Of a stretch of 52,515 nucleotides of DNA, positions 1 to 52,515 are shown one piece after another (within the stretch, counting starts at the first letter, position 1; each line of letters opens with the position of its first letter). Origin of the DNA: Bacteroidota bacterium. GTDB taxonomy: Bacteria > Bacteroidota > Bacteroidia > Chitinophagales > Saprospiraceae. The notes under the pieces were generated by a model that made no database searches, was not told the origin of the DNA, and saw nothing but the letters and a program-made list of their open reading frames with translations. The DNA is taken from NCBI GenBank assembly GCA_029567325.1, contig JAKQLF010000248.1, positions 1 through 52,515 on the forward strand, read 5' to 3'. Both the position numbers and the translations under genes were made by a program.

Positions 1-1612
1 TCAATACATCCAACAAGTCTTGTGTTACTGGGCTTGGACTAGTTCCTGGCGTGTAATCATCATACCACAAACCAATCGCTGCTAGTACAACGCCACCAAC
101 TGCTTGCAATTCAATTCTGGTTACATCATCTTCCAATCTTCTGCCGTTAGGGAAACCATCCATGTTTGGAATGAACTCCATATCTGCCGAAGCATTGTAA
201 GGTGCAGTTGTAAGACCAAGTACTGCTGCCTGAACCAATCCAAGTGCATTGAATGATGCGCTTGTTCTCAATGTTGGAGGTACCGCCATATTCAATCTCA
301 ACATATCACCACCATTGGGTAAGAAGTTATTGATAAATGGTTTACCTGCGGCCAATGGATTGCCATTTTTGCCCGTTGCCAATTGATAAGGAATGGCATT
401 AGGAGCTCCTGTATGAAATATTGGCCACAAATCCACTGATCTTGGCTTTCCCGGAATCAATAATAATGATCCATAAGTCTCGAAAGCTGTGCCCGTAAGG
501 TCAGTTCCCAATAATGCAGATACTCCATCCTTTCCATTTCTAAAATCAAATGAACCTAAAGCTGCAGATTGAATTCTCAGTGGTGCAAAAGAAGGAACTG
601 CTCCGCCAAATTGTGAATCATCCATGTACAATGCCAATTCAGGATTGTAGAAATATTCATCAAGTGTTGTTTCACCAATTTCATCATAAGGAGTGATAGA
701 GTTCCAGAAATCTTTTCTTCCTATTGGAATAACTGCCTCATTTGTCAAAGGCATACCCAATCTTGAAACCTGTACCCAATCTCCACCAAAAGTAGGATTG
801 GTTGTAGCGCTTAATGTGGTGATAGCAGGTCTGCTTGCAGATGCCCATACACCAATTACATAATCGCCATCCAGGATATTAGCTGGTGTTTCTGATGCTC
901 CAGCTTTTAATAATGTTGTAATAGGTACTTGGATTGCCAATGCACTCACATTGTAACAAGCCAATCCGTCACGCGGCTTTCCTGCTTGTCTTGGTGCATC
1001 TCCTAGGTCAAAAATTCCACCTAAATCAACGAAAAATGGATCGTCAGTAGGTCCTGCAAAAACAGTTTCGCCTGTTGTAGCAGTGGTAATTCCAGAATTC
1101 CAAACTGCTGCATATCCTGTATTCAAACCAGCACCTCCCATGATTGACCTGTTACCAATATTATTTGGTGGTACTATGCCATTTTCAATGATGGTTTCAA
1201 AAGTCAATCCGCCGTCCATACTACGCTCTAAAGTGTAGGTTGCTTTCTGATTTTGCTTTCCAAGTCTGATATAAAAAAATGTAGAAGGATCTTCATTTAC
1301 TATTTTGAAAGTAAACCTGTAAGTAATTTCATCTCCTGGTTTTGAAGCATCATTGTCGACGTGAATTTCATATCTGATATTTTCACCAAAAGTGTAATAA
1401 TTTGGACCTCCTTGCGGTAATTGTAACGGTACATACGTAGCGATCAAGGTTACCGTATTTGGATTGTCTGGACTTCTGAATGCATATAAATCTACATTGT
1501 CTGCCAGAGGATCATTGGCAATCAAAGGCGCCTCCCTGTGGCTCGAAGCCATCAATGCATTGCATGTCAGTATGACTGATAGCAATGTTAATATATTATA
1601 TAATTTCTTCAT
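1..1612 (-). CDS. DUF4331 exported protein, copy 2 (3' end cut by window edge)
   Basis: The reading frame is open from the ATG at 1612 to the left edge, about 537 codons, so its stop lies outside the window. The protein begins with a signal peptide (MKKLYNILTLLSVILT...) followed by the SSHREAPLI motif typical of DUF4331 proteins. It is a close paralogue of the gene at 1648-3357: both share GGPNYY, the GENIRYEIH strand, VWASASRPA, FINNFLPNGGDMLRLNMAVP and the NMDGFPNGRRLEDDV block near the C-terminus. The paralogue is 569 residues, so roughly 30 residues are missing here. The ATG lies 35 bases after the stop of the upstream paralogue, which suggests one transcript. The molecular function of DUF4331 is not established; export to the periplasm or surface is inferred from the signal peptide. 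Confidence 0.85.
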   Translation of the reverse strand, partial: MKKLYNILTLLSVILTCNALMASSHREAPLIANDPLADNVDLYAFRSPDNPNTVTLIATYVPLQLPQGGPNYYTFGENIRYEIHVDNDASKPGDEITYRFTFKIVNEDPSTFFYIRLGKQNQKATYTLERSMDGGLTFETIIENGIVPPNNIGNRSIMGGAGLNTGYAAVWNSGITTATTGETVFAGPTDDPFFVDLGGIFDLGDAPRQAGKPRDGLACYNVSALAIQVPITTLLKAGASETPANILDGDYVIGVWASASRPAITTLSATTNPTFGGDWVQVSRLGMPLTNEAVIPIGRKDFWNSITPYDEIGETTLDEYFYNPELALYMDDSQFGGAVPSFAPLRIQSAALGSFDFRNGKDGVSALLGTDLTGTAFETYGSLLLIPGKPRSVDLWPIFHTGAPNAIPYQLATGKNGNPLAAGKPFINNFLPNGGDMLRLNMAVPPTLRTSASFNALGLVQAAVLGLTTAPYNASADMEFIPNMDGFPNGRRLEDDVTRIELQAVGGVVLAAIGLWYDDYTPGTSPSPVTQDLLDVL

Positions 1613-1647
1613 TTGTATTTAATTGAATATCTTTTGATAAATAGGAT

Positions 1648-3357
1648 TTATTTTATTTCAGTTCCTCTCCAAGGCAATGCCATGTATGGGAATGTTGTTT
1701 GAAATGGTGCGTCATTTTTGTCAACTCCAGTGCTGTAACTCAATACACCAACCAAATTTGGAGTAACAGGTCCAACCAAATTGGTAGGATCATAATCATC
1801 ATACCATAGTCCAATTGCTGCAAGCACAACTCCGCCTACCGCTTGTAATTCGATTGCTGTAACATCATCCTCCAATCTTCTTCCATTTGGAAATCCATCC
1901 ATATTTGGAATAGAATCTAGGTAATTATTCAAATTGTATCTATTGTCAGTAAGACCTAGTACAGCCGCATAAACGAGACCTAATCTGTTGAAATCTGGGC
2001 TATTTCTTGGAGTTACAGGAACTGCCATATTCAATCTCAACATATCACCACCGTTTGGAAGAAAGTTGTTTATAAATGGTTTGCCAAAACCTTTGACTGG
2101 GTCGCCATTTTTGCCTGTAGCCAATTGATATGGTCTCAAATTTGGAACTCCAGTATGAAATATTGGCCATAAATCCACAGACCTAGGTTTGCCTGGAATC
2201 AATAACAAATCACCAAATGGTTCGAATGCTGTTCCTGCAACGTCGCCATTTTTCAAAGCTGAAACGCCGTCAGCACCATTGCTAAAATCAAAAGCACCTA
2301 AAGATTTTTTCTGAATTCTCAATGCTGAAAATGCTGGAACTGCTCCACCAAATTGTGCATCATCCATGTACAAAGCCAATTCTGGATTGTAGAAAAAGTT
2401 GTCCATAGTTGTATCAGCAAATTCCATGTATGGAGTCATTCTATTCCACATATCTTTGAATCCAATAGGAATCACAGCCTCATTTGTCAAGGGCATTCCC
2501 AATCTTGAAACTTGCACCCAATCTCCAGAATATGAACTACTGTCTGATGTTGTCAAAGTTTTTACAGCTGGTCTGCTTGCAGAAGCCCAAACTCCAATGA
2601 TGTAGTCGCTATCCAATATAGTAGATGGAGTACTTGCTGCTCCCGCTTTTAACAAAACACTGATCGGAATTTTCAAAGACAAAGTGTGTACATTGAATTT
2701 TGCCAATCCGTCTCTTGCTGGCTCGCCACCTTGTCTTGGTGCATTTCCTAAATCAAAAATAGCTCCCAAGTCTACAAAAAATGGATCGTCTACAGGACCC
2801 GCAAAAACTTGCTCACCTGAACTAGCTGTTGTAATTGCTGAGTTCCAAATGCTTGCATATGAAGCATTTAAACCTGCACCACTTTCTATTGATCTTGGAC
2901 CTATATTGTTGGGTGGAACTACTCCATCAGTCACTATTGTTTGGAATGTCATACCACCATCAATACTTCTTTGTAAAGTGTAGGTGGTTTTGAGATTTTG
3001 TTTTCCCAATCTGATATTGAAAAAAGTAGTAGGGTCTTCGTTGATAACTTTGAATGTAAATCTGTATGTAATTTCGTCTCCTGGCTTTGAAGCATCATTG
3101 TCTATGTGAATTTCATATCTGATGTTTTCACCAAAAGAATAGTAATTTGGTCCACCATATGCTACCTCTGCCGGAATATAATTGGCAATGATGGTTATGG
3201 TGGATGGGTCATCCGGGCTTCTGAATGCGTATAAATCTGTATTGTCTGCGAGTGGATCACTGGCGATCAGTGGCGCCTCCCGGTGTGATGATGCCCGCAA
3301 GCTGATTCCCATCAGCAGTGCAGCGCACATGGAAAATAGTATAATTCTAAACTTCAT
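1648..3357 (-). CDS. DUF4331 exported protein, copy 1
   Basis: A 569-residue protein with an N-terminal signal peptide (about residues 1-22, MKFRIILFSMCAALLMGISL) followed by SSHREAPLI, the usual start of mature DUF4331 proteins. The body contains blocks of beta-rich sequence and the conserved C-terminal region NMDGFPNGRRLEDDVTAIE. No lipobox, transmembrane helix or type IX sorting domain is visible. It is the first gene of a tandem pair with the gene at 1-1612. The sigma/anti-sigma operon lies upstream on the same strand but is separated by about 680 bases and a terminator, so it is probably a separate unit. Function unknown; regulation by the neighbouring ECF pair is only a guess from position. 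Confidence 0.88.
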   Translation of the reverse strand: MKFRIILFSMCAALLMGISLRASSHREAPLIASDPLADNTDLYAFRSPDDPSTITIIANYIPAEVAYGGPNYYSFGENIRYEIHIDNDASKPGDEITYRFTFKVINEDPTTFFNIRLGKQNLKTTYTLQRSIDGGMTFQTIVTDGVVPPNNIGPRSIESGAGLNASYASIWNSAITTASSGEQVFAGPVDDPFFVDLGAIFDLGNAPRQGGEPARDGLAKFNVHTLSLKIPISVLLKAGAASTPSTILDSDYIIGVWASASRPAVKTLTTSDSSSYSGDWVQVSRLGMPLTNEAVIPIGFKDMWNRMTPYMEFADTTMDNFFYNPELALYMDDAQFGGAVPAFSALRIQKKSLGAFDFSNGADGVSALKNGDVAGTAFEPFGDLLLIPGKPRSVDLWPIFHTGVPNLRPYQLATGKNGDPVKGFGKPFINNFLPNGGDMLRLNMAVPVTPRNSPDFNRLGLVYAAVLGLTDNRYNLNNYLDSIPNMDGFPNGRRLEDDVTAIELQAVGGVVLAAIGLWYDDYDPTNLVGPVTPNLVGVLSYSTGVDKNDAPFQTTFPYMALPWRGTEIK

Positions 3358-3951
3358 AACTTAATAAATTTTTAATGTTAAAAGAAATTTTGAGATCGGT
3401 TGCAATCATTTACGAGTGCTTTTTCCGAATTGGATTTATTATTTAAATGTTTTTTAAAAAAATATTTTATTTTCTATAAGTTGGCTTGCTATGCCCTCGA
3501 AGTGATGTGATTTGGGATTAATACAAAAGGCCATTGGTGATCTTCATTTTTTATTTCCATGATTGATCTTAAGCCGTTTTACATTTTTTGCGCAATTGGT
3601 ATGGTTTTTTATAAATCAGGTGGGTATTTTTTAAAGCTCAATGAATTATGGAAGAATGAGCTGGTGGTTACAGATTTCATGGATTTTAAAGGGACAATTT
3701 CAAAAGTGATTGCGCTTTCTACCCCATGACTAAGTATGCAACGGCTTAGGGTAGACGCTTGTTTGTCATAAAAAAGGTGAGCTAGTTTATTATTTGTAAT
3801 CGATCACACTTTGAATAATAATTGTATAAAGATTTGAAAGTCAATTCTTCCAAAGAATGAATAGATAATTATAAAAATGAAATTCTATAGAAGGAATTTG
3901 AAATGGTGGCCTAAAGAAGATTTGGATAATCTATAGGTAGTCACCTAAATT
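3358..3951. other. Gene-free spacer between the DUF4331 pair and the sigma operon
   Basis: No credible coding frame was found. The stretch is AT-rich and must hold the promoter of the DUF4331 pair, but I could not find a clear TAnnTTTG box. One weak, bulged inverted repeat is visible (CTACCC near 3719-3724 against GGGTAG near 3749-3754). Confidence 0.4.
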
Positions 3952-3988
3952 AAAAAAGAAGTTATATACACGATACAACTTCTTTTTT
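3952..3988 (-). terminator. Rho-independent terminator of the sigma/anti-sigma operon
   Basis: A 12-bp perfect stem (3952-3963 against 3977-3988) closes a 13-base loop and ends in a run of T on the minus strand. It sits 51 bases after the anti-sigma stop codon. The A/T runs on both sides could let it work in both directions. Confidence 0.8.
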
Positions 3989-4038
3989 ATAAAATTTATA
4001 AATGGACACTTTATTGACCGTATCCTGAAAATTTAAAC

Positions 4039-4821
4039 TTATACACCTACTGTACAAATCAACTTTGCAAGATTTGGAGCAAGACTTCCGCCTCTCGGCT
4101 CTATGGTTATGGCATAAGTTCCAGTGCCATTTTCAAAGTCAACAGGAATAATGTCTGTACCATCACCCCTGAAAGTTGAGAGAGGAATTGGATTTATACC
4201 ATCCTTCAATGACCACAGTTGGAAAACTTCATTCTCCGCGATCAAAGGTAAACGTCGGATTTGTATATAATTCTCCTTGCTATTGTCATTGATGTGGAAG
4301 AACAGTTGGGTTTCCTGGAATCCAGGAGTAGCACTCATGATCAATTTCCTGCTATCCGGATCATTTATTTTGCGCAACAAGTCAATGGTTTTGTTTTGCT
4401 CGTCTCTCAAAGAATCACACTTTGCCTGAGAATCCGCATAAGTTGATTGCATTTGATCCATCTTACCTTTCAAATTAAAGAAGCTATAGGCTCCAATAAT
4501 CAGCGTGAGGGCCAATAAACCGGTCAACCATGGTAATAAGGAGCCAAAACCAGCACTAGCAGGAGGTGGTGAAACAGTTGGTGATTTGATTCCACCCATT
4601 TGCCTGATAGAATCCAAAATATTGTCTTCAACACCTTGCCTCGGTTCTATACCCATTGCCTTTGCATAGTTGTGCAAAGCATTTTCAATATCAATTTTAT
4701 CTTTTCTAAGCTCAGGAAATTCCTGGAGATACCCTTCAACCTCTTGTCTTTCACTCTCGGACAAGAGATCTAGAATATAGTATTCCAGCAAACCCGATAA
4801 CCTTATTTCCTCAATAGTCAT
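4039..4821 (-). CDS. RskA-type anti-sigma factor
   Basis: A 260-residue membrane protein of the anti-sigma-K factor (RskA) type. Residues 1-80 form a helical, acidic cytoplasmic sigma-binding region (LSESERQEVEGYL). A single transmembrane helix follows at about 93-115 (LLPWLTGLLALTLIIGAYSF). A coiled stretch at about 118-150 leads into the RskA C-terminal domain at about 165-260 (VFQLWSLKDG, GTGTYAITIEPRGGS), which lies outside the cytoplasm in this family. The gene starts 9 bases after the stop of the ECF sigma gene, the usual sigma then anti-sigma order. Role inferred: it holds the sigma factor at the inner membrane until a signal triggers its breakdown. The signal cannot be seen from sequence. 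Confidence 0.85.
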   Translation of the reverse strand: MTIEEIRLSGLLEYYILDLLSESERQEVEGYLQEFPELRKDKIDIENALHNYAKAMGIEPRQGVEDNILDSIRQMGGIKSPTVSPPPASAGFGSLLPWLTGLLALTLIIGAYSFFNLKGKMDQMQSTYADSQAKCDSLRDEQNKTIDLLRKINDPDSRKLIMSATPGFQETQLFFHINDNSKENYIQIRRLPLIAENEVFQLWSLKDGINPIPLSTFRGDGTDIIPVDFENGTGTYAITIEPRGGSLAPNLAKLICTVGV

Positions 4822-4830
4822 ATCTATACT

Positions 4831-5415
4831 TTATAAAAGTCCTTTCAACAATAATAAAAGCAGAATTATGAATCCAAACAGCAGTGATGACTCCTTGTCG
4901 AGTTTTTCCCTTAATATATCAATCGCCTTCTTTACCCTTGTTTTGATTGTACCAAGTGGTAGATCCAACTCCTCTGATAGTTCACTTTGGGAATAACCAC
5001 GCAGGTAGAGATAGTCCAATACGATTGAGTACTTATCTTCCATTCCTTCGAGGAGTTTTTTTGCATCCATTGAAAACTCTCTGGATTCAGTAAAACTACT
5101 ACTATGTACGTTATTATCAAGTGAAATGGTTTTTTTCTCAGCTTGGAATTTCTGCGTTCTGGAAATATCTATTGAAGAATTGCGTAAAATGTTGATCATC
5201 CACGTGTACAAAGTTGATTTCGTCGCATCATACTGGTCAATTTTACTCCAAACTTTCATAAAAGTGTTCTGAAGTGCTTCCTCGGCATACATTTCATTTC
5301 GCAATTGTCTCAACGCGACACCATGAAGTGCGGCGGCATAATGTTTGTATAACAGCCTAAGTCCTTGTTCATTTCCGGACTTTATGAGTTCAATAATTTG
5401 AAGGTCGATTGTCAT
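4831..5415 (-). CDS. ECF sigma factor (SigK-like) with hydrophobic C-terminal tail
   Basis: A 194-residue extracytoplasmic-function sigma factor. Region 2 is visible at about residues 20-90 (AEEALQNTFMKVWSKIDQYD, TWMINILRNSSID) and region 4 at about 120-172 (YLRGYSQSELSEELDLPLGT, IKTRVKKAIDILREKL). It forms an operon with the RskA-type anti-sigma gene 9 bases downstream. Oddly, the last 19 residues are almost purely hydrophobic (SSLLFGFIILLLLLLKGLL), long enough to cross or anchor to a membrane. The reading was checked on the DNA, and the frame stays in phase to the TAA at 4831. No TAnnTTTG box was recognised upstream of the ATG. Confidence 0.9.
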   Translation of the reverse strand: MTIDLQIIELIKSGNEQGLRLLYKHYAAALHGVALRQLRNEMYAEEALQNTFMKVWSKIDQYDATKSTLYTWMINILRNSSIDISRTQKFQAEKKTISLDNNVHSSSFTESREFSMDAKKLLEGMEDKYSIVLDYLYLRGYSQSELSEELDLPLGTIKTRVKKAIDILREKLDKESSLLFGFIILLLLLLKGLL

Positions 5416-5830
5416 TGATTGATTTTTCAGATGCTAAACTAAATACAGAATGCTAATTTGACAGTTTAAGTCATATTTATGTTGTAATTCTTGTAATAAA
5501 AAAAATGAATATTTGTTTTCGAGCACAACAAAATAATTTCATTCATAAATAAAAAAGGCGTTTTCACTTTTGAAAACGCCTTTTTTATTTATCCAACTTT
5601 CAAAATTGACTGTCCAGAGTATTTGATTTCTTGACAAGTCTACTTTAGTTGGCTATTAAACTAGGATAAGGAAAATGTCTTATAAGTAATTCAATCAATT
5701 GTGTTTGCAAATGCTTATTCAGAAGTTAATAACTTAAAAGCTGCAAATAGTTGAACATAATTGATCGTGATCAACAAACTTTTAAAATTTCTCTTGTTCA
5801 TGATAAAAGCTTTTTAAGATTAATCAAATT
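5416..5830. other. Spacer between the two sigma genes
   Basis: No coding frame is seen. The spacer contains a strong terminator at 5551-5586 belonging to the upstream sigma gene (5831-6328). The remaining sequence is AT-rich and should carry the promoter of the downstream sigma/anti-sigma operon, which I could not pin down. Confidence 0.4.
5551..5586 (-). terminator. Strong terminator after the orphan ECF sigma gene
   Basis: A perfect 15-bp stem (5551-5565 against 5572-5586) with a 6-base loop, GC-rich in the middle and flanked by A and T runs. On the minus strand it ends in six T. It separates the orphan sigma gene from the sigma/anti-sigma operon. Confidence 0.88.
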
Positions 5831-6328
5831 TTATGAGTTCAGTATTTCACCGCCCAAAACTCCCTTAAGGAATCTTCTGGCATAAAATATTCTACTTTTG
5901 ATAGTGCCGATGGGAACATCCATAAGTTCAGCAATCTCATCGTACTGGTAGCCCTCAAAATACATCATGAAGGGTTTTGCTTGATCTTCAGGAAGCTGGT
6001 CAATATATTTTGAAATTCTTTCCATCTCTAATGACGAGTAACCGTTGTTTTCTGAATGTGAAGGTGATAAGTTGTAAACTCTGTCGGCATTGTTGATTCT
6101 CACTTTGGCTTTTCTATATCCATTGATAAAAGTATTCCTGATGATGGTGCTCATCCATGCCTTAAAGTTGGTGCCTTCTTCAAACCTTTCCATACATTCA
6201 AACGCTTTTAAAAATGACTCTTGCATCAAATCTGCAGCATTGTTCACATCCCTTGTCAACTTCATGGAAAATCCAAGAAATAGTGGCTTGAAGGTTTCAT
6301 ATCTTTTTGCAAATTCTAAAGTATTCAT
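5831..6328 (-). CDS. Orphan ECF sigma factor
   Basis: An ECF sigma factor of about 165 residues. Region 2 is at about residues 15-75 (NNAADLMQESFLKAFECMER, NFKAWMSTIIRNTFINGYRK) and region 4 near the C-terminus (EGYQYDEIAELMDVPIGTIK, SRIFYARRFLKGVL). I place the start at the ATG at 6328. The frame extends to a GTG at 6355, but that would put an AGGAGG directly against the start with no spacing, and the region 2 alignment begins naturally at MNTLEFAKRY. No anti-sigma gene is adjacent; the divergent neighbour at 6617 is of unknown function. This factor is a natural candidate for reading the GAAC-N20-TCT boxes found upstream of stress-type genes to its right (inference). Confidence 0.88.
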   Translation of the reverse strand: MNTLEFAKRYETFKPLFLGFSMKLTRDVNNAADLMQESFLKAFECMERFEEGTNFKAWMSTIIRNTFINGYRKAKVRINNADRVYNLSPSHSENNGYSSLEMERISKYIDQLPEDQAKPFMMYFEGYQYDEIAELMDVPIGTIKSRIFYARRFLKGVLGGEILNS

Positions 6329-6378
6329 CTCTTTAAATTTTATGGTTAGTAACACCTCCTATAAGACAATAGCCGTGC

Positions 6379-6386
6379 CAAATATA
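6379..6386 (-). promoter_or_regulatory. Candidate -7 box for the orphan sigma gene
   Basis: The minus strand reads TATATTTG, a full match to the Bacteroidetes TAnnTTTG -7 element, 51 bases before the chosen ATG. The nearest upstream TTG is 25 bases away, longer than the usual 19-20, so the -33 element is weak. This suggests housekeeping transcription rather than autoregulation. Confidence 0.35.
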
Positions 6387-6616
6387 TAACTGATTGTTTA
6401 TCATTACTTTACAACATATTTGTTTAAAATTATTTTCTGATATTTAAGAAATTCCTGTATTTCAGAATTCAAAAAGTAGATTATTTGCTAGAAATTTGCA
6501 CAGACAGCCCTTTTTTATTTGACCTATCTTTTTTTGTCTCCATTTTTTAAAACATTCTCGATTTAAAAAACGTATTGGAGAAGATGCTATAACAGTCCTA
6601 TAAAAAATTTCAAATC

Positions 6617-7123
6617 ATGACAACCACATCATTATACAAAGTTTGGCATAAGCTAAACGACGATACTTTTGAACTCATCAGCAAAGTCGGTAAAGAATGC
6701 CATATGGAAATAGTTACCAATCATTCTGAATTTGAAAGTAATTTTTTTGGCACCAACGGTGAATTCATCAGGGGCATTAGAGGAAATGAACCTTCTACGA
6801 TTGACTTTCTCAACGAACAAAATAAAGTAATTGCTTCTACAAGAACCGTTAAGCAATTTTTCATGACTTATGTTTTGAATATTGGTCAAGAATCTTATTT
6901 GGTCAGTGCTGACAATAATCCGTTTGCATCCATAACCATAAGTCAAGGGAGTAATAAATTGATCAAAGTTGAAAAGGATCACAAGGGAGGAGATGATAAA
7001 CTTTCTTATTTGATTAATTCTCCCTCTTACCCTTTGCTTTTAGATTGTCTGGTTATGCATCTTTTTATGCCGCTATTTCAAATTAAGCAGAATTACAAAA
7101 CTCCAAGTTTGTCAAGCAAATAG
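6617..7123 (+). CDS. Uncharacterised 168-residue protein
   Basis: A soluble-looking protein with no signal peptide, transmembrane helix or cysteine-rich motif. It appears mostly beta-rich in the middle (FFMTYVLNIGQESYLVSADN) with a basic tail. I do not recognise a family. It is divergent from the orphan ECF sigma gene and is followed by a terminator at 7211-7244. Its place beside an orphan sigma factor makes a regulatory or stress role possible, but nothing in the sequence shows it. Confidence 0.75.
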   Translation: MTTTSLYKVWHKLNDDTFELISKVGKECHMEIVTNHSEFESNFFGTNGEFIRGIRGNEPSTIDFLNEQNKVIASTRTVKQFFMTYVLNIGQESYLVSADNNPFASITISQGSNKLIKVEKDHKGGDDKLSYLINSPSYPLLLDCLVMHLFMPLFQIKQNYKTPSLSSK

Positions 7124-7210
7124 GCCTAATGAAGCGGTGGCTGATAACTTTTCTTCTTTTTTTGGGGATTAGAGCACTACTGATTTAAAGTTTTTATTTG
7201 TTGTAATAAA

Positions 7211-7244
7211 AAAAAGAGCCCTATCCAGCGATAGAGCTCTTTTT
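7211..7244. terminator. Bidirectional terminator between convergent genes
   Basis: A 9-bp plus 4-bp stem with one mismatch (7211-7224 against 7231-7244), a 6-base loop, and A/T runs on both sides. It lies between the stop of the plus-strand gene at 7123 and the stop of the minus-strand DUF1328 gene at 7277, so it can serve both. Confidence 0.82.
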
Positions 7245-7276
7245 ATGTCAATCAGAAATTTGTTTTGACAAATTAC

Positions 7277-7441
7277 TTATGCGCGCTTGAATAATGAAGC
7301 TACCAGAGAAATGACCAGTAATACAACAAAAAGGTAGAAAACAATCTTTGCTATCCCTGCAGCACCTGCGGCAATTCCTCCAAATCCAAAAACTGCAGCT
7401 ATCAGCGCAATTATGAAAAACCAAAGAGCTATTCGTAACAT
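7277..7441 (-). CDS. DUF1328 small membrane protein (YtjA type)
   Basis: A 54-residue protein read directly from the minus strand: [20 protein letters not shown], then [20 protein letters not shown] and a basic end SLFKRA. Two hydrophobic helices separated by a small glycine/alanine linker, the FGFGGIA signature and the length fit the DUF1328 family of small inner-membrane proteins, often found among stress genes in Bacteroidetes and Proteobacteria. A GAAC-N20-TCTA promoter-like site lies 35 bases upstream. A terminator lies downstream at 7211-7244, so it is probably transcribed alone. The function of DUF1328 is unknown. Confidence 0.9.
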
Positions 7442-7753
7442 GATTATATATTTTAAATTATTAAATGCTTTATATTAGATAGTCTCATCTCATTAATTTG
7501 TTCAATTATAGTTTTCTTGCAATTATCTTTCTTTAAATGAAAATTTACCACTATTCCACCTCTAATAGTTGAAAACTCTTAGCTAGGAAAATACAATGAA
7601 GCAACTATTCTGATCAATCCATATTCCGTTTGGTATATATTCTCAAAATTGCAAAACATTGTGATTGGAAGAAGGGTTATACCTTATGTGACCAAAAAGT
7701 TTGGTTACCGCCATTCAAAATCAAATTCCGAAATCAATTAAAGCAATTATTTT
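7442..7753. other. Divergent spacer, DUF1328 to EEP gene
   Basis: No coding frame. It contains the GAAC-N20-TCTA box of the DUF1328 gene at 7476-7503. I see no clear promoter for the rightward EEP gene. Confidence 0.4.
7476..7503 (-). promoter_or_regulatory. GAAC-N20-TCTA box upstream of DUF1328 gene
   Basis: On the minus strand GAACAAAT begins at 7503 and TCTA ends at 7476, with exactly 20 bases between GAAC and TCTA. The box ends 35 bases before the ATG at 7441. The same pattern precedes the genes starting at 8948, 17350 and 26218. It resembles ECF-type promoters, in which GAAC is the core of the -35 element and TCT part of the -10. Confidence 0.55.
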
Positions 7754-8695
7754 TTGAAAATAATATTCACAGCTTTCCTATTCATTTTGACTATCCTACC
7801 TTTTAGCAAAAACAGAAGTTGGATTTTCAGAATGCCCCTCTATTTGAGTTTACAAGTGCTTGTGATCTCTTTTATATATTTTATTTATTGTATCATCACC
7901 TTATCAGATTCATACGATTGGTTATATCTTATACTACTCTTGTTTGTTTTAATCATCCAGCTAAAAAGAGTACTGGGTTTTGCCTTGGACTTCAGAAGGC
8001 AAGTACCCAATTATGACCCTTTGAGCTTTTCATCCAATACATTTTCATTGATATCATACAATGTGTATCAACACAATGAAAAATACGAAGAAGTTGTCTC
8101 CTATCTCAAATCCATCAACTCAGATATCTTGTTGCTCATGGAAGTTGATGATCTTTGGGCGCAGAAAATTAAAGCTTTAGAATATTCTTACGGCGTGAAT
8201 GTGCCTTTGGACAATACCTATGGTATGATTTTACTTTCTAAATATCCAATCATAAAAAGTGAAATTCTATATCGGGTAGAGGAAGATGTGCCTTCTATTG
8301 TTGCAGACATTAAAATCGGAGAAAAAGTAGTTCATTTTTGTACTGCCCACCCAAGACCGCCTGTCCCTCCAGAAAGTGATTCTTCCATTCCCAAAGAGTT
8401 GGAATTGATTCACCTTGCAAACTCCCTCAAGCAAGTACCCCACAACCATATTTTGGTGGTAGGTGATATGAATGATGTGCCTTGGAGTTCCAGTTCAAAA
8501 AAATTCAAAAAATCAACCAAACTCAAAGATCCAAGAATTGGTCGTGGTTTGTTTGGCACTTTTCCATCCTATTTTCCCATCATGATTCCATTAGATCACA
8601 TCTATTGCTCAGAGGACTTTTCTGTCAAAGAAATCAAAACGCTGGCTGCAAATGGTTCTGATCACTTGCCCATCTATGTGGAATTTGGACTTTAG
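7754..8695 (+). CDS. Membrane-anchored endonuclease/exonuclease/phosphatase (EEP) family protein
   Basis: A 313-residue protein with three N-terminal hydrophobic helices (about 2-17, 28-50 and 55-75) and an EEP catalytic domain from about residue 95. Visible family motifs are SLISYNVYQHNEKYEEV (metal-site Asn), LLLMEVDD (metal-binding Glu), TAHPRPP (His), VVGDMNDVPWS (the D-x-N motif) and NGSDHLPIYV (catalytic DH near the end). The domain is expected to hydrolyse phosphodiester or phosphomonoester bonds at the outer face of the membrane; the substrate is unknown. There is no ATG before residue 27, so I use the TTG at 7754, which keeps the first helix; an in-frame stop lies just before it at 7739. 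No frameshift is needed to explain this. Confidence 0.85.
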   Translation: MKIIFTAFLFILTILPFSKNRSWIFRMPLYLSLQVLVISFIYFIYCIITLSDSYDWLYLILLLFVLIIQLKRVLGFALDFRRQVPNYDPLSFSSNTFSLISYNVYQHNEKYEEVVSYLKSINSDILLLMEVDDLWAQKIKALEYSYGVNVPLDNTYGMILLSKYPIIKSEILYRVEEDVPSIVADIKIGEKVVHFCTAHPRPPVPPESDSSIPKELELIHLANSLKQVPHNHILVVGDMNDVPWSSSSKKFKKSTKLKDPRIGRGLFGTFPSYFPIMIPLDHIYCSEDFSVKEIKTLAANGSDHLPIYVEFGL

Positions 8696-8745
8696 TATGA
8701 AGTAAGTTTATCTAAAAAATAAATTTCTGTACTTAAGATTCAAAC

Positions 8746-8767
8746 AAAGGTCCATACAAAGACCTTT
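8746..8767 (+). terminator. Weak hairpin after the EEP gene
   Basis: A 7-bp stem (AAAGGTC at 8746-8752 against 8761-8767) with an 8-base loop, followed by only a short T run. It could be a weak terminator 50 bases after the EEP stop. Confidence 0.35.
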
Positions 8768-8896
8768 TCAAAAAAAAACATAACATCAATTCGCTTTTGA
8801 ATTAAAAATTGAAGACATTTTAAGTCATACCTGTCTCATTTATGAAATATTAGCAGCGCTCTTTCTTCATAAATAGCCGAAGTAACAATTATAATG

Positions 8897-8924
8897 GAAC
8901 ATTTTTGATCAAAATTGATATCTG
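8897..8924 (+). promoter_or_regulatory. GAAC-N20-TCTG box upstream of GH13 gene
   Basis: GAAC at 8897-8900, exactly 20 bases, then TCTG at 8921-8924, ending 23 bases before the ATG at 8948. Same layout as the boxes at 7476, 17372 and 26255. The last base differs (G rather than A or T). Confidence 0.5.
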
Positions 8925-8947
8925 ATTAATTACAAAAAAAAATAGAT

Positions 8948-10750
8948 ATGGAACAAGATATCCTGACAAATAATCATTTAGAATTGGGTGCAAGCCCCAA
9001 TGAAAATGGCGTTTATTTTCGTGTTTGGGCACCTCATGCAGATAATGTTTCCGTCGTTGGTAATTTCAATGACTGGAATGTCGATGCCAATGAGATGGTT
9101 ACTGAAGATGGTGAATTTTGGAGTATCCAAATAGAAAACCTTAAAGCAGGAGATGAATATAAATATGCCATCAAGACAAAATCAGGTGATATCTTACATA
9201 GGAATGACCCACGTGCAAAATTATTGACCAATAGTTCTGGTAATTCCATCGTTTACCAAGATAATTTTGACTGGGAAGATGACCATTTCCAATTACCTCC
9301 AATGAATGAATTGATCATATATGAGATGCACATTGGCACTTTTCATGCAAAGACAAATGGTCAGCCAGGTGATTTCCACACGGCGATTGAAAAAATAGAT
9401 CATTTGGTCAACATAGGTATCAACTGTGTAGAAATTATGCCTGTCAATGAATTTGCGGGCGACTTTTCTTGGGGATATAATCCCGCGCATCCATTTGCAA
9501 TAGAGTCCGCTTATGGAGGGCCAGATGCTTTCAAGGCATTCGTCAAAGCCTGTCATCAAAAGGGAATTGGTGTCATTTTAGATGTGGTTTATAATCATTT
9601 TGGCCCATCAGATATGGATCTTTGGCAATTTGACGGTTGGTCAGAAAATGGAAAAGGAGGTATTTATTTTTACAATAATTGGAAGTCCACCACACCTTGG
9701 GGTGATAGCCGACCAGATTATGGGAGGAATGAAGTGAGGTCATATATCCATGACAACGCGATGATGTGGTTGAGAGAATTTAGATGTGATGGTTTGAGAA
9801 TGGACATGGTGCCTTACATCAGAAATGTTCATGGCAATGAATCTCCAGACGCTTCCATTGAGGAAGGTTTCACTTTATTAAGATGGATCAATGACTCTAT
9901 TCATGAAGAATTTCCAAATAAAATAACCATTGCTGAAGATTTACACGGCAATGATTTCATTACAAGAAATACAAGTGAAGGAGGATGTGGGTTTAGCGCT
10001 CAATGGGACGCAGATTATGTACATCCAGTAAGGCAGATGTTGATAGCTGGGAATGATGATGACATGAATTTTGAAAACATCTTTACAGCTTTGACCAGGA
10101 GATATAGCAATGATACTTATAAAAGAATAATTTACACAGAATCACATGATGAAGTAGCCAATGGTCGTGCTAGAATAACCACTGAAGTGTGGCCAGACGA
10201 TCCTCAAAATTACTATGCCGTCAATAAAGCTGCACTTGGACTCTGTCTCACACTTACTGCCCCCGGAATACCAATGTTGTTTCAAGGTCAAGAAATGTTG
10301 GAAGACAATTGGTTTGATGATCAAGATCCTATTGATTGGAAACTATCAAAATTGAATGCTGGATTTGGAAATATGACCAGGCAGCTCACGGACTTCAGAG
10401 CCAACCGCTACGGTAATACCAAAGGTTTGACGGGAAGTAATATTCAGATTTTACACAGTAATATGGCTGATAAAGTTATAGCATTCCAGAGAGTTTATGA
10501 AGATATGGATAAAGACAGCGTGATCATCATATTCAATTTCTCCAGCAATAGCTATGATTCATACAGTCTTCCTAGTCCTTTGACCACTGACGTAGAACAA
10601 GTATTTTGCCTGGGAGACAAAAAATATCACAAAGAACTTCAGGCTGACAAGGATCCACATTTCATCGAAAACTTGGTGAATGAAAATGGAAGGAGCATTG
10701 TGTGCCACTTGAGTCCATTTGATTGTCACATATTAGCTGTAAAACAATAA
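8948..10750 (+). CDS. GH13 alpha-glucan enzyme with CBM48 (branching enzyme / trehalohydrolase-like)
   Basis: A 600-residue cytoplasmic enzyme. An N-terminal CBM48/E-set domain covers about residues 12-105 (VYFRVWAPHADNVSVVGNFN). A GH13 barrel follows, with the four conserved regions: DVVYNH near 212-217, DGLRMD near 281-286 (nucleophile Asp286), IAEDLHGND near 328-336 (acid Glu330) and TESHDEV near 397-403. A small beta domain ends the protein. The CBM48-GH13 layout and the IYEMHIGTF segment fit glycogen branching enzymes and maltooligosyl-trehalose trehalohydrolases; I cannot choose between them, so no symbol is given. A GAAC-N20-TCTG box lies just upstream, and an SDR gene follows 113 bases later. 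A role in storage glucan or osmoprotectant metabolism under stress is inferred. Confidence 0.85.
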   Translation: MEQDILTNNHLELGASPNENGVYFRVWAPHADNVSVVGNFNDWNVDANEMVTEDGEFWSIQIENLKAGDEYKYAIKTKSGDILHRNDPRAKLLTNSSGNSIVYQDNFDWEDDHFQLPPMNELIIYEMHIGTFHAKTNGQPGDFHTAIEKIDHLVNIGINCVEIMPVNEFAGDFSWGYNPAHPFAIESAYGGPDAFKAFVKACHQKGIGVILDVVYNHFGPSDMDLWQFDGWSENGKGGIYFYNNWKSTTPWGDSRPDYGRNEVRSYIHDNAMMWLREFRCDGLRMDMVPYIRNVHGNESPDASIEEGFTLLRWINDSIHEEFPNKITIAEDLHGNDFITRNTSEGGCGFSAQWDADYVHPVRQMLIAGNDDDMNFENIFTALTRRYSNDTYKRIIYTESHDEVANGRARITTEVWPDDPQNYYAVNKAALGLCLTLTAPGIPMLFQGQEMLEDNWFDDQDPIDWKLSKLNAGFGNMTRQLTDFRANRYGNTKGLTGSNIQILHSNMADKVIAFQRVYEDMDKDSVIIIFNFSSNSYDSYSLPSPLTTDVEQVFCLGDKKYHKELQADKDPHFIENLVNENGRSIVCHLSPFDCHILAVKQ

Positions 10751-10863
10751 AAGTGGGTTTATTGGAGCATTTTCATTGGTTTCCACAATTTCCTTTTAAA
10801 AATGACCATTAACTTAGTGTTTCCTTTATTGCTTATATTTATTAATGACCAAAAAATATAATT

Positions 10864-11667
10864 ATGAAACTTATCAATCAAACTTGTTTGGTTACAGGAT
10901 CAAGTTCAGGGATTGGCAAAGCAATTGCTCGTAAAATGGCCATGGAAGGAGCCAATGTAATCATCAATTATTACAGCGATAAAATTTCAGCGGAAGAACT
11001 GGCTCATGATCTGGAAGAAATTTCTGTTGATAACGAAATGTTGGTCGTGAAAGGTGATGTATCAAAACAAAAAGACGTTGAAAACATTTTCAAAAATACC
11101 ATCGATAAATTCGGTGCATTAGATATTCTGGTGGCGAATTCAGGTATTCAACAGGATGCACCGTCACATGAATTGACACTTGAGCAGTGGAATAGAGTAA
11201 TTGAGGTAAATCTGACCGGACAATTTCTGTGCGCACAATCAGCCATCAAATGTTTTTTAAACCAAGGAATGAGGCCTACAATTTCAAAGGCAATGGGCAA
11301 AATTATACATATGAGCAGTGTACATGAAATCATCCCATGGGCTGGTCATTTAAACTATGCTTCATCCAAAGGAGGACTTTTGATGTTGATGAAAACTTTA
11401 GCACTGGAATATGGAAAACACAAAATAAGAGTCAATAGCATCGCACCAGGAGCCATTCAAACATCCATCAATGAAGAGGTGTGGTCTTCCAAAAAAGGAA
11501 TGGAAAACTTACTAAAGCTGATTCCATATGGTCGAATAGGTCAAGTTGAGGATGTTGCGAATGCAGCTGCATGGCTTGCATCTGACGAAAGTGATTACGT
11601 GACCGGCACAACGATTTTTGTTGATGGCGGAATGTCTTGTTATCCCGGATTTCTGGACAATGGATAA
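10864..11667 (+). CDS. SDR-family oxidoreductase (glucose 1-dehydrogenase-like)
   Basis: A 267-residue classical short-chain dehydrogenase/reductase. The NAD(P)-binding TGSSSGIGKA motif is at about residues 11-20, the NSG equivalent of NNAG near 95-97, the catalytic Ser in HMSSVHE, and YxxxK as YASSK. C-terminal SIAPGAIQT and the final FVDGGMSCYPGF match glucose 1-dehydrogenase-like SDRs, a group often found among general stress genes. The substrate cannot be read from sequence. It follows the GH13 gene by 113 bases without a visible terminator, so the two may share the GAAC-N20-TCTG promoter. Confidence 0.88.
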   Translation: MKLINQTCLVTGSSSGIGKAIARKMAMEGANVIINYYSDKISAEELAHDLEEISVDNEMLVVKGDVSKQKDVENIFKNTIDKFGALDILVANSGIQQDAPSHELTLEQWNRVIEVNLTGQFLCAQSAIKCFLNQGMRPTISKAMGKIIHMSSVHEIIPWAGHLNYASSKGGLLMLMKTLALEYGKHKIRVNSIAPGAIQTSINEEVWSSKKGMENLLKLIPYGRIGQVEDVANAAAWLASDESDYVTGTTIFVDGGMSCYPGFLDNG

Positions 11668-11738
11668 TAATAAATAAATGTTTAACCACTATTAGTAGTA
11701 CCTTTACTAAAGGAATAATTGATAAAATTGAAGCTTTC

Positions 11739-12281
11739 ATGGTAGAAAATGAATCATTAAATATCGCAATCATTGATGATAATGAAGGAGATATCATCAT
11801 CATAAAAAAGCATTTGGAAAGTATTTTTGCAAATGCAGCTTTTGTAACGGCTGATTCTAAAAAAGCATTTGAGGAAAAAATTCAATGGATGGAACCTCAC
11901 ATTGTTTTGAGTGATTACAACTTGCCAGATTGCACTGGTTTGGATCTGCTTTTATATACAAAGCAACACTACCCTTCTGTACCGTTTGTATTCATCACAG
12001 GCATGCTCAATGATGAGGAAAAAACTGCTGAAGTAATCCTAAATGGGGCAAATGGTTACATCTTGAAACAAAACGTCCACACTGTTGGACCAAAAGTGGA
12101 GGAAACGCTGCTTAAAAACAAAGCCATGGTTTCAGAAAACGATCTCAAAAGGAGAAAAATGGACGAGCTTTCTATGGGACTCGACAAATTGAAGCAATTC
12201 ATTATAGATAATAAAGACCACTCAGCACTTTTAGAGATTGTCTCAGAATTGGAAGCAGAAGCCAAGTTTTTAAAATTTTAA
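11739..12281 (+). CDS. Single-domain response regulator with helical C-terminal tail
   Basis: A 180-residue protein. The receiver domain shows the acidic pair Asp13-Asp14 (IIDDNEGD), the phosphoacceptor Asp59 (VLSDYNLPD), the switch Thr in FVFITGML and the conserved Lys in GYILKQN. After about residue 125 comes a charged helical tail with no recognised output domain. The start is the ATG at 11739; the frame runs back to 11637 but would overlap the SDR gene, and the receiver fold starts at this ATG. It lies directly upstream of a histidine kinase and a second receiver gene, so a phosphorelay among the three is likely. A diverged paralogue lies at 21553-22083. Confidence 0.85.
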   Translation: MVENESLNIAIIDDNEGDIIIIKKHLESIFANAAFVTADSKKAFEEKIQWMEPHIVLSDYNLPDCTGLDLLLYTKQHYPSVPFVFITGMLNDEEKTAEVILNGANGYILKQNVHTVGPKVEETLLKNKAMVSENDLKRRKMDELSMGLDKLKQFIIDNKDHSALLEIVSELEAEAKFLKF

Positions 12282-12303
12282 TCAATCGTAACCTTTTATA
12301 GTT

Positions 12304-13734
12304 ATGAAAGAAACATTAGCTAGAGAAAAAAACGTCCTCAATTCTACCTTTTTTACCATTTTCTCCTTAGTTGTACTTCTTTCAGCAATCTTATTATTAT
12401 CCATAGTAGAATCTCATTACTTTAATAAATTGAGGTTATCCCATAATATCAATTATCATTTATATGATTATTTTGGTTTAATACAAGATGCGGAAACTGG
12501 ACAAAGGGGGTATGCCTTGACCAATGATGAGACTTATTTGGAGCCCTATTACACCTCCCTTTCAAAAATTAAAAAAAAGGAACAAGAAATTACTGTAGCC
12601 ATAAATCAGGATGTAGATCGTTCAAGGCAGTTTAAACAAATTCTTGCCTTAAAAGAAACAAAAATTCAGGAGCTCATTCATACCATTTCATTGATGAAAC
12701 TTGGTAAAAGAAAGGAAGCCATAGACATCATCAATTCCAATACCGGTTTGACAAATATGACCCAAATCCGCTTGCTTATTGGTGATTTCAAAACTCAGGA
12801 AAGATTGAGAACTACCCAAATTAGAGAAACATATTATCGTTATAAAAATATCATTTACGTACTTTTTGTGGTGGCTTTAATTGTCACTGGATTTAATTAT
12901 TACAACTTAAGGGCTCAAATTACTCCTTTGATTGCCCACCTCAAAAACGTGAACGGCAACCTTCAGAAAACTGTCATTGAAAAGGAAACTGAAATCCAAG
13001 AAAGAATGAGGGTTGAAGCAGAAAACACCAAATTGCTGCATCATTTAAATCAAAAAAATCAAGAACTCAATCATTTTGCTTACATCGCAAGTCATGATTT
13101 ACAAGAACCTTTGAGGACGATCAAAAACTTTATCAATTTATATGAAGAGGAGTATGGGGACAATCTCAATGAAGAGGCGAAATCTTATTTTGATTTTATC
13201 ATCAAGGCTAGCAATAGAATGTCCAAACTTATTCATGGTTTATTGTTGTATTCCAAGATTGGTTCGTCTGCCTCCTTTTCCAAAAACGACATCAATAAAT
13301 TGGTAGAAGAAGCCAAAGAAAACTTAAAAACACTTTTGGATGAAAGGAAAGCCATTATTGAAGTAGCGGATTTGCCAACCATTGAGGTGTACAGGATAGA
13401 AATGGTGCAACTTTTTCAGAATCTTATCCAAAATGCAATAAAATTCTGCCCGGGCAAACAACCACAGATCAAAATTGGTTATAAAGAACTAGCCAATGAA
13501 CACGAATTTGTGGTGTCAGATAATGGCATTGGAATGGAGCAAAAAGATGTTCAAAAAATATTCAATATGTTTGCCAGGCTTCACAATGAAAAGGAATATG
13601 CAGGGCAAGGAATTGGTTTGGCTTTTTGCAAAAAAATTGCAGAGCTACATGGAGGTAAAATCACTGTAGAAAGTCAATTAAATAAAGGAACTTCATTTTA
13701 TATAACCATATCAAAAAATGTGGAGCATGTTTAA
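12304..13734 (+). CDS. CHASE3-domain sensor histidine kinase
   Basis: A 476-residue membrane sensor kinase. Transmembrane helix 1 is at about 14-34. An extracytoplasmic CHASE3-type domain covers about 40-180 (DAETGQRGYALTNDETYLEP is typical). Helix 2 is at about 182-200, followed by a coiled coil at about 212-256. The HisKA domain has the phosphoacceptor His264 in IASHDLQEPLRT. The HATPase domain has the N box (LIQNAIKF), G1 (DNGIGM) and G2 (GQGIGLAFCKK). The receptor signal is unknown. The next gene, a receiver protein, overlaps its 3' end by 17 bases, which suggests translational coupling and a cognate pair. Confidence 0.92.
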   Translation: MKETLAREKNVLNSTFFTIFSLVVLLSAILLLSIVESHYFNKLRLSHNINYHLYDYFGLIQDAETGQRGYALTNDETYLEPYYTSLSKIKKKEQEITVAINQDVDRSRQFKQILALKETKIQELIHTISLMKLGKRKEAIDIINSNTGLTNMTQIRLLIGDFKTQERLRTTQIRETYYRYKNIIYVLFVVALIVTGFNYYNLRAQITPLIAHLKNVNGNLQKTVIEKETEIQERMRVEAENTKLLHHLNQKNQELNHFAYIASHDLQEPLRTIKNFINLYEEEYGDNLNEEAKSYFDFIIKASNRMSKLIHGLLLYSKIGSSASFSKNDINKLVEEAKENLKTLLDERKAIIEVADLPTIEVYRIEMVQLFQNLIQNAIKFCPGKQPQIKIGYKELANEHEFVVSDNGIGMEQKDVQKIFNMFARLHNEKEYAGQGIGLAFCKKIAELHGGKITVESQLNKGTSFYITISKNVEHV

Positions 13735-14152
13735 AAAATTACAAAAAATAATGTTGGTAGACGATTCAGAATCAGATAATTATATACATGCAAAAAAAAT
13801 TGCAAAAGCTGATGTTACTAATGATATCATTGTAAAATATAGTGGTTTTGAGGCTTTGGAATACCTTTGTACAGCTGATGATGATGACAATTATCCAAGA
13901 CCAGAATTGATTTTTCTCGACATCAATATGCCTGGAATGAATGGCTGGGAGTTTATGGAAGCTTATGATGAAATTGATGAAAAAATGAAGGCCAATGTGG
14001 TCATCACTATGCTTACCACATCGATTGCCGACACAGATAAAGAAATCGCATTGAAACGGAGTGGCATCAATGCCTACGAGAATAAACCTTTGACCGAAAA
14101 AAAACTATGGAATGTTCTGGAGAAATTTTTTCCAGACCGGTTTGAGGAATAA
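13718..14152 (+). CDS. Response regulator, Rcp1-like single receiver
   Basis: A 144-residue receiver-only protein: acidic pair in IMLVDDSESD, phosphoacceptor Asp68 in LIFLDINMPGMNGWEF, Thr in VITMLTTS, and Lys in YENKPLTEK (KP motif). There is no DNA-binding domain, so output is by protein contact or phosphotransfer, as in Rcp1-type regulators. It overlaps the kinase gene; an alternative ATG three codons later (13727) would reduce the overlap to 8 bases. It is the likely direct partner of the CHASE3 kinase. Confidence 0.9.
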   Translation: MWSMFKKLQKIMLVDDSESDNYIHAKKIAKADVTNDIIVKYSGFEALEYLCTADDDDNYPRPELIFLDINMPGMNGWEFMEAYDEIDEKMKANVVITMLTTSIADTDKEIALKRSGINAYENKPLTEKKLWNVLEKFFPDRFEE

Positions 14153-14189
14153 TACAAATGACAAAGAGTGAAAACGCTTAAGGTTTAAT

Positions 14190-14210
14190 GCTCATAATTT
14201 ATTTATGAGC
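14190..14210. terminator. Hairpin between convergent genes, overlapping a stop codon
   Basis: An 8-bp perfect stem (14190-14197 against 14203-14210) with a 5-base loop. One arm contains the stop codon of the minus-strand gene. No T run follows in either direction, so termination activity is uncertain. Confidence 0.35.
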
Positions 14211-16515
14211 TCACAAATAATCTTTTATGCTGTTTGATATAGGCAGTGCCAAAAATAAAAGTAAATAGACCTAGCAAAATAATAGCCCAAGTCCCCATGC
14301 TGGGAATTGCTTGCTCTGGTGGTAAAATATCCTGTAAAGTCAATAAGAAAATGTCGGATGGATTGCCTGTAGTATTACCTTCAAATATTAAATTTTGTCC
14401 ATTGATGAGGTAAGCTCCTATCTCATCTGTTGAACAATTGATGATGTCTTGCCTTTGCAGATCAGTCAACCTCATTACAACAAGGTTGGAATTGTCACAA
14501 TTACTTTCCTGCCAAAATAATAAATCACCTACCAATTTTGGCAATTCATTATCGATTTCATCATTTGTCACTAAAATTTTATTGAGGTTTGCAAGATCTA
14601 AAATTGCTATTTCGTTGTCTCCAGAATTATATCCTTCTTCCCAAACCAAACGATTGGAATTGTAAGAAACTCGTGAATCTGAATCAGTATTATCAGAAAC
14701 AATCAATGAACTACCTCCCTCGTTGATCCGATATAAAAATATATCAGAATCAAAGTTTATTGCATCAGAGCCTTCCCAATAAACATAAACACTATCTATA
14801 TGCAAGCTTGTAACAGATAATGAATTACCTAGCGAAATATTTAAAAAATTAGCTGGAATCGCAGCTTGATTGGCATCAAATAGAAAAACATCTCTACCTC
14901 CAAGTGTTTGTAATGTCCAAACTACATAATGGCCATCGACATCTGGGTCATTTTGAGATTCTGTATCATTGGTAACGTCTGTCACTATACCCGTCGAAAT
15001 ATTGTATAAATATATATCAGTATCCGTGCCATCAAAACCTTCCCAAACAACAAAATTACCTGATATTTTAGGGTCATCTTCGTTTCCAACTCTATTTGAA
15101 ATGTTGATGATTGGACCATTGGTTGATATTCTATATAACAATATTTCATCATCAAAAGCATCATTATTATGTTCCCAAACTACATAATCGCCAGATATTA
15201 CTGGATTTCGATCAAAGTTTGAAGCATTATTTGAAATATTTGCAATCGTTCCATCAGTTAAATTATAAAGAAATATTTCAGAATCATTGACATCATTGCC
15301 GCTCCATACAATATATGAACCATCTGATTGTGGTTGATTATCAGCATTCGGCAAATTGTTGCTGATATTAGTGGCATTCCGACAATTTGCTGATTGCTCA
15401 TCCAACAAAAAGTATTTTATGTTGTTTGGACCTCCTAATAAATCTGAACATTCCCAAGAAATGATGTTTTCTGAAATTGTTGGAAAATAGTCATCCTTTT
15501 CTGAGCATTTAGATATATTTTCATATTGTCTTGTAATTAAGTTTATGAGATATACTTCTGATTCAGAACAATTGGTAGAGACAGTAAAAACAGCAAAATT
15601 ATTATCAATGTTTGCTTCAAATTGATCGATACCAATGTCGTTGATTAAAAAAGTACTGCCAACAGAAATTTGGTACCCTTCCAAAGAAACTCCACCATCA
15701 TGTTTTTCCCAAATCACAAAATCTCCATTTACAACAGGTTTAAATTCATCACTTATTGAATTTGTCAAATTGATAGGCGCCCCCCCATCAATAATTGAAT
15801 ATAAATAGATATCGCTGGTAAAATTAATATTATCTTGAAAAGCCCAAACAATTGAGCTTCCATCGAATCTAAAGTAGCCTGAAAAAAGCGCTAAACCAGG
15901 ATTTACTACAACAAAATTGGTAGGAACTGGAGCTTGATCCAATTGGTATAAAACCAGATCATCCATCCTTCTCCATAAAATGTAATTTCCTGAAATCTGT
16001 GGATCAACATCTTGTAAAACATCATTAGTCAGGTTGAGTACCTCATCCTCTTGTATTTTATATACATAAATATCAGTTGAGCTGCCATTGAATGATTCCC
16101 AAACTATTGTATTTCCATCAATTTGTGGATCATCGTCATTGTTTGGCGTATGGCTAATATTTTTTGCTGGACCATTTGTAGAGATTTGGTACAAATAAAT
16201 CTCGTCAAATTCAAAGTCGAATGACTCTTCCCAAACTATGTAATCGCCTGATATCTTCGGGTTTTTAGGAAATGTTCCTTCCTCAGAGACTTGGATAGAT
16301 ATTTGAGTGGCTAAATTATATAAAAAAATACGTCTTGTACCTGCATCATTATTTTCATAAACTATATAATTACCATCTTGATCATGATTTGAATTGAAAG
16401 AATTTCCATTGCTCTCCATGGGAAATCCATTACTACAAATTTGTGCGAAACTTGCCTTGGGGATATTTATAAAGGACAATAGTATAATTGCATAGATAAA
16501 TTGTGATAGTTTCAT
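14203..16515 (-). CDS. Secreted TolB-like beta-propeller repeat protein with C-terminal membrane anchor
   Basis: A 770-residue protein. A signal peptide covers about residues 1-25 (ending KASFAQ). The body is built of about a dozen repeats of roughly 45-50 residues with the pattern PxISGxYVVWE...DIYLYxISTG...NIS, as in TolB/WD40-like propeller proteins; two or more propellers are likely. The C-terminus has PSMGTWAIILLGLFTFIFG, then a basic end (KQHKRLF). This Pro-Thr/Ser-x-Gly-x-Trp plus helix plus basic tail resembles IPTL-CTERM-type sorting anchors. The protein is thus likely held in a membrane or sorted to the surface. Repeats near the N- and C-terminal halves are similar enough to suggest internal duplication. 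Ligand unknown. Confidence 0.82.
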   Translation of the reverse strand: MKLSQFIYAIILLSFINIPKASFAQICSNGFPMESNGNSFNSNHDQDGNYIVYENNDAGTRRIFLYNLATQISIQVSEEGTFPKNPKISGDYIVWEESFDFEFDEIYLYQISTNGPAKNISHTPNNDDDPQIDGNTIVWESFNGSSTDIYVYKIQEDEVLNLTNDVLQDVDPQISGNYILWRRMDDLVLYQLDQAPVPTNFVVVNPGLALFSGYFRFDGSSIVWAFQDNINFTSDIYLYSIIDGGAPINLTNSISDEFKPVVNGDFVIWEKHDGGVSLEGYQISVGSTFLINDIGIDQFEANIDNNFAVFTVSTNCSESEVYLINLITRQYENISKCSEKDDYFPTISENIISWECSDLLGGPNNIKYFLLDEQSANCRNATNISNNLPNADNQPQSDGSYIVWSGNDVNDSEIFLYNLTDGTIANISNNASNFDRNPVISGDYVVWEHNNDAFDDEILLYRISTNGPIINISNRVGNEDDPKISGNFVVWEGFDGTDTDIYLYNISTGIVTDVTNDTESQNDPDVDGHYVVWTLQTLGGRDVFLFDANQAAIPANFLNISLGNSLSVTSLHIDSVYVYWEGSDAINFDSDIFLYRINEGGSSLIVSDNTDSDSRVSYNSNRLVWEEGYNSGDNEIAILDLANLNKILVTNDEIDNELPKLVGDLLFWQESNCDNSNLVVMRLTDLQRQDIINCSTDEIGAYLINGQNLIFEGNTTGNPSDIFLLTLQDILPPEQAIPSMGTWAIILLGLFTFIFGTAYIKQHKRLFVSS

Positions 16516-16534
16516 TGTTGGTCTTTTAGCATTA

Positions 16535-16542
16535 CAAATATA
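16535..16542 (-). promoter_or_regulatory. Candidate -7 box for the propeller gene
   Basis: Minus strand TATATTTG, full match to TAnnTTTG, 19 bases before the ATG at 16515. No good TTG was found 19-20 bases upstream. Confidence 0.4.
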
Positions 16543-16801
16543 GTGAGATACACCATAGTATATTCTTATAAACCTACATTTTCAACATAAATCAAACAAT
16601 TTTAACACATATCACCATTCATTCTATTTATTTTTTGAACTTTTCCGCTTTTTGAAATAAACCTACATACAATAAAAGCATTCATAAATTATTGAAACCA
16701 GATAATTTTGATACCAATTTTATACTGTAAAATGACACTTCTTCACCGCTAAAAACTCAAAGTAAGAATGCATTTTTAAAATTTTCAAATCTTAACCCAA
16801 C

Positions 16802-16850
16802 AAAAAAAGTGCGAGATAAATGCAATCATTTATCCCACACTTCAAAAAAA
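16802..16850 (-). terminator. Terminator of the general-stress FMN gene
   Basis: A 14-position stem with two mismatches (16809-16822 against 16827-16840) and a 4-base loop, with A runs outside both arms. On the minus strand the hairpin ends in seven T. It lies 12 bases after the stop at 16862. Confidence 0.82.
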
Positions 16851-16861
16851 GTTTATATCAA

Positions 16862-17350
16862 TTAAAGACTTACTTTCCCATGTTCATCTTTACTTTCTTC
16901 GTAAACTTCGCCTGTCACGACAGCTTTAGCCATTTTAAATAATTGAAAAACTTTCCAGTCGGGGCTGTCCCAAAATTCTGCTTCTATGGGTACAAATTTT
17001 ATAAGTGCCAGATTTGGACTAGTGGGTCCATCTGGGAACCATGCTTTGGTGAAAAAATTAAATAATTCTTCTTTCTTTAATGGGTCCATTACTTGGTATG
17101 CATGTCCTTTTATGTTCAAAAAAGTGTCATCGCTCGGAATTGAGTAAGACAAGAGTATCTCCGAATCACCTTTTAATTCTTCTACTTTCGTGGAATTTGA
17201 ATCTGTAAAAAACCAAATGTTTCCATTTTCATCATAAGAATTGGTCGCCATTGGCCTCATCTTTACTTCACCTTCTTCAGATTTAGTAATAAACATACAG
17301 GTCCTCATCTTATCAATTATTCCTTTTACTTTATCATGTTGTGCGTTCAT
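16862..17350 (-). CDS. General stress protein 26-like, pyridoxamine 5'-phosphate oxidase fold
   Basis: A 162-residue protein of the split-barrel flavin-binding fold, in the general stress protein 26 (YdaG-like) branch. Recognisable parts are MRTCMFITKSEEGEVKMRPM (first strands), GNIWFFTDSNSTKVEEL, and the C-terminal PIEAEFWDSPDWKVFQLFKM. Members bind FMN/F420-like cofactors; the reaction is not established for this branch. The gene has its own GAAC-N20-TCTT box (17372-17399), 22 bases before the ATG, and its own terminator, so it is a single-gene unit. It is a core member of the proposed local stress regulon. Confidence 0.9.
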   Translation of the reverse strand: MNAQHDKVKGIIDKMRTCMFITKSEEGEVKMRPMATNSYDENGNIWFFTDSNSTKVEELKGDSEILLSYSIPSDDTFLNIKGHAYQVMDPLKKEELFNFFTKAWFPDGPTSPNLALIKFVPIEAEFWDSPDWKVFQLFKMAKAVVTGEVYEESKDEHGKVSL

Positions 17351-17371
17351 AGTTTGTGTGTTTATTTATTA

Positions 17372-17399
17372 AAGAGCGCTTAAAATGTTGATTTTGTTC
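17372..17399 (-). promoter_or_regulatory. GAAC-N20-TCTT box upstream of general-stress gene
   Basis: Minus strand GAACAAAA begins at 17399; TCTT ends at 17372; exactly 20 bases lie between GAAC and TCTT. Same layout as the boxes at 7476, 8897 and 26255. Confidence 0.55.
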
Positions 17400-17431
17400 A
17401 ATTTGCAAAAGCAGATGGCAAATTCCTAAAT

Positions 17432-17471
17432 TAAAAAGCGAACCTGAAAAGTATAAACTTCTCAAATTCGC
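17432..17471 (-). terminator. Terminator of the PorT-like barrel gene
   Basis: An interrupted hairpin: GCGAA at 17438-17442 pairs with TTCGC at 17467-17471, with an inner pairing around the AAGT/ACTT segments. On the minus strand it ends in five T. It lies 72 bases after the stop at 17543 and just upstream of the next gene's promoter. Confidence 0.65.
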
Positions 17472-17542
17472 TCAATCGTTAAATATTTACATTTAGAATT
17501 AAATGGACTTTGCTAGTCATTTAAATCGTCATCGCATTTTTA

Positions 17543-18127
17543 TTAGATCCCATAGGCCAATCCGATATTGAAGCCTATAGTTCTGTTTTTAAGATCATTT
17601 AGACCCAAAACATTAGTGTTGGACAAATTTGTCAAACCTAGATCTGCTCTCAAATCCACATTCAACCAAAGTCTCGAACCAACTCTATAATTAAATCCTA
17701 AACCACCCATAGCGCCAATATCAAAACTGTTGTATGCTGGCTTTACATCTACATCATTGGTCTTGGCTGTTAGTAAAAATCCAGGTGAAAGTCCCAATTC
17801 CAATCGTGGTCTGAATGCATCTCCCAATTTATTGAAAAAGAATTTATACAATACTGGTACTTTTACATAATTGAGATCCACCGAAGAATTTCCAGATTTA
17901 AATCCTTGCTGTGAATACAATAAATCTACTCCAATACCCGACATTTCATTGAGACTATATGTAGAAGTAATTCCAAAAACCAACCCTGTATTTATGTCGG
18001 TATTTTCACTATTAACATTGGCAAAATTGATCCCTATTTTTGGCCCTAATGAAAAATTGTCATTGGACTGTGCATTTAAACCAAAACCAAAAAAGGTAAT
18101 TAAGCAAGCAAAAAATAATTGTTTCAT
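17543..18127 (-). CDS. Outer-membrane beta-barrel protein, PorT-like
   Basis: A 194-residue protein with a signal peptide (about 1-19, ending GLNAQ) and about eight amphipathic strands, e.g. SLGPKIGINFANV, GIGVDLLYSQQGF, YVKVPVLYKFF, PRLELGLSPGFLL and FNIGLAYGI at the end. This is the outer-membrane barrel 2 (PorT-like) pattern, usual length about 190-220. The exact role is unknown. It follows the OmpA-family gene by 69 bases on the same strand and may be cotranscribed with it. Confidence 0.82.
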   Translation of the reverse strand: MKQLFFACLITFFGFGLNAQSNDNFSLGPKIGINFANVNSENTDINTGLVFGITSTYSLNEMSGIGVDLLYSQQGFKSGNSSVDLNYVKVPVLYKFFFNKLGDAFRPRLELGLSPGFLLTAKTNDVDVKPAYNSFDIGAMGGLGFNYRVGSRLWLNVDLRADLGLTNLSNTNVLGLNDLKNRTIGFNIGLAYGI

Positions 18128-18196
18128 AATAATTTAATTAAAAATAATTTAATTGTAATGTGAATGTTAAACACTCACCTCGCGATAGTTAACCGG

Positions 18197-18847
18197 TTAT
18201 TTTGTGGTTGAACTTTTTTTCAACTGTTCGTCAGCAACCAATACTATTTCAACTCTTCTGTTGAGTTTTTTACCATCATCTGTTTTGTTGGTAGAAACAG
18301 GATCGCTTTCTCCATAACCCATAGAATTCAATCTCCCTGCAGAAACATTACTTTCGGTCAGAAAAGACAAAACAGCGTTGGAACGGTTTACCGATAATTT
18401 TTGATTGTAAGCACTGTCACCATCACTATCAGTATGGCCTAAAATGTTGACTTTTGTGTCTTTATATTCCGTCAGCGAAGCAGCTAGTTTAGAAAGATTT
18501 TCCTTTGTGGTTGATTTCAGGGCATAACTATCGAAATCAAAGAGTAAACCAGAGTCAAAACTGACGACTATACCCTCGCCTACTCTGACAACAGTCGCAT
18601 CATTTCCCAAATCATCGGATATGTCACGAGCAGCTTTATCCATATAGCTACCAATGACACCACCTGAAAGTCCACCTACTGCGGCTCCAAGAATGATACC
18701 TACGGCTCTGTTCTTTTTGGTCAAAAGGCCACCCGCGGTTGCTCCAACAGCCCCACCAATGATAGCGCCTTGGGTTTTTTTACTTGTATTGCATGAGCTA
18801 AACACCATAAGTGCAGCCAAGAAATAGACAAACAACGATTTCATCAT
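18197..18847 (-). CDS. OmpA-family lipoprotein with glycine-zipper domain
   Basis: A 216-residue lipoprotein. The signal ends in a lipobox (VFSSC) with lipidated Cys19. A glycine-zipper segment of about residues 28-68 (GAIIGGAVGATAGG, GAAVGGLSGGVIGS) could insert in a membrane. The C-terminal OmpA domain from about residue 92 has FDFDSYALK, the peptidoglycan-binding ILGHTDSDG (Asp) and NQKLSVNRSNAV (Arg), and ends in LNRRVEIVL. It is expected to sit in the outer membrane and hold peptidoglycan. Similar OmpA/glycine-zipper lipoproteins are common in envelope stress loci. Confidence 0.92.
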   Translation of the reverse strand: MMKSLFVYFLAALMVFSSCNTSKKTQGAIIGGAVGATAGGLLTKKNRAVGIILGAAVGGLSGGVIGSYMDKAARDISDDLGNDATVVRVGEGIVVSFDSGLLFDFDSYALKSTTKENLSKLAASLTEYKDTKVNILGHTDSDGDSAYNQKLSVNRSNAVLSFLTESNVSAGRLNSMGYGESDPVSTNKTDDGKKLNRRVEIVLVADEQLKKSSTTK

Positions 18848-18879
18848 GTTGTAATTTAATTGTTAAATAAAAAAGGAAA

Positions 18880-18932
18880 AAAGAGGTGAACAAAAGATAA
18901 GTTATGTTTCGTGACGGGAAGTTCACCTCTTT
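18880..18932 (-). terminator. Terminator after the small-barrel operon
   Basis: A 12-bp perfect stem (18880-18891 against 18921-18932) with a 29-base loop, ending in six T on the minus strand. It lies between the barrel gene ending at 18955 and the OmpA-type gene starting at 18847. Confidence 0.75.
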
Positions 18933-18954
18933 CTATTTTACATATTGATATGTG

Positions 18955-19545
18955 TTATCTGAGATTTATCAGAAATGCCGCATAAAAATATTTATTGCTC
19001 CCATCACCATTTTGAAATTGGAAGTTTCCCACCTCTTTATTTGTAAATTCTATATAAGGTGTGAAACCGAAATTATAACCTAACTCAATGCCAAATTGCT
19101 TAACAGGATTGAATGTGGCTTGCAATTGACCAGACAAAGTGAAGTTTTTGTTTTCAAAATTGTCACTCAGATTGTCTTTCATCAAAAATCCCGCTTGTAC
19201 ACCTCCACCAAAAGATACTATAGAGTTTGGCAAAATTTTAATTAAAACAGGAATACCAATGTAATCTCTGTTGAGTTTAAAATCTGCTATCGGAGTCTTT
19301 AATAAAGAAGTTAATCTTTGATAGGTAATTCCTGGCTCAATGCCTATCACATCTGTGAAAAATAATTGATAGTGTAGTCCAAGATATAAGTTTGGCTTTG
19401 ATGTTACGTCAAAAAGTGCATTGTCATTGAGGTCTAAATCAGCATAAGTGCCACCTATTTTGATGGTTGGCTGAGCCCACGCAGAGATCGAACCAAAAAC
19501 CAAAAAAAATAGTATCACCGAAGATTTAATTTTTTGAATGCTCAT
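18955..19545 (-). CDS. Outer-membrane beta-barrel protein
   Basis: A 196-residue protein with a signal peptide (about 1-25, ending SAWAQ) and alternating strand pattern (LYLGLHYQLFFTD, IGIEPGITYQRL, VSFGGGVQAGFL, FGIELGYNFGFTPYIEF), ending FYAAFLINLR. The layout is that of a small Bacteroidetes porin-like barrel. Its ATG lies 2 bases after the stop of the lmo0937-like gene, so the two are cotranscribed. Function unknown. Confidence 0.82.
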   Translation of the reverse strand: MSIQKIKSSVILFFLVFGSISAWAQPTIKIGGTYADLDLNDNALFDVTSKPNLYLGLHYQLFFTDVIGIEPGITYQRLTSLLKTPIADFKLNRDYIGIPVLIKILPNSIVSFGGGVQAGFLMKDNLSDNFENKNFTLSGQLQATFNPVKQFGIELGYNFGFTPYIEFTNKEVGNFQFQNGDGSNKYFYAAFLINLR

Positions 19546-19547
19546 TA

Positions 19548-19700
19548 CTATAGCTTATTTAAAACTTTTAAAACGATTAAAACAACTGCAACGATCAGCA
19601 AAAGGTGGATCAAGTTTCCTACAACGGCTCCAAAACCAATAAATCCAAACAACCACCCCACGATAAGTAAAACAATGATTATTGATACGATGTCTCTCAT
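19548..19700 (-). CDS. Small lmo0937-family-like membrane protein
   Basis: A 50-residue protein read from the minus strand: MRDIVSIIIVLLIVGWLFGF, then IGFGAVVGNLIHLLLIVAVV and LIVLKVLNKL. Two hydrophobic helices joined by a glycine turn, with the WLxGF and GxxxHxLL pattern typical of the lmo0937 family of small membrane proteins. These are frequent in stress-responsive loci; function unknown. It lies between a 65-residue membrane protein (33 bases upstream) and the barrel gene (2 bases downstream). Confidence 0.85.
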   Translation of the reverse strand: MRDIVSIIIVLLIVGWLFGFIGFGAVVGNLIHLLLIVAVVLIVLKVLNKL

Positions 19701-19732
19701 AATAATAAAATTTTGATTAGTTTATAAATAGA

Positions 19733-19930
19733 TTATTTCTTTCTGAATATGACGGCCACTATGATCAAAACAACTGCCACCCCGACCCAGAATAATGGGT
19801 TTTCAAAAATAGCAGGTGAGTCATTTCCATCCAGATCAACATCGATGTCTAATCCGTCTTGAGCAGAAAGCATGACTGATGAAAGTGTCGATAAAATAAA
19901 AATTGGTATTCTGAAAATCAGCTTGTTCAT
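19733..19930 (-). CDS. Small exported single-helix membrane protein
   Basis: A 65-residue protein: signal peptide (about 1-24, ending MLSAQ), a short acidic linker (DGLDIDVDLDGND), then one transmembrane helix at about 45-61 (FWVGVAVVLIIVAVIF) and a basic end RKK. The layout predicts a small outward-facing acidic loop with a cytoplasmic tail. No family recognised. It is first in the operon with the lmo0937-like and barrel genes. The long region upstream holds several inverted repeats. Confidence 0.75.
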   Translation of the reverse strand: MNKLIFRIPIFILSTLSSVMLSAQDGLDIDVDLDGNDSPAIFENPLFWVGVAVVLIIVAVIFRKK

Positions 19931-20262
19931 TATGTTGTGTTTTATAATGAATAGCTTGAAGTGAGAAATATGTTTTAAATCGAAAAATTAATTTTAAATC
20001 ACATGTGATTCTCACAATTACTATTGATGTATTAAATTGATTTTAAACACTTTACAAGTTATAATATTTAATTATTTGTATAAATGCATTCAAAATTAAT
20101 TCTAATAAATAAACTTGATTTGTGGCTCAAAAACATCTCTTTTTATTGTTTTAGGTAAGGAGTTTTTTTCTACATGGATACATGTAGGGGTATTTGTCCT
20201 TGCAAACAGTATACAATTTGCAATTAAAAAAAGGTTTGTGGTTATTACATAAAGCATAAAAA
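19931..20262. other. Inverted-repeat-rich regulatory region
   Basis: A 330-base gene-free stretch upstream of the small membrane protein operon. It holds three perfect inverted repeats: a 14-bp palindrome AATCACATGTGATT at 19997-20010, CTACATG/CATGTAG around a 4-base centre at 20170-20187, and TTGCAAA/TTTGCAA separated by 10 bases at 20200-20223. The first two share the ACATG/CATGT core. A TAATTTTG -7-like box occurs on the minus strand near 20091-20098. No GAAC-N20-TCT box was found here. Confidence 0.4.
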
Positions 20263-20292
20263 AAGGGAGTCATTAGCAACAATGACTCCCTT
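20263..20292 (-). terminator. Terminator of the AraC-family gene
   Basis: A 12-bp perfect stem (20263-20274 against 20281-20292) with a 6-base loop, GC-rich in the middle, followed by a T run on the minus strand. It lies 22 bases after the stop at 20314. Confidence 0.88.
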
Positions 20293-20313
20293 ATAAATAA
20301 TATTTATTTTGAA

Positions 20314-21321
20314 TTACTTCTCTGCAAATGTGTCACTGGGTAAAATCCCAAATTCTTCCTTAAACTTCTTACTAAAATGCCCCTTGTTTGTGTAGCCAAG
20401 AATATCTGCCACTTCTCCACAACTCATTTTGCCGTTTTGCAGTAATTTTAAGGCATGATTCATCTTTGCACTGATTGCAAATTGCTTGATTGACTTAGAA
20501 AACATCAATTTAAACCCAATTTGCAATTTTGTAGGATTAAGGCCCACTTTCCTAGCGATCTTTTGTACGGTAGGGGTATTATTTAGGTTATCAATGATGA
20601 TGTCTTTAGCATCCTTAACCCTTTCATAGTCTTCAGCAATGAATTTGTAGTTACTTGTATTTTCCAATTTCTCTTCTCTATATGATTTTAAAAGATCATT
20701 GATCATCGCAAGCGTTTTGGATTCTAGCTCCATTTTTCTTTCCAATCCAATTTTGGAATCTTCTACCAAAGCCAAAATAGATTGTGAAATTTCTGGTAAA
20801 AGCGCACTTTGGAAATATAACGTTTCTTTGGCATGAGCATCTTTGAAAAGTGCCACAATTTCTTGGGGATAAGAGTTTATCTCACACAATACTTTTTCCA
20901 TAAAATCATGACGGTCTACAGCAATTATCACCAACTTCATCACACTATTCTTGGCAATGTTGAGTTTATGGGGTGAATCATGTAAAGGGGCAAAAATCGC
21001 GGATGATGAAGCCAAAATTTCTTTATAAATTGACTCGTCCTCTACAATAAGGCTATTGCTACAATTGAAAAAGAAGTAGATCGGCGGAACTCCTTTGTTA
21101 CTAAAATGCAGTTCCAAATCCTCCTTCATTGTACAATCCATGACAATCGTACTTACTCCATGTTCGAGATCGATTCCAGTCAATTTTCCAATGACTTCTT
21201 CATTCTCTACATTGAGTATGACTTCACCACATGCCGTTTCAAACTTTTGTTTGAAGGCTTTGCTCAATTTCTCAACACCGCCAGCCAATCTGTTGTTATC
21301 TACTAAAAAGTCTATTTTCAT
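20314..21321 (-). CDS. AraC-family transcriptional regulator
   Basis: A protein of about 335 residues. The C-terminal AraC double helix-turn-helix is clear over about the last 95 residues (VQKIARKVGLNPTKLQIGFK, FSKSIKQFAISAKMNHALKL, then GEVADILGYTNKGHFSKKFK and EEFGILPS). The N-terminal two-thirds is not a recognised sensor domain. I use the ATG at 21321 (MKIDFLVDNN); the frame extends to a TTG at 21354. A 12-bp palindrome TTGTTTAAACAA lies upstream at 21338-21349, a possible autoregulatory site. Farther upstream a GAAC-N18-TCTA site (21374-21399) resembles the stress boxes but with two bases less spacing. Confidence 0.88.
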   Translation of the reverse strand: MKIDFLVDNNRLAGGVEKLSKAFKQKFETACGEVILNVENEEVIGKLTGIDLEHGVSTIVMDCTMKEDLELHFSNKGVPPIYFFFNCSNSLIVEDESIYKEILASSSAIFAPLHDSPHKLNIAKNSVMKLVIIAVDRHDFMEKVLCEINSYPQEIVALFKDAHAKETLYFQSALLPEISQSILALVEDSKIGLERKMELESKTLAMINDLLKSYREEKLENTSNYKFIAEDYERVKDAKDIIIDNLNNTPTVQKIARKVGLNPTKLQIGFKLMFSKSIKQFAISAKMNHALKLLQNGKMSCGEVADILGYTNKGHFSKKFKEEFGILPSDTFAEK

Positions 21322-21337
21322 GAACTCGTTTTTTTGA

Positions 21338-21349
21338 TTGTTTAAACAA
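21338..21349. promoter_or_regulatory. Palindrome upstream of AraC-family gene
   Basis: TTGTTTAAACAA, a perfect 12-bp palindrome, 17 bases upstream of the chosen ATG. A possible operator; only the symmetry supports this. Confidence 0.3.
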
Positions 21350-21552
21350 AACAATTTATTAGGCTCTGTGCTATAGACCTTTTCTAGCGTGATTTGTTCG
21401 AAAAGAAATAAAAAAAATTGAAAATTTTTATTTCTTTAGTCAATCGAAACACTCAAAAAAGTCAGTAAAGACACAACTCCTTGATGATATACGAGCAGGA
21501 GGAAGGTTTTGGATTTTTCTAAATCATTTTTTTTTACAAAATATAGCAAGAA

Positions 21553-22083
21553 TCAATACAATTGTTGCAATTCGGTATAAATTTCTGAATGACAGGCTTT
21601 TAGCTTATTATTCTTAGCATTGGATTCCAGTAAATGCCCCATTTTATCATTGAGTAAAAAGAAATTGTCTCTCAATGCCTCGTTTTGCTTCTGCTGTTCT
21701 GCTTCACTTTTTTTGGTCGACAACAACTTATTGGTCAACTTAGTGATTGTTTTTAGGTTATTTTTTAGCACAAAACCAGAAGCTGTGTTGAGAATGGCAG
21801 CAGATTCTATACATTCCTTTTTTAAAGCATAAGTAACAAAGACAAATGGAATTGACAAATTATTTCTTGTATGAATGCAAAACTGAATAGCATTTATCTC
21901 AGGGAGCGCATAATCACAAAAAATCACATCGGGTCTTGTCCATTTTATTTTTTGATCAAATTCTTCTTTTGACCTGCAAAAAAGAAAAGTAGAACTTTTA
22001 AATTCAGACAACAAATTCTCCTTTATGGCAAGAATATCGTCGTGATTTTGGTCAGCAATTAAAAAAGTAGGATCATTAAACAT
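21553..22083 (-). CDS. Diverged response regulator receiver protein
   Basis: About 176 residues from the ATG at 22083; the frame can be extended to a GTG at 22131, but the receiver fold starts here (TFLIADQNHDD). It is a paralogue of the protein at 11739-12281: compare FDQKIKWTRPDVIFCDYALP with FEEKIQWMEPHIVLSDYNLP, and GFVLKNN with GYILKQN. The phosphoacceptor Asp57, the Thr in VFVTYAL and the Lys are kept. The acidic pocket has Asp-Gln instead of Asp-Asp, which may weaken metal binding. A helical tail follows. It lies 169 bases after the thioredoxin-like gene on the same strand. Confidence 0.78.
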   Translation of the reverse strand: MFNDPTFLIADQNHDDILAIKENLLSEFKSSTFLFCRSKEEFDQKIKWTRPDVIFCDYALPEINAIQFCIHTRNNLSIPFVFVTYALKKECIESAAILNTASGFVLKNNLKTITKLTNKLLSTKKSEAEQQKQNEALRDNFFLLNDKMGHLLESNAKNNKLKACHSEIYTELQQLY

Positions 22084-22252
22084 ATAAGCTTCAAGAAAAT
22101 TTGGTGAGGGATACGACAGTTTTCTCTCCACTAAAAAAGGAAATTAAATATCGAGATACAAAATAAAGGTATTGGTAGGTCAGGACATGTACGAAATGAA
22201 ATAATGGTCACTCTTATCGGATTAATTGCAACTCGAAGAATCAATCGCTATT

Positions 22253-22588
22253 TCAGCTTTTATCAATGCAATCTAGGACTTCCTTTTTTGAAAACGTCCC
22301 TTCAATGCGATTGACAATTTCTTGATTCTTTATGATGATACAAGAAGGTACCTTTCTTATCCTGTATTTTGAGAAAAGCTCCTTGTTGTGATCTGCATCA
22401 ATGGTGATGAGTGAGATGTCTTCGCGATCATCTACAATCTTTTGACTCACAATGTCAACAATGGTGGAAGAACTTACCCATTCGGCTGTGAATACCAGCA
22501 CAAGGGGACATTTCTCGCTGTTTGAGATTTCTTTCGAAATCAAATCGGTAGGTGTTGTATTTTCGTCGTAAAATTTTCCCATCTGCAT
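22253..22588 (-). CDS. Thioredoxin-fold protein lacking the CxxC site
   Basis: A 111-residue thioredoxin-like protein. The strand before the active site (PLVLVFTAEW) is typical, but WCxxC is replaced by WVSSS, so no catalytic cysteine pair exists. The cis-Pro loop (VPSCIII), the IDAD strand and the IEGTFSKKEVLDCI end are kept. It cannot be a standard disulfide oxidoreductase; a structural or partner-binding role is more likely. The start is the ATG at 22588, which overlaps the stop of the sigma-54 activator gene by one base (TGATG), showing translational coupling. The frame extends one codon to a TTG. Confidence 0.85.
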   Translation of the reverse strand: MQMGKFYDENTTPTDLISKEISNSEKCPLVLVFTAEWVSSSTIVDIVSQKIVDDREDISLITIDADHNKELFSKYRIRKVPSCIIIKNQEIVNRIEGTFSKKEVLDCIDKS

Positions 22589-24375
22589 CAAAATTGTTTT
22601 GGGTCAATTCCTAGCTTTCTCATTCTTGAAAAAAGCGTTTTGTTATTAATCTCAAGAATTTCAGATGCCGAACCCTCTCCTGATACTTTACCTTTTGTAG
22701 CCTTCAGTACTTTCATGATGTATCTCTTTTGCATTTCATCGAATGAAACAAATGTGTCTTCTTCCTCACTGGTGATTTTACCTGCTTTGTGAAGAAATTG
22801 AAGATCTATGGTATCGTCTTTGGACAAAATAACTCCTCGTTCTATGATGTTTTCTAATTCCCTAATATTTCCTGGATAATGGTATCTAGTAAGAAAACCA
22901 AAATCTTTTTTTGATATGTTGATGACGTTTCTTCCAGTCTTCTTGTTCGTTTTACTTAAAAAATGTTTTATTAGGAGTGGAATGTCCTCTTTTCTCTCTC
23001 TGAGTGGAATATTGTATATGGGGAAAACATTGAGTCTATAATATAAGTCTGATCTGAATGTACCTTCAGTTACCATTTTTTGTAAATCTCTATTAGTTGC
23101 TGCAATTACCCTCACATCGACTTTGATGGTATTGGCATTCCCAATTCTCTCAATTTCACCTTCTTGCAATACTCTTAGAAGTCTAGCTTGCAATGCAAGG
23201 GGCAGTTCTCCAATTTCATCCAGAAATATTGTACCCTGATCTGCGAGTTCAAACTTACCAATTTTTTGCTTGTCTGCTCCAGTAAATGCGCCTTTTTCAT
23301 GTCCAAACAACATACTTTCTATTAATTCTGCTGGAATAGAACCACAATTCACCTTTACCAAAATTTTGTCAGAACGATCACTCAACTTATAAATAGAGTT
23401 ACAAAGCAGTTCCTTTCCAGTTCCCGTTTCACCTAAGATAAGGACTGTAGATGTTGTATCTGCAACTTGGGCAACTTGTGCCAAAATATCTTTATAAGCC
23501 TTACTCTGTGTGATTATGTCTTCAAACTTGAAATTTTCAATGGCCTCTTCAACCAATTGTTCTTTCTGGCTTACTACATCCTCTGCCAGTTTTTCATATT
23601 TCAAAAGCGCATTTTGAACCGGTTCACCGTACAAAGCGATGCTATTTTCACCATAGAATTCTATTCTGTATCTTGCTGGTGCTTGCCGGGTATCATGAAA
23701 AGTAAGGCGTAAATAGCCTTTGATAAAGCCTTCTTTGGGCGACTTCATAATCATCTGCAAGACAGCTTCTTTTGGATCTTCTCCCAATTTTATGAAAGAT
23801 GGCATTACAGGTCCAAGATCAGTCTCAAGGAACAAATCATCCACCTTTATATTCCCTTGCTCATCATTGAGGTGTTTCTTCATGCCTTCATTCATGAATA
23901 TGATCTTGCCATTTTCATTTAAGTAGGCAACTGCATTATTAGTGTTTATATCGTAAGAATAAATTTTAACCTTATCTGAGTCATACTGCTCATGAGCAAC
24001 AGTTTGGGGAGTGATTGTATTTTTTGAATTCTTCTTAAATGCATCCAGTATCACATATAGACACAAGTCTTGGTCAAGTTTAAACAAAAAAACTTTTGAA
24101 CAATCCATTTCATCTATTTCTAGTTGAATCTGGCAGTTTATTTTCTTATGACCCAATTCCTGAACTTCGTTCCATAATTTTTTCCAAGTCATCATGGAAA
24201 ATTCTGGATTGATGTAAAATACGGATGGAGGTTGAGTTTTCATTTCGGAAAGAAATAACTTACTCATGTAGACAATTGCCCCATTTTGATCTACCACGCA
24301 ATAATAGTCTGCTGATGTCGCACTCAATGTAGACATCAAGGTGTCAACATTGGTCTTTATGACTTGTTTTATCAC
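22588..24375 (-). CDS. Sigma-54-dependent transcriptional activator with PAS-like sensor region
   Basis: A 595-residue enhancer-binding protein. The N-terminal half has two PAS-like segments (about 15-112 and 140-245; AYLNENGKIIFMNEGMKKHL is PAS-like), then a coiled coil at about 255-282. The AAA+ domain has Walker A GETGTGKE near 315-322, the sigma-54 contact loop GAFTGA near 362-367, Walker B (GTIFLDEIGEL) and a sensor region (RVIAATNRDLQ). A Fis-type helix-turn-helix ends the protein (NNKTLFSRMRKLGI). No receiver domain is present, so control is through the PAS region or a partner, perhaps the coupled thioredoxin-like protein. The start may be the GTG at 24375 or the ATG at 24336. A candidate sigma-54 promoter lies upstream, pointing the other way. 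Confidence 0.92.
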   Translation of the reverse strand: MIKQVIKTNVDTLMSTLSATSADYYCVVDQNGAIVYMSKLFLSEMKTQPPSVFYINPEFSMMTWKKLWNEVQELGHKKINCQIQLEIDEMDCSKVFLFKLDQDLCLYVILDAFKKNSKNTITPQTVAHEQYDSDKVKIYSYDINTNNAVAYLNENGKIIFMNEGMKKHLNDEQGNIKVDDLFLETDLGPVMPSFIKLGEDPKEAVLQMIMKSPKEGFIKGYLRLTFHDTRQAPARYRIEFYGENSIALYGEPVQNALLKYEKLAEDVVSQKEQLVEEAIENFKFEDIITQSKAYKDILAQVAQVADTTSTVLILGETGTGKELLCNSIYKLSDRSDKILVKVNCGSIPAELIESMLFGHEKGAFTGADKQKIGKFELADQGTIFLDEIGELPLALQARLLRVLQEGEIERIGNANTIKVDVRVIAATNRDLQKMVTEGTFRSDLYYRLNVFPIYNIPLRERKEDIPLLIKHFLSKTNKKTGRNVINISKKDFGFLTRYHYPGNIRELENIIERGVILSKDDTIDLQFLHKAGKITSEEEDTFVSFDEMQKRYIMKVLKATKGKVSGEGSASEILEINNKTLFSRMRKLGIDPKQF

Positions 24376-24505
24376 TTTATGTATTGGTATGTCTTCTAAA
24401 GGTGTAAGATCATAAAATGTTTTCTGCTATTTCAGTTTTTCTGATATTTAATCAGCATTATTTTTAAAATACTATCTATCATATTGATAATCAATTAATT
24501 AAAAA

Positions 24506-24522
24506 TTGGCATGAATATCGCA
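24506..24522 (+). promoter_or_regulatory. Candidate sigma-54 promoter (-24/-12)
   Basis: TTGGCATG-AATA-TCGCA: the GG and GC dinucleotides are separated by exactly 10 bases, as sigma-54 RNA polymerase needs, and 6 of 7 positions of TTGGCAC match. The predicted start is near 24533, 12 bases before the ATG of the small gene at 24545. It lies in the region divergent from the sigma-54 activator gene. Confidence 0.5.
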
Positions 24523-24544
24523 TAGTGATATAAAAATCAATAAA

Positions 24545-24685
24545 ATGAAATCACATCCTATACAAATCCTGAAAGCACAAAATCAATTGATCAACTTGGT
24601 TGAAAGGAAACTCGATTGGTTTTTTGAAGAATTGGTGGAGTTTATAAATCAAGAGGAAGCCAATTTAGCGGACAATGGGCAATAA
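24545..24685 (+). CDS. Small 46-residue protein, possible sigma-54 target
   Basis: A short frame, MKSHPIQILKAQNQLINLVE then RKLDWFFEELVEFINQEEAN and LADNGQ. It is predicted to be one long amphipathic, acidic helix (or helix pair), without a signal or membrane segment. Support for it being real: an ATG right after a well-spaced -24/-12 site, a sharp end before a gene-free stretch, and a codon pattern like its neighbours. No family recognised. It is divergent from the sigma-54 activator and could be its target, perhaps a small protein-binding regulator. Confidence 0.5.
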   Translation: MKSHPIQILKAQNQLINLVERKLDWFFEELVEFINQEEANLADNGQ

Positions 24686-24777
24686 AAGCATTTTTAGTAA
24701 AAGTACAAAAGACCCATTAACAATACTCGTCAATGTGTCTTTCATTTAATGTTTCAAATCAGACTGATTAATTATGC

Positions 24778-25395
24778 TCAAATGGTGTTGGTGGGGCTTA
24801 CTTTTTCAGCTGCTTCTACAACTTCACTATCATTGAAAATGTCTACAATGATTTCCTTTATTTGTTCGAATGCTGCATTTTGTTGATCATCCCAATTTGC
24901 TTCATCGGTGACATTTTCTTCTTCCATTAAATTTTCTAATTTATCCAGAAAGAAAAGTGATTTTATATCACCTTTTATGTGATCTACAATGTATTGATTT
25001 TTGGCCTGCAAACTAGTTTTATAATCCTCTAGGGAAAGTTGGGTTGCACCATCTTCTACATCTGTAAAGGATACAGCTAAGTAGTTTGTAATGAATCCAT
25101 TGAAAAAGGTTTTTTGCCAGAATAAGGCTCCTACGAGTAAAAGTATATGAAACCCCAAAACACATAAAAGTGTGATTAATAGGGAATTAATATAGGAATT
25201 GAGGAAAATCACTGCTATCATCAGTATTAAGACGTATATGATGGCACCAATAAAAAGAAAGAGACCTAGTGTGACAGACCTACTAATAACTTTTGCAGTA
25301 TTTGCAGAAAGCTCAAGTTTTGTCAATTCAATTCTATTGTCGATGTAATCATCGGCATATTGATAAATCTTTCCAATATTGGTAAACCAAGTCAT
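24778..25395 (-). CDS. Holin-superfamily-III-like (PF07332) membrane protein
   Basis: A 205-residue protein with an N-terminal amphipathic helix (YADDYIDNRIELTKLELSAN), two transmembrane helices at about 36-65 and 70-95, and a long acidic cytoplasmic tail. The first 100 residues match the Phage_holin_3_6 family, which despite its name is mostly chromosomal and common in stress loci, often beside YtxH genes, as here. No phage genes are nearby. Function unknown. Confidence 0.8.
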   Translation of the reverse strand: MTWFTNIGKIYQYADDYIDNRIELTKLELSANTAKVISRSVTLGLFLFIGAIIYVLILMIAVIFLNSYINSLLITLLCVLGFHILLLVGALFWQKTFFNGFITNYLAVSFTDVEDGATQLSLEDYKTSLQAKNQYIVDHIKGDIKSLFFLDKLENLMEEENVTDEANWDDQQNAAFEQIKEIIVDIFNDSEVVEAAEKVSPTNTI

Positions 25396-25852
25396 TAATA
25401 CAATTGATAGCAGTGAAATCCTAAAAAATAAAATTAATTAATAATTGCCAAACGGAAATAAATTTCTCAACTTTCTTATCGCTAAATAATAAACCAAGAA
25501 AATCTAATCTTTCCATATTCTTACCAAAATCATTGTCATTGAAGTTTAGAAACCCTAATCGTCGATCACAATGAACCATTATATCTACAATTAATTCCTA
25601 ACCAGCGACTTTGATTTTGTGTGATATAAGTTTAGTAATTATTACTCTTAAATCTCACAAATGGTTTGAATTCTTCAAGAGGAGGTGCTGACATTCAGCT
25701 CTCATTTGGCAAATTAGCCGTTCTGAATTTCTGATTGCTCAAATATCCGAGCGGAAGATACCAATCGGAAATAGAATTCTCCATTATGATATTGCAAAGA
25801 ATTTTTTACAATTTAAATGGCCATTCTATTTTCCGATTGGCATATCAATTAA
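25396..25852. other. Gene-free region with three copies of a 20-base motif
   Basis: No credible gene is seen (only very short frames such as one of 20 codons near 25620-25690 on the minus strand). Three related copies of TRCCAAWCGGAAA(A)TARA are present: plus strand at 25446-25468 and 25759-25782, and minus strand at 25823-25842. The first and last copies face each other like terminal inverted repeats about 395 bases apart; the last two form a long-loop hairpin after the YtxH gene. Confidence 0.45.
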
Positions 25853-26218
25853 TTAAGACATTTTAGCATTGTTACCTGCATGTCTTACAGAAGACTCTGC
25901 TTCTTTCATTCCTTTTACTATTTCATCAGATGCCTCAGACACTTTTGAATTAATTGTTGACTTTACATTGGATGCGAAGTCAGCAACGCTTTGTTTGGCA
26001 GACTCTTTCACAGTTGCAAAATTGTCTTTTGCTGTGTCCAACTTTTCTTTAGCCAGGTCAACGTACTCAGAAGTTGTTGCCTTCAAATTTTCGTTGAGCT
26101 CTTTGGCTTTTGCTGCTGCATTTTTCCTTTGTTCTCTTCCTTTATCAGAATTCAAATAGTATCCTGCTACTGCTCCTGCTGCGATTCCAACAGCTATTCC
26201 TAAAATATTCTTTTTCAT
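25853..26218 (-). CDS. YtxH-domain protein
   Basis: A 121-residue protein with an N-terminal glycine/alanine-rich transmembrane segment (ILGIAVGIAAGAVAGYYLNS, about residues 4-23), then DKGREQRKNAA and a long alanine/lysine-rich helix (KAKELNENLKATTSEYVDLA and on). This is the YtxH (PF12732) pattern, related to general stress proteins of Gram-positive bacteria. A GAAC-N20-TCTA box lies 37 bases upstream, so it is a core member of the proposed regulon. The long helix is LEA-like in composition; a protective or envelope role is possible. Confidence 0.9.
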   Translation of the reverse strand: MKKNILGIAVGIAAGAVAGYYLNSDKGREQRKNAAAKAKELNENLKATTSEYVDLAKEKLDTAKDNFATVKESAKQSVADFASNVKSTINSKVSEASDEIVKGMKEAESSVRHAGNNAKMS

Positions 26219-26254
26219 GATATAAATTTTTATTTTTAATAATCAATTCGACTG

Positions 26255-26282
26255 TAGAAGGCTTATCTGAGTATATTTGTTC
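26255..26282 (-). promoter_or_regulatory. GAAC-N20-TCTA box upstream of YtxH gene
   Basis: Minus strand GAACAAAT begins at 26282 and TCTA ends at 26255, with exactly 20 bases between GAAC and TCTA. Same layout as the boxes at 7476, 8897 and 17372. Confidence 0.55.
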
Positions 26283-26410
26283 GATTTGTTGCTCATAAAA
26301 TTGATCAATTTATCACTGCAGAATGAGCGCTCTATATACATGAACAATATTGGTGAGAAAAACATTTTAAAAGCATAGTTAATATTTGAAAAAGAAATAA
26401 AAAATAAATC

Positions 26411-26941
26411 ATGAGCGATATAATTGATCAAGCCAAAGATTATGTAGAAAATGAAATCTTAGTTAATAAGGACGATCAACCACAAGAAATCATTAGTAAA
26501 TATGCTGTTTACTCTTCAGGATTAGGAATTTTACCTGGCAATATATTATCATCTGCTTCTCTAGGTTTGGTAGTCTATAAAATGGTAGATGATCTCAATA
26601 CTTTTTACAAAAGAAATACAGAAGATAAATCAAAAATCATCGTCTTTTCCTTGCTGTCAGGTGCAGTCTACATCACATTAAAAACTGTTTTAGACGCCTT
26701 TTTTGAAAAGGTCCCACAATTGCGGATGTTATCATCCATGGTATCTGGTGCGCTTTTAGCTCATTTGGTCATCACCATCACTGGGAAAATTGCTAACGGC
26801 ATACTAGCATCTAATAAACAACTTGAAGATTTAAATTTACAAATGCTGATTGGACACTTGAAAGAAATGGCAAGTTCAGGAGATTTGAAAAAGGAAGTAA
26901 TTGCTGCTTTTACAGACCGAAAAAAGCTTTCGTTTAAATAG
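26411..26941 (+). CDS. Uncharacterised membrane protein, 176 residues
   Basis: An N-terminal acidic amphipathic helix (IDQAKDYVENEILV) is followed by three hydrophobic segments (about 36-58, 76-95 and 105-130), then a charged helical tail. The alternation of small residues and the GILPGNILSSASLGLVVYKM segment recall DUF697-type membrane regions, but I cannot assign it. It is divergent from the YtxH gene. Upstream, GAAC at 26342-26345 is followed after 20 bases by TTTA, a weaker relative of the stress boxes. It converges with the UbiD gene 14 bases away. Confidence 0.75.
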   Translation: MSDIIDQAKDYVENEILVNKDDQPQEIISKYAVYSSGLGILPGNILSSASLGLVVYKMVDDLNTFYKRNTEDKSKIIVFSLLSGAVYITLKTVLDAFFEKVPQLRMLSSMVSGALLAHLVITITGKIANGILASNKQLEDLNLQMLIGHLKEMASSGDLKKEVIAAFTDRKKLSFK

Positions 26942-26955
26942 CTCCGTACTCCCAA

Positions 26956-28782
26956 TTATAATCCATAAAGATCGCCACCTTTAGCAAACATTTTATCCAC
27001 TCTGCTTGAAACCACAGGATCTGGAATCAATTCTGGTGCATGGTGTGTCTTGACTCTTGCGTCTATGATCAATGACCCATTGCATCCCCAATGCTTATGT
27101 TCTGAAAATGCCCCAACTCCATAGATATCGTGCGATGGATTACTTCTAGTAAAAGTAACCCACAAAAAGTTGTTGAGTGTGGCGGACGCAAATTCGGCAT
27201 CATCACACAATATGATCAAAGGAATACCCTCTAGGCTGAGGGTTGATAAGTTTGCAATGAGTGCTTGAATCTCATTCTCGGCTTGTTGCTGATTTGCCCA
27301 TTTTTGGAATGACAACATCCACACACCGGGCATCGCAAAAAAAGCAGCTTTAACACCAGGCAAACTTCGATCTAATTTGAACTCTTTCCATAATGATCTT
27401 TTGATTGCTCCTCTACAAGCGATGACCAACTTTGATCCTGCATTCCACCCCGAACCAGAATAATCCAAGGTATCAATCGTGGTTTTGGTTTGAAAATGCA
27501 AGTCTCTTCGCCAATCTACCCTTTGCAAAAAGTGTTGGAAAAATGGACTGATGTGATGGGCACTGATTTTGGGATCATCATCTTCTGCTGCAATGAATAA
27601 ATACTTTGCCAATGAGGTTTGTCCTGACCCCAATATACGATTTGCGATCGTGAGTATTTCTTCAGGAGCCTTTTCCCTGAAGGGCATATATCGTTCTTTA
27701 CCCACCGCCAATAAAAGCGGATGTACTCCAGCTGCATCCACCGCATTGATAGAAACCAGCCCAGGAAACTCTCCGGCTGTTAAATCTTCAACCAACTTGT
27801 GAATGAGGTATCCAAAACTACTGTCTTCTTGAGGCGGTCTACCCACAACAGTAAAATGCCAAAGGGCGTCCTTTCTGTGGTAAACTCTATCGACCTTCAT
27901 CATTGGAAAATCATGTTGCAAACTATAATAGCCAATGTGGTCGCCAAAAGGACCTTCCGGCATTTTGCGATCTTTTTGTATGGTACCAGTGATGACAAAG
28001 TCTGCATCTGACGAGACAATGTGCCCCTGATCATCCTTGAAATATCTAAATCTACGTCCTGCCAACATGCCTGCAAAGGTCAACTCTGTAATAGTCTCTG
28101 GCATCGGCATGATGGCAGAAAATGCATGAGCTGGCGGACCACCTACAAAAATGCTACACCTGAATGGTTCGTCACTCTCATTATATAAAGTATGATGGTT
28201 GCCAATTCCTCTATGGATTTGATAATGAAGGCCTATTTCTCCATCCAACTTATAATCATTGCCGCTTAGCTGTATGCGATACATGCCTAAATTGCTCTGC
28301 ATAATGTTTTGCACACCTGGCGCCATGGTAAATACTTGAGGCATGGTGACAAAAGCTCCCCCATCCATCGGCCAAGACTTGATTAATGGGAGTTTACTGA
28401 TTTGCGTTGTGCCGTAAGCAACAGGTTTGTCAAAAAACGAACGCATCGGCAAGGCAGTCAAAGCTGTAAAAGGAGCTCCCAAATATTTGAGTGGTGATTT
28501 CAAAAATCTAGATGGATCAGCCTTCAACTCTATGACCTTTTTTATCTTATCATAGGTCTTTCTGAATAAAAAGTCTGTACGCTCATAAGTACCATAAATA
28601 TTTGAAACAGCTTGAAAAGGACTTCCTTTTATTTTTTCAAATAAAATAGCGGGACCGTTTTTATCAAAAATCCTTCTATGAATTTCTGCGACTTCCAAGT
28701 CACCATCCACTTCAGATTTGACTCTGATGAGCATTTGGTGTTTCTCCAAATCTATTACTGTTTCTCTTAGATTTTTGTACAT
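26956..28782 (-). CDS. UbiD-family decarboxylase
   Basis: A 608-residue protein of the UbiD family of prenyl-FMN decarboxylases. Typical segments are YRIQLSGNDYKLDGEIGLHY, the FVGGPPAHAFSAIMPMPET block, GPFGDHIGYYS (metal and cofactor-binding Glu/His region), and the C-terminal WGCNGSLIIDARVK. The length fits the Bacteroidetes menaquinone-biosynthesis decarboxylase branch, but substrate assignment is inference. No UbiX-type flavin prenyltransferase gene is in the window. It is divergent from lpxD. Confidence 0.88.
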   Translation of the reverse strand: MYKNLRETVIDLEKHQMLIRVKSEVDGDLEVAEIHRRIFDKNGPAILFEKIKGSPFQAVSNIYGTYERTDFLFRKTYDKIKKVIELKADPSRFLKSPLKYLGAPFTALTALPMRSFFDKPVAYGTTQISKLPLIKSWPMDGGAFVTMPQVFTMAPGVQNIMQSNLGMYRIQLSGNDYKLDGEIGLHYQIHRGIGNHHTLYNESDEPFRCSIFVGGPPAHAFSAIMPMPETITELTFAGMLAGRRFRYFKDDQGHIVSSDADFVITGTIQKDRKMPEGPFGDHIGYYSLQHDFPMMKVDRVYHRKDALWHFTVVGRPPQEDSSFGYLIHKLVEDLTAGEFPGLVSINAVDAAGVHPLLLAVGKERYMPFREKAPEEILTIANRILGSGQTSLAKYLFIAAEDDDPKISAHHISPFFQHFLQRVDWRRDLHFQTKTTIDTLDYSGSGWNAGSKLVIACRGAIKRSLWKEFKLDRSLPGVKAAFFAMPGVWMLSFQKWANQQQAENEIQALIANLSTLSLEGIPLIILCDDAEFASATLNNFLWVTFTRSNPSHDIYGVGAFSEHKHWGCNGSLIIDARVKTHHAPELIPDPVVSSRVDKMFAKGGDLYGL

Positions 28783-28916
28783 AAATATTTCTTTACGGCC
28801 ATTTGTACCACTACAAACAAAACATTCTGTTAAAAAGATTGAGAAAACCCAACGTTTTTTTGTTATATAAACGTCAAAAATAACCGAACAAACCTATTTT
28901 TCAAATCTCTAGGACT

Positions 28917-28924
28917 TATCTTTG
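28917..28924 (+). promoter_or_regulatory. Candidate -7 box directly before lpxD
   Basis: TATCTTTG, a full TAnnTTTG match, ends only 5 bases before the lpxD ATG at 28930. If used, the transcript would start at or next to the ATG, that is, an almost leaderless mRNA. Confidence 0.4.
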
Positions 28925-28929
28925 CATCA

Positions 28930-29994
28930 ATGAATATTACCGTAGAACATATTGCACAGTTGCTCGATGGAATCGTAGAAGGAAATCCTGCTCTAAAAAT
29001 ACATGCCCCTTCCAAAATTGAAGAAGGCTTTGAGGGCTCCATCGCCTTCCTATCCAACCCTAAATATGAACATCATCTTTACAATACTAAGGCTAGTGCC
29101 GTTTTGGTTTCCAAAGAGTTGGTTTTACTTGCTGATGCTCCCTGTACTTTGATAAGAGTGGACAATGTATACGATTCTTTGGGTGTTTTATTGGAGCATT
29201 TCAAAGACGAGATCAATCCAGAAGATCAAGAGATTTCTGATTTGGCATTTGTAGATCAAAGTGCACAAATTGGGAAAAATAGTGGCATAGGAAAATTTAC
29301 CACCATAGGAAAATTTACCACCATAGGTAGATTGGCTATCATCGGTGATAATTGCACGATCGGTGACCAAGTATTTATTGACAAGCAGGTAAGGATTGGT
29401 AACAATGTAATCATTTATCCTGGGGTGAAAATATATCACAAATGTGTAATTGGAAATGATTGCATCATCCATGCCAATACTGTGATAGGTAGCGACGGAT
29501 TTGGTTTTGCCCCCAAAGAAGATGGTACTTTTTCCAAACTGCCCCAAATAGGCAATGTGGTAATAGAGGATAATGTAGAGATAGGTGCTTGCACAGTGAT
29601 TGATAGAGCGACCATGGGTAGCACCATTATTTCAAAAGGTGTAAAACTAGATAACTTGATCCAAATAGCTCATAATGTAGCTGTAGGAGAAAACACAGTA
29701 ATAGCTGCACAAACAGGAATAGCTGGAAGCACAACGGTTGGAGAATCCTGTATGATCGGAGGACAAGTAGGTCTTGCTGGCCATATTAAAATTGCCAATA
29801 AAACGTTGATCCAAGCAAAATCTGGTATTTCTGCAAATATTACTGAGGAGGGTAGAAAATTATATGGATATCCAGCTCTAGAATATCAGAATTACCTTAA
29901 ATCATATGCATACTTCAAGAATTTGGACCAGATCGTAGATAAAATCAGGTCATTAGAAAAAGAAGTTGATAAATTACGCCAGAATAAAGATTAA
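28930..29994 (+). CDS. lpxD: UDP-3-O-(3-hydroxyacyl)glucosamine N-acyltransferase
   Basis: A 354-residue trimeric acyltransferase of lipid A synthesis; it adds the N-linked hydroxyacyl chain to UDP-3-O-acylglucosamine. The N-terminal uridine-binding domain has SIAFLSNPKYEHHLYNTKAS. A left-handed beta helix of hexapeptide repeats covers about 100-310, with the catalytic His in IQIAHNVAVGENT, and the C-terminal helix ends the protein. The repeat GKFTTIGKFTTIG at about 120-132 is an exact local duplication of one hexapeptide turn. It is the first gene of the run lpxD, lpxC-fabZ, lpxA, ABC ATPase, lipoprotein, with short gaps and one overlap. Confidence 0.95.
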   Translation: MNITVEHIAQLLDGIVEGNPALKIHAPSKIEEGFEGSIAFLSNPKYEHHLYNTKASAVLVSKELVLLADAPCTLIRVDNVYDSLGVLLEHFKDEINPEDQEISDLAFVDQSAQIGKNSGIGKFTTIGKFTTIGRLAIIGDNCTIGDQVFIDKQVRIGNNVIIYPGVKIYHKCVIGNDCIIHANTVIGSDGFGFAPKEDGTFSKLPQIGNVVIEDNVEIGACTVIDRATMGSTIISKGVKLDNLIQIAHNVAVGENTVIAAQTGIAGSTTVGESCMIGGQVGLAGHIKIANKTLIQAKSGISANITEEGRKLYGYPALEYQNYLKSYAYFKNLDQIVDKIRSLEKEVDKLRQNKD

Positions 29995-30036
29995 CACAAC
30001 AAATCCATTTGAGATCGAGAAAACTTTCTTGCAATC

Positions 30037-31425
30037 ATGAAGAAAAAAACACTTAAAGAAGCAATTGAAATAGAAGGCATTGGTCTTCATACAGCCAAGC
30101 ACACTACGGTTAAAATCAAACCACAAGATGCTGGTGGGATAAAATTTAAAAGAACCGACTTATCGCCAGAAGTTGTGATTGCTGCAGATCCTGCACACGT
30201 TACCAAAACATCTCGCAGCACTACTATTGAGCAAAACGAAGCATCCATTACAACCATCGAACATTTGATGGCTGCTTTAAGAGGCATGGGTGTTGACAAT
30301 GCTATGATTGAGGTTGATAATGAAGAGATTCCGATTTTAGACGGGAGTGCTAAATTTTATGTAGACAAAATCAATCAAGTTGGTTTAGTTGAATTAAATG
30401 ATGACATAGAAGAGTTTATCATAGAAGAGCCCATCAGTTTAAGAGATGAATCTACGGGTTCTGAAATCATTGCGCTTCCCAGTGATAAATATGAGTTGCA
30501 TGTCATCATTGATTTCCCTGGAGCTGCTGTAGACGAACAAACTGCAGGTATCCATAACTTGGCAGATTTTGAAACTGAAATAGCCCCTTGTCGCACATTT
30601 GTTTTCACCAATGAATTGGAACATTTATTAGCGCATAATCTCATCAAAGGGGGTGATCTATCGAATGCTTTGGTCATCTCTGAAAAAGGTATGACCCAAG
30701 AAAAATTGGATAATCTCACATCCAAGTTTGGCTTACCAAGTCATAGAATCAATCCCAATGGCATAATCAACAATACAGAACTCCACTTCAATAATGAATT
30801 GGCAAGGCACAAATTATTGGATCTAATTGGTGATCTCGCATTGGTTGGTAAACACATTAAAGGAAAAATTATAGCCATCAAACCAGGTCACAAAATCAAC
30901 ACAGATTTTGCAAGGATACTTAAGAAAAAAGCCCTTGAGCAAAGAAAACTCAAAGGAATTCCGTTGTACGATCCAGATCAAACACCGATCATGGATATTG
31001 AAAAAGTAAAATCCTTACTGCCTCATAGATATCCTTTTTTGATGGTTGACAAAATTATTGAAATGTCTCCCAATCACGTTGTGGGCGTGAAAAACGTTAC
31101 AGTAAATGAAGCCTTCTTCCAAGGCCATTTTCCAGAAAACCCTGTTTTCCCTGGAGTACTGCAAATGGAAGCATTGGCTCAAACAGGAGGCATTTTAGCC
31201 CTATCAAATGTAGAAGAACCAAAAAAATGGGACACTTACTTTTTGAAAATGGATAATGTAAAGTTTAAGGCGAAGGTAGTGCCGGGCGACACATTGTTGC
31301 TCAAAATGGAACTATTAACACCTATCAGAAGGGGAATCGTACACATGCAAGGTACTGCTTATGTTGGCAGTAAATTGGTAAGTGAAGGAGAATTGATCGC
31401 TCAAATCATAAAAAGGCCAGAATAG
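30037..31425 (+). CDS. lpxC/fabZ: Bifunctional UDP-3-O-acyl-GlcNAc deacetylase / 3-hydroxyacyl-ACP dehydratase
   Basis: A 462-residue fusion. Residues 1 to about 305 form LpxC, the zinc deacetylase that commits to lipid A: zinc His in TTIEHLMAAL, then ARHKLLDLIGDLAL with the second zinc His and the Asp. Residues about 315-462 form FabZ, the hot-dog-fold dehydratase of fatty acid synthesis: LPHRYPFLMVDKI and the active-site His and Glu in GHFPENPVFPGVLQMEALAQ. The fusion is known in Bacteroidetes and couples acyl supply with lipid A synthesis. The gene begins 42 bases after lpxD. Confidence 0.96.
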   Translation: MKKKTLKEAIEIEGIGLHTAKHTTVKIKPQDAGGIKFKRTDLSPEVVIAADPAHVTKTSRSTTIEQNEASITTIEHLMAALRGMGVDNAMIEVDNEEIPILDGSAKFYVDKINQVGLVELNDDIEEFIIEEPISLRDESTGSEIIALPSDKYELHVIIDFPGAAVDEQTAGIHNLADFETEIAPCRTFVFTNELEHLLAHNLIKGGDLSNALVISEKGMTQEKLDNLTSKFGLPSHRINPNGIINNTELHFNNELARHKLLDLIGDLALVGKHIKGKIIAIKPGHKINTDFARILKKKALEQRKLKGIPLYDPDQTPIMDIEKVKSLLPHRYPFLMVDKIIEMSPNHVVGVKNVTVNEAFFQGHFPENPVFPGVLQMEALAQTGGILALSNVEEPKKWDTYFLKMDNVKFKAKVVPGDTLLLKMELLTPIRRGIVHMQGTAYVGSKLVSEGELIAQIIKRPE

Positions 31426-31458
31426 CGTTTTTTAATCATTAAATCAGAGTATTACAAA

Positions 31459-32253
31459 ATGGAAGTAAATTTCAAAATGGTAGAAATCGATCCACTGGCT
31501 AAAATAGCTGACAATGTAGAGATTGGTTCATTTACGTGCATCGCTGGTGATGTAGAAATTGGTGAAGGCACTTGGATCGGACCTCATGTCACCATTCTGG
31601 ATGGTGTCCGCATTGGTAGAAATTGCAAAATTCATCCAGGGGCTGTTTTAGGTGGAATTCCACAAGATTTGAAGTTTAAAAATGAGTATTCCTTACTGGA
31701 GATTGGAGACAATGTCACTGTAAGAGAATATTGTACCCTAAATCGTGGTACGAAAGATAAAGGCACAACAAAAATTGAAAACAATTGTCTGATCATGGCC
31801 TATGTTCACATAGCACATGACTGTCAAATTGGTAAAAATTCAATTCTTGCTAATAGTGTAAACCTAGCTGGGCACATCTCAATAGGAGAACATGTCGTTA
31901 TTGGCGGTATGTCTGCCGTCCATCAATTTGTAAAAATTGGAGACCATGCTATGATTGGTGGCGGGTCTTTGGTAAGAAAAGATGTTCCTCCTTATGTCAA
32001 AGCTGCAAGAGAACCTCTGGCATATGCAGGAATAAATTCTGTTGGCCTGAGAAGAAGAGGATTTACTACAGAAGACATCAATATGATCCAAGACATTTAT
32101 CGATATCTGTTTGTAAAAGGATTTAATACGCGCCAAGCCATCGGAATGATAGAAACACAATTGCCTTCTTCCGAATACAAAGACATCATTTTACAATTTA
32201 TCAATGATTCTGATAGAGGATTGATGCGCGGATTCAGGCAAAATTTGGGATAA
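31459..32253 (+). CDS. lpxA: UDP-N-acetylglucosamine O-acyltransferase
   Basis: A 264-residue hexapeptide-repeat acyltransferase, first step of lipid A synthesis (transfer of a hydroxyacyl chain to UDP-GlcNAc). Visible: hexapeptide coils from IDPLAKIADNVEIG, PQDLKFKNEYSLLEIGDNVT, the catalytic His in MAYVHIAHDCQIG, the GMSAVHQFVKIGDHAMIGGG block, and the helical C-terminus (GLRRRGFTTEDI). A second ATG at 31477 is an alternative start. Its stop codon overlaps the start of the next gene by one base (TAATG). Confidence 0.95.
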   Translation: MEVNFKMVEIDPLAKIADNVEIGSFTCIAGDVEIGEGTWIGPHVTILDGVRIGRNCKIHPGAVLGGIPQDLKFKNEYSLLEIGDNVTVREYCTLNRGTKDKGTTKIENNCLIMAYVHIAHDCQIGKNSILANSVNLAGHISIGEHVVIGGMSAVHQFVKIGDHAMIGGGSLVRKDVPPYVKAAREPLAYAGINSVGLRRRGFTTEDINMIQDIYRYLFVKGFNTRQAIGMIETQLPSSEYKDIILQFINDSDRGLMRGFRQNLG

Positions 32254-32873
32254 TGGATTTGGTCCTCAACAACATCTCCAAAAGATTTGCTTTTCAAACC
32301 ATTTTGTCTAATATCGATGTTACATTTTCAAAAGGGTCAACTACTGGAATTTCTGGAAGAAATGGTTCAGGTAAATCAACTTTACTAAAAATAGTTTCTG
32401 GACATATGAGTCCATCTGTAGGCAACATTGCTTATACGATAGACAATAAGACCATTCCTGGAGATGAAGTTTACAAACACCTGGTGTTTTCTGCACCTTA
32501 TATAGATCTTCCCCCTTATTTTTCTATCAATGAATTACTTACACATTACGGTAAGTTTAAAAGTGTAAAAATTAAAGACACGCTGGAGTTCATTGATTTT
32601 TGTGAGTTACCCCCTGTTAAAGACAAACATATCGGATTTTTTTCCAGCGGGATGAAACAAAAAGTATCCATAGCCTTGGCTTTGATTACGCAAACCAGTT
32701 TACTCATGCTGGATGAACCAACCTCTTATTTTGACCAAGAAGCCAAAATATGGTTTTATAAAAAATTGAGTGAAGTAGAAGACACAACGACCATTATCGC
32801 ATCCAATGAAAAAGAAGATTTCAAAACTGCTTCCAGAATATTGGAATTGAAAGATAAATACCTCACAACTTAA
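32253..32873 (+). CDS. ABC transporter ATP-binding protein
   Basis: A 206-residue stand-alone ATPase. Walker A is GRNGSGKST (about residues 35-43), the signature is FSSGMKQKVSIALA, and Walker B with catalytic Glu is LLMLDEPTSYFD. No permease is encoded nearby. It is translationally coupled to lpxA (1-base overlap), so a role tied to envelope lipid handling is possible but not shown. It is shorter than LptB and lacks its hallmarks, so I do not call it that. Confidence 0.9.
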   Translation: MDLVLNNISKRFAFQTILSNIDVTFSKGSTTGISGRNGSGKSTLLKIVSGHMSPSVGNIAYTIDNKTIPGDEVYKHLVFSAPYIDLPPYFSINELLTHYGKFKSVKIKDTLEFIDFCELPPVKDKHIGFFSSGMKQKVSIALALITQTSLLMLDEPTSYFDQEAKIWFYKKLSEVEDTTTIIASNEKEDFKTASRILELKDKYLTT

Positions 32874-32891
32874 CTTCATAAATAATACACA

Positions 32892-33509
32892 ATGAAATAC
32901 GCGATTTTTCTTTTTTGTAGTTTAATCATCTTTTCTTGTAAAGACAACAGCCCACAACCTGCTGATTTAGTTGGAAACTATACAGTAGAAGCTAAACTAA
33001 AAGAAAAAGTGATCGATACGGAAGCCATCAAAGACACGATAGCAAAGGCTATGGAAGAGGCGTCTAAAGAAATAGAAAAAGCTCGAAAAGAACTTAATGA
33101 GGACTTGGATCTAAGTAATATTGACACTACGACTTTGGAGGGAAAAATGGAGTATATTGGAAAATCTTTCGGAGCAAAAATGGGAAATCTTGGTTTGGAA
33201 ATGGGAGATTTGGGCAAAGATCTCGGTGGTATGGTTGGAGAATTAGCTGGAACAGGATTGTCACTTTCAGAACAATTGTTGCGAAATGTGAAACTTGACG
33301 TGGAACTTCAAGCTGATGGAGACGTTAAAACTTCGAGTAAATTCATCAATTTTGGCTTGGATAATGCTAAGTGGCGCGTTGAAAATGATGAATTCATTGT
33401 GGTAAAACCGGAAGACTCACAACCCGATCATTTCAAAATCATAGAAAGAAACGATACTGGTTTTTCAATAGAAAAAGATAAAGTAATACTTCACTTTACT
33501 AAAAAATAA
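32892..33509 (+). CDS. Lipoprotein of unknown function
   Basis: A 205-residue protein with a lipoprotein signal (IIFSC, lipidated Cys16). A charged, helical region at about 45-85 (AMEEASKEIEKARKEL) is followed by a Gly/Met/Leu-rich stretch (GKSFGAKMGNLGLEMGDLGK and on) that may be amphipathic, and a beta-rich C-terminus (KWRVENDEFIVV). No family recognised. It is last in the lpx run, 18 bases after the ABC ATPase gene, so probably cotranscribed. Confidence 0.8.
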   Translation: MKYAIFLFCSLIIFSCKDNSPQPADLVGNYTVEAKLKEKVIDTEAIKDTIAKAMEEASKEIEKARKELNEDLDLSNIDTTTLEGKMEYIGKSFGAKMGNLGLEMGDLGKDLGGMVGELAGTGLSLSEQLLRNVKLDVELQADGDVKTSSKFINFGLDNAKWRVENDEFIVVKPEDSQPDHFKIIERNDTGFSIEKDKVILHFTKK

Positions 33510-33562
33510 TGTGGATTCTGATTTATATAAAAAATGATGAATTCCTAAATTTCGAGATAATT

Positions 33563-34216
33563 TTAAAACATTGACCTTCTGCCAATTACGCTACAGATTG
33601 GGCAAACGTTGGCATCATGACCTCTGGCCGGGCAATATTGGCGGCCAAAAAATATGATTTGTAGGTGAATTTTATTCCACGTTTCTTCAGGAAACAACTT
33701 TTTTAAATCTGCTTCAGTCTTTTCAACATTTTTTCCAGTTGATAGACACCAACGCTCTGCTAATCTATGGATGTGCGTATCTACGGGAAATGCAGGAAAG
33801 CCAAATGCTTGTGACATGACTACGCTCGCTGTTTTGTGTCCGACCCCAGGAAGGGCTTCAAGTTCTTCAAAACTTTGAGGAACCACTCCCCCATGTTTTT
33901 CAATTAACAATTGAGATAAATCATAAATTGCTTGTGACTTGCGGGGAGATAGACCACATGGTTTGATAATCGCAGCTATTTCTGGAACAGAAGTTTTAAT
34001 CATAGCTTGTGGAGTATCTGCCAATTCAAACAAAAAAGGGGTCACTTTATTAACGCGCTCATCGGTACACTGCGCAGATAATAAAACAGCAATCAACAAA
34101 GTATAGGGATCTTTGTGTGCTAATGGAATGGGAGTCGTAGGATATAACTCCTCCAATTTTGCAAGCACAAAGTTTGCTCTTTGCTTTTTGCTCCAGTTTC
34201 TACCGTCTTCTACCAT
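33563..34216 (-). CDS. nth: Endonuclease III-type DNA glycosylase
   Basis: A 217-residue HhH-GPD base-excision repair enzyme (thymine glycol and other oxidised pyrimidines). The helix-hairpin-helix with catalytic Lys is LEALPGVGHKTASVV and the catalytic Asp is in FPVDTHIHRLAERW. The C-terminal iron-sulfur region is unusual: Cys195, Cys205 and Cys208 are visible (YCPARGHDANVCPIC) and no fourth Cys follows, whereas the usual pattern is C-x6-C-x2-C-x5-C. Its start overlaps the stop of the acyl-CoA reductase gene (TAATG). Confidence 0.92.
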   Translation of the reverse strand: MVEDGRNWSKKQRANFVLAKLEELYPTTPIPLAHKDPYTLLIAVLLSAQCTDERVNKVTPFLFELADTPQAMIKTSVPEIAAIIKPCGLSPRKSQAIYDLSQLLIEKHGGVVPQSFEELEALPGVGHKTASVVMSQAFGFPAFPVDTHIHRLAERWCLSTGKNVEKTEADLKKLFPEETWNKIHLQIIFFGRQYCPARGHDANVCPICSVIGRRSMF

Positions 34217-35238
34217 TATATTTGATTCAAAAAGTGAATGGTATCAATATTGTCGGCGTAATCCCAAAGTTCTGGTGTTTGTGCAAAGCCTGGTAAAATT
34301 GTCTGGACAAAAGCCAGTGGTTTACTAGAGACAACACATTGTATTTGATCTGAAAACGGCAAAATCTTTGATTCCAAATCTGCCTCGTCATCATAGAATT
34401 CGTAATTTAATGTAGCAATGCGAGAAGCAAGACTTGCATCTTCACACAACATCACCGACCCATTATTTAGATACTTGATTCTATTCAACATATTTACAGC
34501 AATGTTGTAGTCAAAATTATTTTTGTATTTGTCGTGCAGATTCACAAAATTAAATTCGTGCAGACCTTCCATGATCATATCCAATGGAAAATTACGGGGT
34601 ATGAGCAGTTTAGAAACATTTCTACAACCAAGACCGAAGTGGATGAAAATATCTTTCCCCAATTTGAGGATGGTTTCGCGGTTATCTTCGACATGCAGGA
34701 CACCAATGGAATTCCTGTGTTTGCGTATGATGTGAGGCTGTTTTGCAAAGTATGTCTCAAAATACCTAGCCGAATTATTACTGCCTGTCGCAATGACCCC
34801 ATCCATATTGTTGAGTCGTTCCACAAATTCAAAATAGGCTTGAGCGTTTGGGTTGATGGTTATGAGTTTAGAAAATAATGCTTTGATAAGCACACTATCC
34901 TTTTCACTCAATTTGATGTGGGCAATATGATCTGTAACAAAACAAGATAGAATATCATGAAAACCAACCAATGGTAAATTGCCAGCTAAAATCAATCCAA
35001 TTTTTTTACCCCCAATTTTTGCTTCTAAATCATAAGAAGCGAGCCATTGCTCTAGTTTAAAGCTGTCTAACATATAGTCTCGCACACCCTCTAAAGCAAA
35101 AATGATATTTTCTTTATTGAACCAACGGTTATGGGCCATTGCCAACTCAATTTGCTCAGTCCAATATTCATCATTGAAATCTGTTAAAGATTGGCCCAAA
35201 GCAGCAAGTGCAGATTTTTTTTCACCCAAAGTCATCAT
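34216..35238 (-). CDS. Acyl-CoA reductase (LuxC-like)
   Basis: A 340-residue protein of the LuxC/acyl-CoA reductase family (PF05893-like). Characteristic are KKIGLILAGNLPLVGFHDIL near the middle of the N-terminal half, VIATGSNNSARYFETYF, HRNSIGVLH, and the conserved FGLGCRNVSKLLIPRNF with the presumed active-site Cys. It would reduce a fatty acyl thioester to an aldehyde, but the physiological substrate is unknown. Its ATG overlaps the stop of the pseudouridine synthase gene (ATGA), and its own stop overlaps nth, so the three genes form a tight operon. Confidence 0.88.
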   Translation of the reverse strand: MMTLGEKKSALAALGQSLTDFNDEYWTEQIELAMAHNRWFNKENIIFALEGVRDYMLDSFKLEQWLASYDLEAKIGGKKIGLILAGNLPLVGFHDILSCFVTDHIAHIKLSEKDSVLIKALFSKLITINPNAQAYFEFVERLNNMDGVIATGSNNSARYFETYFAKQPHIIRKHRNSIGVLHVEDNRETILKLGKDIFIHFGLGCRNVSKLLIPRNFPLDMIMEGLHEFNFVNLHDKYKNNFDYNIAVNMLNRIKYLNNGSVMLCEDASLASRIATLNYEFYDDEADLESKILPFSDQIQCVVSSKPLAFVQTILPGFAQTPELWDYADNIDTIHFLNQI

Positions 35239-36296
35239 TCGTCTTCCAATTTGGTTCGCGAATTTTTATATGCACGCCATTTATCCAATAATGCCACAAA
35301 ATCTTCTGGAAGATCTGAATCAAAAAACATTCTTTTTCCAGAAGTCGGATGGGTAAAGCCTAAAGATTTCGCGTGCAGTGCTTGACGAGGTAAAATGGCA
35401 AAACAATTGTCTACAAATTGTTTATACTTCGTAAAAACCGTTCCTTTCAAAATTTTATCTCCTCCATATCGATCATCATTAAACAAAGTGTGGCCGATGT
35501 GTTTCATGTGCACCCTTATTTGATGTGTTCGACCCGTTTCCAACTGACATTTGATCAAAGAAACGTAATATAAAGGTTCCAATACTTCGTAATGCGTTCG
35601 AGCAGATTTGCCACCTTCCATTTCGTCAACGACCGTCATTTGTTTTCGCTCACGTGCGTGTCTGCCAATGGGAGCATCTATAGTGCCTTTTTCTTCTTCG
35701 GGTTGACCCCAAACGAGTGCCACATAGGACCTGTCAATGGTGTGATCAAAAAACTGTTTAGCCAAGTGTGTCATAGCCAATTCAGTTTTTGCAATGACCA
35801 TCAATCCTGAGGTATCTTTATCAATGCGATGCACGATTCCAGGCCGCTGTTTATTTTCTAAAAACAAAGTGAGACCTTGTTCACCGAAATGATATAATAA
35901 AGCATTTACGAGAGTTTGATCCATATTCCCAACTCCTGGATGGACAACAAGACCAGGCTGTTTGTTGATAACCATGACTTCCTCATCTTCATAGACAATA
36001 TTGAGTGGAATGTATTGTGGCTCAAGTGGTGCGTCATCATCTGGATTTCTAGGCAAAACCAAGGCAATGTGATCCTGAGGTTTTACCTTGTAATTTGATT
36101 TTACTTCTTTCCCATTGACCAAAATACTTCCTACACCGATGGCATTCTGGACCCTATTTCTGGATACTTGATCCAATTTCATCATCAAAAATTTATCTAT
36201 GCGTGTAGGACTTTGACCTTTGTCAACGGTGATTTCCTGATGTACGAAGAGATCCTCGTCTCCACCTTCTAAGTCTGAGACTCTGATACTTGTCAT
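35235..36296 (-). CDS. RluA-family pseudouridine synthase (RluD-like)
   Basis: About 353 residues from the ATG at 36296 (the frame extends to a GTG at 36323). An N-terminal S4 RNA-binding domain covers about 20-80 (RIDKFLMMKLDQVSRNRVQN, VNGKEVKSNYKV). The catalytic domain has RPGIVHRIDKDTSGLMVIAK, the RluA motif with catalytic Asp, and the C-terminal TGRTHQIRVHMKHIGHTLFN. With an S4 domain and this length it is most like RluD, which modifies helix 69 of 23S rRNA in Enterobacteria; the target here is inferred only. First gene of the operon with the acyl-CoA reductase and nth. Confidence 0.9.
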   Translation of the reverse strand: MTSIRVSDLEGGDEDLFVHQEITVDKGQSPTRIDKFLMMKLDQVSRNRVQNAIGVGSILVNGKEVKSNYKVKPQDHIALVLPRNPDDDAPLEPQYIPLNIVYEDEEVMVINKQPGLVVHPGVGNMDQTLVNALLYHFGEQGLTLFLENKQRPGIVHRIDKDTSGLMVIAKTELAMTHLAKQFFDHTIDRSYVALVWGQPEEEKGTIDAPIGRHARERKQMTVVDEMEGGKSARTHYEVLEPLYYVSLIKCQLETGRTHQIRVHMKHIGHTLFNDDRYGGDKILKGTVFTKYKQFVDNCFAILPRQALHAKSLGFTHPTSGKRMFFDSDLPEDFVALLDKWRAYKNSRTKLEDE

Positions 36297-36440
36297 ATAT
36301 GTTTGTTTATAATTACCCACCACATGAATGGGGGTGCAAAGATATGTCTTATTTGGCTCATTCTCTTTTCAAAGGCCTTATATTCAATCATTCCACTTTT
36401 CTAAATATATCTTGTGCAACCTGAATCTTCAAACAATTTC

Positions 36441-37193
36441 CTAGAATGTATAGGTAAGTCCTATATTCCAAGCAATCATGTCAGTTGAAGTTTGCTTGAG
36501 GTCAAAAGCCTCAATGGTTGTACTGAATGCATTTTCTAAAAAATCTCTTTCTTTGACATAATATTCACCAGATTGACCGATGAGTATATTCACTTTGGTT
36601 GTAAGATAAACGCGGTCGGAAACAGCAATACTAAATCCGCCGCCGCCGCCATAAGAACCAATCCAATCACTACTTTCAAAAAAAGTGGTACTTTCATCAC
36701 CACCAGGAAATGTCAAATTTGTAGACGTATAAAATATATTAGAGCCGAGGTGCAATTCTAAAAATGGCATAAAAGAAGGCGAACCTAGGTCCAGAAAATA
36801 CCTTCCAAAAAGTGAAAAACCCACAATTCTTGAGCCAGTTCTGCTGTCCCATTCTTCCAATTGGCCAAAATCAAATTGCCTGATAATCGGGCTGCTAAAA
36901 CTCCCCACTGTTGAAAAATTGACCCCCAATCCTGCAAATAGAGGTTTAGCTTTTGCCACCTGAACTAAGCCTGTAACATTCACACCATAAAGGGTATAAT
37001 CGATGTTTCTTGCGAAAGCATTTCTCGGAAATTGAATCAAACCACCACCTTCAATCATATAAACACGCTGAAGCACAGGTTCTTCTGCGGCATACTCTGT
37101 AGATTCTACCTCTTGCCCTTGAACGGCAGTCATAAAAAATATGCAAGTCAATAAAAAAATTAGCTTTATGTGGATGTTGCCAGTATTTTTCAA
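36441..37193 (-). CDS. Outer-membrane beta-barrel protein
   Basis: A 250-residue protein with a signal peptide (about 1-27, ending AVQGQ) and alternating amphipathic strands, e.g. AKPLFAGLGVNFSTVGSFSS, IVGFSLFGRYFLDL, FMPFLELHLGSNIF, RVYLTTKVNILIGQS and AWNIGLTYTF at the end. Pattern and length fit small Bacteroidetes barrels; no specific family. It is alone between the pseudouridine synthase operon and the glycosyltransferase gene. Confidence 0.75.
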   Translation of the reverse strand: MKNTGNIHIKLIFLLTCIFFMTAVQGQEVESTEYAAEEPVLQRVYMIEGGGLIQFPRNAFARNIDYTLYGVNVTGLVQVAKAKPLFAGLGVNFSTVGSFSSPIIRQFDFGQLEEWDSRTGSRIVGFSLFGRYFLDLGSPSFMPFLELHLGSNIFYTSTNLTFPGGDESTTFFESSDWIGSYGGGGGFSIAVSDRVYLTTKVNILIGQSGEYYVKERDFLENAFSTTIEAFDLKQTSTDMIAWNIGLTYTF

Positions 37194-37344
37194 AATGATA
37201 TTTACTAAAGGTTCTAAAAAAAATCAGCTTTAAAGATTCTTTGTCAGCACTATAAAGCTAAATAAACTTTTAATCATTCAAAAATAATTTGAGTTACTTC
37301 AGTATTTGATAACATTTTATCATTGAAAAAGATTTTCACTGAAT

Positions 37345-38448
37345 TCAGGATAGAAACGGCTTATACAAGTTTATGAGTTTTGCAGACTCCAATTCCCAAC
37401 TATTTTCTAAAGCCATTTTTCTCCCTCTCTCCACCATTTTTATTCTGTCTTCTTCTGAGATTTTGTTGATTAAGTCAGTAAAGTGTTCAGCATCTAAATC
37501 CTTGAGCATCAAAGCATGATTGTACTTTTTTATTAAAAGTTCATATTCTGGAAGGAGACTATTGATACTTACAACACCAAATGCCGCATAATCAAAAAAC
37601 TTATTTGCTAAGGAAAAATAATAACTCAAGCTACTGGCATCCAATAAATTATATCCAAATTTTGCCTTTTTTGTAATGCTTTTTAATTGGTCTGGGCTTT
37701 GTTTATCTATAAAGATCACATTTTCAAAATGTAGGTTATTTTTTAAAACCATCAATTCTGCTTTTACATCTCCGTCTCCGACAAGCAGAATTTGAAAATG
37801 GGGTAATGATTTTGAAGCTTCCATTAAAGTTTGAAGTCCCCTTCCAGCATTGATTGCGCCTTGATAAATGATGATATTTTCTTTTTCAAAATCCTGATTA
37901 TTATTGGCAGTGACATTGGGCACATTCCTGATCACTTCAAATGGCGAACCATAAATTTCCGTCAATTTTGAAGCTAATAATGGTCCAACAGTATATCGTT
38001 GTTGACTTATTTTAATCCCAAATTTTTCAACAACAGTCCAGATTTTCTTTTTAAACTTTTTACCCATTAATTCAGGAACCTCTGCAAACCATTCATGCGC
38101 ATCATAAATGGCATTTTTCTTTAGTATTTTAGCCGCTGTCATTCCACCAATGATGGTATCAGGGTCACAACAACACAAAGTATTATAGGATTTTCTATAA
38201 CCCAAGAGGAAAAAAAACAAACGGATGTTGTATTCTAGGTAAAATGCAGGTCCACTTTTAAAGAAACAATCCAACCTTTTAAATATTATTTTTTGAGATT
38301 CCTTTTGATCGGCACCTCTCAGATTCCTGCCAATGATGGTCACTTTCACGCGAAAAGCTTCCTGTAATGAATGGGCAATTTTCAAGACACGTTGATCATA
38401 GGTAATGTCATTGGTCACACAAATAACCAATCCTTTATTTTCGGACAT
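37345..38448 (-). CDS. Glycosyltransferase, GT4-like
   Basis: A 367-residue GT-B fold glycosyltransferase. The N-terminal domain has CVTNDITYDQRVLKIAHSLQ and IYDAHEWFAEVPELM. The C-terminal domain has IIIYQGAINAGRGLQTLMEA and ILLVGDGDVKAEL, then the nucleotide-sugar site region (SLANKFFDYAAFGVVSINSL, where an Asn replaces the more usual Glu). It likely acts in surface glycan synthesis; donor and acceptor are unknown. Its start overlaps the 3' end of recQ by 14 bases. Confidence 0.85.
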   Translation of the reverse strand: MSENKGLVICVTNDITYDQRVLKIAHSLQEAFRVKVTIIGRNLRGADQKESQKIIFKRLDCFFKSGPAFYLEYNIRLFFFLLGYRKSYNTLCCCDPDTIIGGMTAAKILKKNAIYDAHEWFAEVPELMGKKFKKKIWTVVEKFGIKISQQRYTVGPLLASKLTEIYGSPFEVIRNVPNVTANNNQDFEKENIIIYQGAINAGRGLQTLMEASKSLPHFQILLVGDGDVKAELMVLKNNLHFENVIFIDKQSPDQLKSITKKAKFGYNLLDASSLSYYFSLANKFFDYAAFGVVSINSLLPEYELLIKKYNHALMLKDLDAEHFTDLINKISEEDRIKMVERGRKMALENSWELESAKLINLYKPFLS

Positions 38449-40354
38449 CTTGATCCTTTATGAGATTGATCAATTTGGCATCATCGGTCAACTTTATCAG
38501 GCCATCTTTGTGCAAATCTTCCAAGCAATTTTGAATTCTGTTTCTTCTGTTGATTGGCCATTTCAATAACAAGGATTTTATTTCAGTGATCTTGGGCAAC
38601 TTTTCTAATAATTTCAAAACAGCAACATAATCTTCCTTTGTATAATCTGAAGAACCACTTCCCCTACAAATATCACATTTGCCGCAAACAGTCGCTTTTT
38701 CACCAAAGTATTCCAGTATTGCTGCCTGCCTGCATGTATCTCCAGTAAAAAATTGAATGATAGCCTCCAATCTATCTTGGGCATTTTTTCTGTCTACCTG
38801 ATAAGCTTTTTCATCTATTTTGAATGAATTGTCATCTGGACGATCCATCAAATAAGTGATTTTGGGCATACCCAGTGATTTATCATAATGGATCATACCT
38901 TCCCTTTCCAACATTTTGAGAATGAGGATGATTTTGTCTATTGGAATATTGAGTGTTCTCGAAAGCTGGGTTTCATTGATTTCTATACTTTCAATAAAGA
39001 TGCCATCGTACATGCGAAGCAATTGGCACAAAACTTCATACCGTAAATCATCTTCTGGATAAACATTGTGCAATGCTCTCGGATCGGCCACTACCAAAAC
39101 TCGGGAAGGAAGTTTCAAGGATTCACTTAGAGCCAACCAATTTTGCCGTTCCAAAATTCTCAATGTATTATACACTTTAGAGGAATTAAACTTTGACAAT
39201 TTACAAAACTCAGCCATGTCAAAATAATATTCAGAACCTGCACCGCCCCCTATTGCAACCTTAAAAAATCTGCAAAGTAAGGTGTAAACTGATTTTATTT
39301 CTTCAGAGCTCGGGTATTGAGAATCCATACTTTTGGATGCTGAAATGATGTCTCGGTTGTTGACAATGGCAACGGCATAAGCAACTTTGCCATCCCTCCC
39401 AGCTCGACCTGCTTCCTGGTAATATTCTTCGATACTTGGTGGAATGTCCTGGTGGATAACAAATCTGACGTCGGATTTATCAATTCCCATACCAAATGCG
39501 TTTGTTGCAACCATGATGCGAACAGAATTGGCAAACCATTTTGATTGAATGGAGGCTCTTTGGTCTGTGGTCATGCCACCATGATATGCTGCAGCCGAAT
39601 AGCCTTTTGATCTAAGGAGTTCGGCAATTTTCATACATTCTACTCTACTCCGTTGGTAAATAATGCCCGTGCCTTGCAATTTTTCCATGAGGTGCAAAAG
39701 CTCTTGAGATTTATCTTCATTTCTGATCACAACAAAATTGATATTCTCTCTGGCAAAACTTTTTGTAAAAATAGACACGTCCCTGAGACCAAGTTGTTTT
39801 TCAATATCTTGTAAAATCAAACTGGTTGCAGTCGCGGTCAATGCAATGATGGGAACATTGGGTTTTATTTCCCGCAAAATTTTGAGATCTAAATAAGAAG
39901 GACGGAAATCATGCCCCCACTGCGAAATGCAATGCGCTTCATCTATGGCAACAAAAGCAACATTCGCCATGTAAAAACGGGTCTGGAACAATTCTGTTTG
40001 GACCCTTTCTGGTGAAACATAGAGCAACTTCAAAGGTCCATGTACGAAATTATCTAAAATGGCATCAATGGCAGATAAAGGCATACCACTATAAATGGCT
40101 TTGGCAGAAATCTCTTTGTCCTCAAGTTGTTTGATTTGATCCTGCATCAAGGAAATAAGAGGAGATATGACCAGTACCTTTCCTTTTGTGAGCAATGCTG
40201 GCAACTGATAACAAAGTGATTTTCCTCCACCAGTTGGAAGCAATGCAATGGTATCTCTTCCCGATAGAATGGATTCTATGATTTCCAATTGAGGCGATCT
40301 GAACTCGTCAAATCCCCAATATCTTTTTAATACTTTATGCACATTTTGCGACAA
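38435..40354 (-). CDS. recQ: ATP-dependent DNA helicase RecQ
   Basis: A 639-residue superfamily 2 helicase. Motif I LPTGGGKSLCYQLPAL, DEAH box with the aromatic loop IDEAHCISQWGHDFRPSYLD, motif III ALTATAT, motif VI QEAGRAGRDG. The RQC zinc site is CRQAAILEYF with a following CGKCDIC. A winged-helix-like end is visible; no clear HRDC domain is seen. It acts in recombination repair and replication fork restart. The downstream glycosyltransferase gene overlaps it by 14 bases, although the two have no obvious functional link. Confidence 0.95.
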   Translation of the reverse strand: MSQNVHKVLKRYWGFDEFRSPQLEIIESILSGRDTIALLPTGGGKSLCYQLPALLTKGKVLVISPLISLMQDQIKQLEDKEISAKAIYSGMPLSAIDAILDNFVHGPLKLLYVSPERVQTELFQTRFYMANVAFVAIDEAHCISQWGHDFRPSYLDLKILREIKPNVPIIALTATATSLILQDIEKQLGLRDVSIFTKSFARENINFVVIRNEDKSQELLHLMEKLQGTGIIYQRSRVECMKIAELLRSKGYSAAAYHGGMTTDQRASIQSKWFANSVRIMVATNAFGMGIDKSDVRFVIHQDIPPSIEEYYQEAGRAGRDGKVAYAVAIVNNRDIISASKSMDSQYPSSEEIKSVYTLLCRFFKVAIGGGAGSEYYFDMAEFCKLSKFNSSKVYNTLRILERQNWLALSESLKLPSRVLVVADPRALHNVYPEDDLRYEVLCQLLRMYDGIFIESIEINETQLSRTLNIPIDKIILILKMLEREGMIHYDKSLGMPKITYLMDRPDDNSFKIDEKAYQVDRKNAQDRLEAIIQFFTGDTCRQAAILEYFGEKATVCGKCDICRGSGSSDYTKEDYVAVLKLLEKLPKITEIKSLLLKWPINRRNRIQNCLEDLHKDGLIKLTDDAKLINLIKDQDVRK

Positions 40355-40674
40355 TGTCAGTTCCAGATTTTATCCAATGCCAAAGATATTCCAAATCTGA
40401 CGATAATAGAAATTGCACTCGCTTATATAATAAGCATAAATGGATTACCATGATTCATCTTATAAAGTGGCATAACTTATCACCATTTTAACTTTAATTT
40501 TCAAATACTACGGCCAATTTCACCCCTTTTACATATAAATCATATATAAAAGGTTATAACCAAGAAAAATTGAAAGATAGGTTTAATAAAAGGGCAATAC
40601 TTATATTAAATTATTTTTGTAATTTTGTCATTCTGATCTGAGCGTCTTCCCATAAATAATATCTATTGTCAAAC
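40355..40674. other. Divergent spacer, recQ to TPR kinase
   Basis: No coding frame. A TAATTTTG box at 40620-40627 and an overlapping TATTTTTG just before it are candidate -7 elements for the kinase gene. I found no clear box for recQ. Confidence 0.4.
40620..40627 (+). promoter_or_regulatory. Candidate -7 box for the TPR kinase gene
   Basis: TAATTTTG, a full TAnnTTTG match, 47 bases before the ATG at 40675. The -33 element is not clear. Confidence 0.35.
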
Positions 40675-42492
40675 ATGGATAAAACAATGGTGTCCAAATT
40701 TAGCTTATTGTGGTTGACCTTACAGTTTTCTGTAGGCTCACTTTCTGCACAATTAAAATTAAAAAATAGCGATAACCTCAACTCTTTGGCTAGTGCTCTG
40801 CAGCAAGCCCGAGACAATAAATCCAATGCAGAAATTGCAGATGTTTATTTTATAACCGCAGAATATTATCAATACAGAAGTTACAATTTTGACAAAGCAT
40901 TTGAAAACTATGTCAATGCCAGACAATATTATTTGAGGGAAAACGACGTAAGCAAGGTCAAATTTATAGACTTATTTATAGCCGACAGGTATGTCAACTT
41001 AGGACTTTACCAAGAAGGTATGGACATCTATGAGGACTTGTTGGGTTATTATGAAGAACAATCTGACTTAAAAACAGCCGCCAATATCTTGTACAAAATG
41101 AGCCGGACATATAGGTACCGTGGCGATAGTGAAAAAAACCTGGAATTACTCAACAAGGCAGAAGCTTACAACAAAAAGATACAGGACACGCTTTTGATTG
41201 CCAATATTAAGTTGGACAAAATAGAAAGTTATATCCATCTCAATGAAAAAGACAGTGCTTTGATTGTCGCCGCTGCGGTTGTAGAATTGGCAAGTAAAGC
41301 AAAAGACGATAAAGCCATGAGTAAAGCTTTGTACTTTGTTGGATATATCAACTATCTCAAAAAAAGCAATGACACCGCCATCAAATATTTGTTGAAGAGT
41401 TTGCAGATGTTACCTGGTATTGCCTTTAGTACTGATAAAAGGGCGATTTACAAGTTATTGGCCAGAATTTACGAGGCTGACAAAGACAATCCGAATTCAT
41501 TGAAATATTTCAAATTATATTCGGAGCTCAACGATAGCATCCTCAACCAAGATCGGCTTTCCATCGTCAATGAACTTGCCATCAGGTATAGTTTGAATGA
41601 AAAAGACAAACAGATCGCAAATGTTCAGGCAGAAAAGGAAAGTGTTTTACAACGGAGTATTCTTCAAAGCAGGGCGCTATATTTTGTAGGAATAGGTTTT
41701 TTACTGCTACTGGGATTTATTTATTACCTCATCAGGTTTTACATGCACAAAATTCAGACAGAAAAAATCATCAATACTCAACAACACGAAATCGATCAGC
41801 AAAAAATCAGAGAGCTGGAGGATAAGATAAAAATCAACTCCATGCAAGCAATGATTGTCGGTGAAGAAAAGGAAAGAGAGCGTATTGCCAAAGATTTACA
41901 CGATAGTTTAGGTGGACTGTTGAGTACCGTGAAACTGCAATTTGATAATTTCAAGACAAAACTCACAGGTCACAATTCTATGGACCAATACAATAAAGCG
42001 ACTAATCTATTGGATAATGCAGTGGAAGAAGTGCGGTCTATATCAAGAAATCTTCAACCAACGGCATTGAAAAGGTATGGTTTGGTGCCGGCACTTCAGG
42101 ATTTGATCAATCGATTGGATCAAGAAGGCATGCCAGAAATTTTCTTTCAACCTTATGATGTACCCGAAAAAATTGATGAAATCATTTCCCTCAGTGTTTT
42201 CAGAGTCATACAAGAACTTCTAAACAACTCCATAAAATACGCCAAGGCAAAAGAAATATTGATTCAACTCAACAGTGATGGAGATGAGTTGTATTTACAA
42301 TATGAAGACGACGGTATTGGTTTTGATTATAATAATTTGCCTAGGAAAGGCATGGGTCTGGAAAACATATATAGCCGAATCAATTATTTGAAAGGCAATA
42401 TTGTCATTGACAGCAAACCTGAGGAAGGAGTTTACGTCATGGCCAAAGTTCCATTGAAAATTGAAGGTGCTTTTGCAGAAATGTCTGCTTAA
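40675..42492 (+). CDS. TPR-containing sensor histidine kinase (HisKA_3 type)
   Basis: About 605 residues from the ATG at 40675 (the frame starts at a TTG three codons earlier). A signal peptide (ending GSLSAQ) is followed by about six tetratricopeptide-like repeats over about 35-320 in the periplasm, a single transmembrane helix (ALYFVGIGFLLLLGFIYYLI), and a coiled coil. The HisKA_3 domain has the phosphoacceptor His in ERIAKDLHDSLGGLLSTVK. The HATPase domain has LLNNSIKYAKA and DDGIGFD, and GMGLENIYSRI. This is the NarL-partner kinase class, but no LuxR-type regulator gene is adjacent. Confidence 0.9.
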   Translation: MDKTMVSKFSLLWLTLQFSVGSLSAQLKLKNSDNLNSLASALQQARDNKSNAEIADVYFITAEYYQYRSYNFDKAFENYVNARQYYLRENDVSKVKFIDLFIADRYVNLGLYQEGMDIYEDLLGYYEEQSDLKTAANILYKMSRTYRYRGDSEKNLELLNKAEAYNKKIQDTLLIANIKLDKIESYIHLNEKDSALIVAAAVVELASKAKDDKAMSKALYFVGYINYLKKSNDTAIKYLLKSLQMLPGIAFSTDKRAIYKLLARIYEADKDNPNSLKYFKLYSELNDSILNQDRLSIVNELAIRYSLNEKDKQIANVQAEKESVLQRSILQSRALYFVGIGFLLLLGFIYYLIRFYMHKIQTEKIINTQQHEIDQQKIRELEDKIKINSMQAMIVGEEKERERIAKDLHDSLGGLLSTVKLQFDNFKTKLTGHNSMDQYNKATNLLDNAVEEVRSISRNLQPTALKRYGLVPALQDLINRLDQEGMPEIFFQPYDVPEKIDEIISLSVFRVIQELLNNSIKYAKAKEILIQLNSDGDELYLQYEDDGIGFDYNNLPRKGMGLENIYSRINYLKGNIVIDSKPEEGVYVMAKVPLKIEGAFAEMSA

Positions 42493-42583
42493 GAATTCCT
42501 CTAACCAATTGACATTTTTTATAAAATTTTAATCTTTTAAAGTTCAAACCCTCAATAAATTACTCATAACGCACAGCAAAATG

Positions 42584-42591
42584 TATATTTG
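42584..42591 (+). promoter_or_regulatory. -7 box of hemC
   Basis: TATATTTG followed by CGCC, a common form of the Bacteroidetes -7 element, 28 bases before the hemC ATG. No clear -33 TTG is present. Confidence 0.5.
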
Positions 42592-42619
42592 CGCCTTTTT
42601 CTGGTGCTAAAAAAATCAA

Positions 42620-43528
42620 ATGTCAGCAATCGAAAAAAGTGTAATAATTGCAACAAGAGGAAGTGAACTGGCTTTATGGCAAGCGCATTTTCTCCAAGCC
42701 GAATTGAAGAATCAAGGCATTGATTCTACGCTCAATATCATCAAAACAAAGGGTGATAAAATTCAGGATCTCAGTTTTGATAAGATAGAAGGTAAGGGTT
42801 TCTTTACCAAAGAAATTGAAGATGCCCTATTGGATGGTAGTGCCCACATTGCAGTGCATTCGATGAAGGACTTACCTACTGACAATCCCGAAGGCCTGGT
42901 TATTGGTGCAGTTTCATATAGAGAAGATGCAAGAGATTGTTTATTGATCAATAAGACAAGTGTTGCTGAAGGCCAAGTCTTAAAACTCCAGAATGGTGCC
43001 GTGATTGGCACTTCCTCTTCTCGCAGAAAAGCGCAAATGTTGCACTTGCGTAATGATCTGGTCATGAAAGATATACGGGGCAATGTGCCAACGCGCATTC
43101 AAAAACTGAGAGATGGTCATTATGATGGTATTTTATTGGCAGCAGCGGGAGTTACCAGATTGGCTTTGGATTTGAGTGATTTTGAAGTGATCTATTTTCA
43201 TCCGAGAGAATTTACTCCAGCACCATCTCAAGGTGTATTGGCTTTCCAATGTAGGGCAGAAGATGTTGAAACTCGTAAAATTTTAGCAAAATTGCACCAT
43301 TCAGATGTAAGCAGCTGCACCAATGTCGAACGTAAAGTGCTCAAAATGATGGGCGGAGGTTGTCACATGCCATTGGGTGTCTATTGTGAAAAAGATTCTG
43401 CTGGTAATTATAGAGCTTATGGTTCTATGGCACATCACGTAGATGAACCACTTACCAAAGTTTCCATTGCCCAAACTACCACGGATCAGTTGGCTGAAAA
43501 TTTATTCAATGCACTTAATAAAAAATAA
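42620..43528 (+). CDS. hemC: Hydroxymethylbilane synthase (porphobilinogen deaminase)
   Basis: A 302-residue enzyme that joins four porphobilinogen units into hydroxymethylbilane in haem synthesis. Visible: IIATRGSELALWQAHFLQ at the N-terminus, AVHSMKDLPT (substrate Lys/Asp region), GTSSSRRKAQMLHLR, DIRGNVPTR, and the dipyrromethane-cofactor Cys in MMGGGCHMPLGVY. It heads the operon hemC, exonuclease-like gene, hemD. Confidence 0.96.
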   Translation: MSAIEKSVIIATRGSELALWQAHFLQAELKNQGIDSTLNIIKTKGDKIQDLSFDKIEGKGFFTKEIEDALLDGSAHIAVHSMKDLPTDNPEGLVIGAVSYREDARDCLLINKTSVAEGQVLKLQNGAVIGTSSSRRKAQMLHLRNDLVMKDIRGNVPTRIQKLRDGHYDGILLAAAGVTRLALDLSDFEVIYFHPREFTPAPSQGVLAFQCRAEDVETRKILAKLHHSDVSSCTNVERKVLKMMGGGCHMPLGVYCEKDSAGNYRAYGSMAHHVDEPLTKVSIAQTTTDQLAENLFNALNKK

Positions 43529-43530
43529 GG

Positions 43531-44130
43531 ATGTATTTAATATTTGATTGCACAGGCAACGAGAAAGTGAAAGATTATCGGGTTCCTTTTTCAAATACTT
43601 TTTCATGGCCAAAACTTGTCCATCTTTCGTGGATACTTTTGGACAGTAATTTCAAACCAATAGAGGATTTTGATTGCATCATCAAAGATGACAGCCTGAA
43701 AATTACTGACGAAGTTGCCAAGTTTGCAAAAATTGACATGGAGGATGTGGAGAAAAAGGGCATTGAGGTCGAGAAAGCATTGGCAGCGTTTAATAGTTCT
43801 GTAGAAAAGTGTCAATATATTTTTGCACACAATTTATCTAACAATGAAAACTTGTTGGCTGCAGAGTTTATCAGAAACACCATCGACATTGCCATGTTTA
43901 AAAAGGATCGTTTTTGCTTGATGCAAGAAGGGACCTATTTTTGTAAAATACCTTCAAAAACAGGTGGTTATAAGTGGCCAAGTCTTCCTGAATTGCATGC
44001 GGCTTGTTTCAATACAACTTATACACCTCCCAATAATGCTCGGGCAGATGTCATTGCTGCCGCCAGGTGTTTCATAAAGTTGATGAAGTCTGGTAAATTG
44101 GAAGATATATTTGAAGACGATGACGCATAA
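43531..44130 (+). CDS. Exonuclease-fold (DEDD-like) protein with degenerate active site
   Basis: A 199-residue protein with the fold pattern of DnaQ-like 3'-5' exonucleases: LIFDCTGNEK at the start, VHLSWILLDS, FAHNLSNNENLLAAEF and a final NARADVIAAARCFIKLM. The catalytic set is incomplete: Asp6 is kept but the D-x-E Glu is replaced by Thr8 (FDCT), the second Asp by Asn (SNNEN) and the general-base His by Asn, while the last Asp is kept (RADVIAA). It is probably inactive as a nuclease. It starts 2 bases after hemC and overlaps hemD by 11 bases. Why it sits in a haem operon is unclear. Confidence 0.75.
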   Translation: MYLIFDCTGNEKVKDYRVPFSNTFSWPKLVHLSWILLDSNFKPIEDFDCIIKDDSLKITDEVAKFAKIDMEDVEKKGIEVEKALAAFNSSVEKCQYIFAHNLSNNENLLAAEFIRNTIDIAMFKKDRFCLMQEGTYFCKIPSKTGGYKWPSLPELHAACFNTTYTPPNNARADVIAAARCFIKLMKSGKLEDIFEDDDA

Positions 44131-44797
44131 AAAATCTATTTTCATAACCACAGATATAGATCCAGACAGTTCCATAAATAAGTGGGCTGTTGAGGAAGGT
44201 CATCAATTGTATGGCAAAAGTTTGATTCATTTTCAAGCCAATGCTTTCAACTTACCAGATCAATTTGATATCATATTTTTTTACAGTAAAAATGCGGTGA
44301 AGTATTTTGCTGAGGGTTTGGACTCAGCACAGCTTTCTTTGGTAAAACAAAAGTTATTTGGTGCCATTGGAACTTCTACGGCTGCGGAAGTCAAAGAAGT
44401 TTTCGGAAAGGAGGTTCAATATGACTTTGATGACTACAAGGACGATGTTGAAGCTTTGAATGATTTGGTGAAAGGTAAAATCTGTTTATTTCCCCAGGCA
44501 CAAACAAGCCGTAAAACCATAGAAAAAGCCTTAACAGACTGTATTGCCTTCCCAATCATTGTGTATCAAAACGTGCCAGATCTCACTTTCGTGAATCCCT
44601 ACCCTAGTGACATCATCGCCTTTACAAGTCCACTCAATGTAGACGCTTATTTGGCTCATAATAAAATAAGTAATCAACAAATTGTCTCCATTGGAAAAAC
44701 CACTGCTGCTTATTTAAAAGACAACTATCAACTAGACTCATTGGTTGCCAACCATCCGTCAGAAGAAGGTATACTAGAGATCATAAAAGCCCTCTAA
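44120..44797 (+). CDS. hemD: Uroporphyrinogen-III synthase
   Basis: About 225 residues from the ATG at 44120 (the frame extends to a TTG at 44111). It closes hydroxymethylbilane with inversion of ring D. The family is poorly conserved, but IIFFYSKNAVKYFAEGL, FGAIGTSTAAEVKEVFGKEV, YQNVPDL, IIAFTSPLNVDAYL and IVSIGKTTAAYLKDNY follow the two-domain HemD pattern. Position after hemC supports the call. Confidence 0.88.
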   Translation: MTHKKSIFITTDIDPDSSINKWAVEEGHQLYGKSLIHFQANAFNLPDQFDIIFFYSKNAVKYFAEGLDSAQLSLVKQKLFGAIGTSTAAEVKEVFGKEVQYDFDDYKDDVEALNDLVKGKICLFPQAQTSRKTIEKALTDCIAFPIIVYQNVPDLTFVNPYPSDIIAFTSPLNVDAYLAHNKISNQQIVSIGKTTAAYLKDNYQLDSLVANHPSEEGILEIIKAL

Positions 44798-45045
44798 CAA
44801 AATCATTGGCAAATAATAATTGGTTTTGCTATCCATCAAAGCATATAATTTAATGTTTAATTTATACTTATATATATGTATAATGAACTGAATTTTAATT
44901 AGTTATAGATTTGTCTCCAAAATGGCAAAATTAGCTACTGTGTTAAGCAATTATTATGTGATCGTTAAGAATTAAAATATAATACAATCAATTAAAAAAA
45001 ATTAATATTTCGTAAGATTGTATGCTGTAAAATAAAATATTGGCA

Positions 45046-45053
45046 TACATTTG
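45046..45053 (+). promoter_or_regulatory. Candidate -7 box of an orphan transcript
   Basis: TACATTTG followed by CGC, a full TAnnTTTG match. It also overlaps TTGGCATACATTTGC, which looks like a sigma-54 site but has GG and GC 9 rather than 10 bases apart, so the sigma-54 reading is less likely. Confidence 0.4.
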
Positions 45054-45058
45054 CGCTG

Positions 45059-45184
45059 CATAACCACAAAGGCATTTGGGCGACCAAGTGTTAAACAAAG
45101 AGTCAAATTCAATTCGTTATTTCATTTTTATTAATTTCATAGAGATGGTGTATCAAAAAATTAACCTTTTGATACACCTCTTTT
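45059..45184 (+). ncRNA. Possible small RNA between promoter box and terminator
   Basis: A stretch of about 125 bases lies between a TAnnTTTG box and a strong terminator hairpin and has no coding frame. No plus-strand gene follows (the next gene is convergent), so if transcribed it would be a stand-alone RNA. I do not recognise 6S, SRP, tmRNA or a known riboswitch in it. Confidence 0.3.
45142..45184 (+). terminator. Terminator hairpin 340 bases after hemD
   Basis: A 12-bp perfect stem (45147-45158 against 45167-45178) with an 8-base loop, extended by AGAG/CTCT over a two-base bulge, then a T run on the plus strand. Confidence 0.78.
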
Positions 45185-45388
45185 AGTTTATGACCTTCAC
45201 AAAAAAATTTCCGGGAATTTATTAAAAATTAAACCTGTTGTTCAGATTTTAATTTTTTAACTCAAGGTTAATAAATTGAGACTCTGAATTTATGAATGCT
45301 CTTCATTAAAGATGTGCTTATAGGGTACCTTGAGCGATTTCAAATAAAGCATTTATAAATAAAAGATAAAAATTATGAATCAGAAGTC

Positions 45389-46198
45389 TCAGCTTTTAAA
45401 GTACCTGAGATTTAAAGCTGGTGTGCTGTTGAGAACATTTCCCAGGGTGTAAGCGCCAATAATTTTGAAACCATTCAGTTGGTACGAGATTCCAAGCGCC
45501 ATATTTTGCCTTTGAGTATCAACACCCAACATGAAGTTTAATTTTTCCTGAGGCGCATATTTCAATGCTGACTTGATGGCAATGCTACGATCAAGTATTT
45601 TCTCCGCTTCCAACTTTAAGCCAACTTTTTCTGAAAGTTTATAATCTAGACCTAGAGCTAAAATAGTTGGGTAAGAAATGGTTTCCTGTTTTGTGGTTGC
45701 AATGTTTTGTGCAAATATACCCACAGCAATCTTTTCTGTCAACTTTGTCAAAACTCCCAAATCTACTGATGGCGTAAAAGTCTGACCGTAATCTGAAATA
45801 GACAACTGCAGCATGTTGAAATTGGCACCAATGTTGAATACTTCAGTCAATTTCATGGAGAAGCTGGCTTGCAATTTTCTCTCCAAATATTCTTGATCGC
45901 CCATATTCACCAAATTGATGCCGAATGCCGAACGCTTCATCTTTTTGACCAAAGCTATGGAATAAACGGATAGGTCAGCCAAGCCAAATCTTCGTTCAAC
46001 GCCTGCGTCAATCAGAAAATCCTCTTTCATGTCGGGCATAGAAGCAATATTGCCAAAAATACCATCCGCCCCGCCAAGCACACTGTATATTTTTCCTTGA
46101 GCAGTTACCGCAGCTCCCCCACCCCTGAGGTCAGAAATCTGGCCATAACTTAAATTAGTCAAGGAAACAAAAAACAACAAGATAAAACCACTACGCAT
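45389..46198 (-). CDS. Outer-membrane beta-barrel protein, PorV/PorQ-like
   Basis: About 269 residues from the ATG at 46198, which gives a clean signal peptide (RSGFILLFFVSLTNLSYGQ); the frame extends to 46225. The GGGAAVTAQGKIYSVLGGAD start of the mature protein and the regular alternating strands (AFGINLVNMGDQEYL, FNIGANFNMLQLSISD, LALGLDYKLSEKVGLKLEAE, MALGISYQLNGFKI) recall the PorV/PorQ barrels linked to type IX secretion, but the match is partial. It overlaps the DinB gene by 8 bases. Confidence 0.65.
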   Translation of the reverse strand: MRSGFILLFFVSLTNLSYGQISDLRGGGAAVTAQGKIYSVLGGADGIFGNIASMPDMKEDFLIDAGVERRFGLADLSVYSIALVKKMKRSAFGINLVNMGDQEYLERKLQASFSMKLTEVFNIGANFNMLQLSISDYGQTFTPSVDLGVLTKLTEKIAVGIFAQNIATTKQETISYPTILALGLDYKLSEKVGLKLEAEKILDRSIAIKSALKYAPQEKLNFMLGVDTQRQNMALGISYQLNGFKIIGAYTLGNVLNSTPALNLRYFKS

Positions 46199-46700
46199 TG
46201 TGCACATTGAGATCGATGCCTTCATAATAATTGGTATGTTGGTTGGTCAACATTTTGGTAATGTAAGTAATTTGACCCGTATGATAAGATGCATGTTCTA
46301 CTACATGTAAGACAGCATCCACTCCACTCATTTCAAAACCTTGTAATAAATAAGTGGCTTTCCATTGAGATTCATCCAAGTGTAAGATCACATCGGAGGC
46401 CTGCATGAAAGTCTCTTCCATCAATGATTGTAAAACTTCTTTGTTTATAGAAGAGATTACTTCAAATTCAAGGTCTCGGATTCGGTGATCAGGCTTGCCA
46501 GCGAGTCCACTCATGATATACTGAGTAATATTGCCATTGAGATGAATGAGGATGTTTGCAATACTGTTGCTCACACCATTGGGACGAGATAGGATTTGCT
46601 CCTCAGACAACATACCGAGGCACTTATCGATACGCTCAGCCGATTCATTAAACCTAAATAATGCAGATTGTCTGAGCAAATCTGTCATGTCATTTCCCAT
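46191..46700 (-). CDS. DinB-family protein
   Basis: A 169-residue four-helix-bundle protein of the DinB/DUF664-like type. Candidate metal-binding His residues are in ILIHLNGN and VVEHASYHTGQI, the usual H...HxxxH arrangement. DinB-fold proteins include thiol transferases and many of unknown function. It precedes the barrel gene with an 8-base overlap. Confidence 0.82.
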   Translation of the reverse strand: MGNDMTDLLRQSALFRFNESAERIDKCLGMLSEEQILSRPNGVSNSIANILIHLNGNITQYIMSGLAGKPDHRIRDLEFEVISSINKEVLQSLMEETFMQASDVILHLDESQWKATYLLQGFEMSGVDAVLHVVEHASYHTGQITYITKMLTNQHTNYYEGIDLNVHNA

Positions 46701-46835
46701 TTCCGCTATTTAGGGCTTAAAATAGGAATTTTTTGTAAATAACGTGAAGTCAGGGATTTTAATTATAAGTGAAATTGGAATTAAAGTCCTAAAAAAGACT
46801 TTTTAAGTTTTGTCCTGTGGAAAAGTAATTACATA

Positions 46836-46885
46836 AAAAGACAATAGAGTCGAGAAAATTTTAGAATCATTTCCTCAACTCCATT
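46836..46885 (-). terminator. Terminator after the BlaR1-type gene
   Basis: An 8-bp stem with one G-T pair (46847-46854 against 46874-46881), loop of 19 bases, then a T-rich tail on the minus strand (46836-46846). It lies 20 bases after the stop at 46902. Confidence 0.55.
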
Positions 46886-46901
46886 GAGACTAGCATAATT
46901 A

Positions 46902-49385
46902 TTAATTAGACAAAACAATCCGTTGTCCAGACATTAATTTTCCTTGTTTCACGGTGATGATCAACATTTTAGAATCATTGATTCCGCTGACATCTAGTGT
47001 ATAAGACATTGACTTTTGATTACCTTTTATGACATCTTTTTTGACCAACTTGCCTTCAACAGTATAAGCTTCGATCGTGATGTCTTCTTTGCCAACTGGA
47101 TTGAAATCAACCGTCACTTTATCACGTGCTGGATTTGGGTAAGCTTTGATTTCAAAATCATGTTTGGTTTCGTAACCTACGACTTCAATTTCATTAGGCT
47201 TTTTTGACTGCGTAGGGTTGACATTAAAATTATTATCTTTTTTAGTACCATAGCCAACAACTACCATTTCATCAATATTATTAGTCTTGCCATTTGTTTT
47301 GACTTCGTTAACACCCTTTTGATCTTTGGTTTTAATTATTACAACACCATTCTTGGCCTTCTCACCATATTTTGTGGTAGCAAACTTGTCCTTCAACACT
47401 TCGATAGATTCTATGTTATTAGGGTCGATGTTTTTAATATCGAAACTTGGAATTTCTTTTCCATCTACAATAAACAAAGGTTCATCTTTTTGAAATCCTT
47501 GAGTTCCTTTAACAGTGAACATATTTGCAGGTTTTTCATCACCCTCTAGTTTGAATTTTATAGGCAATGTATAAGCGACGTTTACTACCTTTCCATTTTG
47601 TTTTCCTGGATTGAAAATAGTATTTTTCTGCATTTCTTTTACAGCATTTAGGGCTGCTTGTCCAAGTTGATTACCCGGATCTCTTAGTACAACGGGATCA
47701 ATGATTTTGCCATCAGTATTGATCACAAATTTCACCACTGCTGTCCCTTCAATGCCTCCATCTCTAGCCTCTTTTGGATATTTCACACTTGTGTATAATG
47801 TTCTCATCATTTTATCGGTGTTACATGCCATTTTAGCTTCTTTACTAGCCTCGGTTTCGCAACCTTTTACAATGGGCATTTCATCTACCACAGTAAAAAC
47901 TTCATCATTTTGATCAGCGGTTTTAAAATATCCCATCACATTTACCTCTCCAAATTTTGGAGCTGGAGGTGTAGGTGGAGCTGGTGGAGGTGGAGGTGAT
48001 GGAGCCATATGATGACCTGGAGCTGCTGGAGGTGTAGGGGCCATTTGATGACCTGGGGCTGATGGTGGTGGTGGAGGCGAAGGCATTTTAGGGATGTATT
48101 TAGCATCTTTTGTGTAAATATTAACACGGTCTTTGGACTTTTCAGTTTCTCCTTCGAAATTCACCAATTTAATGTCATCTGGTTTGATTTTTTGTGCTGT
48201 TTCATAATTTGATTTCTCTCCATTGATAAAGATTTCAGCATTCTTTGATAACCCCTTAAAACTACCAATAAATTTATTAGTGTACACCAGAACCACTCCA
48301 TTGTGTTTTTCCTCATCATAACCTGCCATTTCAGAGGTAGGTTTGATAACATTTACAGTCAAAATTTCTTCTGGTTTCAAATTTTCTACATCTTCCTTAG
48401 TGGACAGCACATCATTGATGTAAAAGGCTGCAGTACTTGGTAATGGTAATGGATTTATGGAATATGCTGCACTTGGCAATGTATCAGATTGAATTTCTGT
48501 TTCTGTAACTTCAACATCAACAGCCTCACTCATTTTGGACGATGCAAAGATGATTCCCAGAACTAAAACCAAGGGAATGATCATCATATATCGAACCAGA
48601 CTTTTTTTATTGGATGATTTCATATTCATCATTTCTAATCTTTTTTTGATTTGTGAATTAAAGAATTGGTTTGTCAACTCTATCTGTAATCCGGCTACTG
48701 ACTGGTTGAGCAATGTTTGTAAATAGGTCTGCTTGTCTGTGGCAGTCGTCACTACCGCATCTGCAATAAATTCATGCGATGCCTTCAAGGCTCTTTTATA
48801 AAAAATGATGATGGGATTGAACCAAAATGCTGTGTGTATCAATTCAGTCAAAACAACATCTAGGGTGTGCAACCTTGAAATATGCACACGCTCATGCAGG
48901 ATCACTTGATTGATTTCTGCACTCAATGGCAAATTGCGACTCAAATAAATGGTTTTCAAAAAGGAAAATGGCAAGTGCACTTGATCAGAATACACAAAAT
49001 GAAGTCCATTGAGATTTACTTTTTCACCTGTCTGATATAAGCCATAGATCTTGTAAATTCCTTTGCAAAATCTCAAAAAGGCTACTCCAACACCTAGAAA
49101 ATAAGTTACTTTCAAAATAGCCATTATAATTTCAAGAAAAGTCAATCCAGTTTCTTCTTTTTTGAATTGTCCTGTTACTTGGAAATCTGCCAAATTATAC
49201 TTCAACAAAGGTGGTTTTTCTACGATAAAATAGGGCGCAATCAAAGGAATGAGCAAACTCATCATGAGAGACCCCAATAAAAACCATCTATTGAATTCAA
49301 AAAAGGTGAGCTTTCTCAGAAACAAAAAATAAATACCATAAAATAGGATCATACAACCACTGGCCTGTAATAAAAATGTTCCCAT
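46902..49385 (-). CDS. BlaR1/M56-type metallopeptidase fused to TonB domain, plug-like segments and a type IX sorting domain
   Basis: An 827-residue multidomain protein. Residues 1 to about 275 form an M56 (BlaR1/MecR1-like) integral-membrane metallopeptidase with four helices (about 4-22, 34-53, 83-104 and 262-280) and the zinc motif HERVH at 164-168. Then follow two short segments resembling TonB-receptor plug pieces, a proline-rich linker at about 435-485 (SPPPPPSAPGHQMAPTPP), a TonB C-terminal domain at about 535-615 (YPKEARDGGIEGTAVVKFVI), another plug-like segment with FIVDGKEIPSFDI and ESIEVLKDKFATTKYGEKAK, and at the end a type IX secretion-like C-terminal domain (IKAYPNPARDKVTVDF). 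It is cotranscribed with the blaI-type gene (4-base gap). The M56-TonB fusion is seen in Bacteroidetes; the added sorting domain is odd for an inner-membrane protein. Confidence 0.9.
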   Translation of the reverse strand: MGTFLLQASGCMILFYGIYFLFLRKLTFFEFNRWFLLGSLMMSLLIPLIAPYFIVEKPPLLKYNLADFQVTGQFKKEETGLTFLEIIMAILKVTYFLGVGVAFLRFCKGIYKIYGLYQTGEKVNLNGLHFVYSDQVHLPFSFLKTIYLSRNLPLSAEINQVILHERVHISRLHTLDVVLTELIHTAFWFNPIIIFYKRALKASHEFIADAVVTTATDKQTYLQTLLNQSVAGLQIELTNQFFNSQIKKRLEMMNMKSSNKKSLVRYMMIIPLVLVLGIIFASSKMSEAVDVEVTETEIQSDTLPSAAYSINPLPLPSTAAFYINDVLSTKEDVENLKPEEILTVNVIKPTSEMAGYDEEKHNGVVLVYTNKFIGSFKGLSKNAEIFINGEKSNYETAQKIKPDDIKLVNFEGETEKSKDRVNIYTKDAKYIPKMPSPPPPPSAPGHQMAPTPPAAPGHHMAPSPPPPPAPPTPPAPKFGEVNVMGYFKTADQNDEVFTVVDEMPIVKGCETEASKEAKMACNTDKMMRTLYTSVKYPKEARDGGIEGTAVVKFVINTDGKIIDPVVLRDPGNQLGQAALNAVKEMQKNTIFNPGKQNGKVVNVAYTLPIKFKLEGDEKPANMFTVKGTQGFQKDEPLFIVDGKEIPSFDIKNIDPNNIESIEVLKDKFATTKYGEKAKNGVVIIKTKDQKGVNEVKTNGKTNNIDEMVVVGYGTKKDNNFNVNPTQSKKPNEIEVVGYETKHDFEIKAYPNPARDKVTVDFNPVGKEDITIEAYTVEGKLVKKDVIKGNQKSMSYTLDVSGINDSKMLIITVKQGKLMSGQRIVLSN

Positions 49386-49389
49386 GACT

Positions 49390-49752
49390 TTATTTTTTGA
49401 GTTGTTTTTTAATCTCTTCCAAATCGCTCAATGACAAGTCTTCTTCTTTCACTAGAAAGGAAACTAAGTCATTGACAGAACCTTCAAAATATTCACTCAC
49501 CAATTTACGAATAGAAAATTTTGAATATTGACTTTTTTCAACAATCGGAAAATACTCATGGGTACGACCATAAGTTTTGTGGTCTAGAAATCCTTTGGTT
49601 TCCAATATTCGCGTGATACTAGAAACAGTAGAGTGTGGTGGCTTTGGCTCATCCATCTGTTCGATGATGGAGCTTACTGTAGAAGGTCCGTAAGTCCAAA
49701 AGTAATGCATTACTTCTTCTTCGGCCTTGGTCAATCTTTGAATGTTTGACAT
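49390..49752 (-). CDS. BlaI/MecI-family repressor
   Basis: About 120 residues from the ATG at 49752. The winged-helix domain has QRLTKAEEEVMHYFWTYGPS, VSSIIEQMDEPKPPHSTVSS and the wing TKGFLDHKTYGRTHEYFPIV, the C-terminus is the dimerisation part cleaved in BlaI proteins. The longer frame starting at 49779 would begin inside the -7 box, so I reject it. BlaI represses until BlaR1-type peptidase cleaves it. Two TTGTACAA operators flank its own promoter. Confidence 0.92.
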   Translation of the reverse strand: MSNIQRLTKAEEEVMHYFWTYGPSTVSSIIEQMDEPKPPHSTVSSITRILETKGFLDHKTYGRTHEYFPIVEKSQYSKFSIRKLVSEYFEGSVNDLVSFLVKEEDLSLSDLEEIKKQLKK

Positions 49753-49760
49753 TGTACAAC
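49751..49760. promoter_or_regulatory. Second BlaI-type operator at the start codon
   Basis: GTTGTACAAT on the minus strand, 9 of 10 positions as in the upstream operator; it runs into the A of the start ATG. It lies downstream of the predicted transcription start, where a bound repressor would block the polymerase or ribosome. Confidence 0.5.
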
Positions 49761-49772
49761 GTTTTGATGTTA

Positions 49773-49803
49773 CAAACATAAAACTAATTTTTCAGTTGTA
49801 CAA
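49773..49803 (-). promoter_or_regulatory. Promoter of the blaI-blaR1 operon
   Basis: Minus strand TTG at 49803-49801, exactly 20 bases, then TATGTTTG at 49780-49773: a complete Bacteroidetes -33/-7 promoter. The start should be near 49768, giving a leader of about 15 bases. Confidence 0.7.
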
Positions 49804-49805
49804 CT
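49794..49805. promoter_or_regulatory. Palindromic operator over the -33 element
   Basis: AGTTGTACAACT, a perfect 12-bp palindrome that contains the -33 TTG. Its centre lies about 43 bases (four helical turns) from that of the second copy at 49751-49760. TGTA/TACA half-sites are the BlaI recognition core. Confidence 0.6.
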
Positions 49806-49919
49806 TATTTTTACGTTATATGGCTAAATTTTTAATTAAGATGTTATTCTTACTGAATATATTGATTGATTATCAACGTTTTAATTTGAATAATAAAATG
49901 AATTAAAGCAATATTCAAT

Positions 49920-50006
49920 GGAAATATGTTTATAAATTAAATAGATATTTCCACGAAATAAAAAATATTTGGTGGAAATATCTTCTTTAAAAGCTTACAT
50001 ATTTCC
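49920..50006. repeat. Nested inverted repeats at the 3' side of the transposase gene
   Basis: An outer 10-bp arm (GGAAATATGT at 49920-49929 against 49997-50006) encloses an inner 12-bp arm (AGATATTTCCAC at 49943-49954 against 49972-49983). GGAAATAT occurs four times in alternating orientation. It lies 32 bases beyond the stop of the REP-associated transposase gene and could be its terminator or an end structure of the element. Confidence 0.55.
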
Positions 50007-50037
50007 AATCATTTAATGATGGTCGCAAATTTCCTGA

Positions 50038-50652
50038 TTATTTATCTTTTGAATAAAATGAATCTGATTCCCATTTTTCTGGATTGTTACTGATGTACAA
50101 TGATATGTTTTGATATGCAATTTGATCACGAATGATAATTTCATAAAAATTGCGTTGCCATACATCCTGTATTTTTGTGTTTGATCGAAACCATTTTGTA
50201 ACACCAATTTTAAAACCACGCACGACAGACCCCACCGTCTTTGACGGTGACCGTAGGGGCGAATGATCATTCGCCCCTACATTATTCGCCACAACATTAT
50301 TCGCCAGAACATCATTCGCCACGACATCATTCGCCCCTACGATATTCGCGTGTGCGGTATCTGCTGGTTCGTTATTGTTTTTTATAAATTCTATAATTCC
50401 ATGCACATGGTTGGGCATGATGACATATTTATGTAAAATGACTTTCGGATAATGATCGGGAATAGCCAACCAACATTCATCGACATATTTTCCTGCCTCA
50501 TTCAAATCCATTATACCATTTGTAATTTTTCCAAATAAATGGGCCCTAGCTTGGGTACAAATTGTGACAAAATAAAATCCTGATTGGCCATAATCATATC
50601 CTTTCAACCGAATGGATGCACGATGGTGGATGGCTGGGTTATAGTTTTTCAT
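50038..50652 (-). CDS. REP-associated tyrosine transposase (Y1/HUH, RAYT)
   Basis: A 204-residue single-strand DNA transposase of the Y1 family. The fold starts with GYDYGQSGFYFVTICTQAR, the HUH-type motif is MPNHVHGIIEF (His82, His84), and the Tyr of WQRNFYEIIIRD (about residue 170) is the expected nucleophile; the end LYISNNPEKWESD is also typical. Residues about 101-137 are a low-complexity insert of five-residue repeats (GANDV, VANDV, LANNV and so on), encoded by 15-bp DNA repeats and a palindrome. RAYTs are single-copy domesticated relatives of IS200/IS605 transposases that act on REP hairpins. The frame is intact, so it may be active. Confidence 0.92.
   Translation of the reverse strand: MKNYNPAIHHRASIRLKGYDYGQSGFYFVTICTQARAHLFGKITNGIMDLNEAGKYVDECWLAIPDHYPKVILHKYVIMPNHVHGIIEFIKNNNEPADTAHANIVGANDVVANDVLANNVVANNVGANDHSPLRSPSKTVGSVVRGFKIGVTKWFRSNTKIQDVWQRNFYEIIIRDQIAYQNISLYISNNPEKWESDSFYSKDK
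50233..50280. repeat. REP-like hairpin pair inside the transposase gene
   Basis: A 7-bp hairpin (CACCGTC at 50233-50239, loop TTT, GACGGTG) stands next to a perfect 28-bp palindrome at 50253-50280 whose arm reads GTAGGGGCGAATGA. It is far more GC-rich than its surroundings. Such palindrome pairs are the form of REP elements mobilised by RAYTs, but here they lie within the coding frame. Confidence 0.75.
50264..50353. repeat. 15-bp tandem repeats inside the transposase gene
   Basis: About six units of 15 bp with the core ACATYATTCGCCNCN (units at 50264, 50279, 50294, 50309, 50324 and 50339; the first and last are diverged). Each unit adds five residues, so the reading frame is kept. The core ATTCGCC is also the arm of the adjacent palindrome, so the repeats look like partial copies of the REP sequence. 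Confidence 0.8.
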
Positions 50653-50746
50653 AGGTAAAATTTTAGAACGGGAATTCTAATTAATACTAAAACAAAATTA
50701 AATTATTACTGCAAATATTGCACTTGAGGAATATTTAATTTTCTTC

Positions 50747-51727
50747 CTACTCAAAATTCCACCTCTTCACCCGCAACTGATACCGAGCATCACTAAATTT
50801 CCATTTTGCAACATCTACCTCTGCCTCAATTTTTGACTCCAGGTTTTGATCCATCAAATGCGGGAAGAAATTAATACCTGTACGGGCTTCTAAAGCATCA
50901 ATCGTAACAGCAAAATCTTGAAGTGGTCTATCGCTCACCGCATGTGGAAGCAAAAAAGCAATGGCCTTTTTCTCAGGTCCTTCTATATCCAATATGATTT
51001 TGAAAAATTCATTTGGAATTCCAACACCTTTTTTAGTCTTTTTGACACTTTGGTCGAGTACAGGACCAGAAACAATATAAACGGATTTGTTGTGATAAAC
51101 CCAATCTCGGGTTTGTTCTTCCAGTTCACGCCAAATGCCATTATTAAAGGCTCTCAATTGTGGGGACATATTACTCATATAAAATGATTCTCGCATGGCT
51201 AATGTATCAAATGCCATATCCGCAGCTGGAGCCAGGTGACCTTTGGTGTATCCAGATCCTTTATAATCATAAAAAGTGGCTGATTGGCTTGGAATCAGGG
51301 GATCATCAAAAAAATAATCCGTCCGTGGCACATTGGGTTTGCGCAAAATTTCTTGCGAAAGTGGATATGCTACCCATTCCGCTTGTTCAAAAGCTTCAAC
51401 ATAGGAAAGGCTGTAATAGGTATGGTTGACAATGGTTCCGTTTGTAGAAGACGGAAGCCATGGCCTTGCTTCATCAAAAACTTGGGAACCAGTCTCCTGT
51501 TTTGAGTTATTGGAATTTCTTGGATCATTTGAATCAATTTGCGGATTTACAGCACCTTCTGTGGTTTTGAGTATGATCTGTTTGCCCTCCCCAGAACCAG
51601 TATACTGAATCAAGTAATCCCAACCGAAATACAAAAGACCAATAAGAATGACTGCAAAAATAAATATGCGCACATTGACGCTTACATCGCTACTGTTACT
51701 TTCATAGTTTCTACGCAATTTGGCCAT
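50747..51727 (-). CDS. Membrane-anchored DNA/RNA non-specific endonuclease
   Basis: A 326-residue protein. A short cytoplasmic start and one transmembrane helix at about 22-40 (IFIFAVILIGLLYFGWDYLI) lead to a beta-beta-alpha metal nuclease domain from about residue 95: YVEAFEQAEWVAYPLS, the catalytic motif GYTKGHLAPAADM (His in GHLAPAAD), SFYMSNMSPQLRAFNNGIWR (metal Asn), and SVYIVSGPVL. The related Serratia-type nucleases have DRGH; here it is TKGH, as in the NUC1 branch. With the helix it probably faces the periplasm, degrading external nucleic acid. Confidence 0.9.
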   Translation of the reverse strand: MAKLRRNYESNSSDVSVNVRIFIFAVILIGLLYFGWDYLIQYTGSGEGKQIILKTTEGAVNPQIDSNDPRNSNNSKQETGSQVFDEARPWLPSSTNGTIVNHTYYSLSYVEAFEQAEWVAYPLSQEILRKPNVPRTDYFFDDPLIPSQSATFYDYKGSGYTKGHLAPAADMAFDTLAMRESFYMSNMSPQLRAFNNGIWRELEEQTRDWVYHNKSVYIVSGPVLDQSVKKTKKGVGIPNEFFKIILDIEGPEKKAIAFLLPHAVSDRPLQDFAVTIDALEARTGINFFPHLMDQNLESKIEAEVDVAKWKFSDARYQLRVKRWNFE

Positions 51728-51804
51728 CTCTTTGTTTTTATCTCTGACAAAGAAATGAAATTTAAAGTATACATCGAAGTTTTAGATGCTATGTCACTGC
51801 ATTT

Positions 51805-52515
51805 TTAGAATTTATCAACCGTTTTATATGCCTCTATCAAAGCAATTTCTCCAGCTTTACCTTCTTGCGCATTTCCATGTTCCATACCCATTATGCCCCG
51901 ATATCCTTTGTCATAAATATGTTTGAATATCGTTTTAAAATTGATCTCACCTGTTGTAGGTTCTTTTCTTCCAGGATTATCTCCAATTTGAAAATAGGCA
52001 ATTTCATCCCAGCAAGCATTGATGCTGTTGATGAGATTCCCTTCATTGCGTTGCATGTGATATATGTCATACAATATTTTGCAAGAAGGGCTGTCAACGG
52101 CCTTGCAGATTTCAAAAGTCTGATCAGAATTTCTCAAAAATAAATCAGGTGTATCACTGAGCGGTTCCAGAACCATGATCAATCCACTTTTCTCCAAAAT
52201 TTCCGATCCCTTTCTCAGGCTATCTACCACATTGGCTGTCTGAATTCCGACGGGTGTAGCACGGTTATAAAAACCTGGCACTACCGTTGCCCACTGAGCA
52301 TTCACGCGTTTTGCAGCGTCAACAGATTGCTGACAGGTGGCTAGAAACTTATCTTGAAATTCTTGCTTTCCAGTAGTGAGCGAAGCCTTCCAATTGTCAC
52401 CTCCATCAATGACAAAAACACCCATTTTCATACCTAATTTTGCAAGCGTATTGCCTATTTTTTCCTGATCCTGGATTGATCTGCCCAAAAGGCCATTGTC
52501 TTCCAAACCAGTGAA
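51805..52515 (-). CDS. Sugar isomerase/epimerase-like TIM-barrel protein (5' end cut by window edge)
   Basis: The frame is open from the TAA at 51805 to the right edge (at least 236 codons); the true start lies outside. Residues LEDNGLLGR, MGVFVIDGGDNWKASL, ATVVPGF, IMVLEPLSDTPD (metal Glu), ILYDIYHMQRNEGNLI (Asp and His) and GIMGMEHGN (last Glu) match the xylose isomerase-like/hydroxypyruvate isomerase-like barrel family. The exact substrate is unknown. The first in-window TTG at 52506 is an internal Leu codon, not a start. Confidence 0.85.
   Translation of the reverse strand, partial: FTGLEDNGLLGRSIQDQEKIGNTLAKLGMKMGVFVIDGGDNWKASLTTGKQEFQDKFLATCQQSVDAAKRVNAQWATVVPGFYNRATPVGIQTANVVDSLRKGSEILEKSGLIMVLEPLSDTPDLFLRNSDQTFEICKAVDSPSCKILYDIYHMQRNEGNLINSINACWDEIAYFQIGDNPGRKEPTTGEINFKTIFKHIYDKGYRGIMGMEHGNAQEGKAGEIALIEAYKTVDKF

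Follow-up and report, generated by a model that had tools for sequence, protein, structure and literature searches.

A predicted ECF-type promoter shared by several stress-type genes, and a proposed sigma-54-driven sigma factor to read it, in a Saprospiraceae genome

Results

The window, that is, the whole stretch of DNA that was analysed, is contig JAKQLF010000248.1 (GCA_029567325.1; 52,515 nt) of a Bacteroidota bacterium of the Saprospiraceae. The gene sigB (5831..6328, minus strand) codes for a protein of 165 residues that matches Pfam Sigma70_r2 (2e-15) and Sigma70_r4_2 (4e-15). It possesses regions 2 and 4 only, as ECF (group 4 sigma-70) factors do, and among the 25 NCBIfam matches listed for it only the ECF superfamily model lies above its cut-off. 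No anti-sigma gene adjoins sigB, the neighbours being gene 6617, which gave neither a Pfam nor an NCBIfam match, and sigA (4831-5415, Pfam Sigma70_r2). Directly after sigA lies the gene of an RskA-like anti-sigma factor (4039-4821, Pfam RskA_C), the pair occupying 4039..5415 of the minus strand. The closest relatives of sigB are a paralogue with 79% identity on contig C231 of the same genome (G000) and an orthologue with 77% identity in G005, followed by a next best of 46%. Given this paralogue, sigB is not unique in its genome, in which 20 places match an ECF query. A scan of named genomes for sigB returned one close relative, HKST-UBA24.

A sigma-54 activator of 582 residues is encoded at 22588..24336 on the minus strand (Pfam Sigma54_activat, 3e-72). 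It carries the AAA+ sigma-54 interaction domain and the GAFTGA loop (at residue 349) of enhancer-binding proteins, and no receiver domain was found in it. HTH_8, the C-terminal helix-turn-helix of the Fis type, is present in the activators of loci L164 and L165 and was not reported for that of the window at E 0.001. Directly after the activator gene comes a thioredoxin-like gene (22253..22588, minus strand; Pfam Thioredoxin, 7e-10), a neighbourhood that recurs in L061, L090, L092 and L164. Divergent from the activator is an ORF of 46 residues (24545..24685, plus strand), which has a weak relative in L090 (44% over 25 aa) and is preceded by a sigma-54-type site, TTGGCATGAATATCGCATA (24506..24524, plus strand), the second of this type in the window. 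rpoN was found in 10 of the 11 genomes tested, own genome included.

The preliminary description had reported GAAC-N20-TCT upstream of four stress-type genes, and all four 28-mers are indeed present at its coordinates, three of them starting with GAACAAA. They are GAACAAATTAATGAGATGAGACTATCTA (7503-7476, minus strand) before the DUF1328 membrane protein gene (7277..7441, minus strand; Pfam DUF1328), GAACATTTTTGATCAAAATTGATATCTG (8897-8924, plus strand) before a GH13 gene, GAACAAAATCAACATTTTAAGCGCTCTT (17399-17372, minus strand) before the gene of a general-stress FMN protein (16862..17350, minus strand; Pfam Pyrid_ox_like, 4e-42), and GAACAAATATACTCAGATAAGCCTTCTA (26282-26255, minus strand) before a YtxH-family gene (25853..26218, minus strand; Pfam YtxH). 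The last of these sites overlaps only with a mechanical ORF of 63 residues. Both looser relatives are likewise in place, namely GAAC-N18-TCTA at 21399-21374 (minus strand) before an AraC-type regulator gene (20314..21321, minus strand; Pfam HTH_18), and GAAC at 26342 followed by N20-TTTA (26342-26369, plus strand) before a gene for 176 residues without a Pfam match (26411..26941, plus strand; hereafter the 26411 gene). With the exception of the doubtful GH13 site, these are candidate ECF-type promoters and the genes behind them predicted targets.

The number of sites in the window is that of chance, since GAAC-N20-TCT occurs six times where shuffles give 5.66. Their position is another matter: four of the six begin 40-75 nt upstream of the ATG of an ORF, a zone that makes up 1.9% of strand positions (binomial P about 2e-6, with the distance range picked after the sites were seen). 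In an unbiased enumeration of all 4-gap-3 dyads with gaps of 14-22 in 28 leaders (18 from the window, eight from L061 and two from L062), GAAC-N20-TCT was the top dyad, being found in five of the 28 leaders against about 0.07 expected from 60 shuffles.

Random density in a genome scan had been named beforehand as the result that would speak against a regulon, and near random density is what the strict pattern GAACAAA-N17-TCT gives in the own genome, with 21 matches against 16 for the reversed control. Sixteen of the 21 lie inside ORFs, and three of the remaining five (L003, L008, L009, L010 and L018) are the sites of the window. Because of this density, the predicted GAAC regulon looks small and local. 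The exact pattern was rejected as the mark of a genome-wide regulon, YGAACAA-N18-TCTW being found 15 times against 14 in the control in the own genome and 11 times against 21 in G005. A family-wide signal of the form CGAACA-N15/17-CGTT[CT]TA was rejected as well: across 398 family genomes it gave 232 matches (in 138 genomes) against 694 (in 305 genomes) for the reversed control, which has GC in place of CG and is therefore a poor null, not matched in composition.

To score the sites, a matrix was built from sites of other Saprospiraceae genera only, with background base frequencies taken from the window. Its twelve best matches in the window include the sites of ytxH (rank 1, score 19.3, against 14.1 for the best of eight shuffles), DUF1328 (rank 4, 11.3), the AraC-type regulator (rank 9, 9.6), the 26411 gene (rank 10, 9.1) and the FMN protein (rank 12, 9.0). 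The ytxH site is the strongest, and the scores of the other sites, that of DUF1328 among them, fall inside the range of the shuffles. Within the gene-mapped part of the window (to 29 kb), five of the six top-12 matches lie directly upstream of a start codon; beyond it, a site at 49855 scores 14.5 and thus exceeds the best shuffle. The GH13 site ranks below the top 30. Its inclusion in the regulon did not hold up, as its best leader score is 1.8 (control median -0.7) and conservation lends it no support, GAAC being absent from the 170 nt upstream of GH13 in G005; the GH13 site is probably due to chance.

In other genera the motif takes a related form rather than the same one. Exact GAAC-N20-TCT was found in two of 37 stress leaders and in two of 210 control ORFs, so that related motifs, and not the exact pattern, precede the same gene families. 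The form encountered there is GAACA-N18/19-T[CT]TA, frequently ending in CGTT[CT]TA, with 11 of the 37 stress leaders matching against four of the 210 control ORFs (two of these four are the same genes with other starts; the stress leaders were picked by hand and the pattern was set after looking). Held-out DUF1328 leaders carry the motif in three of 21 cases against none of 56 controls, and their matrix scores exceed those of 40 controls (P 0.029). This set comprises the 21 of 27 loci that gave an ORF, with G183 belonging to the same genus as the training genome G019, and G177 and G253 to that of G010; looser patterns tried on it are after the fact. One check of the contexts of family-form sites took in all 30 loci listed, including two training sites (G034 and G033); in another the contexts were picked by hand, those of G078, G199 and G257 partly since DUF1328 lies on the same contig.

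Among the individual targets, the motif of ytxH is preserved in G005, in a block that also contains the sigB orthologue, and the YtxH loci of the same genus score at most 2.2 in G001, G002 and G003 (three parsed of five loci). DUF1328 of G005 is preceded by GAAC-N20-TTTA (L175:2333), with the same -10 form as the 26411 gene, and this form recurs before a lipoprotein gene of G005 (L061:6638). CGAACA-N16-CGTTCTA stands before the gene of an AraC-type relative in G019 (26% over 316 aa, E 2e-41). With 9.0, the FMN site exceeds the 95th percentile of the scores of 210 control leaders, which is 7.7. The FMN gene was nevertheless dropped as a conserved target, because five relatives (G004, G005:C170, G010, G019 and G056) lack a kept site; their leaders, and that of the FMN-like gene of L061, score at most 6.5. 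By eye, the FMN leader of G010 reads CGAACA-N16-CGTTGGA and that of G004 GAAC-N19-TTTA. Taken with their positions, these comparisons support an ECF-type promoter common to several stress-type genes.

A sigma-54-type site, TTGGCACGGCTATTGTC (6365..6381, minus strand), is located 53 nt upstream of the sigB ATG. It has the form GG-N10-GT, in which GT replaces the consensus GC, and both sigma copies of the genome have this GT as their -12 element. Further upstream lies an enhancer-like palindrome, TTCTTAAATATCAGAA (6435..6450, minus strand), a putative binding site of the activator. Site and palindrome are kept in three copies, before sigB, its paralogue (L062) and its orthologue (L061). Allowing at most one mismatch, TTCTGAWATWTCAGAA, a pattern derived from the sites before the sigma copies, occurs at four places in the genome, two before the two sigma copies and two inside ORFs; the third genome place of the sigma-54 pattern is inside an ORF too. 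The predicted site thus gives sigB the arrangement of HrpL, a sigma-54 promoter before an ECF gene. Neither this promoter nor the activator figured in the preliminary description.

The comparison was extended to 11 related ECF loci, namely those of the own genus (the window, L062 and L061), those found via the activator (L092 and L094) and those found via YtxH/DUF1328 linkage (L164-L169). A sigma-54-type site with a score of at least 23 (24.5 in the window) precedes the sigma gene in 10 of the 11, against 0.3 of 11 in shuffles (at most 2 in 200), 4 of 23 other ECFs and 7 of 210 control ORFs; five of the 11 (the window, L061, L062, L092 and L094) had already been looked at for such a site when they were scored, and the threshold was a late choice. 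Among the loci selected only by linkage, five of six have the site, L165, L167 and L168 having been examined by eye before scoring. No convincing site was found at L169 (21.0) or at L025 (21.5). The ECF of L025 has an activator homologue no more than 1.5 kb away; it was counted among the other ECFs and, if moved, makes the ratio 10 of 12. A homologous activator lies in the fetched stretch of six of the 11 loci (the window, L061, L092, L094, L164 and L165), and no YtxH-type genes were found within that of L092 or L094. When the best sigma locus of each of 30 genomes was taken, a stricter sigma-54 pattern was found within 220 nt in five, and a module gene within 1.5 kb of the sigma gene in only eight. 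A search upstream of the sigma-54 sites for perfect palindromes of 7 nt gave a fitting one only in L094; it missed the palindromes in the window, L061 and L062 because their arms are of 6 nt. The predicted enhancer part is thus seen only within the own genus and in G019.

Discussion

We consider it more probable than not that these elements form a two-step stress regulator, in which the activator acts through sigma-54 on the ECF gene at 5831-6328 and the latter on the GAAC promoters of stress genes. The activator (22588-24336), responding to a signal, would bind the palindromes before sigB and drive this anti-sigma-free gene from its sigma-54 promoter; SigB would then direct RNA polymerase to the GAAC-type promoters of ytxH, DUF1328, the FMN protein, the AraC-type regulator and the 26411 gene. 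What has been observed is the features in the sequence and how far they are conserved; the activity of the promoters, their recognition by SigB and the control of sigB by this activator are inferred. Of the ECF regulon in the preliminary description, the shared promoter and the 5831-6328 sigma as its likelier reader are retained, while GH13 is not; the exact form does not extend to other genera.

Which sigma factor reads the motif is the point at which an alternative has most to say. The GAAC promoters may be real and be read by another ECF, be it sigA with its RskA-like anti-sigma factor, the C231 paralogue, or several ECFs jointly. The 20 ECF-query places and the 79% identity of the paralogue fit this reading, as does locus L175 of G005, where sigA and its anti-sigma gene adjoin DUF1328 and GH13. 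However, the ECFs that lie beside stress genes in the stretches fetched from other genera (L164-L169) have sigB and not sigA as their best-matching reference, and in the tree sigB groups with the other cluster ECFs with sigA far outside. We therefore hold another reader to be unlikely, and the 5831-6328 sigma remains the likelier one, although it may have targets in common with its paralogue.

A housekeeping promoter region that looks like a sigma-54 site by accident is an improbable account of the sequence before sigB. The GT at -12 in the own sigma copies and TATATTTG directly upstream in the window, which resembles the Bacteroidota TAnnTTTG box, might suggest it; but neither of the other two copies preserves TATATTTG, whereas TGGCAC and ATTG are conserved, and the site recurs far beyond the shuffle expectation in the related loci. 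Chance, in the sense of a short AT-rich pattern met in a small leader set, would account for the unremarkable counts in the window, in the genome and for the family form, and for scores that, save for ytxH, resemble those of shuffles. We regard it as a shade less probable still, given the position of the sites before ATG, the first rank in the dyad enumeration, the first rank of ytxH with the outside matrix and its kept motif in G005, and a family-form control that was not matched in composition. Least probable is a role of the GAAC element as an operator, bound by the AraC-type regulator (20314-21321) or by another transcription factor, rather than as a -35/-10 promoter. It does stand before the AraC-type gene itself and before the G019 relative, as an autoregulator might have it, but it consists of two short boxes that lie near the ATG with an almost constant gap between them, GAACA with CGTT[CT]TA resembles ECF -35 and -10 elements, and several genera have an ECF gene nearby.

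The two-step regulator proposed here has known counterparts. In Pseudomonas syringae, the anti-sigma-free ECF gene hrpL (ECF32) is transcribed from a sigma-54 promoter with the enhancer-binding proteins HrpRS, and HrpL, once made, drives its regulon (PMC8999054, PMC5263251). sigB resembles it in its way of working, with no anti-sigma gene and a predicted sigma-54 promoter, and differs in its stress-type targets, its host family and the single activator gene in the block. In the EcfG-PhyR-NepR system of Alphaproteobacteria, an ECF sigma likewise governs stress genes, with PhyR freeing EcfG from NepR (PMC8999054), whereas control here looks transcriptional. Within the Bacteroidota, SigH (ECF114) of Porphyromonas gingivalis and EcfO of Bacteroides fragilis are described as oxidative-stress ECFs, with control by transcription suggested for SigH (PMC8999054, PMC12596196); they share the phylum and the proposed stress role of SigB, and the main text of PMC12596196 mentions neither sigma-54 nor RpoN. 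In PorXY-SigP of P. gingivalis, too, a Bacteroidota ECF sigma is subject to another signalling system, but there PorX binds SigP directly, and it is genes of type IX secretion that are targeted (PMC4800418).

What we propose as new is a sigma-54-to-ECF stress cascade in Saprospiraceae; no report of one was found among the matches listed in the open-access literature, outside which most subscription papers lie. To our knowledge, little is known of the coordination of general stress genes in Bacteroidota in the absence of RpoS, EcfG or SigB of the known type. More tentatively, and with somewhat less confidence than in the cascade of the window, some Saprospiraceae may use a sigma-54-activated, anti-sigma-free ECF as a general-stress-type regulator of YtxH, DUF1328, Dps, MscS, UspA, holin-like and related genes, which would make it a counterpart, built independently on the HrpL plan, of EcfG, RpoS and the known SigB. 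Predictions at the level of single bases, and conservation that reaches across genera, make the chain from activator over sigma-54 site and ECF gene to target promoters directly testable. In some members a phytochrome kinase and a heme oxygenase adjoin the activator, and hence light or redox may feed into it.

Placement and conservation of the GAAC-N20-TCT sites

The GAAC-N20-TCT sites of the preliminary description proved correct in sequence. Their number in the window (C212, one of the 402 contigs of the 5.8-Mb genome) is that expected by chance, 6 against 5.66, and GAACAAA-N17-TCT is near chance in the genome, with 21 places against 16 for the reversed control. Their placement is not a matter of chance: 4/6 window sites start 40–75 nt upstream of an ATG. 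The proposed genome scan gave a near-random density for the strict pattern. Sixteen of the 21 genome places lie within ORFs, and three of the remaining five are on the window contig. Among all 4-gap-3 dyads in 28 leaders from the block, its counterpart in G005 and the locus of a second sigma copy on contig C231, GAAC-N20-TCT was the top dyad.

G005, the nearest genome having the block, carries similar genes for FMN-like, sigma, Dps, YtxH, holin-like, activator, thioredoxin, 65-aa and OmpA-like proteins. The ECF gene at 5831–6328 (minus strand; sigB) has its orthologue there (77% identity), and GAACAAATCGAGACATCAATACGCTCT is located 63 nt upstream of the G005 ytxH. In six loci of other genera (L164–L169), ECF genes with 38–45% identity are situated among varying sets of stress-type genes (YtxH, holin-like, DUF1328, Dps, MscS, UspA, AI-2E transporter or lipoprotein). 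Such linkage does not hold throughout: a module gene was found within 1.5 kb at 8 of 30 best-per-genome sigma loci. Leaders in other genera take the form CGAACA...CGTT[CT]TA; those of DUF1328 (G034, G019) and MscS (G033, G034, G019) are examples. GAACA-N18/19-T[CT]TA occurs in 11/37 stress leaders versus 4/210 other ORFs (two of which belong to the same genes, taken from alternative starts), and the exact GAAC-N20-TCT form is not carried over to these genera (2/37 versus 2/210). By eye, a GAAC-N19-TATAGTG variant was noticed before three genes of G009.

Matrix scoring of the leaders

A promoter matrix built on 12 sites from six other genera ranked the ytxH site first in the window (19.3, against 14.1 for the best of 8 shuffles); rank 2 (14.5) is at position 49855, outside the gene-mapped part. 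The sites of DUF1328 (4th, 11.3), the AraC-type regulator (9th, 9.6), the 26411 gene (10th, 9.1) and the FMN protein (12th, 9.0) score within the shuffle range, so that their support is positional: five of the six top-12 sites in the gene-mapped part lie directly upstream of a start codon, the sixth (25890) being within ytxH. In the G005 block, the two best sites are those of ytxH and a lipoprotein gene. Of 27 held-out DUF1328 loci, 6 were unparsed; the motif was present in 3/21 leaders versus 0/56 other ORFs, and matrix scores exceeded those of 40 controls (P 0.029) and of the reversed leaders (P 0.051). Scores reached at most 6.5 for five FMN-protein relatives in other loci, and at most 2.2 for the YtxH leaders of G001, G002 and G003 of the same genus, where the best sigma match has at most 39% identity. 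The shared ECF-type promoter proposed for these scattered genes appears to be real at ytxH, is probably present at DUF1328 and likely at the AraC-type regulator and the 26411 gene; it is possible for the FMN gene and doubtful for GH13, whose site is absent from the top 30 in the window.

A sigma-54-type site upstream of sigB

No anti-sigma gene adjoins sigB, and transcriptional control would therefore be its natural switch. TGGCAC..C.ATTG.CT, 51–53 nt upstream of the ATG, is common to sigB, its C231 paralogue and the G005 orthologue. The sigma-54 consensus has the form GG-N10-GC, and judged by its sequence this element is a sigma-54-type site (GG-N10-GC/GT). A palindrome resembling T.CTGA.AT.TCAGAA stands 54–55 nt above it in all three copies, one half reading TTCTTA in the window; with up to one mismatch allowed, the genome has 4 such palindromes, two of which precede the sigma copies. 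Downstream of the second copy (L062:8915-10359) come genes for a 148-aa membrane protein and for a lipoprotein that resembles, by eye, the one after the G005 sigma.

With weights fixed beforehand, a site scoring 23 or more (a cut-off chosen later) was found within 250 nt upstream at 10/11 ECF loci (200 shuffles: mean 0.3, maximum 2), at 4/23 other ECFs and at 7/210 control ORFs (150 nt). Loci chosen solely by YtxH/DUF1328 linkage gave 5/6, L169 failing. Since L025, which had been grouped with the other ECFs, lies within 1.5 kb of an activator homologue and its best score is 21.5, 10/12 is a fairer count. Of the four other ECFs reaching the cut-off, L041 branches with the cluster ECFs in the tree. 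rpoN is present in 10/11 genomes.

The activator gene at 22588–24336 encodes a sigma-54 interaction domain with GAFTGA. Homologues lie within the fetched stretch at 6/11 loci, those of L164 and L165 with PAS domains and a Fis-type HTH. The N-terminal part of the window activator as sole query was found in 7/148 genomes, which points either to variation in the sensor part or to too narrow a query. The G005 activator is split over two ORFs in different frames (L061:10849-12156), by an assembly error or a real break. In G107 (L091:8426-13692; Pfam run on this locus only), the activator is divergent from a kinase with phytochrome and GAF domains, after which come a response regulator and heme oxygenase; gene order in G091 (L090:8069-14221) is similar, heme oxygenase being assigned by eye. 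Small ORFs near these activators (L091:13774, 67 aa; L090:14630, 61 aa) have sigma-54-type sites upstream, and a tandem AT-rich palindromic stretch of L090 recurs almost unchanged upstream of the ECF gene in L092, which is from a different genus.

A putative sigma-54–ECF cascade

In the best reading, the GAAC promoters would form the downstream tier of a stress cascade running from sigma-54 to the ECF sigma. A rival is that they are read by sigA (4831–5415), which is retained on account of its position next to DUF1328 and GH13 in G005; it is placed far outside the cluster ECFs in the tree, where the 11 loci cluster without forming a single clade (3 changes versus a shuffled mean of 9.7). For the sigma-54 to ECF cascade, the nearest system in mechanism is HrpRS–sigma-54–HrpL. 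Bacteroidota are among the groups treated in a 2025 survey of sigma-54 regulons, whose main text does not contain the word ECF (PMC12316311). The Flavobacterium psychrophilum start-site map has one sigma-54 and seven ECFs, with an ECF-type motif (CGT in the -10 region) tied to secretion genes (PMC9723704).

Across 398 family genomes, no family-wide excess of CGAACA-N15/17-CGTT[CT]TA was found: 232 matches against 694 for a reversed control that has GC for CG and is not composition-matched. This count and L025 lower our confidence slightly in both readings: the two-step cascade as a whole seems somewhat probable, and the wider proposal, that Saprospiraceae members use a sigma-54-activated, anti-sigma-free ECF as a general-stress-type regulator, is tentative and falls a little short of even chances.

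Hand sums for two genera, chosen after seeing the table, gave 13 versus 3 (g15) and 25 versus 9 (g6). Among 30 of the loci with this motif, 14 sites lie within ORFs and 7 are intergenic, at most 150 nt upstream of an ORF; the latter precede YtxH (G078), MscS (G033, a training site), a 167-aa gene (G034, a training site), an OsmC-like and a baeRF-like gene (labelled by eye), and two others. G019 has 10 places, including those upstream of MscS, DUF1328, an AraC-type regulator (E 2e-41) and a 65-aa protein resembling by eye that of the window; the rest precede ORFs of 114, 341, 229 and 100 aa, apart from one without an ORF downstream and one within an ORF. The motif also stands before release-factor-like (baeRF) genes in L231, L246 and L250 (G194, G031 and G033; Pfam run on L250 only). 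In the window, an inverted repeat seen by eye at 18850–18940, AAAGAGGTGAAC ... GTTCACCTCTTT, lies in the gap that separates the gene at 18955 from the OmpA-like gene and is a candidate terminator or regulatory hairpin.
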